Shown: piece after piece, positions 1 to 64,000 of the stretch
Numbering within the stretch: the stretch's first letter is position 1
Layout of the letters: every line of letters begins with the position of its first letter
Source: Sabellastarte sp. h YS-2021
Lineage: Eukaryota; Annelida; Polychaeta; Sabellida; Sabellidae
Assembly: GCA_964017235.1 (NCBI GenBank)
Contig: OZ024931.1
Location: 123,267,530 to 123,331,529 of the forward strand
DNA: 64,000 nucleotides
Direction: 5' to 3'
Translations under genes and position numbers: made by a program
The notes under the pieces: generated by a model
What the model was told of the DNA's origin: nothing
Seen by the model: the letters and a program-made list of their open reading frames with translations, nothing else
The model's database searches: none

Positions 1-359
1 TGCCAAGTCCTGGAAGCCATTTGCTGTTATTGTATCCACTGGAGACATCCGGTGGATACTTTGGTTTAGCTTTTGCTATGCCGCCATGCGTAGAAAGTTT
101 TTCGGCGTTGATGCTGTCAGAGGAAAACTACACCAGCTAGATTCACCAAATTTGCAGGATATCTTCATTGGGGGGTAAGCTTCTCTGGGACTGAAATTAG
201 CCTCATTCTGAAAAACAAGATGGTCACCGCGGGCATTTCTGTGAAAATCATCTACATTTTTCTACTGGCTGTTTCTCATAGGTAGAAGGTTGAATCTCTT
301 CATAGATGATATATACAATAGATATACATCATACATATCCTCTGCAAGGTTCTTGCAGA
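1..359. other. Unassigned stretch
   Basis: No convincing coding region, terminal repeat or known repeat was seen. The stretch runs into the first monomer of the tandem array that follows. Confidence 0.4.
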
Positions 360-1700
360 AATTTGACCTGGAAGCTCTTAATTCAAGGTCATCCATGGTT
401 TGCCAAAGTAATCCACATAGCAGACTTTAAAAGTGCCTATATCTCCCTTATTATTGGTCCTAGAGGTTTGCAATGTGAAACCAACCTATAGGAAATCATG
501 TGCTGTGAATCTTCTGATGTTGTCACATTTGACCCTGAACCCCTCCTTCAAGGTCAAACGGGATAGCCAAGCTTAAAAGTGCTTATAACTCGCTTATTAT
601 TGGTCCTTGAGGTTTGGGATGGTAAACCAACACACAGGAAGTCGTGGGCCGGGAATCTTTTGATGTGGTCGGATTTGACCTTGTGCCCCTCCTTCAAGGT
701 CAAACGAGGATAGCCAAACTTTAAACTGCTTATAACTTGCTTATTATTGGTACTAGAGGTTTGGGATGGTAAACCAACACACAGGAAGTCATGGGCCGGG
801 AATCTTTTGATGTGGTCGGATTTGACCTTGTGCCCCTCCTTCAAGGTCAAACGAGGATAGCCAAACTTTAAACTGCCTATAACTCGCTTATTATTGGTCC
901 TAGAGGTTTGGGATGGTAAACCAACCTATAGGAAATTATTGCCTGGGAATCTTGTGGTATGGTCAGATTTGACCTTGGGCCCCTTATTCAAGGTCAAACG
1001 AGGATAGCCAAACTTAAAAGTGCTTATAACTCACTTATTTTTGGTCCTAGAGGTTTGAGATGGTAAACGAATCTGTAGGAAACCATGGACTGGGAATCTT
1101 TTGGTGTGGTCAGATTTAACCTTGTGCCCCTCCTTCAAGGTCAAACGAGGATAGCCAAAGTTAAAAGTGCTTATAACTTGCTTATTATTGGTCCTAGAGG
1201 TTTGGAATGGTAAACCAACCTATAGGAAATCATGAGCTGGGAATCTTCTGGTGTGGTCGGATTTGACCTTGGGCCCCTCCTTCAAGGCCAAACAAGAATA
1301 GCCAAAGTTAAAAGTGCTTATAACTCGCTTATTTTTGGTCCTAGAGGTTTGGAATGGTAAACCAACATATAGGAAATCATGGACTGGGAATCTTCTGGTG
1401 TGGACGGATTTGACCTTGTGCCCCTCCTTCAAGGTCAAACTAGGATAGCTAAACTTAAAAGTGCTTATCATTGATCCCAGAGGTTTGCAATGTGAAACCA
1501 ACTAATAAAAAATCATGGGCTAGGAATCTTTTGATGTGGTCAGATTTGACCTTGGACCTAGCCAAGCTTAAAAGTGCTTATAACTTGCTTATTATCGATC
1601 CTAGATGTTTGCAATGTGAAACCAACTCATAGGAAATCTTGGGCTGGGAATCTTCTGATGTTAGATTTAACCTTTGGCCCCTCCTTCAAGGTCAAACGAT
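360..1700. repeat. Tandem array, about 146-bp monomer, about nine copies
   Basis: The phrase CCTTCAAGGTCAAACG recurs at about 545, 690, 836, 1130 and 1276, giving a period near 144-147 bp. Each monomer also carries TTATAACTCGCTTATTATTG, a 'CCTAGAGGTTTG' phrase, 'GGTAAACCAACC', and an 'AATCTTTTGGTGTGGTC' phrase. First and last monomers are the most divergent. Short minus-strand ORFs across it are monomer artefacts. The monomer plan resembles that of the Helentron-like arrays at 33.9, 43.7 and 48.2 kb, so this is probably the core of a related element whose ends are lost. Confidence 0.9.
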
Positions 1701-1719
1701 GGTTCACTGGCTTTGGTGA

Positions 1720-2650
1720 GTTGTCTTTCCTGTGGATACAAATTTGCATCGGTTTTCCGATGCGTAGGTCTAGTTTTACAAGGTATGGTTAGCAAACGGT
1801 TGTCATCCCAGAGTTGTGAACATTCTTCAGTGGGGTTACAAGATCATTTTGTTAAACCCAATCGAATTGTCGAGACATCCCACAATTCACAGCAGGTACA
1901 TTAATCGAGAGAAACAACCATTTCTTCAGGAATGTGTGTTTCAAATGTTACAAAAAAGCAATAACTCCTGTAAAGATGTCCACAACTCTGTGATTTTACA
2001 GCAGGATGTTTTTATTTCCAAGACCCAGGAAAAAATGGCGGCCGGTTATAAAAATCTCAGTGTGTTGAACAGACATTTAACTGTACCAACTTTCAAAATG
2101 GAAACCGCAGAGGTGATAAGGAACTCTATTTGTAAAGGGGAATGGGTGGCTCAATAGATCTTACAGGCGCGAACTTCCACATCCCCATTCATCAAAAGTC
2201 ACAAAATTTACATTTTCACGTGGTAGGTCGTTTTCATTTCAGTTCAGAGCCCAACCTTTTGGTATAGCAACGGCTCCACTCGAATTCAGCTGCGTTGCCA
2301 GAGAGGTAAAGGTCATGCTTCAAAACACAGGCATTCAGCTACACCAGTATCTAGACGATGGGTTACTTCGAACCCCATCACAACAGATTTGCTTGGAGCA
2401 GTCAAAACAACTGGTGGCGTTTGTTCAGAAACTCGGTTGGGTGAGTTAACACCAACCCAAAACTTCCTCGCATACAGGTTTAACTTAAACAAGGGCGAGG
2501 TCTCACCCACAGAAAAGAAATGGCAGATTTTGACAAAAGTCATAGAAGGGTTAAAAACTAGTATGACAACTACTCCCACAATTCTGATGTCGTTTATAGG
2601 GATTCTGGCATCCTTAGAAAAGACAGTCCCAATGGTCAGATTACACATGA
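1720..2650 (+). pseudogene. DIRS-1 reverse transcriptase remnant
   Basis: This is a decayed reverse transcriptase of the DIRS class, the retrotransposons that integrate with a tyrosine recombinase instead of a DDE integrase. Readable blocks in shifting frames include a VPTFKMETAEVIRNSI-like segment (about 2083-2125), SIDLTGANFHIPIHQ (about 2150), an APLEFSCVAREVKVML-like block and the active-site box QYLDDGLLRT (about 2344-2373). Both aspartates of the YLDD box remain, but the usual following Trp is Gly. Several frameshifts and stops separate the blocks, so no functional product is possible. RNase H follows directly downstream, as expected for DIRS. The sequence upstream is a tandem array, so the 5' end of the element is missing or replaced. 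The DIRS class is well supported; the exact lineage is not resolved. Confidence 0.85.
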
Positions 2651-2789
2651 GACCTTTCCAGTGGTATCTGAAAACCCATTTTCTCAGTCATTGGACATTC
2701 AGATTCCCTGCTCAGAGATTCTAAAAAAGCATTTGAGTTAGTGAGCGATCCAAAGAACGTGTTAGTAGGTTGTCCTCTCCATGTAGAGG

Positions 2790-3670
2790 AGAACAATGTA
2801 CTACTTTTCACCAATGCATCTGTGAAGGGTTGGGGAGCACATTTGGGAAACCTGACAGTCAGTGGCATGTGATCGAACACAGAGACAAATCTGCATATAA
2901 ACATTTTGGAATTGAAAGCAGTGTTTCTGGCAATAAAATCTTTTCAAACACATCTGTTGAACAAGAGGGTTCTGGTTGCTTCAGACAATGCCATGATAGT
3001 ATCCTATCTCAACAAAGAAGGGAGGGGGACCCACTCCTTACAAATGTGTCTAATGATTTGGCGTATGATGGCATTTTGCAACCCTAGAGCAATTTTGCTG
3101 AGGGCTCGCCACATTCAGGGTTGTCTCAATGTGATAGCAGGCAGCTTTTCACGCAGAAAAGACAGACAGAATGGTCTCTTCATCCAAAAGTTTTTCAGAT
3201 AATTTGCCAAATTTGGCACAGACCAATGGTAGACATGTTTGCAACCAAAATAAACAACAAACTATCTATGTATTTCTATTCCCAGATCCAAATGCAATGG
3301 CAGTAGATGCAGTGAATATCTCGTGGGAGGCACTAGACGGTTATGCCTATACTGTCCAATAGCTCTCATTCCAAAATTGATTAAAAAATGAGAACTTATG
3401 CTTGTCAAATGATTGTAGTAGCCCCAGGGTGGCCAGGGATAAGTTGGTTTTGGGACCTGATAGACCTATCCACAAAACCACCACTACTCCTACCACATTG
3501 GGAAACCCTTTTCAAATAACCATTCGGTCAAAGGTTTCATCAAAATCTACAATATCTCAACCTCCATGTTTGGCATCTGGACTCGAGACCAAATTACCTC
3601 AAACATTCTCAGAGTCAGTGGCAGAGGGAATTAAGGCACCTCAAAGACTTTCATCTATAAGTCAAGGTGA
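2790..3670 (+). pseudogene. DIRS-1 RNase H and linker remnant
   Basis: Continuation of DIRS-1. RNase H landmarks are a TNASVKGWGAHLGN block (about 2812; the family has Asp where this has Asn), ILELKAVFLAIKSFQ with the conserved Glu (about 2902), VASDNAMIVSYLNKEG with the second Asp (about 2970), and HIQGCLNVIAGSFSRR (about 3113), where the final catalytic Asp of the usual NVIAD motif is Gly. Two active-site losses plus frameshifts show it is dead. Beyond it lie the VDMFATKINNK and WFWDLIDLSTKPPLLLPHW blocks typical of the DIRS RNase H-recombinase linker. Codons GTSKTFIYKSR run up to 3670, where a LINE interrupts; the recombinase reading resumes after 9404. Confidence 0.82.
3653..3670. repeat. 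Left target-site duplication of the LINE (18 bp)
   Basis: ATCTATAAGTCAAGGTGA is repeated without mismatch at 9387-9404, immediately after the poly(A) tail. It defines the LINE insertion in DIRS-1. Confidence 0.95.
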
Positions 3671-4037
3671 CGTGACTTCAAGGAGGGAAGGTGGATTTCT
3701 TCTTAGCTCTGAAGTTTTTGACATTTAAAGGATTATATCCTGTACTTCTTGTCAGTAAATGTTTGGAATACAAAAGTTTAAAACACTAAGACCACATGGA
3801 TTTACTTAGTTAACATTAATAGAGTGAATTTGGAAAAGAAAATTAACTTTGAAACAAGAAAATCTGTGGCATTATCTTGAATTAAAGATAAATATATGGA
3901 TATATATATATACAGAAAGCAAACATGCAGGCTATTGTGTTTATGTTGACATCTATTGTTGGATTGGTTTGTGTGTTGTGGATTGGAAAAAATAATTAAT
4001 CATCTGATTACAAAGTCATGTATAATACACTGAAACA
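3671..4037 (+). promoter_or_regulatory. LINE 5' leader
   Basis: Non-coding 367-bp leader between the duplication and the ORF1 start. LINEs of this group usually carry an internal promoter here, but no core element can be pointed to; a TATATATATATA run lies near 3900. Confidence 0.4.
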
Positions 4038-5297
4038 ATGGCTGCCAACTTTGTGCCACCTGTTTTCTTCAAAGCCAAGGATGTATTGGAATATTTAACA
4101 CTGAATGAATTTGAAGTTTACTCCTCTGTCAGATCTGCTGTGGGGACGGAAAATGTTACTGGTTGTCAAAGAATTGGTGGTTTATGGAGAGTGTATTTAA
4201 AATCAATGGATGATAGAATTAAACTTATAGCAAGTAAACTGAACTTAAGAGGCCAACTAATTGGCATTTATGATGACAATCCTTTTAGAGCTGGACTAAA
4301 TTCACCAGAGGATAAAGTTGTCAAGATCTCTGTGAAAGACTACCCTTTATCAAAAGACAACAATACAATTGAAACCTTTCTACAATCTCAAGGATTACAA
4401 TTAACAAAGCCTGTCCAGTATGCAAAAATTCGCAATCCAGAAACTAAAGAACTGACAGACTGCTACTCAGGAGATAGAATCATGTATGTGAAACCTTTCC
4501 AAAAAGATATTCCCAGGGTAGTGTATATTGGAAGCACCAGGGTTAGGATTTTTTATTCTGGCCAGCCAAAGATCCAAACTGATATGTTGTGTACCAACTG
4601 CTTCTCTACGGATCATTTTAGATCCAGATGTACAAATCCTACTGTATGCAGAAAATGCAGATCTCCCAACCATGCCACAGGAGATGAGAAGTGTGATGCA
4701 CCAAAAGATGAGCCATATAAAAAGGTCACAGTGTTTCAGGGAAAAGATGATGTACTTAGTAACCATTATATGTGTGACATAAATTGCCATGGAATAATAG
4801 CCAAATCAAGAGAACATGCATATCAGTATGTGAAAGCTATCAGAAGAGGATGTCTGGATACTGCAAAAATGATTAAAGAGGCTCCAACTGCTTACTTAGC
4901 CAGACAAGCTTCAAAAAGACTTCCATATGACCCCAACTGGAAAAATGAAAAAGTTGATGTGATGAAAAACATATTGGAGGAAAAATGTAAACAGGTTGCT
5001 GAGTTTAGAGATGTGCTGATCAGTTCCAAATCTAATAGCCTGGTAGAGGCTGTACCAGGGCAGCTCTTCTGGGGTTCTGGACTCAACAAGCACGATACAC
5101 TCAACACAAAGAAGAAGTATTGGTTTGGTCAAAATCAGATGGGATTCTTATTGTCTGAAATACGCAGTTCACTGTTTCAGGAGTTCCAAACACAATCATC
5201 TTCAAGCAACAAAAAATACAAGTTATCATCACTCATGCCTACAACCCAAAGCAATGAAGTGAAGTCTGTGAACAATAAAGAAAGTGATTCTGAATGA
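4038..5297 (+). CDS. LINE ORF1 protein, RNA-binding, zinc knuckle
   Basis: Intact 419-residue ORF1. In LINEs this protein binds the element RNA and forms the cytoplasmic RNP used for target-primed reverse transcription. Residues 185-220 hold two zinc knuckles: CTNCFSTDHFRSRC (CX2CX4HX4C) followed by a CRKCRSPNHATGDEKC variant with longer last spacing (CX2CX4HX6C). The N-terminal ~180 residues, beginning MAANFVPPVFF, resemble the ORF1 domain seen ahead of the knuckles in Tx1-like elements; the C-terminal ~190 residues are basic and end in a low-complexity Ser/Asn-rich tail. The start is the first ATG of the frame, and ORF2 begins 64 bp after the stop. It is the only uninterrupted transposon protein in the window, which suggests a fairly recent insertion. 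Confidence 0.9.
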   Translation: MAANFVPPVFFKAKDVLEYLTLNEFEVYSSVRSAVGTENVTGCQRIGGLWRVYLKSMDDRIKLIASKLNLRGQLIGIYDDNPFRAGLNSPEDKVVKISVKDYPLSKDNNTIETFLQSQGLQLTKPVQYAKIRNPETKELTDCYSGDRIMYVKPFQKDIPRVVYIGSTRVRIFYSGQPKIQTDMLCTNCFSTDHFRSRCTNPTVCRKCRSPNHATGDEKCDAPKDEPYKKVTVFQGKDDVLSNHYMCDINCHGIIAKSREHAYQYVKAIRRGCLDTAKMIKEAPTAYLARQASKRLPYDPNWKNEKVDVMKNILEEKCKQVAEFRDVLISSKSNSLVEAVPGQLFWGSGLNKHDTLNTKKKYWFGQNQMGFLLSEIRSSLFQEFQTQSSSSNKKYKLSSLMPTTQSNEVKSVNNKESDSE

Positions 5298-5361
5298 TTG
5301 TGACACATATTTCTCAATCCATTTTCATCCCCCATAAATTTCATTGGTGAATCTATAAACA

Positions 5362-8300
5362 GTGAAAATGAAAAACTTAAGTCTTGCTACCCTTAATGTA
5401 AGCGGGTTACACAATCATGCAAAAAGAAGAAAATTATTTTTTTGGCTTAAAAAACTAAATTATGACATTGTTTTTCTACAAGAAACCTATTGTACACAAA
5501 ATTTTGTAAAAACTTTTGATAGCTCTTGGGATGGCAAAGTCTTTCATGCAGTGACTGACTCCCCACATAGTCGAGGAGTTTGTATATTAATAAGAAAAAA
5601 ATGTTGATATTGAAATATTAAATTGCTTTCCAACACAAGATGGAAGAATATTACTATGTAATGTCAAATTTGAAAGTAAAACTCTATCCTTAGTATGTAT
5701 TTATGCACCAAATAATGAAAGTCAAAGACGGTCCTTCTTTGAACAAATAGAAAACCATATAAATATGTATGCATCAAACATAAGTCATCTGGTCATAGCT
5801 GGTGACTTCAATTGTTGTCTACAAGATATTGATAGAAACCCACCAACACATTTAGGTGATACTAGTAGAAATATACTTGAAAGTATGATAGATAAGCTCC
5901 ATGTATATGATGTGTGGAGTAAGGCATATAACAATAATCCTGGTTTTACCTATGTAGATAAATATCATAAAACGCTAAGTAGATTAGATTATATTTTTGT
6001 AACTAAATGTTTTTTGCAAAGTAATATGTGTACACTTAAAGAACCATGTTACAAAACTATAGATCATAAACTAATATCTACAGTTATTGGTGTAAAAGGC
6101 AGTAATCGAGGTCCAGGCTATTGGAAATTTAATTCTGAACTGATAAAAGATAGTGTATACTGTAAAAATGTGCAAGAATTAATAAACAGTTTAGTTATAA
6201 GATACAATCAACTTTCAAAAAAGAATATATGGGAAGTGCTGAAAGTTAAAATCAAAGAATACACTATTTCTTACTGTTATAAGCATTCAAAGACCCAGCA
6301 GAGTGAAATCATTCAGCTTCAAAAAAAATTAGACCGAATGTGTACAAATACTGATAGTAATGAAGATGAAATGGAAAATATCAAGAGCAAACTAGATTCT
6401 TTATTAGAGAAAGAAGCAAAAGGTGCCTTTATAAGATCAAAAGCTGAATGGTGTGACAAAGGTGAAAAATGTAGCAAATTCTTTCTTAATCTAGAAGCCA
6501 AAAGGCAAGTAAAAAATGTAATTGAAAAACTTAAGGGGCATGATGGCAACGTAGTCAGTAAGGATTCAGACATACTTAATGAAATTTCCCTTTTTTATGA
6601 AAATCTATTTAAAGCTGAAAAAATAGAAACTACCAGGATCACAAATTACCTTGACAATGTATTGTTACCCAATAAATTGTCAAAACATGATGAAACATTA
6701 AGTAACAAAACAATAAATAGTAAAGAAATTAAAAAGGCAGTAGATAAATTAAAATTAAACAAATCCCCAGGAATAGATGGTCTGACACCAGAGTTTTACA
6801 AACATTTTTGGAACACATTACAGACACCTTTATGTGATATGATAAATGAAACCTATACAACAGGTCACTTACCTGAATCATCAAAATTGGCTGTTGTATC
6901 TCTCATATATAAAAATGGTGACTCTCAACTATTGAAAAACTACCGACCCATAAGCTTAATGAATTACGACTATAAAATACTTGCATTTGTCCTAGCACAA
7001 AGATTTCAAAATGTAGTAAATAAAGTAATTTCAAATGACCAATCTGCATACATCAAAGATAGATTTTTAGGGAACAATGTACGATTAGTATGTGACATTA
7101 TCGACTATTGTGATAAATATGAAGAAGCTGGTGTCCTCCTTAGTCTTGATTTTGAAAAAGCGTTTGACACTGTTGAATGGGACTTTGTATTTGAATGTTT
7201 AGCTAAATTTAACTTTCGCACAAATTTCATAAACTGGATAAAAATATTATATACTGAACCTCAACTTGTTATTAAAAACAATGGCTACTTCTCCAAAAAA
7301 ATTAAGTTATCAAGAGGTTTAAGGCAAGGCTGCCCAATATCAGCCTTACTATTTATATTAGTAGTCGAGGTGCTCGCTGTAAAAATAAAAAATAACAAAA
7401 GCATTAAAGGATTCCAATTCAAAACACACGAGGTCAAAATTAGTCAGTACGCTGATGACATGATGCTTATCCTGTCCGACATTAACTCAGTAACGCATGG
7501 ATTAAACACAATTGAGGAATTTACAAAAGCAGCAGGTCCAAAGCTAAACTTTAGTAAAACAGAAGGTTTATTGATAGGTTCTCTGAGAAATAGCACACTG
7601 AAAACATATTCAGGTATATCCTTATCTAATGAATGTCTAAAATGTCTTGGAATATATGTGGGTAATAACAAAGAAAAATGTATGGAACTGAATTGGAATG
7701 ATAAGATCAGAAAAATGAAAAATATTCTAAAAATATGGGAAAAGAGACCACTGACAATTTTTGGAAAAGTGGTGCTAGTTAATACTTTATGTCTTTCAAA
7801 AATTATTAATAATTGTCTTTTATTACCAGTACCAGAAAATATAATAAAATGTGTGGACAGTATAATAATGCAATTCCTGTTCAAAAAAAGGCAGCGTATA
7901 AATCGTAAATGTTTAATTAACTCTATTGAAAATGGTGGAATTGGTGTTGTGGACATCCGTTCAAAAATAATGGCCTTAAAGGCATCTTGGGTTTGTAGAT
8001 GGTTAAAGAAGCCCTTGTGGACAATGATAGCAAACACATTTCTGGGAAATGTTGGGTGTACTTATGAAATGCTATTATGTATGAATATTAATAATAGAAT
8101 GGAATTCCCACAAATAGAACAACTGCCTGAATTTTATCAAGATGTTTGGATGTCTTTTCATCTTTGTAAGCCAAAAAAGGAAATAAATAACTTTTGATTT
8201 TTTATCAAGTATAATATGGGGAAATAACATTTTTAAATTTAAAAATAAATGTCTGTATTACGACAACTGGATAAAAGCAGGGATAATCTATGCGAGAGAT

Positions 8301-9128
8301 TTGTTTGATCTTAATGGAAACTTCCTCTCGGGGGAACAGATCTTTCATTTGTTACCTGATAAAAGAAAATGGATGTCATAATACAGTATAATAAAAAAAG
8401 TTTTTAAACCACACACTAAAACATTTAATACTCTCAATGCTTACCATATAAACATACATTGCAATACATTATTCTTTAATGGCCAAAAAATGGTAGAGCT
8501 AAAAACAGCAAAAAGTAAACTTTTCTATGAGATTGGGGTTAAAATGATAGCAACATGACATTATATGGAAAAATGCTGGAATGTAACATTTGGTCATAAA
8601 TACTTGCACTGTGAGTGGAAAAACATTTACTTAAGAAAAATTAAAAATATCCCATGCAAAAAAATGTCTGAATTTAATTATAAAATACTTCACAACCTTC
8701 TCGTCACAGGTTATATTCTTAGTAAATGGAATAAGAATATACCTCCGGAATGTTTGTCTTGTGGAGCGATTGACACTCCTGAACATTTGCTGTTTCAGTG
8801 TAATCATGTAAAAACTATTTGGAACAAAGTTGGTACATTGCTAAAAGTAGATTTATCTTGGAAACATATTGTAATAGGATTGCATGAAGAAGGCGAAAAA
8901 GACATCAATACAGTAAGAAATAATATTTTGTCAATAATTGCTTACTCAATTTACATTTCATGGGTTAAGTGTGATGACTCTAAATGTACATACAAGTTTG
9001 TCAACATTGACAAAAATGTTAAAAATTATCTAAACCATTATTGCTATATGTACAATATAATTTTGGTGAAGAAACCATGGAAAAAAGGTTTCGATGACAC
9101 ATGTCACACTCTGCTTACTAATTGGTAA
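5362..9128 (+). pseudogene. LINE ORF2, endonuclease-reverse transcriptase, broken
   Basis: ORF2 of the same LINE encodes the endonuclease that nicks target DNA and the reverse transcriptase that copies the element RNA there. Endonuclease motifs are LNVSG, QETY, YAPN, GDFNCC (about 5802), RLDYIF and DHKLI. Reverse transcriptase motifs are NYRPISLMNYDYKI, SLDFEKAFDTVEW, LSRGLRQGCPIS and the catalytic YADD box (7448-7459). A C-terminal CLSCGAIDTPEHLLFQC motif (about 8756) is the usual zf-RVT-like module. Four lesions are visible: a one-base frameshift at the seven-A run 5595-5601, another at the T run near 8192-8195, and in-frame stops at 8379 (TAA) and 8556 (TGA). The catalytic residues are intact, so inactivation is by few recent-looking changes. 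The protein ends LLTNW. Confidence 0.93.
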
Positions 9129-9284
9129 AAAAATGGTTGAAGAGGGGATGAATGTATTTCAGTATGTATGTAACCATTATTGTGTATTTATTAGATGTTA
9201 TAAATTCAAATTGACACTTGTTACTTATTGTGCGCTTGAAAATACTCTTAAATTCATACTATGTATGAATATCACTGTAAATAT

Positions 9285-9323
9285 AATCTGATGGGGGGTT
9301 TGCTACCCTTGCCATCCCAGATT
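9285..9323 (+). other. LINE 3' UTR hairpin
   Basis: AATCTG...CAGATT arms, with inner ATGG/CCAT pairs, enclose a GC-rich loop. It lies about 60 bp before the poly(A) tail. The truncated LINE at 12347 has the matching hairpin with AATCCTG/CAGGATT arms, a paired change, which suggests a structure read by the reverse transcriptase. Confidence 0.6.
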
Positions 9324-9386
9324 ATTTGCACTCATTGTTAAAAAAGGGTAAATAAAAATATTTATTTTGAAAAAAAAAAAAAAAAA

Positions 9387-9404
9387 ATCTATAAGTCAAG
9401 GTGA
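9387..9404. repeat. Right target-site duplication of the LINE
   Basis: Exact copy of 3653-3670 directly after the A tail; its first A cannot be told from the tail. The DIRS-1 reading frame resumes across it (TIF codons after the duplication). Confidence 0.95.
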
Positions 9405-9420
9405 ACCATTTTTAGGCGGT

Positions 9421-9890
9421 TTGCGTGTCTGTCCATAAACATTTTTGTTTCCGCAATCTAACTCGAAAACACTTTGTCCAATCGAATTCAAACTTGACAG
9501 GGAGATAGATCACCATCATAGCTAAGTTAGTTGGTGTAATTCTGTCTGTTCGTTTGTCCATTTTTTGTCCGTTTGTCCATCAACATTTCCGTTTCCAGAC
9601 TGTAACTCAAAAATGCTTTTGCCAATCAAATTCAAACTTAACAGGGAGATAGAACACCATCATAGCTAAGTTGCTTTCAAAATTGATGTAATTTTGTGCG
9701 TTTGTTTGTCCGTCTTTTGTTCGTTTGTCTGTCTGTCAACATTTCCGTTTCCGGACTGTAACTTTAAAACGCTTTTGCCAATCAAATTCAAACTTAACAG
9801 GGAGATAGAATACCATCATAGCTAAGTTGCTTTCAAAATTGGTGTAATTTCGTGTGTTTGTTTGTCTGTCTTTTGTCTGTAACCTAGATT
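9421..9890. repeat. Three-copy tandem array, about 145-156 bp
   Basis: CCATCATAGCTAAGTT recurs at 9513, 9657 and 9813, each with GTTTGTCCGTT-type runs, a 'GTTTCCGGACTGTAACT' phrase and AATTCAAACTTAACAGGGAG. The array lies inside the DIRS-1 recombinase region, between codons TIF and WCKENQW, so it is another insertion. Sequence 9891-10030 is unassigned, with repeated CTAGGTAAC words. Confidence 0.85.
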
Positions 9891-10029
9891 ACAAGTTTTA
9901 CATTTCTAGGTAACCTAACTTTACTAGGTAACGTAACATTTCTTTCCTTGTTTCTAACTTTAATTACAGCAGTCGCTAACCTTATGGCTGCCTTCACAAC
10001 CTGCCTTTTGTGGCATCTCTGACCCTCTT

Positions 10030-10930
10030 GTTGAATCATGGTGCAAGGAGAATCAGTGGACTTCCATCAACCTTCTCTTTCCTAAATTGCAGATTTTTTG
10101 ACATATTTGTTCACTGACAAAAATCTGAAATCTACTACAATTACTGGCTACAGGACTGCTATTGCTGAATATTTGGACTCATCTGATTTTGATATTAGTA
10201 AAAGTCTGGAGCTTAACAGATTATTTGCTAGCTACCATGGAGATAGACCTATGGAGAATAAGACTATCCCAATTTCCTTAGTCCTACTATCTTTGACTAA
10301 GCCTCCTTTTGAACCTTTAAAGAAGGCCTCATAGAAGATCTTGACTTTCAAAACAGTGTTTCTCATGACCTTGGCCTCTGGTAGGAGAAGGGGTGAGGTT
10401 CATGCATGGACATTTAGTTATTAAAGCACAAATCTGGGTGGAAAGAAATTACGGTATCCCCATCTTTGGCTTTTTGGGCTAAAAATCAACTGGCTTCTGA
10501 TGAACCTGATATATATTTCAACCTGTGGTCATTCCAGCTCTTAAACCTTCTTTGGATCATTCTATGAGTGAGGATATAATATTGTGTCCTGTAAGGGCCC
10601 TTAGATACTATCTTGACAAGACCAAGGACCTTAGAAGAAAGGTTATTTGTTTCTGTCAAAGATGGTATTTCCAAAGATATTAAAAGGTCAACCATTTCCT
10701 CTTGGTTAAAACAGACTGTTATACTGGCTTATAAAAATTCTGGTGTAGAAACTCGGGCTTTATCAAATGTGAAAGCACATGATGTTAGGGCCATGGCGGC
10801 TTCCTTGGCCTTCCAGGGTGGGGTATCCCTTGATCAGATTTTAGAGCTATCTCAAAGATGTGTCATGGAAGTCAACTGAGGGATCCAATTATTCTTTAGG
10901 GCCAGTAGTTTCAGCACAACATATTGTTAA
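10030..10930 (+). pseudogene. DIRS-1 tyrosine recombinase remnant
   Basis: Decayed DIRS tyrosine recombinase, the enzyme that integrates circular DIRS DNA. Readable pieces in shifting frames are WCKENQWTS (about 10040), the N-terminal core block STTITGYRTAIAEYL (about 10131), PPFEPLKKAS (10301), the first catalytic-Arg block ASGRRRGEVHAW (about 10377), the HxxR box KAHDVRAMAASLAFQGGVSL (about 10772) and the terminal GPVVSAQHIV (about 10898). Arg and the HxxR box survive; the nucleophile Tyr region is altered (SNYSLG where the family has a QFYL-type motif). Frameshifts and stops rule out function. It completes the RT-RNase H-recombinase order of DIRS-1. Confidence 0.85.
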
Positions 10931-11379
10931 AGTTTGATGTACGTACTGATATGTCTACATATTATGTATTTATTATATTTTTGTGGATTGCATATTGTTT
11001 TGTCAATCTTTATCTCTTCGTTTTCTAAGCACTGTCTCGTTTTATGTATTTGCAGTCCTATCAGACCAGCATTTGTAGATAGTGTCGATAAGACGTTTTC
11101 AAGTTGTTCATGTAACTTTATGGTAACAAGCAAGTGTGAATGACCAGAACTAATGTTTTGCAAACTAGAACTACAACAGTCTATGGAGGATTGGATAGGT
11201 TGTCTTAAGATTAGTTCTAACTATATTCAACAAGTCATGTTGTTTTAGTTATCTAATCTGATACTTCTATTAAAAGGTTTTATGTTCAGTTTATAACTAT
11301 TTTCAACCAGTAATGTTGGTTTAGTTATTTAACTTTGCTTTCAATAACCTGTAACAAGGAGTTATTATGGTTGCTAAAA

Positions 11380-11800
11380 TGTCAGTACTTTATCTTCACA
11401 ATATTGCTTGATATTAGTACTTTGACTTTGGATTTACCTCCTTTTGGTGTCAAAAAAATTAAATAAACCACCAGTATGGTTGAAATCAAGCAATAGTGAG
11501 GATAAGGTAATGGTAGTTTACGCAATAAATTGTAAAATTTTATTGTAAGTTAACTTTTTGTAAGTTAAATACTTATCTTATCCTCGCTATATTCTGAATC
11601 CCACCCCTCCATCCCCATTTCGTAATTTTTTTATATCGAGGAACTAAGGACGCGGCGTATGCACACTCCACTTGTGTGCATCAAATGTACTGACAAGAAT
11701 ATCTTGTTCTATAAATATTCGAGTTGGTCGTGGGATGTAAGCTCTCTCCTACACATAGCAATAGTGAGGATAAGGGAAGTATTATTACAGTAATTTTTTA
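11380..11800. repeat. DIRS-1 3' region with complementary terminal motifs
   Basis: ATCAAGCAATAGTGAGGATA near 11487 is repeated directly near 11756 and occurs inverted near 11390 (CTTCACAATATTGCTTGAT) and 11575 (TTATCCTCGCTATATTC). This mix of direct and inverted copies downstream of the recombinase is what the internal complementary region and terminal repeats of DIRS elements look like. The exact end of the element is not fixed. Confidence 0.55.
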
Positions 11801-12332
11801 CAATTTCTGGGACTGAACGTGTGCATGTGTACCATATGTTATCTGCTCCTGCACCAATCTTAAATATAAAACATAGAAATAATATGCATACCACCAGAAA
11901 GTGCAGGCATTAAACTTAAATTCCATATGAGACATCACTGTGTAGCATATAAGGTGAATAAACTGTAATTCTGTTCCAGTTTTGGTACCAAAATCATTAA
12001 TATTCATATAGAAATTTGGATTTCTCATTCGAAACAACTTTATCTGAAGGAGTAACATGAATGCTGTATATAAAACTTGTTTTTAAAATGAGGAGCTGTG
12101 TGTTTTAATTTGATATGTTTGTTCTGTTTGTACCTCAAACAGAAAATAGTTTAAATGTTTCTTTTTATGACCAACAACACCAACATCAGTTTGACTCTAT
12201 TAGACCAAGATTTTGCTCACAACAAGAATATATTAAATATAATGCTCTTATATAGCCCAACAATTAGAGATTTACAAATAACTGGAAAATTTAACAGGTA
12301 AATTAAATTTTATAAGTTAATAATAATAGTAG
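11801..12332. other. No gene recognised
   Basis: AT-rich sequence with no supported ORF, RNA gene or terminal repeat. Confidence 0.5.
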
Positions 12333-12346
12333 AAACATTTGTATTG

Positions 12347-12948
12347 ATTTAAGCCCAGTATTCTGCTTTTTGGTAATTGGCATTTGGAACAAGGACAAGA
12401 CATAAATAATATAATTAGTATTTTAGCTAAACGATATATTTTCAAGTGTTCAAAAAAAAGGCAAGAATTAAACATACTTCAGTATCAGAATTATATGATT
12501 AAGATATATACTGAGCAAAAATATCTAGCCCAAATAGAAACGCGATATAAGAACTTAAAAAAATTATGGTCAGTGTTTACTTTACTTACTGGAAATGAAG
12601 AAATGACTGATGAGTGAAGATAAGGAGTTATAAATAGCATATGTGTCTTACATAGTCCATGCTACTAAAGAAAAATTAGAAATGCTGTTATATTGCATCT
12701 AGTGTCTAGTTAGTGAGATTTAAAGACAGTGCCATATATCTGTAATTAATCTGTAAAATACAAAACCAAACTGTCTGTTAACCATTTAATTTGTACTGTG
12801 TACAAGAAATATTGTAAAATCCTGATGGGAGGTTGTCGCCTTCCCCCCCCCCCCCCCCCCCCCCCCCCCCCAGGATTACAGTTGTTGTTAAAAAAGGGGC
12901 GAATAAAGAGAACATGAGGGAAAAAAAATAAAATAAAAAAATAAAAAA
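12347..12948 (+). mobile_element. 5'-truncated LINE, 602 bp, with target-site duplication
   Basis: Flanked by AAACATTTGTATTG (12333-12346) and ACATTTGTATTG (12949-12960); the leading A residues of the right copy merge with the A-rich tail. The insert encodes the last 77 residues of an ORF2 (12384-12617), with a FKCSKKRQELNILQYQNY block typical of the C-terminus of Tx1-like LINEs, then a 3' UTR similar to that of the LINE at 3671: hairpin, GTTGTTAAAAAAGGGG phrase, GAATAAA and an A-rich tail. It is a related subfamily and a dead-on-arrival insertion. Confidence 0.87.
12843..12871. repeat. Run of 29 C
   Basis: An uninterrupted 29-bp C run fills the loop of the truncated LINE 3' hairpin (arms at 12818-12824 and 12871-12877). 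The full-length relative has only short G and C runs here. Confidence 0.9.
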
Positions 12949-13599
12949 ACATTTGTATTGCGCAAAACTGATGAACATCATCTAATGTGCTGGAATCCAA
13001 AAAGGGACAGTTCTTAAACCTAACAAAGTCCTAACCCAGCAGACTGCCTTGCCTAACAGACTACTGCTACAGTATTGGTCCAGCGCAAGCCGATCCCACC
13101 AAATGTTAGAAAAAGATGTCCCGAGTATTTCTGAAATCACCAGGTGACTATGATATCACATGCTCTTTTTCAGTTTTAAAAAATCTACCCTAAGGTGCCC
13201 AGTAAGGTAAGAAAGTGGGGTTTGTAGGGTGGGAATCCCCCATCTGTTAGGTAAGATATTAACTAATATTTAATTTACCTCTTAAATTTTTCTATTTTGT
13301 TGTGAAAAGAACTACACCAGTTACCAGACTGGGTACTCCACACTCTCCCCTGATATGGGAGAAAGGGAGAGAGTTCTGTCCCTGAGGATTCCTAGAGGAA
13401 TGAGTCAGGAACCTAAAGAACTCATTTTCCAATTCGCATGGTGTCCGGATATGGGATTAAATTAAGCTTAAGCCCCTTCTTACAAGGGGACATCAGCTTG
13501 TGTCGAGGTCAAAGGAGGTTGGAAACATTGAAGACAACCAACTACTCAAACAATATATATAGTATGTACAGAAAAATACCCAGATTACAAATGGGTACT

Positions 13600-15100
13600 T
13601 GGGTAAATGGGACTTAGTTACGTATCTGCTGAACTACCACTATTAATCCAAGATGACAGAGCTCAGAACCAGCCCAAGCCACATCCTTCAAATAAAACTG
13701 ATTGAAGGTGTTATACGACTTCTAGGGACAAGTTGAAAGAATCTGATCCAAGGAGACTGCTCCTTGAAGGTTTTTGCCGCAGCAGAGCTCTAACATTATG
13801 GGCTTTGACAAAGTGATTCTTTGTCAGACAGTTGGTAACTCAGAATCAAATTTTGTTTGATCCAAGAAGTACTGGCAGGGGAGATACTTCTTGAATAACA
13901 CAAAATACCAGCTACATGCTAGCCCTGAGATCCTGAGTTTTGGCCAGGTAATAGCATAAAGCCTAAACTGGACAACAGGGGCCAAGGTAAAGTGTTTCAA
14001 CGAAGCCTTCCTGAGAGGTTCAAAGCAGGGTTGGGGTCGAATCATTTGAGGATTTGGATTTGAAGGATTTAAAATTTTTTTCAATTGATTTGAAAGGATT
14101 AGAAATAATTTAGCAAAAAACGATTTTGGATTTGGAAGTGATTTAAATCCTTTTGTTTTTGGGCAAAATTATTCTGCTTCCTTTAATTTTTAATAGTATA
14201 ATGTGTGTTTATTTTTAATATATAATGTATTAATGTTTTTTTCCCTTTTCATAAAATATGTTAACATCTAGTAATCTTGTGCAGGGTACAAGCATCCCAA
14301 CCAAATACAATCATGCTTTAGATATAATTTAATCTTTGTAGTTTGCAATGAGTAGGCAAGGGGGTATAGTTGAAAGAAGTCTCAGTACTCTGATGAAATA
14401 GCACTTAGCTTTCATAAACTTAACAAACATAAATAAACTTCATAAACAGGATAGAAATCCACAGTGAGCAACAATGGGAGCACATTTGAAAGAGGCCCCA
14501 GTACTTGTGAAATGCAATTAACTTATTTGTTTCTGTATAAAACATACCTCATTTCTTTTATTTCCTTTCATTCCAAAAACACATTATTCAAAATTTGAAA
14601 TTATTCATTATTTAAATTAATGATATTGTTTATGGTGATGGGAGATTAACCCTATTAATGTGTGAAAAAAGTTCAAGTTCCAATAAACGTGCAATTTATT
14701 CAAGTATGTTTTTCTAAAGTATTTTAATTACTTTTTCAAAAAGGATATGGATATAAATCCTTTTGAAAAAGAAAGGATTTGGATTTGAAAATTTTTTAAA
14801 GGATTTGGATTTAAATCCTTTTTCGAGGACCCCAACCCCAGTTCAAAGGGAGGCTAAATCAGTTGAAGGACAAGTTCCAGGAGGAAACGCCTCATCACCC
14901 TTTGGGTCTGCCTGGTGTGATTCTTGTCTTTGCGTATATTCAGGGAAGAGTTTTCTAGCTTATCAGCAATAGCAGTCTTATAGCCATCTATGGTGCTGGG
15001 CTGCGAATTCTTTAGGAAATGATGCATGAGCAAGTCTGCAATCTGTTCTATAGATGGTGAATTGAAATCCACCTTACTTGACTGACATTTAACAAAAATG
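13600..15100 (-). pseudogene. DIRS-3 tyrosine recombinase remnant
   Basis: Recombinase of DIRS-3, split by the hAT-like insertion at 14026-14840. Upstream part (15100 to 14849): FTIYRTDCRLAH, then a HHRWL-type core block (matching IDGYRTA of the family). Downstream part (14017 to 13600): LRKASLKHFTLAPVV, a hidden HxxR box KAHNVRAL read in another frame near 13800, VSLDQILSTC and the YNTFNQFYLKDVAW tail carrying the nucleophile Tyr. Frameshifts, stops and a shortened middle show it is inactive. Confidence 0.75.
14026..14840. mobile_element. hAT-like non-autonomous DNA transposon, 815 bp
   Basis: The insert is flanked by an exact 8-bp duplication GTTCAAAG (14018-14025 and 14841-14848). Its termini are inverted: CAGGGTTGGGGTC on the left and, reverse-complemented, TGGGGTTGGGGTC on the right. 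Subterminal GGATTTGGATTT words are abundant on both sides. An 8-bp duplication with a CAGGG-type end is the hAT signature. No transposase is present. It interrupts the PPFEPLKKASLK-type codons of the DIRS-3 recombinase; removing one duplication copy restores the family pattern. Confidence 0.88.
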
Positions 15101-15499
15101 GCCCACTTTGCTTTGTAAAGAGCTCTGATTGGGTATCTTTGTTTTAAGCTTCAATTGTGCTACCTGGTCATAGAAGTCCTATCCACTGAGAACTGAGGTT
15201 CTAGGAGCCCAGGCATGAAGATTCAGGCTCAGCAAGTCCCTATGAAGATTGCCATTGAAGGTCTGGGACAATAGGTTGGGTAGGCACAATGGTATCTGGG
15301 ACAACAGGTATACCATGTACCATAATCCAAGGCATGCTGGGTCCCTCTATAGGGCTATAATGATCACTCTCTGAGAATGCTGACTTAGAATCTTGTTTAT
15401 TACACTGGCCAGTAGAGGAATGGGGGGGGAAGGATAAGAGGTTCCAGATCTTCCGAGGAGAGGCTCACTGCATGCACTGCCCAGGCTTTGGCATCTCTG

Positions 15500-16819
15500 A
15501 CTTGGGATACTGATGCAACTTGTTGCATCTGGTGTCTAATAAGCCTACCCAGGGATGGTGCCACCAAAGGCAAATTCGCTTGAAGTCTCCTGAAACACAA
15601 CATTTGTACAAAGGCTTGAATTATTTTATGGCCAAATTAAAGGGACCACTTTGAGTTCCAGGAAGTTTATCAGCTGCTTGCATTCTTGAATGGATCAAAC
15701 TCCTTTTACTATGCAGTCTCCTAAATGTTTGCCGGAACCTTTGTTTGATGCATCTGTAGAGATCTGAATGGCATGATGCACAGGTTGCAAGGGTAGGCCC
15801 CGGAGGATATTTTCCTCCTTCAACCACCAATGAGGATGTGGTGGAGAGGTTTTGGAATGGGACTAAGCTTTTCAGGGACTCTGGAATATGCCAATTATTC
15901 TTCAAATGCCATTGCATGGATCTAATGTGAAGGTGACCTGATAACTTGGTTTTTCATTGCAGTCAGCAGGCCTATCAGAGACATGGAATGTCTCAGTGAG
16001 CAACTGGGTTTTACCAAAAGAGGAGTTGATTTTGGAATCCAGTGCCTACCATATCTATTTAGTTGGCCTAACCACTCCCTGAGCCCAGCTGTACTGGTAT
16101 TCTACAAAGTTGAAGACTTGTCCTAATTCCTGACTCAAGGTCAGGAGGTTCTGGGTGTCCAAGTAACTGTCTCACGCCCTAATTAACCAGTCATATAGGT
16201 ACTGGTGGATCCTTATATTCCTTACCTGAGCCATGAGCTCGATCTCCTTGCCCACAAGGGTGAATTCCATGAGAGCTATAGATAGACCAAAAGGAAGAGC
16301 CCAAAAGTGGAATATTTGGTTCTGTTAATGGAATCTGAGATGCTTTCTTCGACTTATAGGGATGTGAAAGTGGGCATCGGTGAAGTCCAGTGAAGTGACC
16401 CACTCTCCTTTTTAAGGAACAGCTTGATTAATCCTAGGGTTTCCATTTTGAAAGTTTTGGCTTTTTAAGAACCAATTTAAGGTACTGAGGTCCAAGATAG
16501 GTCACCACTTTTGGTTGGGTTTGGTAACAAAAAAAAGTTGTAGAACGCCAGAGGTCTGGATTTTGACCTTTTGCACTGTTTGTTCTTGGCGGAGGGAATG
16601 CAATGCCTCCTTCAGGTAGTTGTTCCTGAGGGGTTTGACATATCCATTCCTTATTAGAGGTTCCCTGGTGAGAGATTTGAGCTTGAATTTAACTCTGTAT
16701 CTTTCAAGATCAAAGCCACCCTTGTACTCAAACCTTTTTCTGCCAAGATCTGCCATTTTTTTTACATTTGTCACATTAGGGCCAGAAGGAGAGAGATCTA
16801 CAAAAGAAGCATGTTTCAC
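15500..16819 (-). pseudogene. DIRS-3 reverse transcriptase and RNase H remnant
   Basis: Read from 16819 down. The longest open piece (16819-16502) holds the region ahead of the RT with VLQLFFVTKPNQKW, followed in shifted frames by PILDLSTLNWFL, GEWVTSLDFTDAHFHIPI, ALPFGLSIALMEFTLVGKEI and IHQYLYDWLIRA near 16190. In the last block the first Asp of the YLDD active site is Tyr. RNase H follows with ISTDASNKGSGKHLGD (about 15760) and NFLELKVVPL (about 15680). Several stops and frameshifts. The element is dead on both polymerase and frame grounds. Confidence 0.82.
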
Positions 16820-17188
16820 AGGTCTTTTTTTGGTTTTTCTCTGTTTCCGGACTTACACCTTTCTCCTGTTGCTGCCCTGTTAAAAACACAAAAGGTGCAG
16901 GATTCACAACAAACATGAATTTTGCATTTCTCAGAACATGAACATTTAAGGCAAGAAGCACATTTAGAATCCTGAGAACCAAAGGAACACTCTAACCACT
17001 GTCTAACTTTCAAACAATTGCTGGTGTTGCTCAGGTGTAAGAAGCAGATACGCAGGGCAGTCTTCTTTTTCCAACACACAGTGGTCATTTTTGGACCCCT
17101 TATCACTGTAAGGAGCACATTTTATATGAGTGCCAAAACTTGCCATTATCTTCCCACACCCGCCTTTCTTCTGTCCGGATGAGGTCAT
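16820..17188 (-). pseudogene. DIRS-3 ORF1 (gag-like), partial
   Basis: Starts at an ATG at 17188 (minus strand) with MTSSGQKKGGCGKIMASFG, then a Cys-containing segment with KCAPYSDKG and NDHCVLEKEDCP. The ORF1 start of DIRS-2 (41859) reads MASPGQRRGACGHLMAGFD followed by CTHCHNKDEG and DPCV, so the N-terminus is a shared, probably metal-binding, DIRS ORF1 module. A second cysteine-rich stretch (CASCLKCSCSEKC, about 16950) lies in another frame. DIRS ORF1 is thought to act like gag; here it is frameshifted. Confidence 0.65.
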
Positions 17189-17235
17189 GATATCCGTACA
17201 ATATAATGACACACAAATCCACAAATACATAATTT

Positions 17236-17375
17236 GTTAATTTATTTATTTAGCATTTTAATCTTGTCTAGCACCTTATTGGTTATATTGTGACTGGTAG
17301 TTGGAAGGGCAGAAAAAAACAGTACATACAGTTGTTCAAGGTTCGTTTAGCTTGAACCTCCAAATATTTTTATAT
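17236..17375 (-). mobile_element. SINE 3' fragment
   Basis: Reverse complement of the SINE 3' half seen at 20880-21031: the AACCTTGA(A)CAACTGTATGTACTG phrase, TTCTGCCCTTCCAACTACC, and an AAATAAATAAATTAA tail at 17236-17253. The tRNA-like head is absent. Confidence 0.7.
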
Positions 17376-17420
17376 GCCAAATAAAAGAGGATGTGATATC
17401 ATACCTGCCTAGTGAGTGAT

Positions 17421-18236
17421 GAGGGCATAAAATCAATAATGCAGATATCAGTACGAGAAGTTGAGTACTATTTTAACCTCCCTCAAACACAGTACAGTCT
17501 GTGAAATTAAATTAAACTTAATTTTTAAATAATGTATTATTCTTTCATTTTCCAAAAGAATTTGACTTCTGGATCATCTAGCAAACAATCACTGAAATCG
17601 CATTTTTGGCAAAAAGGTATTTGTAAATGTTCATTTGCACCTAGAATTGTGCACAATATTTTACATTAAAATGACATCAAGCTATGTTGGAACATGTGCT
17701 ATATTTAAATATGAAATTCCACTTAATTTCATAGATATGCATCATGTAAATCTCTACCACTTATGCTTCATGATTTGCTCATTTTTATTGGTGTCTAATA
17801 TATTTGTTGCCGTACTACATCGAAGTATGATTTTTTTACATATGGAAGTTCTATGTAAGCAATAGTTCCCTAATCGTAGTGAGTCCTCTAATTTTAAGAT
17901 AACTTTTACAGTGCTTAATCTCTGCAAACTGCAGATTCCAAGATACAACAAATTCAGTTGTCTTAGCTTTAAAAATCAGATATACATGGACATGGAAGAG
18001 GTCAGCAACCATGGAGACACCAGGATGGAAGAGAATCTAAGATGGATAATCATTGGACAGCAGGTGGGATATTAATCTAAACTAGTTCCACATAAGTGCA
18101 TCACAAGAAAAACTATGGTTGAAATGTTTCTTTGATTGGAGAATAGATATATAGGAAAAATATAGAACTCATAAAAGTATTCGGTTAGGCCTACTACACG
18201 TAATATTATAGGAAGAGGTGTACAAAGAAAAGTATG
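17421..18236. other. No gene recognised
   Basis: AT-rich sequence; nothing supportable found on either strand. Confidence 0.45.
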
Positions 18237-19960
18237 TTATTTAGGATATCCCACATGACAGCATTTGAATACCAGTGTAGCAGTTTTCAAAATGGGGTAG
18301 TGTATAACAGGCAGCCAATGTAGACTTCTAAGAATGGGTTGCAAACTCATACATACCGACTGAACATGGCTTGAAAAGGAAAAGTGAGAATCAAACACAC
18401 TCAAGTACCTAATAACAAGGGCAGGACTGACTAGGCTGGTACACTGGGAGAGAAAAATGTGCTCTGGATCTGTCCTGCTTGTGTTTAAAGTCAAACAGGA
18501 TAAATTGTCTTGTTGGTATACAACTTGTTGGAGGCCATCTGCTTCTGAACATTTTCAAGAAACGCTTTCAATTTTTTGAGCTTAGAGAAAGCATTCTTTT
18601 AAGTAAGGTGGACATATAGTTGTGTGTTGTCTGCATAGAAATGACATTTAATGCTTTCCTGTTGACTGATCACCTTCACAAAAGTGGCAATATACAGATA
18701 AATAAAATAGGGCCAAAAATAAATCTCTGTGGAGCATCAAAATTAAGTTTAAACAGCCTGACAATGAGGGGCCGATTTTGACAGACTGGTAGCGATCAGA
18801 CATGTAGAAAATGAACCAATAAGAAGAATTTCATTCTTTATTAATGTATCAGTGTAGTTTGTCTTGAGTGGCTCTGCTTATTTGCTAATTGATTTAGATT
18901 GTCATGACTGTTTCTATTAATGTGTTAATCAGTTATACAGCCACATCACAGTCAATGAGTTTGGATATAAAACCGAGTCGAGACATGCAGCAGTAGTTCT
19001 TGAGATCTTCACTAAGTAAGAAAAGTTTTTATGACAGGTGTTAGTAAAGCCTTTTTTGAATTCCCATGGCACAAAACTTTAAGAGAGAGAAAAATTCACC
19101 ATTTTGGTTACTAATGGAGGTAAGACTTTTATACTCTCTTTCACAAGGAAGTTACCTAAGGATCAAGTGAGTAGGACTTAGTAGGTGATTTATTGATAAC
19201 ATTTGAGACTTGATATTCAGACGCATGATTGAAGAAAGAGACCAAAGAAGGTTTGTGCATAAGATGCATTTCAGAAAACATAGATGGTGGAAATGATTAG
19301 AATGTTTTACCAATTTTGTCATGAAAGATGGTAACAAACTGATCAGCAGCTGATTTTTGTCCATTTGATGTGAAAGTAAGACAGCAGCAGGAAAGGTATG
19401 GAGTGTTTTTCGGATACGGTCATAGTTATTTGGAATTCTGTATATTTACATGATTAAGTTTGTGAAGTAGTCTTTCTTGGGAGAGATTAAGTACTATAAA
19501 CGTATACAATAGAATAGAAATTTATCAGACTGAATTCATCAATTAATTTCAGGAAAATATTTCTTGATCTTGGATTATTTAGTTTCACATAGTTGTCATA
19601 GTCCAGGCCAGGATTGGCAGTAACGTTAAAATCACCACATCAAATAATATATCATCATGTTTCATGTTAATGAAATGGCATACCTTGTTAGTTTGTCACC
19701 ATATATGTTTTTCGAGATTATCCATTCAAAAATTACCACATTTCTATCTTTGTCTTGTTCAAAACTGCTTACTTTGTATCCAAAATTATTACTTATCCAA
19801 GGGTTACCACACCTTTTGATTTACTTCTAATTCCTCTAAAAGTACACCTTTCCTTCTCAAACAATGCCAGTACTGTACAGTTTTGAATGTATCTTGAAGA
19901 CATAGCCTATAATGTTTGCTCCAATAATTTCGAAATATAGTTGCTTGCAATTCACACTAA
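18237..19960 (-). mobile_element. Decayed CR1/L2-like LINE
   Basis: Read from 19960 down on the minus strand. Endonuclease remnant: GDFNVTANPGLDYDNYVKLN near 19630. Reverse transcriptase remnant: FIFGPILFICILPLL near 18720 (the family has a PQGSxLGPLLF-type block), THNYMSTLL near 18630 in place of DDTQLY, then FDSHFSFSSHVQSVC near 18390 and the tail LHWLPVIHYPILKTATLVF near 18270. Many stops and frameshifts. The order and style of these motifs match CR1/L2/jockey-type LINE ORF2. Assigned from motifs by eye; the 5' limit is approximate. Confidence 0.72.
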
Positions 19961-20784
19961 AAAGCAAAAAGAAATCCTCCCCAGAATACAGTGGCATATT
20001 GAAGAATATATAAAGGGTGAAATAACATATTTTACAGGAATAACCACTCCATCAGTGTTCATATATATTCAAAAAGTGAATATTATAGGTATATATTGTA
20101 TATTATAAATATTAAATATATTTTCTGTTAAATCTGTTTGAATTAAAATAATTCATTAGAACATTATCAAACAACAAGAAAAGAACCTAAAATTATAAAC
20201 AACAAAAAAAAGCAATAAATTATGTATTATAAATGAGATTATGGGCAAAAATAGCAATAAAGATGTCACAATGTTGTGTCATACAGATTAAAATTATTTC
20301 CTCTTGAAAAGTTTTTTCATTCAAATACTACCCGTGTCACTAATGTTAGACTTCATAAATGGTAGACAGGTTTTCATTGCCTGGTTATCATTAGTTGGTC
20401 CCTAATTTATATATACCAATGAATATTTATCACATAAACAGACATGGCTGCATATTTTGTGTCATTGTATAACATTAATGTCATCTAGCATTGTTGACAA
20501 GTGTGTAATATTCAACAGAGTTTTTAATTTTTCATCATAAGTATCACTAATTAATAACTAGTGTTGTCATGCAATAAATAGGTAGGAGTTTACCTCACCC
20601 TGACCAGGGCCTGCTCAGCAATTATTTTACCCCACAGATTACCTTGGTATATTAAAAGAAAAATATTATGCCATAATCATCCCAATTCTCAGTGTAACAA
20701 ATGGATGTAGTGAGCACTTTTATCATTGCCTTGTTATTAATAGTTACTCTTTATTCTAAAGTAAATGCAAACTGAATATGAACT
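19961..20784. other. No gene recognised
   Basis: AT-rich intergenic sequence without a supportable feature. Confidence 0.45.
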
Positions 20785-20796
20785 TATTTAATAGTG

Positions 20797-21031
20797 GGGG
20801 GCCACGGTGGCAGAGTGGTAACACTCTCGCCTCCCACCTCTGCGGCCGGGGTTCGATCCCTGTCATGGCCTTAAGTGGGAAAGCTGGTAGTTGCTTGCCG
20901 TTGGTCGGCAGTTTACAGTACAGAACCCTAGCGAACTATATGTACTGGTTTCCTCTGCCCTTCCAACTACCCGTCGTGATATGACCTGTACAGTGTTGAA
21001 AGTGACATAAAACCCCAAATAAATAAATAAA
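20797..21031 (+). mobile_element. tRNA-headed SINE with 12-bp target-site duplication
   Basis: Perfect flanking repeats TATTTAATAGTG at 20785-20796 and 21032-21043. The head holds an A-box-like TGGCAGAGTGGTAACAC and a B-box GGGGTTCGATCCC, followed by a body with GTACTGGTTTCCTCTGCCC and a CAAATAAATAAATAAA tail. Such heads serve as internal pol III promoters in SINEs. The 3' end of the insertion lies 147 bp upstream of the SR-protein start codon. Copies at 22593, 58328, 17236 and 38346 belong to the same family. Confidence 0.93.
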
Positions 21032-21043
21032 TATTTAATAGTG

Positions 21044-21178
21044 CCTTTCGAGGGAATGGGTCTTGATTTTATTTGCTCGGTTCCTTATATTTATAAATAT
21101 TTAATCGCACGAAAAACTGAATGCTCTTTAAAAACCTTGGTCACATGATTTCAGAAGGACCATAAGAATCAACCAGGA
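21044..21178 (+). promoter_or_regulatory. Likely 5' UTR/proximal promoter of the SR-protein gene
   Basis: Between the SINE duplication and the start codon lie a TATA-like TTATATTTATAAATATTTAA near 21084 and a TCACATGA E-box-like word at 21141. An in-frame TGA at 21146-21148 precedes the ATG. The transcription start is not visible, so this is an inference from position. Confidence 0.35.
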
Positions 21179-21309
21179 ATGGCGATCTACGACAGAGCTC
21201 ACGCAGGTTATCGTGTTTTTATCGGGGATTTAGGAGCTAGGGTTGGGAAATATGAACTGGAAAGAGAACTAGATCATTATGGAGTGATTTCAAATGTATG
21301 GGTGGCAAG
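21179..21309 (+). CDS. SR splicing factor (SRSF3/SRSF7-like), exon 1
   Basis: First coding exon of a serine/arginine-rich splicing factor, a nuclear RNA-binding protein that promotes exon definition. It encodes 43 residues plus two bases, starting MAIYDRAHAGYR and entering the RRM with RNP2 VFIGDL, then VGKYELERELDHYG and SNVWVAR. The spacing and the VWVAR-(N/S)PPGFAF junction across introns are those of SRSF3/SRSF7 and fly Rbp1. The start is the first ATG after an in-frame TGA at 21146, and its context GGAATGG is acceptable. The exon ends in phase 2 at a GTAAGC donor. Intron 1 (21310-25964) holds a SINE and a satellite array. SRSF3 and SRSF7 cannot be told apart without the C-terminal exons (SRSF7 has a CCHC knuckle), so no symbol is given. 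Confidence 0.9.
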
Positions 21310-22592
21310 GTAAGCATTTTGGAGTTATGTCTCCGCAAATTTGTGTCTTGACTTATGGTAGCAGTAGGTATGGTGATCCATGGGGTTTTCTTGGTACTGC
21401 TCAGCCTATGAAGTTCGTCACCTGTCGTAAAAATGCTAATGGACAAGTAATATTCCTTTTTAATAAATGGCATAACTCCTTTTGACAGCGAGGGAATAGA
21501 CGTGGTTACCTTGGCTCTAAAGTCGAGTCTCGTGCAATTCTTTTTATTGAAATATGCATTGACACAAGCTCAAAAGAACAATCCATTTGGAGCAGTTTTT
21601 AAGGGGCGATAATATAATTTCTGCTTGAAATCAGCGCCCCAAATTGGCACGATTTGCATACAAAAATTGCCGAAGTTATATTAAATTATTTCTGTCATCA
21701 CTTCCACCTCATTTATTAAGCGGAAATGCGCAAGTGTGGGCGATAAAGTACAATTGTTATTAAATATTTTAAGTTCCGTTTTGTGCCAATTTGATGTGTG
21801 TGCCAAGATACGAAGCCAAGCAGTACATAAAGTCTTTTTCTCTTGAATTTAACTTCATAAAATGACTGAAAATTGTTTAATGCAATTAAAAAAAAACTAT
21901 CCATATTAAGCCATTGACATAACAAATGCAATGTGTGTACAAATATGTATGCTATTTTACACAACTTTTATAATAAAAGAACATTTTCAAATTTTTTAAG
22001 AAATGGTCCAAAAATTCTTAAAAATCAGGAAATGTCATTTATTTTTAGTGAACTATGTTTCATTGTTAACTGATTGTTAAAGTAAATGTAACATTACAAT
22101 ATGGTTGTGTATGGGAACAGTAGTGCGTCTAAATTTGTATGATATTTGTGTTTTATGCAAATCTCCAGTTCTATGTGGGGTAGTGCAATGGATCTACATG
22201 CAAGTAAAGTAGAGCCGAGGTAACCATGTCTAGGTATATTTGTATGGTGAAAGGTCTTAAAATGTTTTAATGTTGTCATTAAATGTGGGTGATGAAATTC
22301 ACTGGCTGAGAAGTAGAGATTTCACACAATTGTAATTTCTGACAACTCTGCAGATCGATTTTACTTTAATTTACACTGAAATATGAATTTTGTGTTATAC
22401 ATATGTACAGTAGCTATTCAGCTAACGTTGGTAAAATAGAGCATAGCTTATTTTACTAACGGTCAGTAAAATCAGGTTCTGGCTATATCACTGACTACTT
22501 TTATTATCAAAAATAGGGTTGATCAGTTTTTCAGTATGCAAAATTCTGTTTGCAGTATCAATTTTGTGTTTTACATCATGCCTAGTACCCTA

Positions 22593-22776
22593 CCAGTTAT
22601 ACTGTGTACATGTTGGGAGGGCAGAAGAAACAAGAATATATATTTGGTCAAGGTTCTGTACTGTAAACTGCCCGCATTCCCATTTGATATCAAACCAGGA
22701 TTCAAACTCTGATTCACAGAGATGGGAGGTGATAGTATGTCTTACCTGCACTATCGCCACAGTGGTCCCTGAAAAA
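22593..22776 (-). mobile_element. SINE copy in intron 1, minus strand
   Basis: Reverse complement of the 20797 SINE: head CCACTGTGGCGATAGTGCAG, degenerate B-box, GTTTACAGTACAGAACCTTG and the TTCTGCCCTCCCAACATGTA body. It lies in intron 1, antisense to the gene. Confidence 0.8.
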
Positions 22777-22835
22777 TGAATTCAAATTACATTAAAGACA
22801 TATTTTTGCACAAAAAATATAACATTCCATCACTC

Positions 22836-25670
22836 TGAGGCATCTGCGTACCCGTACGTGTCCACGTCCGTGTGAACAACTTCTTCTCCAAAACTACATG
22901 ACCCAGAGACATGCTTTTTAAAAGATATCTTAACTATCGAGGATGATAAATCAAAAATTCATGCAGATCTACCTGTTTGTCTGTTCTCCAGAGCCATTAC
23001 AAGTGAGGTACCCCCACCCAAAGTGTGAAAATTTCAACACTTGATCACAATTTTCTCATTTTCTATTGAAGGGATTTTTCTCTTATCTTGCATATATGTA
23101 CTAGGCCACTAGTAGATTCACTTGTGTGAGTATCAGGCCTGGATCTTTCTTACATTTTTTTGAAATTTTTAAATAATTTTTAATACATTAAAATTCATGA
23201 AACCATGCACTAAATCACATATAACTTGAAAAGTATTGCATTTAGAACATTTTGTTTAAATATGTTTACTTTTTCCATAACTACAACATGGTGAATAACT
23301 TGGGTGTCTATCCCAATAGCTAAGTGAGTAATAGCTACTTTTTGACTTTTCAGTAACGTCCATAATGAGTAAAATCACTTGTAACTTGAAAGCTATTGCA
23401 TTTAGAGAATTTCGTATAAATATGTTATTCAGCTACTTTTGGGTCAGCTATAACATAATAAAATTTCAGACCTGTAGGTCATGGCATAGCTGAGTAATAG
23501 CTACTTTTAGGTTATCACTGTTGAGTAAATCACTTATAACTTGAAAAGTATTGCATTTAGAGTATTTACTTTCATATGTTATTCACCTAATATTTTGGGG
23601 TCAGCTATAACATAATAAAATTTCAGACCTGTAGCTTATTGCATAGCTGAGTAATAGGTACTTTGACATTATCACTGTTGAGTAAATCAGTTAGAAACTT
23701 AAAAACTATTACATTTAGAGTATATTCTTTAAATATGTTATTCACCTACTTTTGGATCAGCTATAACATTGCAAATTTGCAGACCTGTAGCTTATATCTT
23801 AGTTGAGCAATAACTATTTTCAGGTTATTGCTGTTGAGTAAATTACTTATAACTTGAAAACTATTGCATTTACAGAACTTTGTATAAATATGTTATACAG
23901 CAACTTTTTAGTCAGCTATAACATAGTAAAATTGCAGACCTGTAGCTCATGGCATAGCTGAGTAATAGCTACTTTCATGTTATCACTGTTGAGTAAAACA
24001 GTTGTCACTTAAAAACTATTGCATTTAGAGTATTTCGTTTGAATATGTTATTCACTTACTTTTCTGTCAGCTATAACATAGTGAATATGCAGACCTGTAG
24101 CTCATTGCAGAGGTGAGCAATAGCTAGTTTCAGAGTATAGCTGTTGAGTAAATCAGTTGTAACTTGAAAACTATTGCATTTAGAGTATTTTGTTTAAATA
24201 TGTTGTTCTTCTAATTTTTGGTCAGCTATAACATAGAAAAATAGCTACAGTATTTTGTCTAAATATGTTATTCATCTTTTCTGTCAGCTACAACATACTA
24301 AAATTACAGACCTGTAGCTCAGTTCATAGCTGAGCTATAGCTACTTTCAGGTTCTCACTGTTGAGTAAATCATTTGTAACTTCAAAACTAATGCATTTAC
24401 AGTAATTTGTTTAAATATGTTATTCAGCCACTTTTCAGTCAGCTATAACATAGTGAAATAGCAGACCTGTGGCTCATGTCATAGCTGAGCTATAGCTACT
24501 TTCAGAGTATAGCTGTTGAGTAAATCAGTTATAACTTGAAAACTATTGCATTTAGAGTATTTTGTTTAAATATGTTATTCACCTACTTTTTGATCAGCTA
24601 TAACATAGTAAAATTGCAGACTTGTAGTTCATTACACAGCTGAGCAATAGCTATTTTCAGGTTATCATTGTTGAGTAAATCAGTTGTAACTTGAAAACTG
24701 TTGCGTTAACAGTATTTTGTTTAAATATGTTATTCACCTAGTTATGGGTCAGCTATAACATAGTAAAATTACAGACCTTTAGTTCATCAGAAAGTGGAGC
24801 AAACTAGAAAACTATTGCATTTAGAGAATTTTGTTTAAATATGGTATTCACCTATCTATGAGTCAGCTATAACATAGTAAAATTGCGGACCTGTAGCTCA
24901 GTGCATAGCTGAGCTATTGCTACTTTCAGGTTCTCACTGTTGAGTAAATCATTTGTAACTTCAAAACTATTGCATTTACAATATTTTGTTTAAGTATGTT
25001 ATTCATCTACTTTTTTGTCAGCTATAACATAGTGAAATTACAGACCTGTGGCTCATGTCATAGCTGAGCTGTAGCTACTTTCAGAGTATAGCTGTTGAGT
25101 TAATCAGTTGTAACTTGAAAACTATTGCATTTAGAGTATTTTGTTTAAATATGTTATTCACCTACTTTTTGATCAGCTGATCTAGCTATGATCAGCGGTT
25201 CTCAATGTTTAGTAAATGAGCTGCAACTTGAAAACTATTGCATTAACAGTATTTTCTTTAAATATGTTATTTACCTAATTCAGGGTCAGCTATAACATAG
25301 TGAAATTGCAGACCTGTAGCTCATTGCAAAGCTGAGCAAGAGCTACTTTGAGGTTCACTGTTGAGTAAATCAGTGGTAACTCAAAAACTATTGCATATAC
25401 AGGATTTCATTAAAATATGTTATGCTGCTACTTGTGGGTCAGCTAAAACATAGTGAAATTACGGACCTGTAGCTCATTGTAAAGCTGAGCAATAACTACT
25501 TTGAGATTCTCACTTTTGAGTAAATGAGTTGTAACTTGAAAACTATTGAATAAAGAGTAATTTCTTTAAAAATGTTATTCACCTAATTCTGGGTCAGCTA
25601 TAACATAGTAAAATTGCAGACCTGTAGTTCATTACACAGCTGAGCAATAGCTATTTTCCACCTACATTTT
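22836..25670. repeat. Satellite array A in intron 1, about 155-bp monomer, about 16 copies
   Basis: A 5' module (about 22836-23150, with GTGTGAACAACTTCTTCTCC and a CCCAGAGACATGCTTTTTAA phrase) precedes roughly sixteen monomers. Each carries AACTTGAAAACTATTGCATT, ATATGTTATTCACCTACTTT, TCAGCTATAACATAGTAAAA, GCAGACCTGTAGCTCATTGC and CACTGTTGAGTAAATCAGTT; spacing of ATTGCATTTA is 160, 155 and 158 bp at the start. Several monomers are truncated. The same module and monomer recur at 49230-50300. It lies wholly inside intron 1. Confidence 0.92.
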
Positions 25671-25964
25671 ACACCTTAACAGTAAACTTGGTACTTTACT
25701 TCTGAATACCATTTACAGGGTACTTGGTACTTGGTACTTTACTTCTGAATACCATTTACAGGGCACAAATTTTGTGTACTTCTAATTTTCACTTTTACTC
25801 TGAAACTCAAAACACAGTCAGCTGACACAGAGCCCATTCACGGGCACTGATTGCTTGTTTTTAAATTGTCATGAATTTTTATTGGTTTTCCAATAAATTG
25901 TCAATGAAAGTAAGAAGATATGACAGTTTTTAAATTGTGATGAAATTATTCTACCTTTTACTAG

Positions 25965-26042
25965 GAGTCCACCAGGATTTGCATTTGCTGTGTACAAACA
26001 TCCAAAAGATGCTGAGTCTGCAGTCAGATATTTACATGGCAG
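25965..26042 (+). CDS. SR splicing factor, exon 2
   Basis: A 78-nt, phase-2-to-phase-2 exon bounded by a TTTTACTAG acceptor and a GCAAGT donor. It completes the Arg begun in exon 1 and encodes SPPGFAFAVYKHPKDAESAV followed by RYLHG. The SPPGFAFAVY stretch is RNP1 of the RRM, where SRSF3-type proteins have NPPGFAFVEF. The donor is a non-canonical GC: only splicing at CAG|GCAAGT continues in frame into exon 3, whereas use of the GT two codons downstream reaches a stop in exon 3 within a few codons. Confidence 0.9.
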
Positions 26043-26048
26043 GCAAGT
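26043..26048 (+). other. GC-AG intron donor (intron 2)
   Basis: GCAAGT after CAG is the standard form of the rare GC donor class. The intron ends at the ATTGCAG acceptor (26483-26489) and is 447 bp long. Confidence 0.8.
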
Positions 26049-26489
26049 CAAACCAACTCCTCTACAACTATTATAGACAAAGACAAGTCAATGTTCAGCA
26101 GATATTGCCAGATATATGTTAACTGCTTCATGGACATTTTACTGATGGTGTCCAGATCTCTCCGTCGGTCTGTTCTTCAGTGCCTCTCAAACTGGGGCGT
26201 ACCCTCTATTTTGTGAAAATTTTGTAACTGCAAAGTATCGGTTGCACAAAATGCTTATTGTAATGGGATCTCTGTAGGTTGTAAAGAACAGTACGAAACC
26301 CAAAGTTCTGTACTGTAAGTTTACATTGAGTACTGATATGTTGATAAATTTAATATAATTAGAAACTAACGAGTAAATGTCCAGTTTACAGAATACCATT
26401 TAATCAAAAACTTTTCACTTTTCTTATGTACAAGTACATTTGTAATGTGATTTAAGTTTGTTCAATTCTTTATGGCATGTCAATTGCAG

Positions 26490-26594
26490 AAGTCTGTGTG
26501 GTAGACGTGTACGTGTGGAACATGCAATGCCATACGAGGAGAAGAGACGAGCTCCACCTCCACCAGCCAGGTATTCTGGCCATTCAAGGTACAG
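26490..26594 (+). CDS. SR splicing factor, exon 3
   Basis: A 105-nt exon from TTGCAG to a GTGAGG donor. It finishes the RRM with SLCGRRVRVEHAMPYEEKRR, the family's fourth beta strand (compare the CGxRVRVE of SRSF3), then a linker with APPPPARYSGHSRYR rich in Pro and Arg. Phase 2 is kept at the 3' boundary. A run of Arg/Pro like this leads into the RS domain in family members, but no RS-coding exon is visible in the remaining 37 kb, so the next exon is distant or lost. No CCHC knuckle appears in this exon. Confidence 0.88.
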
Positions 26595-26969
26595 GTGAGG
26601 CCTTTAATGTTTAATTATCTTTATCCTTCCTCGGAATGATATCCAATGTATAATTCATTTTGGATATAAGTTAGCAGTGGGAATCATTGCACTGAAACAG
26701 CAAACCAAATAATGAGATCAGAATTTTCTAACTGTTGTTTCTGACACTTGTAATGTACTAATAACATCTACATAATGATCTCAGAAATACACTGAGAGAG
26801 GATCTTTGAACATCTTCTTATAAAGTAAAGATTATGTGAACAGGTTTTTACTTCATGACAAAAACTAATAGCACATGAACCAATGCCCATTGTATTGTTA
26901 TGACTTAGTCTAACAGAAACAGGGTTGGGACTGATACAGCTAACGATAATCAAATAAAAATACATTTGT

Positions 26970-28480
26970 TACCCCACAGCCCTTAAGGGCTGTCAGGGTA
27001 TTGTTTTCACCCATGGTGTCCGGATGGGTGCATGGGTGGGCGGGCAGCGGGAAGAAGTTTGTCTGGCCTGTATCTCGGAAACCATAAGATGTAGGAAGCT
27101 GATACATGGTAGTGACATTGGTTAGGGGGTGTAGGTGTGCAACGTCACAGTATGACCTTGATTTGACCTTTGACCTTGCTGTAGTGACTTTGAGTTTGAA
27201 AATCTTGTCCGGGCTATATATATCTCGGAAACTGTAAGGTGTAGGAAGTTGATACTTGGTAGGGACATTGGTTAGGTGGTGTAGGTGTGCAACGTCATGG
27301 TGTGATCTTGATTTGACCTTTGACCTTGCTGTAGTGACCTTGACCTATAAAATCTTGTCTGGTTATATCTCAGAAACCGTAAGGTGTAGGAAGTTGACAC
27401 TTGGTAGGAACATTGGTTAGGGGGTGTAGGTGTGCAACGTCATGGTGTGACCTTGATTTGACCTTTGACCTTGCTGTAGTGACCTTGACCTATAAAATCT
27501 TGTCCAGGCTATATCTTGGAAACTGTAAGGTGTAGGAAGTTGATACTTGGAAGGAACATTGGTTAGGGGGTGTAGGTGTGCAATGTTCATGGTGTGACCT
27601 TGACTTGACCTTTGACCTTGCTGTTGTGACCATGACCATTAAAATTTTGTCCGGGCTATATCTCGGAAACTGTAAGGTGTAGGAAGTGAGGATACTTGGT
27701 AGGGACATTGGTTATGGGGTGTACGTGTGCAACATCATGGTGTGACCTTGATTTGACCTTTGATCTTTCCGTGGTGTCCTTGACCTATAAAATCTTGTCT
27801 GGGCTATATCTCGGCAACCGTAAGGTGTAGGAAGTTGATACTTGGTTGGGACATTGGCTAGGGTGTTGATGTAAAACGTCATGGTGTAACCTTGACTTGA
27901 CCTTTGACCTTGCATATCTGATGCTATTTTATCTCTCTACGGGGATATCTGATACTATTTTATCTCTGTTATATCTCTCTTTTATCTTTTTACTTGAATC
28001 TTGGTTGTTGCACCTTTGGGTGTCTTTTGATGTATATTAAGCACTGTTAAAGTCATATTAGAATTCATTAACCATTTTACTTTTGCAACTTCCCATTTTT
28101 ACAAAATGGTATTGCAACAAGTGAGCCACGGGTTTTGCCCCAACTCCACATAAAAGCATGTATTGCCACATCTGTATGTATGGGTAATATTCAAAACATT
28201 GAAACCATAATTCGACCATAGAAATGAATATCAAAATGGGAGAAGTCTTAGAGCTTCATAATTTTTAAGTTTAATGAATTGACCGGTTTAAATACTTAAT
28301 CTTTACATGCAGTTTCTTTTTCTTAGATGTAATTTTCTCTACTTAAACATTATTTGGACACTGACACTGCTCTGAAAGTTTCCCGTTCTGTGTACTGTTT
28401 CAATACTTCAATATCTCATGGTGTTGAAAACTATTTCCCCAGACTGTGTGGTAGGGGCATCGCTGATGCTATTTTTTTCA
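26970..28480. mobile_element. Helentron-like element H4, copy 1, with array B
   Basis: The 5' end is a hairpin at 26970-27000 (TACCCCACAGCCC...GGGCTGTCAGGGTA around a TTAA turn). Then come about six monomers of roughly 147 bp, each with TATATCTCGGAAAC, GATACTTGGTAGGGACATTG, GGTGTAGGTGTGCAACGTCA and TTGACCTTTGACCTTGC. The 3' module ends with CTGTGTGGTA (28444), the inverse of the 5' outer arm, then a hairpin GGGGCATCGCTGATGCTAT and a T run. The same 3' module is at 51890-52010. No protein is encoded. It sits in intron 3 or downstream of the SR gene. Confidence 0.75.
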
Positions 28481-28683
28481 AACTTCAAATACAGATACTA
28501 ACACATCAATTTCTACAAGCACCAAATGCACATATGTCAAATGCAAGAACAAATACAAATATGATTCACTTAAATATTTACACAAAATACATTGTAATTC
28601 ATAAAGTAACACAGTTACACAGGAAGCTATTTAAAAGTTTAAATCTTTAAAAATATAATTCTTAGAAGCTATGAATATTTTGT

Positions 28684-29051
28684 ATATATGTTGTGACAGA
28701 ACTTAAAATTTGACAGAAAAATTGACAGGAAATTAACTCAAGTAATTAACTTGATCAAATGACAAAAACCTACTCAGGCACATATTAAAAACCTAAACCT
28801 ACTCAAGAAGCCTACAACAATAAAGAAAGTTTAGGTGCTGGTGTAGAGATCAAAATATACCAGAACAGGTAATTATAAGCAGATCACAGAGAGATCAACT
28901 ACTCAAGGGGGGGGGGGGATTTTAAAATACGTGTGTCGAAAAGTTTAACTTAAAATTTTAAGTTCTGTGAATAGAACATGGAATTTTAAATTCTGTCCAC
29001 AGATTTGAATTTAAAATTCTGTCAAATTTTAAGTTCTGTCGCTACATATAT
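28684..29051. mobile_element. Inverted-repeat element (MITE-like), 368 bp
   Basis: GACAGAACTTAAAATTTGAC at 28695 is mirrored at 29020-29040; with the outer TATATATGT the arms are about 33 bp with two or three mismatches. Internal copies of TTTAAATTCTGTC and a G10 run (28909) are present. No transposase. The boundaries could be TA-flanked, as in mariner-type elements, but this is not certain. Confidence 0.75.
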
Positions 29052-29054
29052 ATG

Positions 29055-29364
29055 TCACAGTAAATCTGCAAAATCAGTAAAAATGTGTAGTTACTGGTCT
29101 ATTGCCTCAGTTATTTCTCAGGTTTTGGGATTGGAGTTTCTGTAAATATGAGAAATGAAACTTGGGATTCACTAGTTGTATATAAATATACATAAAATTT
29201 GACAAATGTTAACTGTACAATCAATAAGTTTACTTCATTTAATAGCAATTTTACTTTATCATTTAAGAAATTTAAAATGATTTACACTGAAACAACTTTG
29301 AATATATTCTTGAAGAATCTATTGTTAACCAGAGATTTTCAGTAAGTAGTATCTTTAATTTATT
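29055..29364 (-). mobile_element. Fragment of the palindrome-ended family
   Basis: The start (ACAGTAAATCTGCAAAATCA) matches 36831, and 29280-29345 is the reverse complement of 37662-37740 (TTAACAATAGATTCTTCAAG). It is a shorter, rearranged copy of the element at 36830-38318, truncated where the next element begins. Confidence 0.7.
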
Positions 29365-29589
29365 ATATCCCCAGACGAAAGTCGGGGATATATTGGATTC
29401 AGGTCCGTCGCGCCGCCGCCGCCGCCGCCGCCGCCGTAGAAATTTCCTTGTGGACGCGATACCTCAAAAACAAATTAATTTTTTTTTTTCAAACTTGGTA
29501 CACATGTTAAGGGTGCCCAAAGGAAGATCCCTATTTTAAGGTGACCTTAAACTCCCAGTAAAAAAGAACTTATGGCCACCTTAAGGTCA

Positions 29590-31420
29590 GAAATTGGACT
29601 TTTGGCCACTTAGAGCCCTGTAGGTCACAAACTATGATGCTCAGCTGGCTGAAATTTTACCTGACAACACATTAATATGTTCTTAGTACATGTGCCGAAA
29701 ATCACGACTTTAAGTTGAGGAGAAAATTGTCTTTGAGGCCCATAAATACCCCCACTTAGGGATTTTTTGCTATACTTTTCACATATTTTGCCCTATAATT
29801 TGGAAGTGGTAATTCTGATGAGTCTCAAACTGTGCTAGGTATAACTTTGATATGTAATCCTTGTCTGTAGAAAATTTTAGGGCTGTAGGTTTACCCAAAG
29901 GGGTCGACTTAAGGTCTCAAAAGTGCCCACAGAGACCCAATTTATGCACTTTTTGCCACTTTCAAGCACTGTAGCTTTCAAACTATGTCTCTCATCTAAG
30001 TTAAATATCATCTGGGAATATATCTATGTGTTTTCTTATATGTGCCCCAACATTTAGGCCTTTAATAGACAGTTAACCTGTGTATCAGGACCATAAACAC
30101 CCACCCGAGTGACCCTTATAAGACATTTTTCACATCTTTTTCCCTGTAACTTGGAAATGGTAAGTCTGAGAAGTTTCAAACTGTATTAGATATATATTCT
30201 GTGTGTAATCTTAGTATGTAACAGATTTTAAGTCTGAAGCTTTAATTTTGAAGGTCAAATTGAGGTCTCTAAAAGGCTCCCAAAGACCCAATATTTGGAC
30301 TTTTTGCTACTTTTAAGCCCTGTGAATGTCAAACTATGTGACTGATAGAGCTCAAATCCTATCTGGGAAGATATTAGTATGTTATTTATATATGTGCCAA
30401 AAATTAAGGCTTTAAGAAGACATTTAACCTGTGTATGAGGACCATAAATCCCCACCCGAGTGACCATTTTTAGACATTTTTCACATATTTTGCCCTGTAA
30501 CTTGGAAATGGTAAGTCTAAGAAGTTTCAAACTGTATTAGATGCATATTCTATGTGTAATCTTAGTATGTGACAAATTTTAAGTCTGAAGCTTTAATTTG
30601 AAGGCCACATTTAGGTCTCTAGAAGGCCCCATAAAGACCCAGTATTTGGACTTTTTGCCAATTTTAAGGCCTTTGACTGTTAAACTATGTGACTGATAGA
30701 GCTGAAATCTCATCTGGGAATACATTATTATGTTCTTTTTACATGTGCCAAAAATCAAGGCTTCAAGTAGACATTTAACCTGTGTATGAGGACCTTAAAC
30801 ACCCACCTGAGTGACCCTTTTAAGACATTTTTCACATATTTTGCTCTGTAACTTGGAAATGGTAAGTCTGAGAAGTTTCAAACTTTATTAGATACATATT
30901 CTATGTGTAATCTTAGTATGTAACAAATTTTAAGTCTGAAGCTTTAATTTGAAAGCCACATCGAGATCTCTAAAAGGCCCACAGAGACCCAATATTTGGA
31001 CTTTTTGCCACCTTTAAGCCCTGTGACTGTTAAACTATGTGATTGATGGAGCTGAAATCCCATCTGGGAATGCATTATTATGTCCTTTTTACATATGGCG
31101 AAAATCAAGGTTTTTAGTAGACATTTAACCTGTGTATGAGGGCCATAGACACTCGCCCAAGTGCCTTTTTGGACATTTTTTCCGTATTTTGCCCTGTTAT
31201 TTGGAAATGCTTAGTGTGACAAGTCTTAAACTGTATTATATATAATTTTTGTTTGTTATGTATGTCCCCCAAAAAGTTTCAGATCTGTAGTTTAATTGCT
31301 AAGGTCTCTTTAACAATTGTAAAATGCCCACAGAAACCCAATTTATGGACATTATGCCACTTTAAAGCCCAGTAACTGTCAAACTATGTGGGTTATAGAG
31401 CTGAAATCTTTGAATTTTTA
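29590..31420. repeat. 350-bp tandem array inside H2, about five units
   Basis: CCTGTGTATGAGGACC recurs at 30078, 30428, 30779 and 31129 with a diverged first unit near 29728, exactly 350-bp spacing. Each unit has two related halves, each with a 'CTGTAACTTGGAAATGG' or 'CTGTGACTGTCAAACTATG' phrase, suggesting a dimerised 175-bp ancestor. Confidence 0.9.
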
Positions 31421-31513
31421 AAAGGAAATGCCTGTCTATTTAAATTTTGAATATTAATAATGTTATGGCTATCTTAGTCTTTTAAGAACTTATTTTTGTG
31501 TGTTATACCTCTG

Positions 31514-32641
31514 CTTGCTGAGTTTTTAACTTTTTAAAATGAAACTGGTTAAACGCCGGTTAAACATATTCAAGTAGACAAAATGGACACTTTAAGTGAG
31601 CTTTAAGTCCCAATATTAATGAAATTATATCCGTATGTAGTAAAACTAGGGGATTTTTAACCCTCAACTAGCCCAGTTTTATTCAACTTGCCTCAGTTAA
31701 TTTTGACACAGCTCCTACAGTTATGAACTCATTTCAGTTGATAATCACATACTTAAAATTCTCAATTCTTTTTGTATTTGAGTACCCCTTTTATATAGAT
31801 TGTTTGTTTACCATTTTTGCTGTAGCACTCCATCTCTTTGAGAGAACATGTAAACTGTGTAAAAAAGATGTAGAAGATGAGATACATTTTGTTTGTGTTT
31901 GTCCAGCTTTAGAGCTGATTCGTATGAAATATTTCAAAATTTTAAATATAGATAAATCGAATTATTAATAGATCAATTATCAAGGGTATTAACTCATATG
32001 AATGTCAATATGGTTATTAATTTTATTTTTGATTTGTGGCAAGAAAGAAAAAGTAAATTATATTGTTAATTTTTATGTATTGAATTGCTGTCTTTATTTA
32101 CTGTATCTTACCTCAAAATATGTTTGCTCTGTTTGTTATTAACTCTCTATTTAAAGTGACTTATAAGCCCATATAGGGCTGGGTATTACTTCAATAGTTT
32201 TTGTATAATCCTTGTCAACATAATACATGTCACTATAATAAACTAATAAACTAAACTAAGTCCCAACCCACATCCCCCACCCGGATTCCCCCCACCCACC
32301 TCTGCTTGCTGAGTTTTTCACTTTTTAAAATGAAACTGGTGAAACATATTGAAGTAGACAAAATGGACACTTTAAGTGAGCTTTAAGTCCCAATATTAAT
32401 GAAATTATATCCTTATGTAGTAAAACTAGGGGATTTTTAACCCTCAACTAGCCCAGTTTTATTCAACTTGCCTCAGTTAATTTTGGCACAGCTCCTACAG
32501 TTATGAACTCATTTCAGTTGATAATCACATACTTAAAATTCTCAATTCTTTTTGTATTTGAGTACCCCTTTTATATAGATTGTTTGTTTACCATTTATGC
32601 TCAACCCACATCCCCCACCCGGATTCCCCCCACCCACCTCT
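31514..32641. repeat. Internal duplication in H2, one copy holding a LINE fragment
   Basis: Sequence 31514-31825 is repeated almost exactly at 32300-32601, and the C-rich phrase ACCCACATCCCCCACCCGG follows both (32265 and 32605). The first copy is interrupted at 31826 by a LINE 3' fragment; the second is uninterrupted. Confidence 0.9.
31826..32264 (+). mobile_element. 5'-truncated LINE 3' end
   Basis: Encodes the tail of a LINE ORF2 with the Cys/His motif CKLCKKDVEDEIHFVCVCPAL (shown here by its positions 31848-31910) and ends in a TAATAAACTAATAAACTAAA tail. The type is CR1/L2- or RTE-like; too little remains to decide. The neighbouring duplicate at 32601 is the empty site. Confidence 0.75.
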
Positions 32642-33423
32642 GGGACCTCCAGCTATATTGAGTGACACTAAATAAACAAAGGTATTTAATGATATCAGAT
32701 GAGAAACAAAGAACTCAATGGGGTTGCAGATCTTGTGTAATAGTGAGAGAGGTGTGGAGAAGGGGAGAGGGGTGGGGGTGGGAGGTGGTGGGCTTCATTA
32801 CATATAACACAAAGGGGAGTCAGAACTGAGATTGTGTCACATATTTAGGTTGCATATATATGGACCACATATATAGGTATAGAGGAAATGAATAACTGAA
32901 AACAATTTGCAAATTCTAAAAATAATATAATAAAATAATAATATAAATAATTTTTTTTAAAATAATATTTTATTTGTGAACAAATATAGAAACAGATATG
33001 CGCTTTTGGGATTATGAATTTTTGAATGGACATTGAATCATCAATCATTTAAATACTTTGAAGGAAGATTGAAAAGTATGATGAGTTGAGTTAAAAATAA
33101 TATTTTATTTGTCAACAAATATAGAAACAGATATGCTCTTTTGGGATTATTATTTTAGAATGGACATTCAATCATCAATCATTTAAATACTTTGAAAATA
33201 GGTTTAGAGTTATCATTGCAGGAAGATTGAAAATATAATTTGAGTTATGTATTCGGCGTCTGGGGATACACCATCTTCCTTGGAAGATATAAACAGAGTA
33301 GATGGATGTGCTGAAGTTCATATAATAATGGGTAATTATGTTTTTAAAAATTCCCGATCAAAACCTGTGGCGTGAGTGATGACCTGTCTGGGGATATGTT
33401 GGCGCCGAGTTGGCCCAATCTAG

Positions 33424-34949
33424 TTTTAATTAAGCGTCCCTGAAAGGGCGCTTATTTGTTTTCGCCTCAGTTTCCTCGCCGCCGCCGCCGCATTATGGTC
33501 TCCCTTGAATATCTCCCTTATTATTAGAAGGTTTCAAACCATATTTGGCAGTTATATACCTTAGGCGTGGGAAAATTTTTCTGCATGCTTAAATTTGACC
33601 TTTGACCTTTATGAAGGTCACATGATCAAAAACTATTTTTTGAAGTACACCCCCTGTCATCACAGTTCAGGAAAAACTACTTGCTACAGAGCCTTATAAT
33701 TTGATACACCTGTTCATACTATCGAAAACGCTAGCTGATTAGATTTTGGGAGCAATCCCTTGAAAAATGTCTCATTTCTGAGTGATTTTCTGACACCTTC
33801 CAATCTGAAAGCTTTAAATTTAGGCCAACCCCCCTATTATCTTCTTAAGTATTGCATTTAGAGCTATAAAATGTACTGGGAGGTAATAGGAAACCATATG
33901 TGGAGAGTCTAAATAGCCGGTCAGTTTTACCCCCCGGCCCCCCCTTATGGGTCAAACTGGGGTCATAAAATAGCTGATTTTGAGTTTTTGCCTTATATCT
34001 CCTTTATTGTTGCTTTTATAGCTTCAGAATGTATTAAGAGGTATTGGAAAAGCATATATGGAGAGTCTAAATAGCCAGTCAGTTTTACCCCCCGACCCCC
34101 CCTTATGGGTCAAACTGGGGTCATAAAATAGCCGATTTTGAGTTTTTGCCTTTATCTCCTTTATTGTTGCTTTTATAGCTTCAGAATATATTAAGAGGTA
34201 TTGGGAAAGCATATGTGGAGAGTCTAAATAGCCGGTCAGTTTTACCCCCTGGCCCCCCCTTATGGGTCAAACTGGGGTCATAAAATAGCTGATTTTGAGT
34301 TTTTGCCTTATATCTCCTTTATTGTTGCTTTTATAGCTTCAGAATGTATTAAGAGGTATTGGGAAAGCATATATGGAGAGTCTAAATAGCCGGTCAGTTT
34401 TACCCCCCGACCCCCTCTTATGGGTCAAACTGGGGTCATAAAATAGCCGATTTTGAGTTTTTGCCTTTATCTCCTTTATTGTTGCTTTTATAGCTTCAGA
34501 ATATATTAAGAGGTTTTGGGAAAGCGTATGTGGAGAGTCTAAATAGCCGGTCAGTTTTACCCCCCGACCCCCCCTTATGGGTCAAACTGGGGTCATAAAA
34601 TAGTTGCTTTGGAGTTTTGCCTTATATCTCCTTTATTGTTGCTTTTAGACCTTCAGAATGTATTAAGAGATATTGGGAAAGTATATGTGGAGAGTCTAAA
34701 TAGCCGGTCAGTTTTACCCCCCGACCCTCCCTTATGGGCCAAACTGGGGTCATAAATAGCTGCTTTGGAGTTTATGCCTTATATCTCCTTTATTGTTGCT
34801 TTTATAGCTTCAGAATGTATTAAGAGGTATTGGGAAAGCATACAGTGCAGCTTTGTGCATTCTTAGCTTTATAGCATGCTTATTAAAACCACAAAGCATT
34901 TTAAACTTTAAGGGACGCTTCGCTTTTGTTAGCAAAAGCATTCCTCTAG
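33424..34949. mobile_element. Helentron-like element H1, copy 1
   Basis: It begins at the 3' end of H2. The 5' hairpin is TAAGCGTCCCT/AGGGCGCTTA around GAA (33431-33454), followed by (CCG)n. A subterminal AAGGGACGCTT (34910-34920) is the inverse of the 5' outer arm. The 3' hairpin GCTTTTGTTAGCAAAAGC (34922-34939) is followed by ATTCCTCTAG and T. Between them lie about six monomers of 157-158 bp: GGAGAGTCTAAATAGCC at 33902, 34060, 34217, 34375, 34532 and 34689. No protein. Copies at 43191 and 47806 share all parts. Confidence 0.82.
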
Positions 34950-36829
34950 TTATAGAATGATTAATGTTTTGTCATTTCCTGGTGCATATATGACCTTAAT
35001 TTTGGTTGGGAAACAGAGATAATGTTTTGTGTACTGTTAAAACTGAGGTTAAAAAAAATTAAGTGTCACTTGTGAAAATGTTGGCCTGGCCTGACAAAAA
35101 CATGTATTTTACCCAAATTTAATCGGCAAAATATATGTGTAAAACAGTAAAATTTTCTGATCTTTCTGCATTAAAATTAACTGCCATAATATGTTTGTAA
35201 AAATATGACAATTATCTTTTTTTTGCTGGAAAAGTTGGGGAGTGTTGCAACATCTTATAAATTCTACCAGCCTAATGGTACTTGTACATAAATTCAATTT
35301 TACAAGGCCCATCCTGAAATTAGCTCTTTCTTTTTATACATCTTCCATTCTCCCAGTAAATTTTTTTTTCTCCTTCAACATGTCTGTATAACAGAGATAC
35401 TCTCTATTTTGATTTTGTAAATTGCCTGCACTTTATTACTGGAATTTTTTTTTTCTTCGAGTGTCAAAGGTTTGCTGATTTTGATAAATTACCTTGTATT
35501 ACGCATTGCAATTGATTGAAAAGAATGCATTTACCAATACATGTTTAAAACTGTATATAAAATGCAAATTGTCACTATACAAATTTTTTTATGGTATCTT
35601 ATGGGATTAAGTTTATGGTTTATGGTCATATCCACAGATTAGGCTGTGTAAAAGGACCGAGACTGAACTGCATTATGGTGGCTAAACTTGTGGTTGATAC
35701 AATTATGAACAAGTAAAGCTGGCTCAGTCCATCACACCTTTCACAGACATTGTCTTTTTGTAAAATCTATGATAAAAAAAAATTCTTTTCGCAGTGATTG
35801 AATATCAGTAAAAAAAGTCCATCTCGACAAAAATATGGTGATTGATTAAACCTCTAGCATATCAAACCTTCCACTCTAAAAGTGGAGTAAAGATGATAGT
35901 ATTGATGACAGCTGTATATCTCTTTATCATGTTAAAAAAAGCTATTTATGTTGTAAATGTTACTCATTATATTTAAAAGGCATCACCAGTTATGTAAAAC
36001 TTATTACTAGTTATTTATGGACATCATATTTACGTGATCAACATGTTTCATCAATCTGGTAAAGGTCAACTGACTGAAAAGAGTTATAAATAATTCACTA
36101 ACAAATGTCACTCTCTTCAATAAAATAACAAAAAAAAAAATTCACATGGGTTTTGTATGAGATGGGGACCATATAACTATTACAGTATAGTGTTATTTTT
36201 CTTGTTCAGCCTCCTTACAATTAAACATGTACAGTAATTTTTTTTTCACTTGCTCGCAATGTCTTTTTAATTAAAGTACCACCATAAATCATATTTGTTA
36301 CTAAAGATTTATGTATGTACATGTGTGTGTTCTCTTCCAAAGTTTTACTTTTTGCATATATTATACAAAAATCAATGAAATAATTTGCTGAATACTAAAG
36401 AATTATGTAATAGTTTGAAAATATAGTGTTTTTTTTAAAAAAATAAATACTCAGTTTATTTTATGACATTTGATATGTATTAGGCATGATTATTATCAAC
36501 ATATTTGTACCTTGAACCCATTAACATAATTTCCTTATTTTCCTATAATTGTCGTACTGTTGAGGTGGCTATGTTAGTAGTGATGCCCATCAGTTAACTA
36601 TTTAAACTTACCTTGGTTTACCATTTACATCTATTGAATGAAATACAGGATAATTATGATTCAGATTGTCTTCACTGCATACATTTCTATTTTGATGTGA
36701 TAAAAGATTTCAGCTAGAGCCCCAAGGGTGATCAGACATGGATCAAACTGCAAATATTTTGAGTTTATGTGCCAAACCTGCGACATGTTTTGGAGTGCTT
36801 TCTGTATACTTGATGCAATGTATATGTTA
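34950..36829. other. No gene recognised
   Basis: AT-rich, with homopolymer runs; no supportable ORF, RNA gene or repeat boundary. If the SR gene continues, this is intron. Confidence 0.5.
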
Positions 36830-38318
36830 CAGTAAATATGCAAAATCAGTAAATACACGTATTTACTGAAATTTTCAGATTTGGTCAGTAAATACGCGTA
36901 TTCCCTGAAAATTTCAGTAAATACGCATATTTACTGGTTTTTTGGTCCAGTAAATACGCGTATTTACTAAAGTCATCATGAAGACTTTATATCTTAAATA
37001 GTTGGGTGTTATCTGCTATGTCTTCATATTAATAGTTAGTTCAAACTTTAAATGGCTTTGTCATATTCAAAGTTTGATACTTGTTTACAATCCAGCACTG
37101 GGATAACTATTTAATATCACTTTATAATTTCAAAAGCATTTGCATGTGATATGTGATAAAAACTTGTAATATTTTTTTTCATTTAAAATAAATTGTAATG
37201 TAAATAGACAAGTTTATAAATTTAAATATCCAAGTATTTATCAAATAATGATACTTTATGTACAAGGAACAACAAGCAAGGTAATAAGATTAAGATATAT
37301 TTCTTGTTCAAGAACTGAATTTCACTGTAGTTTTAACAATGTATTTTAACAATGTAGTTCTTTTCCAAAGGTTACCAATATAATATTTAGATAAAAAATT
37401 AGGGTTGAATAAAACTTCCCTTTAATGTTGTCCCTTCAATAGAGGAAGCCACACCACAACCATAGCTGCCTTAAAAGAGATTAAGTCCCTCTGAAAGACT
37501 ATGATGAAATCCAGTTGGGGGCTAGCTGGCCTTTTCATTGTTTCTACCAACAATTCTGTGATCAAGTAGCCAGTACCTACATTAAAGTCATAAATCTACC
37601 AGAAAATGGCAAAATATTAAGCCTTGATTGAAATAAAATAAAGAAACCACTTACTAATAATCTGTGTTTAACAATAGATTCTTCAAGAATACATGCAGAC
37701 TTTTTTGGGTGTAAATCATGTTGTCTTAAACTAAATGATAAGGTAAAATTTCTGAATGAAAGTACAGTTAAAATATGTTAAAATTTAGAAATTTAAGTTA
37801 ATTTCTTAAATTTTTATTTATTTCCAATAAAAGTGCTTTTTATGTATCAGTCGCATAAAAATAGTGAAAAGTTAAATGGTCTTTAATAATTTGTAGGGAT
37901 GACATAGGTCCTTAGTAGCTGTGGGATTAAAATAATATAAGCTTAAATGAAATATCTTCAGAAGCACATAGCTAAAGTTTTTAAAAATAAATATTTAAAA
38001 GCCCAGTGCTATTTTTTCAACATATTTGTATGTAATGTACTGAAAAATGAAGTATGCTTAGTATGTTCTAATAGTCATCATAATAGAGTAAAATGATCCA
38101 ATATAATTCACAGTTTGGTTTACAACCATTTAGTATTATATAGAGTAAAGTGTTCCAATATAATGTACATTTTGGTTTCAAAGTTTCATTTCACATATTT
38201 ACTGAAAGTCAAACCAGTAAACTTGTGAAATAACACAGGTCATAAATCAGTAAATACGCGTATTTACTGGTATTTACTGGAATTTTCAGTAAATATGCGT
38301 ATTTACTGAAATTTTCAT
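36830..38318. mobile_element. Element bounded by clustered 22-bp palindromes
   Basis: The left end (36830-36968) and right end (38247-38318) are built from repeats of CAGTAAATACGCGTATTTAC followed by TG, a perfect 22-bp palindrome with variants, joined by GAAATTTTCAG spacers. The roughly 1.3-kb interior has no ORF. A fragment of the same family lies inverted at 29055-29364. The compound inverted ends resemble foldback elements. No transposase is visible. Confidence 0.65.
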
Positions 38319-38345
38319 ATATATATATACGTATGTAGTTACATA

Positions 38346-38868
38346 GACCTTGGTGGCCCAGTGGTGTTATAATTGATTACTTATCTCTCACCATTCTCCT
38401 CATGAGTTCAGGTTTCTGCCCTAACCTTATGTATGCCTGTTGATATCCAGTGGTTTACAGTGCATAATCTTAACCAAATCAAATCATGCTTCTAGGTAAC
38501 CCTTAATCAATTTATGCCTCCAAGTACCTTCAATTCAATCAATCATGCTTCCAGGTAAACTCCAAAATAATCAATCCATGCCTCCAGGCAAACCCTAAAG
38601 CAATCACTCCATACCTTCAGGAGGGCCCAAGTCCATCAATCCATGGTTCCAGGTAAAGCCAAATGAATCAATCCATGCCTCCAAGTAAACCTAAATCAAT
38701 CCATTCCTTCTGGTAAACCTAAATCAATCCATTCCTTATGGTAAACCTAAATCAATCCATTCCTTATGGTAAACCTAGATCTATCCATCAATCTAAGCCT
38801 CCCACATTCTGCCATGATATGATCTGTACAATGTATTGAAAGTGACATTAAACTCAAACAAAATACCC
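38346..38868 (+). mobile_element. SINE with an internal minisatellite
   Basis: The head (ACCTTGGTGGCCCAGTGGTG) and 'GTTTACAGTGCATAATCTTA' match the SINE family, and the 3' end (CATGATATGATCTGTACAAT, then GAAAGTGACATTAAACTC) is at 38811-38855. Between them, where other copies have about 70 bp, are some ten units of AAATCAATCCATGCCTCCAG followed by GTAAACCT (38480-38795). Confidence 0.75.
38480..38795. repeat. Minisatellite, about 28-36 bp unit
   Basis: Imperfect repeats around CAATCCATGCCTCCAGGTAA, most regular at 38690-38770, where AAATCAATCCATTCCTTATG recurs. It is contained within the SINE. Confidence 0.85.
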
Positions 38869-38875
38869 CATGAAC

Positions 38876-39548
38876 CAATAGCATCTACATGCAATGATCA
38901 ATCATCATACTAACTTACTGTGTTTATATAGGTTAGCATATGCAATGAGTCACTTAAATCATTTTCCACCAAAACATGAGACTATTTTAGCACCATTAAA
39001 TTTCCATTTGTGAGGGGAAAAGGTTGTTTTTTATATAGAGCAGATTATTTTATTTCATGGATACTGAATTATAAATAGTGCTTTGTGCAGTTGTGCTTGG
39101 GTTTTGTTTCTTTGATAGTTATCAGTGTTCATTGAACATTTTTGCACAATGAACTGTTTTGTATTTGTTTATGTATTATCATTTATCAGTATATAAATGT
39201 CATGAAGTTTGTCATTGCTTCCTTTTGCTTTTTTTCTGTGCTGTGCAGGCATGTATATCTCTTAATAGTATAAAATAAATACTTTAGTCAAATTTCAGAA
39301 ATTACTGTCCTGTATCTTTTGTGATAGAGGTGAGCTTCTCATGTAGCTAACACAATCCTACAATGCATGGAGCTCTTCAGCCAATATTACTGGTTGATAA
39401 AACAAAGCTGAATGTAAAAATATAAAGCTTTTTTGTGAAAAGGTTAGTTTCTTTATGTAACCAAAAATTTTTTTTTTTGAGATTTAAATAGTTCTTTGCA
39501 CTTTGTCTTTTGTATTTATACTTTGCACATTCTTTGCTTTGTAAACCA
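38876..39548. other. No gene recognised
   Basis: AT-rich; no feature supported. Confidence 0.45.
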
Positions 39549-39558
39549 ACATACCACC

Positions 39559-39598
<40 letters not shown>

Positions 39599-39600
39599 TC
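39549..39600. repeat. CCA/CTA trinucleotide run
   Basis: Five CCA-type followed by about ten CTA-type triplets, then a locally C-rich stretch to about 39960. It opens all three plus frames (poly-Thr, His/Tyr, Pro/Leu) and a minus-strand Ser/Gly frame. I do not regard any as a gene. The interval to 40744 contains nothing else supportable. Confidence 0.8.
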
Positions 39601-40874
39601 GCTGCTGTGGCTGTCACCAACTGTACTACTTCTACTGCCAACTGTACCAGAACCACCAAAGTCCTGCCTACTACTGCAACTACTGTGACTCCCTCTCACC
39701 TGAACAAAGTGTCACCCATACCACAACTCAAACAGCTCCACAAACCTATCGTTGAGCTGATGATGTGCCAACAGACCAGGTGCTCTGACCCACAGAACTC
39801 TTCTACCACCACACTCTACTGCACCACAGACCCAATGTAACTCATGTAACCTTGACCTTAAGACCACTACCAATAGCATTAGCAGATTAGTGGGGGAACC
39901 CTGCCAATTTACCACCTGCTTTGGGGGTCTTTCTCTCTGCCACATCAAATGCACTGCTACCAATTACTGCATGGTTCCTTTGAGTTTGAACATACTCCCC
40001 AACAAGGTAGCGGTATAACTTTTTTTTCGTATATATTTTCTATCATTTTTAGCACCCCCTGTTGGGGAATTTCTAAAAGTGTTTAGTTTCTTCCATTTAC
40101 TGCATAAAATAGTATCTGAATAATCATTGTATCGACAAGATGTTCGGATCAAATGTATGTATTGAATGCATCATGATGATGCCATATAGATATCATTTTG
40201 CCATAGATAGATTTTCTTCATTGATACTCACAAAACAGCTACAATTGTCTGTAGCTGCACCTGAGTTTCATCAGGTATTCATTGCTATGAAAGCCTGCTT
40301 GTGAATGTGTGAATGAATTAGCTAAGATAGCTGCCGTAGCAATTTTATGTTAAATTCCATCTTATTATTAGATTTCATCACCACCAAATTTTGTTTGTAG
40401 GTCTATTATATCAGCTGTAAGCTGCAAAACATTCAAAGACATGAGGAATGCACTAGAATTTATGAAAGTCTACTGACATACCTAGCCTATTGCTTACTTA
40501 GCTTCAGTGATGAGACGGGTACACATCACACTACACCACAATTCATGAAAGTCTGGAGACAAAGAAAAAAAGTGAGCTCTAGAAGCATAAAACCAAACCA
40601 AAATAAGCTCCGATCATATAAAATAAAGCCTATTCTCTTCATGTAGGTGTGTAGAGTATGCTTTTATTTCAAAACATATTTTCTACTGAGCTACTGGAAT
40701 AAAGATTTTTCATATGTAGCCCAGGACATTTTTGCACATAGTCTGACTTAAATTACACTTTTATTGGGTTAATATATCTTGCCTAATGGGCAATTAGCTG
40801 TACTGCCAGTGGAAGCCAGCCCTGCTAAGTGCCAGAAAAAGACGCTTTGTGTCTCAACTGGCAGAGCCAGGTAC

Positions 40875-41660
40875 ATGTTCAGTAAACATTAAGAATATTT
40901 TTAAATGTTTCAAACATTTTCAAAATGTTTTACAAACCAATTTAAACCCTATCTTTTGGGTTAATAAATGTTTCCAAGTAAACATTTACACTATAATATT
41001 TAAACATTTATTGACCAGCTGAAGAAGTGAATATTTTTCAGACATTCATCATGAAATATTTGATAAACAGTATACTTAATATGTTTAAACAACATTTGTT
41101 GCAATTTTTTGTAACTTTTTGCTCTGAAAATGATTTACAAACTTTTAATAGCAACTAGTTTTCAGACCCATCATTTTAAAACATTTTTGAAATGTTTTCT
41201 ATCAAATGTTTTGCAATCATTCTAGCAAACTGTTTTTAAAACTCATATTTTCAGAATGCTTATGAAATGTTCACCTTCAAACATTCTCAAACAAAGATGG
41301 GGATGACCATTTATAGGGGATTTCAGAGGACTTCGTCAAAAATTGCCCCACAATTAAGTATGGACACAATTTATAAACCACAATCTTATAATTTTAGACA
41401 TAAAAATAATATTTTCATTAGTGGGCAACCTAAAAAGATATTGAATTTGACCTCTGACCCCAATTTAGGTAATATTTTTGAGACTTTATCATGTTCATTT
41501 GTAACGTTTTTCTAACATTAGTTATCAAACGTTTAATAAACGGTTCACATAAAACCTTTTGAAAACAATCTATTATAAATGATTTTTGTATCCATCATTT
41601 TTAAACCTTTCAACAAATGTTTCCTCTCAAACATTTGCAAAAGTCAAAAATATTAACCGA
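40875..41660. mobile_element. 786-bp insertion rich in AAATGTTT words
   Basis: It splits the left DIRS-2 repeat, shown by comparison with the right repeat. GTAC occurs at both borders (40871-40874, 41661-41664), a possible 4-bp duplication. The interior is dominated by inverted AAATGTTT/AAACATTT words, able to fold back on itself. A plus ORF at 41267 is not credible. Confidence 0.6.
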
Positions 41661-41858
41661 GTACCCTCCACTTGCTAGCTGTCGTTGCCTACTTCCTTCC
41701 TGGCTAGACAATGTGAAATCATATCATCTTTTTTGTTTGGCGTATGTGCAGTCAAGATGTGTTTTTAATAACTGTCGATTTGTGAAGCTTATGTGAAATA
41801 CTTCAGTTAAACTCTTGTATTCAACACAACTTTTGTGTAGAATTGTTGCACACATATC

Positions 41859-43190
41859 ATGGCATCACCAGGACAAAGAAGAGGTGCCTGTGGCCACCTA
41901 ATGGCAGGGTTTGATCTGTACTCATAATGCACACATTGCCACAACAAGGATGAAGGGTTAGACCCCTGTGTAATGTACAAGGGCTGTGTGTTTTGTTTTC
42001 AGAAAAGATCAACGTTTCTGGCTAGTTGATCTGGGCTCTGTCTCGGTTCTGTGGCATATGAATAGGAAATCATCAGAGCAAGTTGCTGAACCTGTTAAAG
42101 AAAAATCCAAGACATCTACACCTCCTTCCAGATATAGCTCATTCAACAATGAACTGAAAGTTTCTAGACCAAAAAATTTCAGAAAGACTTTTTCGATTGG
42201 AAGCTCTCATTTGGCAAATACCTTGGAAAAACTGACTGACCAGTCGTTCTTCAGTACTATTCTAAGTGGCTATAGGTCACCCACCCCCAGTCGGTGCTGT
42301 CACTGATAGACCTTACCTACCAATGACCAGACAACGCTGACCTAGGCTCCAGCTCTGCACAAGCAGATCCTTCCAGCTATGGTGGCTGCTAGATCTCCCC
42401 CCACCTCAAGAACCAACCTCAGGCATTGAAGTCAAACTTTATACTTTTGCCCACTCTATATCACCATTCAGGCCAGTAGAGGAAGAGGGAGAGCTGTCAA
42501 ATCATGATATTGAAGTTGGTCCCTGAATGAAGCTGGCCAATTGCAGTGTGAAGAGCAATCATACAGAGAGACTGTTAGAGGAATACGTTCCTGTTATGAA
42601 TGACACCATATTCCTGAATTTGACATTGCCTTGTGTTCTGCTGATGATAACTGCTTTTCTGGGCCCAGATCACAACTGACAGGCAACTTGATTTACTGAC
42701 TGATGAGTGGCTCTGTAAGAAACTGGAGAAACTGAACTTAACTTCTTGTTGAGGGCTATCCCTCCAGAGGTTTGGATGCTGGAGGTACAGTAGAGACCAG
42801 TTTATCAAGACTCCTTGGTCTCAGACAAAAAATGTGTAGCATACACACTAACAACCAGAACTCTTCAGCAATGCTGTGTCCTTCTGGTACAATGAGGTAC
42901 AATCAGCAAAGCTCAACAGTACATATACCTAGATTGCAGATCATCAGGCCTGTCATCTACACTACCTGCCTCAAAACCCATCTCAAAAGAAATCCTCAGG
43001 CTGCCAGAGAATCAACATACATGTGCAACTTGGTGACAAGGTTTAACAGGTGCCTCACCAGAGTGCAGGAAAATATGATGACCAAGCTTAAGCTAATTTA
43101 AGGTGGTCAAGCTAAAGGCATGTGTCGGCCAGGGCCCAGAGTGAACAAACAATAGAAATGGTCAAAACACAAGCATCACTGGCTTTCTTT
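41859..43190 (+). pseudogene. DIRS-2 ORF1 (gag-like) and region ahead of RT
   Basis: Starts MASPGQRRGACGHLMAGFD, then a stop, then the Cys-rich CTHCHNKDEGLDPCVMYKGC block. The spacing and MxSxGQxxGxCGxxMAxF pattern match the DIRS-3 ORF1 start, supporting a shared module, possibly zinc-binding. Downstream a 107-codon open stretch (41986-42306, Ser/Lys/Pro-rich) and several short pieces continue towards the polymerase. Stops and frame changes are numerous. The region ends in GCTTTCTTT, where the H1 element enters ahead of the FLVPKPNNKW codons. Confidence 0.6.
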
Positions 43191-44246
43191 AAATAATTAA
43201 GCGTCCCTGAAAGGGTGCCTCTTTGTTTTCGCCTCAGTTTCCTCGCCGCCGCCGCCGCATTATGGTCTCCCTTGAATATCTCCCTTATTCTTAGAAGGTT
43301 TCAACCCATATTTGGCAGTTATATACCTTAGGCGTGGGAAAATTTTTCTGCATGCTTAACTTTGACCTTTGACCTTTATGAAGGTCACATGATCAAAAAC
43401 AATTTTTTTGAAGTACACCCCCCTGTCATCGCTGTTCAGGAAAAACTACTTGCTACACAGCCTTATAATTTGACACACCTGTTCATACTATCAAAAATGC
43501 GAGCTGATTAGATTTTGGGAGCAATCCCTTGAAAAATGTCTCATTTGTGAGTGATTTTCTGACACCTTCCAATCTGAAAGCCTTAAATTTAGGTCAACCC
43601 CCCTATTATCTTCCTGAAGTATTGCATTTAGAGCCATAAAATGTACTGGGAGGTAATAGGAAACCATATGTGGAGAGTCTAAATAGCCGGTCAGTTTTAC
43701 CCCACGGCCCCCCCCTTATGGGTCAAACTGGGGTCATAAAATAGCTGATCTTGAGTTTTGGTTATATCTCCTTTGTTGTTGCTTTTATAGCTTCAGAATG
43801 TATTAAGAGGTATTGGGAAAGCATATGTGGAGAATCTAAATAGCCGGTCAGTTTTATCCCCCAACCCCCCCTTATGGGTCAAACTGGGGTCATAAAATAG
43901 TTGCTTTGGAGTTTTGCCTTATATCTCCTTTATTGTTGCTTTTGGACCTTCAGAATGTATTAAGAGGTATTGGGAAAGCATATGTGGAGAGTCTAAATAG
44001 CCGGTCAGTTTTACCCCCCGAACCCCCCTTATGGGCCAAACTGGGGTCATAAATAGCTGCTTTGGAGTTTTTGCCTTATATCTCCTTTATCGTTGCTTTT
44101 ATAGCTTCAGAATGTATTAAGAGGTATTGGGAAAGCATACGGCGCAGCCTTGTGCATTCTTAGCTTTACAGCATGCTTATTAAAACCACAAAGCATTTTA
44201 AACTTTCAGGGATGCTTCGCTTTTGTTAGCAAAAGCATTCCTCTAG
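43191..44246. mobile_element. Helentron-like element H1, copy 2, inside DIRS-2
   Basis: Same 5' hairpin (43198 onward), (CCG)n run, about three 157-bp monomers, subterminal inverted repeat, 3' hairpin and CTCTAG at 44241-44246. The left flank ends CTTTCTTT and the right flank begins TTTTTCTTGG, so it entered a T run in the DIRS coding region. Confidence 0.85.
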
Positions 44247-45370
44247 TTTTTCTTGGTTCCCAAACCCAACAACAAATGGAGACCTATCCTAGATCTGAGC
44301 TCACTTAACAAATTTTGAAGTCAGAAAAATTAAAAAATGGAGACAGCAGAGGGCTTCCCTTCAGCCAGGCAGATGGGTAACAACTTCAAGGATGCCTACT
44401 TATATATATCAGTAAACACACATTCCAGGAAATACCTGTGTTTTCACATCCAAGGTCAGTTCTACCAATTCAGCCTACCATTTAGTCTCTCCACTGCTCC
44501 CTTTGAGTTTACAGTGGTAGTAAAGGAAGTCAAACTGATGGCACAAAACAAAGATATAAGAATCCACCAGTACCCAGACGACTGGTTGGTCAGAGCTACA
44601 TCCCAAGGAACTTGTGCCAGCATACAGAGGCCCCTGTCCTAAATTGTCAGCAACTAGGTTGGATAGTAAATATGGACAGATCAGAACTGAAGCCCAAACA
44701 GGTATTCGATGTTGTAGGCTACCAGTTTGTCCTCAGGGAGGGCAAGGTCAGACAGACCCTAGAGGCCAAGGAATTCCAAGACCTCTGCTCAGACAAGATT
44801 GTCCTCATAGCAACACCCTGGTTGTTCGCCTACATAAACAAGGAAGGAGGAGTGGACCCACTGTGTGCCCAACACATTCCAGGTTGACCGAATGTGATAG
44901 CTGACAAGCTCTCCAGGCTGGGCCAGAACATTCAAATGGAATGGACTCTCCTGCCAGAGATCTTCCAGATGATATGCAACAGGTGCCACCCACCTCAGGT
45001 AGACCTGTTTGCATCAAGGTGCAAAAACAAGCTACCTCAGTTTGTTTCACCAGTAACACACTCAGTTGTCTGGGTGGTTGATGCATTCAGTCTATCCTGG
45101 TAGGATCTAGACTCCTATGCCTTCCTACCAGTAGCCTTGCTGGGTAAAGTGGTGGGGAAACTAAGGGACTACCCATGCAGGAGATTGCTCCACAGTAGCC
45201 CCACATGCCCTGATTCTGAGATCTGGTAGCTCTGTCAGGCCAGATCCCCCTGTACTCGCCCAAACTGCTCAATCTGCTTAGTCAACCTTTCAATCAGATT
45301 CAGCACAAGAATCTGTCAAACCTAAATCTCCATGCCAGGCTTCTACAGTCTTAGCTTTCTAAGGGCAGGT
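44247..45370 (+). pseudogene. DIRS-2 reverse transcriptase, residual RNase H and linker
   Basis: The reverse transcriptase begins FLVPKPNNKWRPILDLSSL right after the H1 insertion, then KDAYLYISVNTHSRKYLCF, FSLSTAPFEFTVVVKEVKLM and the active site HQYPDDWLVRA (44564), in which both Asp remain and Leu is Pro. GYQFVLREGKVRQTLE leads directly to AKEFQDLCSDKIVLIAT and YINKEGG, then QHIPG and NVIADKLSR. The first RNase H Asp/Glu region and the central part are deleted, so RNase H is lost. The linker keeps VDLFASRCKNKLPQF. Frameshifts are present. Confidence 0.8.
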
Positions 45371-46345
45371 CTTCTCTGAGGCAGTGGTAGCACAAATTGA
45401 GGATCCTCAAAAAGGCTCAACCAGATCAGCCTATGAAGCAAAGTTGGACAATTTTACAAAATGGTGCCATAGTAATCAGGTTGACAGCAGGGCTCCACCT
45501 ATTGAATCCATTGTCGAATTCTTCCTGTATCTGTTCCAGAACAAAAAGCTGCAGCCAAGTATTATTGATGGCTATAGATCAGCCAAAGCTGACAAACATG
45601 GGAAGTCACCCATCAGCGTAAGCAAGAATGAAATTCTTACTTATCTCCTGGATAGCTTCATTGGGATAGCGTCCTAAGGGTCACAGAGGCATCCCCTCTT
45701 AGAACCCTGGTAACTAACCACCTTACTGAGGCTCCCTTTGAACCCCTTAAAGAGACCTCTTTAAAGCACCTGATCTCCAAAGACAGTCTTCCTCTCAGCT
45801 CTGGGTTCTAGCAAATGCAGGGAGCTAACATCCATGCTTGGCTCAACAAAAACATCGAACACCAGAAAGACTGGTCCAAGGCATCTCTGTACCCCTCACC
45901 TAGTTTTTGTTAAAAGAATCAACTGGCTAAAGAGGGTCCAGAACGTGTGGCCCAGAGGTTATTCCTGCCCTGGCCCCAACTCTTGGTAATTCATTCAAGG
46001 CTGACCAGTCTCTATGTCCAGATAGAGCCTTACGCTACTGTCTGGATAGGACCACTGACCCCAGGCAGAACAAGGAGCTGGTCTTTATCTTCTTCAAGAA
46101 AGGCTTTGACAAAGATATCTGGCATGCCACTATCTCATCATGGATCATGCATACAGTGGTCCTATGCTATGAGCTCTCTGATCAGGAGGCCCTTATGCTA
46201 CCTCAGCTTAAAGCATATGATGTGAGGGCCTTTGTTGCTTATAAGACTTTCCAGGCAGGAATCTCTTTAGAAGTTATCAGCCTGTCACAGGATATCCCAC
46301 ACCTTCACACAATTCTACTTGAAGGATGTGGCCTGGGTGTGTAAA
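45371..46345 (+). pseudogene. DIRS-2 tyrosine recombinase remnant
   Basis: Readable pieces: STRSAYEAKLDNFTKWC (45417), the IIDGYRSAKADKHGKSP core (45561), LTEAPFEPLKETSLKHL (45721), a degraded first-Arg block near 45800, then LKAYDVRAFVAYKTFQAG (46208), where the HxxR box is YxxR, and the FTQFYLKDVAW tail with the nucleophile Tyr (46303). The first part is a clean 97-codon reading frame; later parts are frameshifted. The His-to-Tyr change and degraded Arg block mark it inactive. Confidence 0.82.
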
Positions 46346-46499
46346 AATGAGGGGTGAACAATTTTGGTTAGTGCCAGCCACCACTTCACTGGCAGCTGAC
46401 TAATGGGACCACCCAATGTCCCAATGAGATCTGCTAATGTCTCTTTTGATTTCAATCTAAAGTCCCTAGAAAGCTACCCACCTTCCAATTGGTAGTTAT

Positions 46500-46625
46500 T
46501 CTAGCTAATTGCTCATTGGGTAAGATGTATTAACACAATAAAAGAGAAAATTTAAGAATTAAGTTAAATTTTTATTTGGTAATACATTACCTAATGGACA
46601 GTAGAGGCCCTCGAAACTGACCCCG
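46500..46625. repeat. DIRS-2 internal complementary region
   Basis: TAATTGCTCATTGGGTAAGA (46508) is the inverse of the outer left repeat (40760-40798), and the second half, TAATACATTACCTAATGGAC, is inverse to the first, forming a hairpin. DIRS elements carry such a region just upstream of the right repeat, complementary to the outer ends; the location fits. Confidence 0.65.
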
Positions 46626-46860
46626 CATTCATCTTTCTAGGGGCTCATCTAAGGTTAGAAGAATAAAAAAGATGCTGTGATGTCACATTCTCAATCCAGG
46701 AAGGAAGTAGGTCACAACACCTAGCACATGGAGCACACATACCCGGCTCTGTTGGTATAGACACAAAACGTCTTTTTCTGGTGTTTGGTGGGGCCAGCTT
46801 GTGCCAGCAGTATAGCTATTGGTCCAGTAGATAAGGTATAAATTGATAACAAAGTTTAAC

Positions 46861-47805
46861 ATAATTCTTAAATGTTCTATTTGCTGGTAATTTTAATGTT
46901 CAGTTCCCCAGCTCCCCCCTGCAAGTAAGACAACACACTCGGAGCAAAGTTTATTATAATACATCATATGATACATTAAATGATTTATGGAAGAATTTCT
47001 ATTATTGACATGCATACCCAACTTGCAAAATTTTTGGCTTTTCATTGGATGAACTATGTTGAGGTTTCTCATAATTATCACATAATTGGAGTTTCCAATG
47101 AAAACATAGTAAATCATTGAAATTCTTTAATTTCTGACCTGGAAAATGCATCCAGGAATTGAAAGCTGTGACAGTCTAACTTGTTTACAGGGGTAAGGAA
47201 AATTACTGTGTCTCAGAAAACGACTGGATTTTCTTCACATAAAAAGCAACCGAAACAGTAATTAATTGCCTTTAAAATGACATCAGTATTATATTTGTTA
47301 GTAATATTTAAAAACACATCAATTTTCAACCAAATTTCAGTAACTGGGAGATCTTCAATAGGTCTATGTATTTTGCAAATACCTCAAAATTACTTCAACC
47401 ATGAAAAAAATAATAATAATCATTACAAAGGGATTCACACAAGGTTTGTGGTCTTAAAATCTATCCACAGTTTACAGAGAAAAAATTATTAAAATGGAAC
47501 TTTATATTTTTCATCAATTCCTGTTTTCTGCTGTACTTAACATTTTTCTTGGAATATCTTGGCCAATATACAATCAAACTTACTCAAAGAAAAAACAACA
47601 TATAATAAATTGCCTTTGAAACTTTGTAAATTTGTTATTCCTGGCTCCAATAAAACAATCACAAACAATTTTTAATCAAATTCCAGTTATAGTTTGTGTC
47701 TTGTGTGTGTCAGATGGTACATCTCTCAACAAATATTTTGAAAACTTTTTTACCCACAGATGCATACAATATATACCATTGAAAAGAAAATGGAACAGTG
47801 CTTCT
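46861..47805. other. No gene recognised
   Basis: AT-rich, no supportable feature. Confidence 0.45.
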
Positions 47806-49155
47806 GCTTCTGAAAGGGCGCTTATTTGTTTTCGCCTCAGTTTCCTCGCCGCCGCCGCATTATGGTCTCCCTGGAATATTTCCCGTATTATTAGAAGGTT
47901 TCAAACCATATTTGGCAGTTATATACCTTAGGCGTGGGAAAATTTTTCTGCATGCTTAAATTTGACCTTTAACCTTTCTGAAGGTCACATGATCAAAAAA
48001 CCCTGTCATCGCCCCCGTCATCGCAATTCAGGAAAAACTACTTGCTACACAGCCTTTATAATTTGACACACCTGTTCATACTATCGAAAACGCGAGCTGA
48101 TTAGATTTTGGGAGCAATGCCTTGAAAAATGTCTCATTTATGAGTGATTTTCTGACACCTTCTAATCTGAAAGCCTTAAATTTAGGTCAACCCCCCTATT
48201 ATCTTCCTGAAGTATTGCATTTAGAGCCATAAAATGTACTGGGAGGTAATAGGAAACCATATGTGGAGAGTCTAAATAGCCGGTCAGTTTTATCCCCCAA
48301 CCCCTCCTTATGGGTCAAACTGGGGTCATAAAATAGTTGCTTTGGAGTTTTGCCTTATATCTCCTTTATTGTTGCTTTTGGACCTTCAGAATGTATTAAG
48401 AGGTATTGGGAAAGCATATGTGGAGAGTCTAAATAGCCAGTCAGTTTTACCCCCCGGCCCTCCCTTATGGGTCAAACTGGGGTCATAAAATAGCTGATTT
48501 TGAGTTTTTGCCTTATATCTCCTTTATTGTTGCTTTTATAGCTTCAGAATGTATTAAGAGGTATTGGGAAAGCATATGTGGAGAGTCTAAATAGCCGGTC
48601 AGTTTTACCCCGACCCCCCCCCCCTTATGGGCCAAACTGGGGTCATAAATAGCTGCTTTGGAATTTTTGCCTTATATCTCCTTTATCGTTGCTTTTATAG
48701 CTTCAGAATATATTAAGAGGTATTAGGAAAGCATATGTGGAGAATCTAAATAGCCGGTCAGTTTAACCCCCGACCCCCCTTTATGGGTCAAACTGGGGTC
48801 ATAAAATAGTTGCTTTGGAGTTTTGCCTTATATCTCCTTTATTGTTGCTTTTAGACCTTCAGAATGTATTAAGAGGTATTGGGAAAGCATATGTGGCGAG
48901 TCTAAATAGCCGGTCAGTTTTATCCCCCAACCCCCCCTTATGGGTCAAACTGGGGTCATAAATAGCTGCTTTGGAGTTTTTGCCTTATGTCTCCTTTATC
49001 GTTGCTTTTATAGCTTCAGAATGTATTAAGAGGTATTGGGAAAGCATACGATGCAGCTTTGTGCATTCTTAGCTTTACAGCATACTTATTAAAACCACAA
49101 AGCATTTTAAACTTTCAGGGACACTTCGCTTTTGTTAGCAAAAGCATTCCTCTAG
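47806..49155. mobile_element. Helentron-like element H1, copy 3
   Basis: The left arm of the 5' hairpin is degraded (CTTCTGAAAGGGCGCTTA), but the (CCG)n run, leader, about five or six 157-bp monomers, subterminal ACACTTCG and the 3' hairpin TTTTGTTAGCAAAA with CTAG at 49152-49155 are all present. Confidence 0.82.
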
Positions 49156-49200
49156 TTATTGCATTAAAATCTATGAACAAGTAAGTGAGCAAGAAATTTT

Positions 49201-52010
49201 TACCGTACAGATCTCTTAAGGGCTGTATGGGTATTTCTTATGTCAGGTGATTGACAAGTCAGCCGGCGTTATTTCATCAATCTGCAGCGTCGGTGTGAAC
49301 AACTTCTCTGAAAGTACAAGGCCCAGAGACATGCTGTTACTTTTAAAAGATACCTTATCTATCGAGGATGAAAAGTATCTCAAGGTATTCAGATCTGTTC
49401 AGCTGTTTCCCAGAGCCATTGCAAGTGAGAATTTCAACACTTAATCACAATTTTCTCATTGACTTTTACAGGGATTTCTCTCATATCTTGCATATATGTA
49501 CTAGGCCACAAGTAGATTCCCTTGTGTGAGTATCAGGTGTGGATCTTTCTTAATTTTTTTTATGAATTTTTTAAATAACTTAAGCACATGATTTCGTGTT
49601 AATGCATTAATAACTTATAACTTGTATTGTATTTAGAGCATTTTGTTAAAATATGCTGTTCAGCTTCTTTTTCTGTCGGTACAACATGGTGAGTAACTTG
49701 GGAGCCTATCCCAATAGTTAAGAGAGTAATAGCAACTTTCTAACTTTTCAGTACCTTCCATGATGAATAAAATAACTTTTGACTTGCAGCTGTTGCATTT
49801 AGAGAATTTTGTATAAATATTTTATTCAGCTACTTTTGCGTCAGCTGTAACATGGTAAAATTGCAGACCAGTAACTCATTGTATAGCTGAGCAATAGCTA
49901 CATTTAGGTTATCACTGTGGAGTAAATCAGTTGTAACTTGAAAACTATTGCATTAATTTTATGGTATTTTGTTTGGGTATGTTATTCACCTACTTTTCAT
50001 GCAGCTATAACATAGTGTAATTGTGGACCTGTAGCTCATTGCAAAGCTGAGCAATAGCTACTTTCAGGTTCTCACTGTTGACTAAGTCAGTTGTTACTTG
50101 AAACCATTGCATTTAGAGCCTTTTCTTTAAATTTGTTATTCAGGTACTTTGGGGTCAGCTATAACATAGTGAATTTGTAGACCTGTAGCTTATTGCCTAG
50201 CTGAGCAATACCTACTCTTGACATTCTGACTGTTGAGTAAATCAGTTGCAATATGACAACTCTTTAAATATGTTTTTCATCTACCCTTACACCTTAACAG
50301 TTTGTACTTAACTTCTGAATACTATTAGCAGGGTACAATTATTATTTCCTTTTCTGCTTTCACTTCTACTCTGAAACTTAAAACACACAATTAACTGACA
50401 CAGAGACCGTTCAAATCTTGTCCTGGCTCTATCTCAGAAAGCATGAAGTTTGACATGTTGATGCTTGGTAGGAACATAGGTTGGGGGGTGTAAGTGTGCA
50501 ACGTTATGGTGTGACTTCAATTTGACCTTTGACCTTGCCATTATGACCTTGAGTTCAAAAATCTTGTCAGGGCAATATCCCAGAAACCGTAAGGTGTCGG
50601 AAGTTGATACTTGGTAGGGATATTGGCTGGGGGTGTAGGTGTGCAACGTCATATTGTGACATTCATTTGACCTTTGACCTTGCCATTATGACCTTGAGTT
50701 CAAAAATCTTGTCAGGGCAATATCCCAGAAACCGTAAGGTGTCGGAAGTTGATACTTGGTAGGGATATTGGCTGGGGGTGTAGGTGTGCAACGTCATATT
50801 GTGACATTCATTTGACCTTTGAACTTGCTGTAGTGACCTTGACCTTCAAAATCTTCTCTGTACTGTATCTTGGAAACTGTAAGGTGTAGAAGACTGACAC
50901 AGGGTAGTGAGATTGGTTTGGAGATGTAAGTGTGCACCGTCATGGTTTGACCTTGATTTGACCTTTAACCTTGCTGTAGTGACCTAGACCTGTAAAGTCT
51001 TGTCCAGTCAATAGCTTGGAAACCATAATGTGTAGAAGGCTGATACTTGGTAGTGACATTAATTAATGGGTGTAGGTGTGCAGTGTCATAATGTGGCCTT
51101 GAATTGACCTTGGTGTAGTGACCTTGACCTTTAAAATCTTGTCCGGGCTATATCTGGGAAACCGTAGTATGTAAGAAGTTGATACTTGGTAGAGGGTTTA
51201 GGTGTGCAACATCATGTCACAATGTTTACTCTCAAAGTCCCCTAACTTTGTACTGTGTCTTTTCTTCTATATCTTGTTGTGTTGAAAAATATTTCCCCAG
51301 GCTATGTGATACATTCTTGAAAGTTGAGTCTTGGTTTATGTAAAAAGGGTTGTCGGGGTATTGTTTTCACCCATGGTGTCTGGATGGCCGGGCTGGTGGT
51401 GGGAAAAAGTTTGTCCGGGCTGTACTTTAGAAACAATAAGGTGTATGAAGTTGATACTTGGTAGGGACATGGGTTGGGTGGTGTAAGTGTGCAATGTCAT
51501 GGTGTGCCCTTGATTTGACCTTCGACCTTGCACTTCTGTAAGGTGTAGAAGGTTGACACTTGGTATGGACATTGGTTAGGGGTTGTAGGTGTGCATCATG
51601 GTGTGACCTTTAGCGTTGGCATCATGGTGTGTTCACCTGCCATATTTGAGACATGTTTCTCTTAAGACAAAGATATATGGATGGCTGCAACTGATTATTA
51701 TATGTACTTTTACATAATTGTTCTATTTCCATTGATGTTTATTCTCCCGTTAATAAATTTTACATAATGTTTAGTTTACTGATTAATGCTGTCATATTGC
51801 TATTGAGTTGTCTTGTTTTAATACTTTTCTTTACATACATTTTCTTTCTCGTAGACATTATTTTCTCTATTAAACATTACTTGGATCTTTATATAACTGA
51901 CACTGCTCTGAAAGTATCCCGATCTCTGAACTGTTTCACTACTTTTTCTCAGGGTGTTGAAAAATATTTCCCTAGGCTCTGGGGTATGGCCATCTCTGAT
52001 GGTATTTTCT
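49201..52010. mobile_element. Helentron-like element H4, composite copy with arrays A and B
   Basis: The 5' hairpin is TACCGTACAG...CTGTATGGGTA (49201-49232). Then comes the same 5' module as at 22836 (GGCCCAGAGACATGCTG), about four to five array-A monomers to 50300, about seven array-B monomers (50410-51200) and a further block with its own GGGTATTGTTTTCACCC start at 51355. The 3' module carries CTCTGGGGTA (51977) and the hairpin GCCATCTCTGATGGT (51989-52003). The same two arrays are separate at the SR-gene locus. Confidence 0.75.
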
Positions 52011-52780
52011 TTGCACTGCTGTAGACAACATTTCTTCAAATATCTCCAGAGTTGCACAACCAATTTTCTTAAATAAAAAGGTACACAAACTACAATAAAA
52101 TACCTTCATGATGATTTGAAATTTATTGTAGCTTCAATCCTGTCTGAGATCTGAATATTTAATTTAATATGTAAGTTGTAAAGCAACCCACAAAGAAATA
52201 TTTAAACTAAATATTTTGTATTTCTTCATTTCATGTCATCTGTTACACATAAACATTTTACGTATTATTGCCTTAAAATCCATCCAGGATTCATACAGCA
52301 AAAAATATATAAAATAACCTTCATACTTTTTTGACCATTCACTCACAGAACTTCTTTAGATGTTCAATATAAATATATGTGCATCTTGTGAAAATATTTA
52401 TGGCAATAAAATCCATGCAGAATTCACATAGCAAAAATATTTTAAAGGTAATTTATTATGTTTGACAATTTCCTCACAACACTTCAGATGTCGAATATAA
52501 ATTGGGACATGTGTATCTCATGAAAATGTTTAAGTGTTCACCATTTTCAGCCTCATGCTTGCCTATTTGTAAATTTTACTAATCTATAACATTGACATAG
52601 TTTTAAGCCTTCATATTTTTAACTTTAGCAAATCTGAAATTCGATTTAATGGGCAATAATAACATGCTCCTTAAATTGAGTTCTATGCCAACTCAAAGAT
52701 GCGCCCAATTTAATATTGGTCACATAGATCACTTGTTAATATTTAAATTTATTTTATAATTTTTCATCTGTCCACTAATC
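52011..52780. other. No gene recognised
   Basis: AT-rich; two repeated phrases ('AATCCATGCAGAATTCACATA' type, shown near 52280 and 52410) hint at an old tandem repeat, otherwise nothing. Confidence 0.4.
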
Positions 52781-53265
52781 TATTAAAATCATAGAAACAG
52801 ATAAAATTGTTTTGGCATTCTTAATTTAGAATGGACAGTATGTCATTTAAATACTTTAAAAAAGGATCAAGCTTATCACTGCAGGATGATTGCAAATGTA
52901 AGCAATTTAAATACAAACTTTTCATTCTAGTTATGTACCACTCTTCTGGCGATATAATTTTCCTTTTGGAAAATACTTATCTGTACCGGTGTAAAAGGAA
53001 ATCCTCCCCCCCTGAAAATCCTCCCCCCCGGGGGGGGGAGACTTTCCTAGGAAATCATCCCCCCCACCAGGAAATCCTCCCCCCCGCCTGTTGAAAAAAA
53101 TTTTATATTGAAAAATCTATTCAGCTCAAGTTTCTCAGTTAACCCAAAGTGTAGAACAATGATTGGCAAGTTGGGTTTACATAATTAGGTAATAATGCAC
53201 AGATTACATGAAATAAGAAGAAATACACAAGACATAAATACACAAGATTTAAATATATTTTTTAC

Positions 53266-53500
53266 CTTTCTTGCCAAAGCCCACATAATACAACACTCCA
53301 TCTTTGATGGTGTAACATTTACATTTCCTCCTGAACTCCTTCTTTTGGTCTCTAGACATCCCCTCAGGATACTTTTGATTAGCCACATAATTGAAAACAA
53401 GAATTGTATCTTCCTTAAATTTGACAAACTTGTCTGTGTTAGAAACCAAATTTTGTTTCCCTTCCTCAGAACTTGTGAAATTGTCCTTTTCAGCATCCAT
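53266..53500 (-). pseudogene. GIN1/Ginger-type integrase N-terminal exon, fragment
   Basis: A 78-residue minus-strand reading from an ATG at 53500 to a GTAAAA donor after 53266. It starts MDAEKDNFTSSEEGK and contains FNYVANQKYPEGMSRDQKKE, then RRKCKCYTIKDGVLYYVG near the end. The 'YP.G.(4)K..FRRK...Y.IKDG.LYYVG' pattern is that of the N-terminal region of Ginger transposases and the host gene GIN1, just before the HHCC zinc-binding domain. The HHCC and DDE domains are not found nearby, so it is a fragment carried by the foldback-like element or an isolated exon. Recognition is by motif only and moderately sure. Confidence 0.5.
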
Positions 53501-54339
53501 TTTACATAATACTCCAATGAGATTATAAAATGATATGATTTTGGTCATTTTCCCCTGGTATTTATACACAAAAATCTGGAAGAAATTGCCATTATACACC
53601 ATAAATATATCAAACAGTTAGCTTTGTTCTTTAAAGTAGCTATAGGAGGATTAGGTTTCAAAGGCCTGAACAGGTAGGAAATTATGGGAAAGACAGTTGA
53701 AGCAACTTTGATGCAATAAACAAAACCATCCCAGGCTTTGTTGTTTTTTTTACGAAGCCTGAACAGGAGTAGAAATCAAAGACCTGAGTAGGTAGCAGAT
53801 TATGTGAAGTACTTTTAACAATGTAGGGGCAATTGCACTTGTAATCCTTCCAAAGTGAAGACAGGATAACTGTTACACTTTGATCAATTCATAGGAGAAT
53901 GTAAAGCATACAACATTAAACAAGGAGGGGCAAGAAGGGGGCTTCAATTTAAAAAAAATATATCATCAAAGGCTTAGGTTACATGAATCTAACTTAGTCA
54001 TAAAAAGGTAACTGAAAATTAAGACATATAATCATATTAATATTCTAATTTGTTCAGTTTATATCCCTTATGAATACTATTTGGGCTGTCCCTTATATAA
54101 ATGTATTCAGATTGATTTGATTATTTCCAATCCATTTAACTGCTCATTATTAAAATTATACTCAATGATATATATGCAAAATATACATTTCGGGGTTCTA
54201 TGGGAGTTACCAACAACAGTAAAAATCCAGAAAATAATACAGAAAGTATGCCACTGACAAAAGTATGCATTTAAAGTGGGGTTCCATAAAATTTTTCATT
54301 TTGTTAATAAATAGATAGATAAATTTTTTATTACACTGA

Positions 54340-54735
54340 CAGTGTGTTTTTATTTTTTGCCAAAATTCCCTGGGATTTGAAGAACTTACAGTTTCTATAT
54401 TTGCAATAATATTTTTGTTATATTGCCTCTCATAATATCGGAGTCTTTTGTCAAATGTTTTTCTTGCAGTTGAAAATTTCATTCTTAATGATTTTTTATG
54501 TTGTAAATTACTTGTTAAACATCGAGCTGACCTTTCCTTATGACACATATCTTTCCATAAGCTAGTTAATTCACTATTCCAAAATGGTTTATAACTTTTA
54601 AATTTTTTACGTAACATCTTTCCTTGAGATTTGTAATTTATATATTTATCCACTTCTGCAATAGTACATTGACAAAATTCAGAATACACAAGATCTAGCT
54701 GACACTGTTGATTTTCAGTTTTTTTAATACAAAAT
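54340..54735 (-). pseudogene. LINE ORF2 fragment between endonuclease and RT
   Basis: Minus-strand open stretch with LDLVYSEFCQCTIAEVDKYI, then YKPFWNSELTSLWKDM, RKTFDKRLRYYERQYNKNI and NPREFWQKIKTH. The order 'PFWN.EL..LWK ... RR.YDR.LR..ER.YN ... FW..IK' is the linker before the RT of CR1/L2-like LINEs. Open but lacking RT and endonuclease, and inside the foldback-like element. Confidence 0.7.
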
Positions 54736-55121
54736 TTGTGTAGTTACAGTATGGTGGGGGGGGGAGGATTTCCTAGAAGATCTGTTACGAAATCCTCCCC
54801 CCCCCCCGGGGTGGATTATTTCCTGGTGGGGGGGTCATATTCCTAGGAGTTCCTCCCCCCCGGGGTGGAGGATTTCCTAGGAAATTTACCCCCCGGGGGA
54901 GGATATCCTAGGACATCCTCCCCCCCGGGGGGGAGGATTTCCGGGGGGGAGGATTTCGTGGTACACCGGTATATTTTGTATATTAAATTGCTGAAGTTGT
55001 TGTATTACTGGGAGATTATTTTTTTCTAATTATTGTGACATACATGATTAATACTTAAAAGCCTGTGGCCTGAGTGAAGACCTGTCTTGGGATATGTTTG
55101 TGCCAAGTTGGCCCTATCTAG

Positions 55122-56405
55122 TTTTCGCTTCTGAATACAAAATGTGGAACCTTGAATATTCTCAGAAAGCCTTAATCATTTTCGCTTACACCTCTGTAGA
55201 CAAATAAGAGATGATACATGAAGTAGTTCAGTGAGATGGTTTACAACAAGTGTTTTTTGTTTGTTTCATATTTTGAAGCAGGGAAGTTGAAGTTGTAATT
55301 GTCAAAATGATATACTATTTTTAAAGGTCCAGAGAAAGTTCTATATATTTACTTACAAATTGATTTCCTATTTTAATAATTTAAATAAAGCTGCCAGATA
55401 TTGTAGTCCACAATGCATTATTAACAACAGATGAATGATGAAACATCTGAAGGTGTAAAATTCAGTTTCACTTATTGATTTGTTACTTGTCTAAGATTTA
55501 ATGTAATTTATCCATGTGAAGTGTGGCAGTTAAGTATTGATTTAATAAATAAAACATGTGCACAAAGCATTTGGCACAAAAGCCAATTTGTTTCAAGACA
55601 GGGAGTTGTGAGACTCATCGATTTCTTCTGTATTGGTTTCACTCACTCGTCACTTCTGATGTAATAATATTTTTGTTTAACTGCTGAAGTGCATGCTACG
55701 ATGTCACAGCTATTTTCCCAACAAAAAGATGGTTTGGAATTAAAGTGATATACTTTTACATTATTTCACTACTGAAAGTCTCATAGTTTGAGTAAATAAT
55801 TTAGCTGTAACATGTTGTGCAGTTGAACCTGTGTATTAGAAATATGTTATCTCTGTTTTAAATTGTGGTAAATGAACCATCTTTCAAAAACAAATGACCT
55901 TTGTTGTGAAAAGCTACATATAATGTCTGGCGATTTTTGTGAAGAAATATTTAGACTAAGTTATATTTTGAGCAGAAGTATTTTGCAAGTATTTTTGGCT
56001 TGCCAAGAGTTTGATTCTTGTTCCACTGTCAGGAGTGACCACCTCCATTATGTTGTCAGTGGCATAATTGTGTCAGTTGTGTGGCTTTTCTTATGAGTTT
56101 GGAAGGTTAAGAGCACCATTGTGGTCATCATAGATCTCCCTCCCATTTTCATACATGTTTAGAAAATATTTTGTGAGTGAGCCTCTGTCCTGGCCACTTC
56201 TGTCCAATCTTTTCAGTCATAACGGCAATGACGACACTAAGATTTATCTTTTCAGTAATACAGTTTAATTTTTGCAAAAATGGAGCTAAGTGGTCTTGAC
56301 TGGTGGAGGCTAATCTTAATGAGTCTCCTGATTAATCATCCCTGCCAGCAAGTGTGATTGTGACTTGTTGTTAGGAGTTATCCCAATTGTGGTGGCCTGG
56401 TGCAT
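55122..56405. other. No gene recognised
   Basis: AT-rich, no supportable feature; a 74-codon ORF at 55872 lacks any recognisable domain. Confidence 0.45.
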
Positions 56406-56860
56406 ATAATCAGACTTATGTTTTCAGTCAAAGGGCTCATCTTTTCAGTTGTAAGACTTGTGTTTTCAGTAAAAGGGCTCATCTTCCCAGCTATAAGACT
56501 TAGGCTTAAGTTTAAAAGCTCATCTTTTTAGTTGTAAGACTTAGCTTTTCAGTCAAAGGGCTCATTTTTTCAGCTGTAAGACTTATTGTGTTCAATCATA
56601 AGGTTAATCTTCCCACTTTTAAGACTGATGTTTTCAGTCAAAAGGCTCATATTCCTGTTGTAAGACTTATGTTTTCAGTCAAAAGGATCACCTTTCCAGT
56701 TTGCAAGACTTATGTTTTCAGTCAAAAGTTTCATCTTTCCAGTTCTAAGACTTATGTTTTCAATCATAGGGCTCACCTTCATAGTTGTAAAACTTACTTT
56801 TCAATCAGATGGCTCACCTTCATAGTTGTAAGACTTAGCTTTTCAGTCTTATGGCAGACT
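56406..56860. repeat. Minisatellite, about 44-bp unit, about ten copies
   Basis: Imperfect copies of AGACTTATGTTTTCAGTCAA followed by AAGGCTCATCTTTCCAGTTGTA. The ORF at 56588-56920 is an open frame of the repeat. Confidence 0.88.
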
Positions 56861-58327
56861 AGTACAAGTTTTATTGGAAGGTTACATTTTCCTCTCCTTC
56901 CTTGCCAGAATTACTTGTAACATGACCCCAACTTCAAAATTGGCTGGGTTGTGTGATAATTCATGATTACAGAATAGCGCCCTAAATAATACATTTTAAA
57001 TTCTCTATAGGAGCACAAGAAGACTTACTTCAAGCAAAGGTTTTAACTCTTGGAAAAGCAAGTTTCAACATCAACACTGGACAATTGATAAAAAAAATGT
57101 CAAAAATTGAGGAAGATAGAGAAATTTCTTGTAACTGATGTAAGTCCTGTGCATTTAATAACAAAAGCTCAAGCTTTTTACTTCACAATTTTTGTTTTAT
57201 TTTTGTGTCATTAAAACATTAATAGGCAAGTTTAAAATAAGTCAATATGCAATGACAAACAAACAGGAATTATTATTATGACAACAGATAGATATTTTCA
57301 AATCAAGTCATTTACTCTCTTTTAAGGGACAGAACATCAATCTTTTTACAGGAGAAACTTGTTTGTCCATTTATTTTCTATATTCCAATTAATTCTTTAT
57401 TTTAGTGCTTTCCTTTGGTTCTGTGGTTGTTTTGCAATTATTTTAGCCATGAAAACAAACCCTCTTTAATGCAACTATATTTGATTTGGTTCAGTCGATT
57501 GTAGTAAATGGAATATTTGATTAGCATAGCCCTCATAATGCACCTTGTTACCATTACCTGTGAATTATTGACAAGATAACTGTTTATATTTCTCTGGTGT
57601 CCTGTGTAATTGATGTACATTAAGAGGCACTATAGTCAATGAAATTTTAATTCCTATATTCATGCCTTTTATCATTTTACAAGAATCGGCTTGAAAAGTC
57701 TTTTAGCAGTGTAGTGGTTTCACAGATAAATATTAGCCACACTTTCTCCACTCTTGCTAATATAACCATAAAATTAACCCAGTGTAAGATAAATCTGTAA
57801 TGGACTAATATTACCTCACGTATGTCTGCTACATTACCTTACAAAAATTAATTAACATAGGGAAAATGTTTGCAAGACATATCCTAAAAGTGTGTACTAA
57901 AAAGTCTCCCCACCGACTCAGAATTTCTGTTCACTTTATTCTATTGATTGTTGTCATGTTTTGAGAAGTTATTGGGAAAAACATTTGGCAAAACATTAAT
58001 TGTAAAACAACTTTTTAGGTATATGGTATTAAATAATGTTATGGATTCAACAGACATATGTTACACATTTAAATTCTAACATTTAAGAGTGATGTTTATA
58101 AATGAACATACTAAGGAGTGTCATAGACAAGTGTTAGATTGGGGCCTGTACCTACTGACATTCTCATTGTAAAAATCTTCTTAGAAAATATTATTTTTTC
58201 TTGGAAATAATTCTAAAAAAATTTGAAAAACAATTCAGACAATAGCAATTTTTCAAAATTCTCATAAAAGTCAATTTTCAATACAATTTCCTTCATACAT
58301 GATCCAGTACATTCATTTGAATAACTA
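56861..58327. other. No gene recognised
   Basis: A TTCTCTATAG acceptor-like site at 57007-57016 followed by a short in-phase frame was considered as an SR-gene exon but not accepted. Otherwise nothing. Confidence 0.4.
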
Positions 58328-58570
58328 GGGGGCCATGGTGGCGCAGTGGTAACACACTCGCCGCCCACCTCTGAGGTTGGCAGTTAAAAACCCTGGACCT
58401 TATGTGGGAAAGTTGGTAGTTGCTTACTGATGGTTGGAAGTTTCCAGTAAAGAACCTTGACCAACTGTATGTACTGGTTTTTATTGCCCACAAAACTACC
58501 TGTCGTGATATATGACCTGTACAGTGTTGAAAGTACAATGTAAAACCCCAAATAAATACAATAAATAAGT
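58328..58570 (+). mobile_element. SINE copy
   Basis: Same family as 20797: GGGGGCCATGGTGGCGCAGT head with a diverged B-box, TGTACTGGTTTTTATTGCCC, GTGATATATGACCTGTACAG and a CAAATAAATACAATAAATAA tail. No clear duplication. Confidence 0.9.
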
Positions 58571-59945
58571 AAACGTATGGATAATTATTATAATTCTGTT
58601 AATACTGCCTGTTTTTCACACAGCTATTTTTATCCTGGTTGTCACTGTTCCTTTCAGAATCCTCAACATTCTAAGGAATTACAAATTCTGAAAAATTTGT
58701 GTTATTTTTTTTAATTGTTTTCTAAGAAAACGATTCTTTCAACAATCTAACAATTAAGGCCTTTACAATATAATCCAATACACTAAGCTCCGACACAAAA
58801 TTACTTCAAACTAAAGATATTGATGAAATCTTTCCAAAATGGCCCCAGAAATACAAAAGTTGTGTGAATTTAAAACAGAGTTACATGTCATTAGCAAACA
58901 GTATTCTGATTCTGATAAAAGCTGTAGTAGAAATCTTAAAAATGAGGATCGTTCTGTATGGTGTTGTTTTGCTGGGTATACACAAGGTATGTGACCCAGT
59001 TTCAACTGAGTTGTCAGATCGTCGTGTATTGGCATTGCTGCTTATTTTATTATGAGTCTTTAGAGTGATTCTGAGATTCTGAGAATGTCAGTGAATATTG
59101 ACCAAGGTACTATCATGCAGCTCTTGTTTCTATTTTTATTAATATTACAAAAGGTGTTTCAACATATGAGGAAGTTTTGTAGTCAGTTTAAAGGCGTTGT
59201 CTGAGATCTAATCGGACTTGTTGTAAAGGGACTTTTGTCACACACTTTTTACTTCCTTCTTTTCTGTGTTCTTTTTAAAATTTGTGTACATAGTGTATGC
59301 GTTGTGTCTCTATTAACATAACAACGTTTGATTGAAGCATAAAGTGTTACATGGAGCATAATGAAATGATACATGTTCAATAGAATTGTCACAAGCAAAC
59401 ACCCAGTTTATGCCAGGGAGAATTTGACAAAATATCAAGTTGAAAGAAGTTCACAGTGTGTCTGTTTCTCTGTGCTACTTATATTCTCACACTCTAGATT
59501 TGTTACATTTATAACTGTGTTCAGTTTTTTTTTATTTCATTGTGACATGGGTTGGCAGACCTTGTTTTTTATCTATGACTTGTATTTTTATCATACTTAT
59601 ATATGCATAGCTTCTATATTCAGTTAAATTGCAATAAATGGTTTTTCTTTGATACCCTGAGATGTAAGCAAACATAATAAAAAGTTAAAAACTGATACTG
59701 TCAGTTAAGATGTGTTTATTTTTTGGTCTTGCTGTCTTGAAAAGAATCATTGTTGCTGAAGTTTAAATATTCTTTTCTAAATGTAACGTGTTTTGTTGTT
59801 TTTCTCATTCAAAGACACACTGTACATAAATCTGAGTAAAATGTTTGCTGCATAACTAGGTCAAGTGTTTCTAATACTTATTATTACCTGGTAATGTCTG
59901 CATGTTTACAGTGATCTGCTTTAAAATTCTTTTGTTAAAAGTTTT
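58571..59945. other. No gene recognised
   Basis: AT-rich; no feature supported. Confidence 0.45.
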
Positions 59946-60166
59946 AAAGTGTAGAGTAAGAAATGTAAAATTCGCCACATATCTGAAATTTGCCACATGT
60001 GGAAAGACTAATAAAATAAGTGAATTGAGGTGAGATTTGTTGATTGTATAGTAAATTAAGGCTTTTTGAACTGGAACAGACCAAAGTTTAAGACAAAAAA
60101 TCTTTTTTAATTAAGCTTTAAGCTTTTTAGAGGTGGCGAATTTTAGATTCCTTACTCTAACACTTT
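59946..60166. mobile_element. MITE-like inverted-repeat element, about 220 bp
   Basis: AAAGTGTAGAGTAAGAAATG and TAAAATTCGCCAC at the left are mirrored by GTGGCGAATTTTA and ATTCCTTACTCTAACACTTT at the right: arms of about 31 bp with a few mismatches. No ORF. TSD not resolved. Confidence 0.8.
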
Positions 60167-60189
60167 TGAATTACACAGAAGAATTTAAT

Positions 60190-61383
60190 GTGTGATATTT
60201 AAAATTACTACCTCTGCTAGAAGTTTATGTTTTGGGGTGCACTTGTCTGTGTTTGTGTTTACTCCAAAAGTAATAAACAGATCTTTATGAAATGTTTTCA
60301 TAATAGTTGGGTAAGGCCTGACCAAGGCTAATCCTATAATCTGGACATAAAAAGCCTGAATTTTTAAAAGTTCCGTTTGCAATGCATTTTCTGTGACTTT
60401 GGCTTTCTGGTTGACATTACAGCAGAAGCAAAAAAGCAGATCTTTGTGAAATGTGGGCATGGCTATAGGAAGAAGTAAGTAAGTGTCCCTTGAAAAGGAG
60501 ACAGTTATTGGTTCCACCCCCTTTTTTCAGACAGCCTATGCCACTGCCAAAGTTTATTCTAAGTTGAATATCACTCTAGATATAAGGCCTATCAAAATGA
60601 TTTTGGTAGTTATAATCTATAGGCATGGGAACATTTTTTGACAGGTACGAAATTGACCTTTGACCTTTATCAAGGTCACATGATCAAATGCAATTTTGTT
60701 CTTGTACGTCCTTTTCATCAGATTTTCTAAGAACTACTAGATAGGGATCAACAAAACTCGGCCAACTCTTTCCTCACATCACAAACTTGGTGCCAGTCAA
60801 ATTTTAGATCAATCAGGTCATAATTGATCGATTGAGAGCCGATTGATTATTGATTAGTAAAAGCATGCTGAAATTGACCCTTTTGGGCACATTGTGTGTA
60901 TCTTCTCACATTGAGGACCTTACACAGGTTCAATATGTTATTGATGCATGAAAATTGGCTTTGCAGCTTCAAAAGTTAGATCCTCGTGTTAATGTCACCT
61001 TTAAATCAGCCAAATCAAGTATCTTGGTATGCAGTATACAAGCAGAAGAGATTCATTAGTAAAATGTCAAATATCTCTTTTACTTTTGGATTTAGATCTT
61101 TGAAATGTATTGAGATGTAACAGGAAATAATGGCCTGGAATTCACATCAAATTCCCCTCTCCCCAAGCCCCCCTCAAGGTCAAACTGGGGCCATAAAGTT
61201 GAATTTATTGTATTTTGAAGTTTATGTACAAAATTTTTGCCAGAAATCCTATAAAACTTAATTGAATTATTCTTCAGGCTATTCAGCCTTAAGGTGTGGC
61301 TTTTGCTCCCTTCTTATCTTTCAAGGTCCGTTTTATGACCCTAAATGGATAAGATTTTCACTTATTGCTCAATATCTCTGTAG
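60190..61383. repeat. Older Helentron-like/satellite unit, left part
   Basis: 60560-60720 resembles the H1 leader (TAGGCATGGGAACATTTTTT, TGACCTTTGACCTTTATCAA, GGTCACATGATCAAA), and 61070-61210 is a satellite monomer with CCCCCCTCAAGGTCAAACTG. It stops at 61383 and resumes at 63500. Confidence 0.65.
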
Positions 61384-63499
61384 TTATTAAGTGGCCCGTC
61401 AGGGGCGCTTAATTGTTTTCACGTAAGTTCGACTGATGACCACCGCCGCCACCGCAGACAACTTCTTGGGCTTTCAAATTTTTCTTTCCTTCTTATCTTT
61501 CTTTAAAACTATAGGGGTGGGAAAAATTTTTGGGATACTTTGCGGAGACCTTTAGCTTTACTTAAGGTAACCTTAAGCATTTTTCAAAAACACCCCGTCA
61601 TCGTGTTTCGGAAAAAAACAGACACACCTATGCTATAAAATTTATCAGGTACATTCTAGACCTAAATCCGCAGGTCAGAAAGGATTTTCTGATCAATCGG
61701 ACCATAGATGCCTGACTGGGAGGCGTTTTATTTTCGTAAATTTTTTTTAAATGGGTACTTGATCTGTATCTCAAAAATGGTCAGGATTTCGGCGTTTTGT
61801 TGGAATAAGTTATTCAGCTACTTTTTGATAATCTTTCACATGCTGAAGTTTTAGCCCTGTTATAATCTACAATCTTAAGGTAAACTGAATGTCAAAAAAG
61901 GGGATTTTAGCCCTCCAGTTCACTTAGTTTTTGACTTTTTTCAACTAAACTTGGCATATATATATATTACGATTTACCAAAGGATTATCCTGACTTTATG
62001 GTGACCTTAAACTGTTAATATAATTGGAGCTATGGCCCCCCCTAAAGTCATAAAATTGGAATAAAGCCATCTGGCCATTTTCTTTTTCCTTATCTAATGT
62101 ATATTGATATTGAAGGGACATTCTCAGTTTATGGTCACCTTAAAGTTGCAATATAAATGACATTATGGTCACCTTACAGTGAAAAAAGGAAGTTTTCAGC
62201 CTCCAGCTATCTTATTGTTCAACTGCCCTGAGCTAAACTTTATGCACTTATAAAGGATGACAAAAGGGACATTCTTATTTTATGGTCACCTTGAAGTCCC
62301 AATATGAGTCAAGTTATGGCCACCTTACAGTGAAATGGTGGAGTTTTTAATCTCCAGCTATTGTATTGTTAAGCTGACCTCAGTTAAATTTTGCACACTT
62401 ATTAAAGATGAAAATAGGGACATTCTTATTTTCTTTCCACCTTGGAGTTCCAATACAAGCACAGTCATGGCCATCTTGAAGTAAAATGAGGGTTTCCTGC
62501 TCCCAACTGACTTACTGTTCAATGACATCAGTTCAACTTAACACATTGATTAAGTTTAAGGAAGACTTCTAATGACCTTTTTATTTAAAATTCCTGTATT
62601 TAAGAGACTTTGGCCAACTTAACATAATAAATATATAGTTTTCCTCCCACCTCATTTATTTTAAGACTTTTTAAAACCACACCTGCCACATGTATACTTA
62701 AAACAAAATTTCTGTTATCTGGCAAAGCAAACCTCCTAGTGTTTTTGAAGTTATGGCATCTTCAAAGAAAAAAATGAGGTAGTTAGCATGCAGTGATGTG
62801 GTTATTAATATATTGCAGCTGATCAGTGTTCATATAATAAAAATTCCCAATTTTAGGCACATTAAAAAAATCCCACATGTGGATATGACTTTTCCTTTTT
62901 GGGAAAAAAAGCATTAATTAATTCAGCCTTTTGTTTAGCAGCAGGAGTTGTTGATCTAGCTACTTATTCACATACAGTATGTAAATTGGTCAAATATATA
63001 GACTTGACTTCTTTCAGAAGATAAGATGACTGGAAAAAAACACTTTCTCATAAACAGTTGTTTTATCTTAAGCATATTTGTCTTAGAAAAATATTAAATA
63101 GCAATGAATTTTCAAAGGCATAAAATGCCTCAAAGATATGAGTGTCCCTATCTATAGCCAATTATAGTTTACTACAGTGTATCTTTATCATTATAAATCT
63201 AGGATTAAATATCTCCTGGAAAAAATTTACAATCCCAAATTTACGATCCCAAATTTACAGCAAAAATGATATATTCTTTTCATACAATATACCACTCTAC
63301 GAAACACAATAAGGGTCACATTGTGCTTACAGTCTAATACTGCAACTGATACAGTTTTTAGATAATCCACTTTCCATTAGATACAAAACACAGTAAAGCT
63401 TACCTTCTCCTTACAGTCTTATACCACAACTACTACAGCTTTCTTAACTCAAGTCTCCATCCAGGCCGCTCGTTTTTGTTAGCAAAAACCTTTTTCTAG
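61384..63499. mobile_element. Helentron-like element H3 (2116 bp)
   Basis: The 5' hairpin (TTAAGTGGCCC/GGGGCGCTTAA around GTCA, from about 61386) is followed by CCGCCGCCACCGC. About four units of roughly 140 bp lie between 61940 and 62560, each with GGACATTCTTATTT-type and GTCCCAATATGAGTCAAGTT-type phrases, related to parts of H2. The 3' hairpin GTTTTTGTTAGCAAAAAC (63472-63489) is followed by CTTTTTCTAG (63490-63499) and T. No protein. Confidence 0.75.
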
Positions 63500-64000
63500 T
63501 TGAAATTGGAACTTTGAAATGTATTGGTAAGCAACAATAAACTATGGCCTGGGATTCCAAAAATCACACCAAATTCAAAAGGGTGTGATTGTCCGGATGA
63601 TAACTTAAAAAGCACTTCACCTATTCACATAAAATTTGGCAAATAGGTTTGTTATATAGATGTCTGGAAATCATTAACTTTTGGAAGTGATCCAATACAA
63701 AATTGCCGACTTGTTAATGATTTACTAAATGTCACAATTTTTCTTAACGCTGAAAATGCTGAAACGGAGCAAGATAGAGCAATTTCAACGAAAATTTTGA
63801 CCCACAGGGTATCTGCAGAGGCTACTGGCAACTTTTCGCAAAAATCATTTTCCTGCCATGTTTGGCGGCCATCTTGAATTTCTACGTTAAACACAAAAAC
63901 CAGTTTATCTCAGAAACAGAGTGAGATAGAGCGATTTTGACGAAATTTTTGACCCGCAGGGTATCTGCAGAGTCTACTGGCAATTTTCCGAAAAAGTGTT
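63500..64000. repeat. Older Helentron-like/satellite unit, right part
   Basis: AACTTTGAAATGTATTGGTA and TATGGCCTGGGATTC continue the monomer pattern of 61100-61150 after the H3 insertion. Two repeated phrases of about 150 bp spacing (GACCCACAGGGTATCTGCAG at 63798 and its variant near 63951) follow to the window end. Confidence 0.6.

Follow-up and report, generated by a model that had tools for sequence, protein, structure and literature searches.

Eleven Cg_HINE elements of the oyster Crassostrea gigas consist of a 5′ subTIR, a complementary IR, a microsatellite, a satDNA-like array, a 3′ subTIR and a palindrome, and some of them are unrelated to one another in all segments (PMC7492417). The available text on Helentrons, HINEs and DINE-1 describes a subTIR architecture, a 3′ stem-loop, non-coding derivatives, T-rich insertion sites and Rep/helicase/endonuclease relatives (PMC4067079). 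In Helitron2 elements with ATIRs, the 5′ ATIR leads into a 5′ hairpin and the 3′ ATIR lies just upstream of a 3′ hairpin, an end logic set out in 2013 in the part of the paper available (PMC3627910). FoHeli1/2 of Fusarium insert between TNAT and T according to a figure legend, and TNAT and A according to the main text (PMC5148889, available portion). Further relatives by description only are the bivalve elements Pearl, DTC84 and MgE, which are small; Pearl, since recast as a non-autonomous Helentron, contains short arrays with repeats of about 160 bp (PMC7492417, available sections).

The window, i.e. the whole 64,000-nucleotide stretch of Sabellastarte DNA analysed here, contains six families (H1-H6), which are very probably non-autonomous Helentrons (HINEs; Helitron2 group), rolling-circle DNA elements with short satellite arrays aboard. 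The families are new and their kind of element is known; one useful link joins H6 to a Rep/helicase family.

Architecture of the elements and comparison with described HINEs

Every element contains a tandem array, and the layout of H1-H4 comprises a 5′ subTIR with a hairpin partner, the array, a 3′ subTIR and a 3′ hairpin (weak in H2). The elements are as follows:

32-1773, plus strand: H5, a HINE family missed by the earlier note, first base uncertain; 5′ hairpin TATCCACTGG/CCGGTGGATA; array of 147-bp units at 427-1699; 3′ subTIR CCTGTGGATA at 1729, hairpin GCATCGG-TTTT-CCGATGC, then CTAG|TTTT
9409-10031, plus strand: H6, worn and HINE-like, a relative of the autonomous Rep/helicase family A; ends TTTTTAGGCGGTTTG ... 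CTCTGACCCTCTTGT; array of 156-bp units at 9426-9877
26970-28474, plus strand: H4a, TACCCCACAG hairpin; array of 145-bp units at 27059-27913; 3′ subTIR CTGTGTGGTA at 28444, palindrome GCATC-GCT-GATGC; end TATTT without CTAG, exact end uncertain
29363-33423, plus strand: H2a, 4061 bp; TT plus ATATCCCCAGAC hairpin; CCG microsatellite; array of 351-bp units at 29776-31408; 3′ subTIR GTCTGGGGATAT at 33386, then CTAG|TTTT
33430-34949, plus strand: H1a, TT plus AAGCGTCCCT hairpin; CCG microsatellite; array of 157-bp units at 33838-34842; 3′ subTIR AGGGACGCTT at 34911, hairpin GCTTTTG-TTAG-CAAAAGC, then CTAG|TT
43197-44246, plus strand: H1b, second H1 copy, within a retroelement-like reading frame
47807-49155, plus strand: H1c, third H1 copy, 5′ end truncated
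49201-51330, plus strand: H4b, H4-like 5′ hairpin; arrays of about 155-160-bp units at 49793-50248, then of 145-bp units at 50457-51192; worn 3′ end (end inferred)
51345-52010, plus strand: H4c, 5′-truncated H4 copy, limits inferred; 3′ palindrome CCATC-TCT-GATGG, with G-C changed to C-G relative to H4a
52780-55121, plus strand: H2b, a second copy of H2 represented by its 3′ part, which ends in CTAG|TTTT, left limit tentative
61387-63499, plus strand: H3, TT plus AAGTGGCCC hairpin; CCG microsatellite; array of 151-bp units at 62113-62491; worn 3′ subTIR AGGCCGCTC at 63463, hairpin GTTTTTG-TTAG-CAAAAAC, then CTAG|TT

The account of H1-H4 in the earlier note largely holds, including the tandem arrays and the CCG runs of H1-H3, and two further elements, H5 and H6, are present in the window. 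A different element with inverted ends splits H2b at about 52981-54973. H1a starts 6 bases past the end of H2a.

Judged by design and not by sequence comparison, these elements resemble Cg_HINE in the subTIR, complementary IR, microsatellite, satDNA-like array, 3′ subTIR and palindrome, in TT-rich sites without duplication, in the two consecutive arrays of some elements (as in H4b), and in that some families are akin at their ends only and others unrelated throughout (PMC7492417). The satellite-carrying design, described in the earlier note as unusually strict, had therefore already been published for the oyster. However, H4 and H5 lack the microsatellite part of this design, since the CCG run is confined to H1-H3, and 'CTAG' occurs 0 times in the main text of the oyster study. 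The CTAG end of H1, H2, H3 and H5 corresponds to that given for the Phytophthora proto-Helentron, which sets these families apart from other Helentrons, HINEs and DINE-1 (PMC4067079, available text). TAAT|T and TTAT|T here are comparable to the TNAT and T of FoHeli1/2, whereas FoHeli1/2 end in ATTTT and not in CTAG (PMC5148889, available portion). A satellite array is not mentioned in the available portions of the Helitron2 and FoHeli1/2 papers (PMC3627910, PMC5148889).

SubTIRs, hairpins and termini

The outer 5′ arm recurs inverted near the 3′ end in H1 and H2, as the earlier note had claimed: AAGCGTCCCT of H1a is found at 33432 and, inverted, at 34911, and ATATCCCCAGAC of H2a at 29365 and, inverted, at 33386 (chance expectation 0 for the latter). 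The 5′ and 3′ subTIRs agree at 10/10 bases in H1, 12/12 in H2, 9/10 in H4 and H5 and 8/10 in H6, and at only 6/9 in the worn H3, where a weak match had been noted before. Among the copies measured, H2 alone has the 11 or more identical bases of Thomas's family rule, which asks for at least 11 identical subTIR bases (PMC4067079, available text). For H4, the arm quoted previously (CTGTGGGGTA) has no exact plus-strand occurrence in the window, and its nearest plus-strand forms, CTGTGTGGTA at 28444 and CTCTGGGGTA at 51977, each deviate at a single base. With no more than one mismatch allowed, it yields 8 window matches on both strands against 2.84 expected, so that the arm by itself is weak evidence; two of the eight are exact minus-strand matches, and one of these two is the 5′ arm. 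The H4 arm is backed by six related H4 3′ ends.

The proposed 5′ terminal hairpins hold up throughout, as those of H1a, H2a, H3, H4a, H4b and also H5 each beat 200/200 dinucleotide shuffles (z -4.5 to -6.0). H6 is without a 5′ hairpin arm, and family A has a paired one. A second hairpin at the 3′ end, formerly ascribed to all four families, is found in H1, H3, H4a and H4c (0, 2, 5 and 2 of 200 shuffles as good, respectively) and in H5 (0), but not above chance in H2a (24/200) and H2b (29/200); it is weak in family A (8/200) and absent in H6 (42/200). Hairpins at both ends thus occur in H1, H3, H4a and H5, and H6 falls outside this group. The expected CTAG followed by T terminates all 3 H1 and both H2 copies in the window, H3 and also H5. 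H4 ends in ...GATGCTATTTT and not in CTAG, and the 3′ end of H6 likewise differs from CTAG|TT. Hairpin covariation, suggested earlier as a check, is thin: each of two hairpins contains one two-sided change, matched by 78 and 179 of 500 shuffles, and these changes are too few to count as proof.

Canonical Helitrons (Helitron1) could account for a 3′ CTAG, which fits CTRR, for a hairpin 5-6 bases upstream of it in H1, H3 and H5, and for H1 and H2 sites readable as A|T. Yet the listed 5′ ends (TTAAGC, TTATATCC, TTAAGTGG and TTACCCC) all have hairpins and no 5′ TC, and the combination of 5′ hairpin and subTIRs marks Helitron2 in the available part of PMC3627910; we therefore consider a Helitron1 origin highly unlikely. 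Another explanation, genomic satellite arrays flanked by chance hairpins, derives some support from a loose window scan (subTIR-IR-subTIR-CTAGT), which gave 8 hits against a shuffle mean of 4.2, with 3/30 shuffles reaching 8. Hairpin scores upstream of the 59 CTAGT sites show little or no overall enrichment (18.6% vs 13.1% at score 15; 1.7% vs 2.1% at score 20). A stricter scan, which missed H2, H3, H1b and H1c, gave 3 hits at the 59 CTAGT sites and 30 at 2,848 control sites, with 1/200 shuffles reaching 3; its hits are H1a, H5 and one apparent chance pair. Against chance stand the thousands of H1 5′ ends, the fixed flanks of fetched copies and an end-to-end 99.5% identical H2 copy at another locus (see below), which refute this explanation for H1 and H2 and leave it a negligible probability overall. 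The CTAGT hairpin list also brought out the ends of H5 and H2b.

Genome copies and insertion sites

Genome tests covering 1.79 Gb, in which no more than 2 mismatches over 34 bases were allowed, identified 3,645 5′ ends of H1; exact 22-base H1 hairpins numbered 2,417, with 0 control matches in either case. Conservation of the termini in genome copies, as predicted, is evident from the close H1 contexts (10 fetched and 2 from the window, differing from the 22-base hairpin by no more than 3 substitutions), 12/12 of which read TAATT|AAGCG at a TAATT background frequency of 0.0022 in the window. Two more diverged H1 5′ ends (loci R07 and R09) are also preceded by TAATT; exceptions are an H1-like 5′ end in locus R01, which reads TAATG, and an H3 relative in R08 without a TWATT flank. 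Seven of the 10 fetched H1 copies have a 3′ end within reach, 7/7 reading CTAG|TT, and three have none within reach. H2 is flanked by TTATT in 2/2 cases, as are H3 and H5 in one window copy each. Relatives of H3 occur in two other genome loci, and a second H5 3′ end is present in a fetched locus. The H1/H3 3′ end pattern had 0 exact matches in bacterial/archaeal and 0 in viral contig collections.

A full-length H2, 99.5% identical end to end, is located elsewhere in the genome inside a Rep/helicase gene of the family that has ends and array in common with H6 (family A, below), and its target CATTGTTTATTTTGG is uninterrupted in 3 Rep/helicase paralogues, with no duplication beyond an ambiguous TT. 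One H1 interrupts an H2-type monomer, and the unoccupied form of that monomer lies at window position 29808. At the protein level, the reading frame interrupted by H1b is collinear with one paralogue (23 vs 23 residues); against this, a second paralogue, near 16.5 kb on the minus strand, is shorter by two residues. The extra TT may not belong to the element and may instead represent a duplication of 2 bases; target-site duplications pointing to a different mechanism were otherwise absent from the H1 and H2 empty sites. Together with the subTIRs and hairpins, these T-rich sites support the reading of the ends as Helentron/HINE termini made in the earlier note. MITEs or foldback DNA transposons with internal satellites, moved by a cut-and-paste transposase, would share the short inverted repeats and lack of coding capacity, and such elements have sometimes been classed as MITEs (PMC4067079, available text). 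However, the 3′ inverted repeat is subterminal, about 21-35 bases from the element end, and the H2 and H1 empty sites reveal no duplication beyond TT; we regard cut-and-paste movement as very improbable.

Autonomous relatives, proposed mode of copying and array content

Family A, an autonomous Rep/helicase family, is a relative of H6 with ends and array in common (76-84%; 49/61 columns matching over the last 60 bases). The family A copy scanned (R07) encodes DUF6570, Helitron_like_N and PIF1. For the endonuclease domain that follows the helicase in Helentrons proper, R07 scores 22.4 bits, below the cut-off of 24.5, and R01 scores 29.3 bits, above the cut-off of 27.4. A search for autonomous elements, as proposed in the earlier note, was thus successful for H6. 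Of the 24 Rep matches, 13 loci were examined, with about 10 kb on either side of 10 of them and about 7 kb on either side of the other 3, and none of the 13 yielded an autonomous element with both ends of H1, H2, H3, H4 or H5. In R01, the H1-like 5′ end is located 0.7 kb upstream of Rep, PIF1 and endonuclease frames, and no matching 3′ end was found there. A second Rep family (R02, R08) adjoins a 155-bp-type array, and its ends could not be fixed.

By analogy with the literature, Rep/helicase proteins of autonomous relatives would copy H1-H6 in trans via rolling-circle replication. The subTIR and its partner arm would form the 5′ hairpin in H1-H5, the partner arm having been lost in H6, and the 3′ subTIR could pair with the 5′ subTIR. 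Copying may stop where the 3′ hairpin and the terminal CTAG|T, or its counterpart in other families, mark the end, whereupon the new copy would join a T-rich site with a duplication of TT at most and the tandem arrays would be carried along inside; the H6 lineage shares array and ends with a protein-coding element.

The earlier note suggested one replication system with several satellite cargos; the CTAG|TT ends and, where readable in the window, the TWATT sites of H1, H2, H3 and H5 would fit it, but the 3′ ends of H4 and H6 differ. A single Rep/helicase recognizing the 5′ hairpin, CTAG|T and TWATT might move H1, H2, H3 and H5, with H4 and H6 using other systems. All four families end in CTAG|TT with TAATT or TTATT flanks, and the ends of H1 and H3 are homologous; on the other hand, the subTIRs differ from family to family, the 13 loci yielded no autonomous element combining CTAG|TT with these subTIRs, the H5 flank depends on the placement of the first base, and the R08 relative of H3 departs from TWATT. 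We consider one shared system possible, at less than even odds.

HINE-spread satellite arrays, known from oyster, hold in this genome too, with H1 in thousands of copies. As the autonomous relative carries an array too, the H6 array need not be independent cargo. H6 and family A represent a case in which the protein-coding relative itself contains the array, a link between autonomous Helentron and HINEs that the oyster study reported being unable to establish (PMC7492417, available sections). Whether arrays were carried over from an autonomous element or acquired later therefore becomes testable family by family. The 5′ end and array are doubled in 3/3 complete family A copies, and on this basis we offer a more speculative and rather doubtful proposal: arrays and 5′ hairpin would be working parts of the autonomous Helentron and not passengers, HINE arrays would have been passed on as replication modules and enlarged by rolling-circle runs that overshoot the end, and a single Helentron yet to be discovered, cutting TWATT and terminating in CTAG|T, would serve H1, H2, H3 and H5.

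The families are not all unrelated in sequence, contrary to the earlier description. H1 and H3 are relatives whose 3′ ends align, and TTGTTTTCRC, a motif picked after inspection of these same elements, occurs 6 times in 64 kb (0.58 expected), in every case directly interior to a 5′ hairpin: three times in H1 and once each in H3, H4a and H4c. Among arrays of different families, H3 versus H4b in reverse orientation equalled the best shuffle (z 3.6) and the remaining pairs stayed at z ≤2.7, whereas in forward orientation H5 versus two H1 arrays, the only such pair of families, beat every shuffle (z 4.6 and 6.1).

Families and termini in the window

The elements are satellite-carrying non-autonomous Helentrons (HINEs, Helitron2 group), a known kind; ends, arrays and empty sites of this kind of element have already been described in PMC4067079, PMC7492417, PMC3627910, PMC5148889, PMC5139131, PMC12628747, PMC10294476, PMC8905726 and PMC11136912. 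The families are putatively new.

HINE families in the window
H1, three copies
H2, two copies
H3, one copy
H4, three copies, some truncated
H5, 32-1773, 147-bp array, picked out by a strict structural scan and not in the earlier note's finding
H6, 9409-10031, 623 bp, worn and HINE-like, 156-bp array, spotted by comparing the ends of an autonomous element with the window and missed by the earlier note

For H1-H4 (26970-63499), the earlier note had described hairpin ends, a tandem array and a subterminal inverted repeat, i.e. the outer arm of the 5' hairpin recurring inverted near the 3' end (a weak match in H3), together with a CTAG|T end and a CCG run in H1-H3. The inverted 3' arms of H1 and H2 are exact in the window sequence. 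An arm is also present in H4, as CTGTGTGGTA (28444) and CTCTGGGGTA (51977), the 3' form originally quoted being absent from the + strand of the window. According to PMC3627910, pairing of the 5' and 3' repeats (ATIRs) is proposed to open the 5' hairpin, thereby setting the endpoint. The 5' hairpins of H1a, H2a, H3, H4a, H4b and H5 outperform 200 of 200 shuffles in folding, and 3' hairpins are clear by the same 200-shuffle comparison in H1, H3, H4 and H5. At the 3' side of H2 they are not clear, 24/200 and 29/200 shuffles having equalled the hairpins of the two copies. H1, H2 and H3 end in CTAG|TT, as does H5, which is apparently inserted within a retroelement-like frame; the 3' ends of H4 and of the autonomous family A differ from this.

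The four families had also been called unrelated in sequence, a description contradicted by H1 and H3, which have CTAGTT in common as well as the TTAG loop of the hairpin and the bases flanking that loop. Furthermore, all six window occurrences of the motif TTGTTTTCRC lie just inside a 5' hairpin (three in H1, one in H3, two in H4); as the motif was derived from these elements beforehand, the evidence consists of its exclusiveness and fixed place only. A worn relic at 60480-60700 resembles the left part of H1 (79% over 96-99 bases). Nested in H2b is a further element (52981-54973) that contains C/G runs and whose inverted ends are ACCGGTGTA-like.

Genome copies and insertion sites

Across the genome, the 5' end of H1 has 3,645 matches at up to two mismatches in 34 bases, and 2,417 exact matches over 22 bases (controls, 0 in both cases). 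The fetched sample consisted of ten exact matches, those that came first in the list for a single contig. TAATT precedes AAGCG in 10/10 of these copies and also in the two window copies that retain a 5' end; among 5-mers of the window, the frequency of TAATT is 0.0022. The 3' end was reachable in seven of the ten, with CTAG|TT in all seven and lengths of 1,052-1,535, and no 3' end lay within reach in the other three. Diverged H1 5' ends near the Rep/helicase loci R07 and R09 each carry TAATT as well; the H1-like end at R01 has TAATG instead.

Unoccupied forms of three sites were compared. The Rep/helicase copy R04 contains a 4,056-bp H2, 99.5% identical end to end to the 4,061-bp window H2. 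Its paralogues R06, R07 and R09 (98.6-99.3% identity to R04) read CATTGTTTATTTTGG, versus CATTGTTTATT-[H2]-TTTTGG in R04. At a further genome locus (L036), H1 interrupts an H2-type monomer whose unoccupied form lies at window position 29808. H1b interrupts a reading frame with a paralogue at about 1931-2080 that is collinear over 23 residues, and a second paralogue near 16.5 kb that is two residues shorter. These frames are presumably DIRS-type retroelements; no Pfam match was obtained among those scanned. Only TT is counted twice at the H2, L036 H1 and H1b sites, and this extra TT may be part of the element or a duplication. Target-site duplications, which the earlier note named as a sign of a different mechanism, are absent beyond TT at the H2 and H1 sites compared.

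A TTATT flank is found in H2 (window and R04) and in the single window copies of H3 and H5, the H5 reading hinging on the placement of its first base. Judged from these flanks, TAATT in H1 and TTATT in H2, H3 and H5, opposite a CTAG|TT end, give a putative site TWATT. An H3 relative at the Rep/helicase locus R08 has no TWATT flank, which counts against a common site. For FoHeli1/2, PMC5148889 gives the site as TNAT|T in a figure legend, and as TNAT and A in the main text; it also reports circles with joined ends for a single FoHeli subgroup.

Autonomous Rep/helicase relatives

The genome contains at least 24 Helitron_like_N matches, 13 of which were examined as Rep loci (ten with about 10 kb on each side, three with about 7 kb). 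Four loci (R04, R06, R07 and R09) constitute family A, and the copy scanned, R07, encodes DUF6570, Helitron_like_N and PIF1 domains and an endonuclease match slightly under the cut-off. R06, R07 and R09 carry both family A ends, TTTTTAGG[CT]GGGTTG...CAACCCGCC and ...CAACCCGCCTTTTGGGGCACCTCTGACCCTCTTGT, and R04 neither. The 5' end and array are doubled and the 3' end is single in all three complete copies (R06, R07 and R09; L020/L019, L021/L022 and L025/L026). In plant arrays, several 5' ends with one 3' end have been attributed to rolling-circle runs (a study cited in PMC12628747).

H6 lacks its 5' hairpin arm and showed no 3' hairpin in the folding test. It is placed among the HINEs because it shares ends and array with an autonomous relative: it matches family A at the very start of the 5' end, in the array and at the 3' end, with longer matches at 76-84%. 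Family A provides one useful partner link, to H6; for H1-H5, no Rep locus with both ends was found in the 13 loci examined of at least 24. R01 carries an H1-like 5' end (85 bp, 76%) 0.7 kb upstream of Rep, PIF1 and endonuclease frames, and no 3' end matching it was found there. A limited title and abstract search of open papers yielded no report of an autonomous Helentron with array and ends common to a satellite-carrying HINE.

One family A copy lies within an H1 array. A second Rep/helicase family (R02 and R08; L012/L011 and L023/L024) comprises two copies that are 97-99% identical over long stretches, with an H3-like element at the same position in both.

Other features of the window

A frame of 423 aa (4026-5297) contains a NADAR domain (E 1.7e-21). 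It directly precedes an endonuclease and reverse transcriptase frame (5594-8197), and the two may belong to a NADAR-carrying LINE of which it would be the first frame. In addition, a short repeat is present in two copies that are 80% identical (20797-21033 and 58328-58567); its start is tRNA-like by eye, and it is perhaps a SINE.
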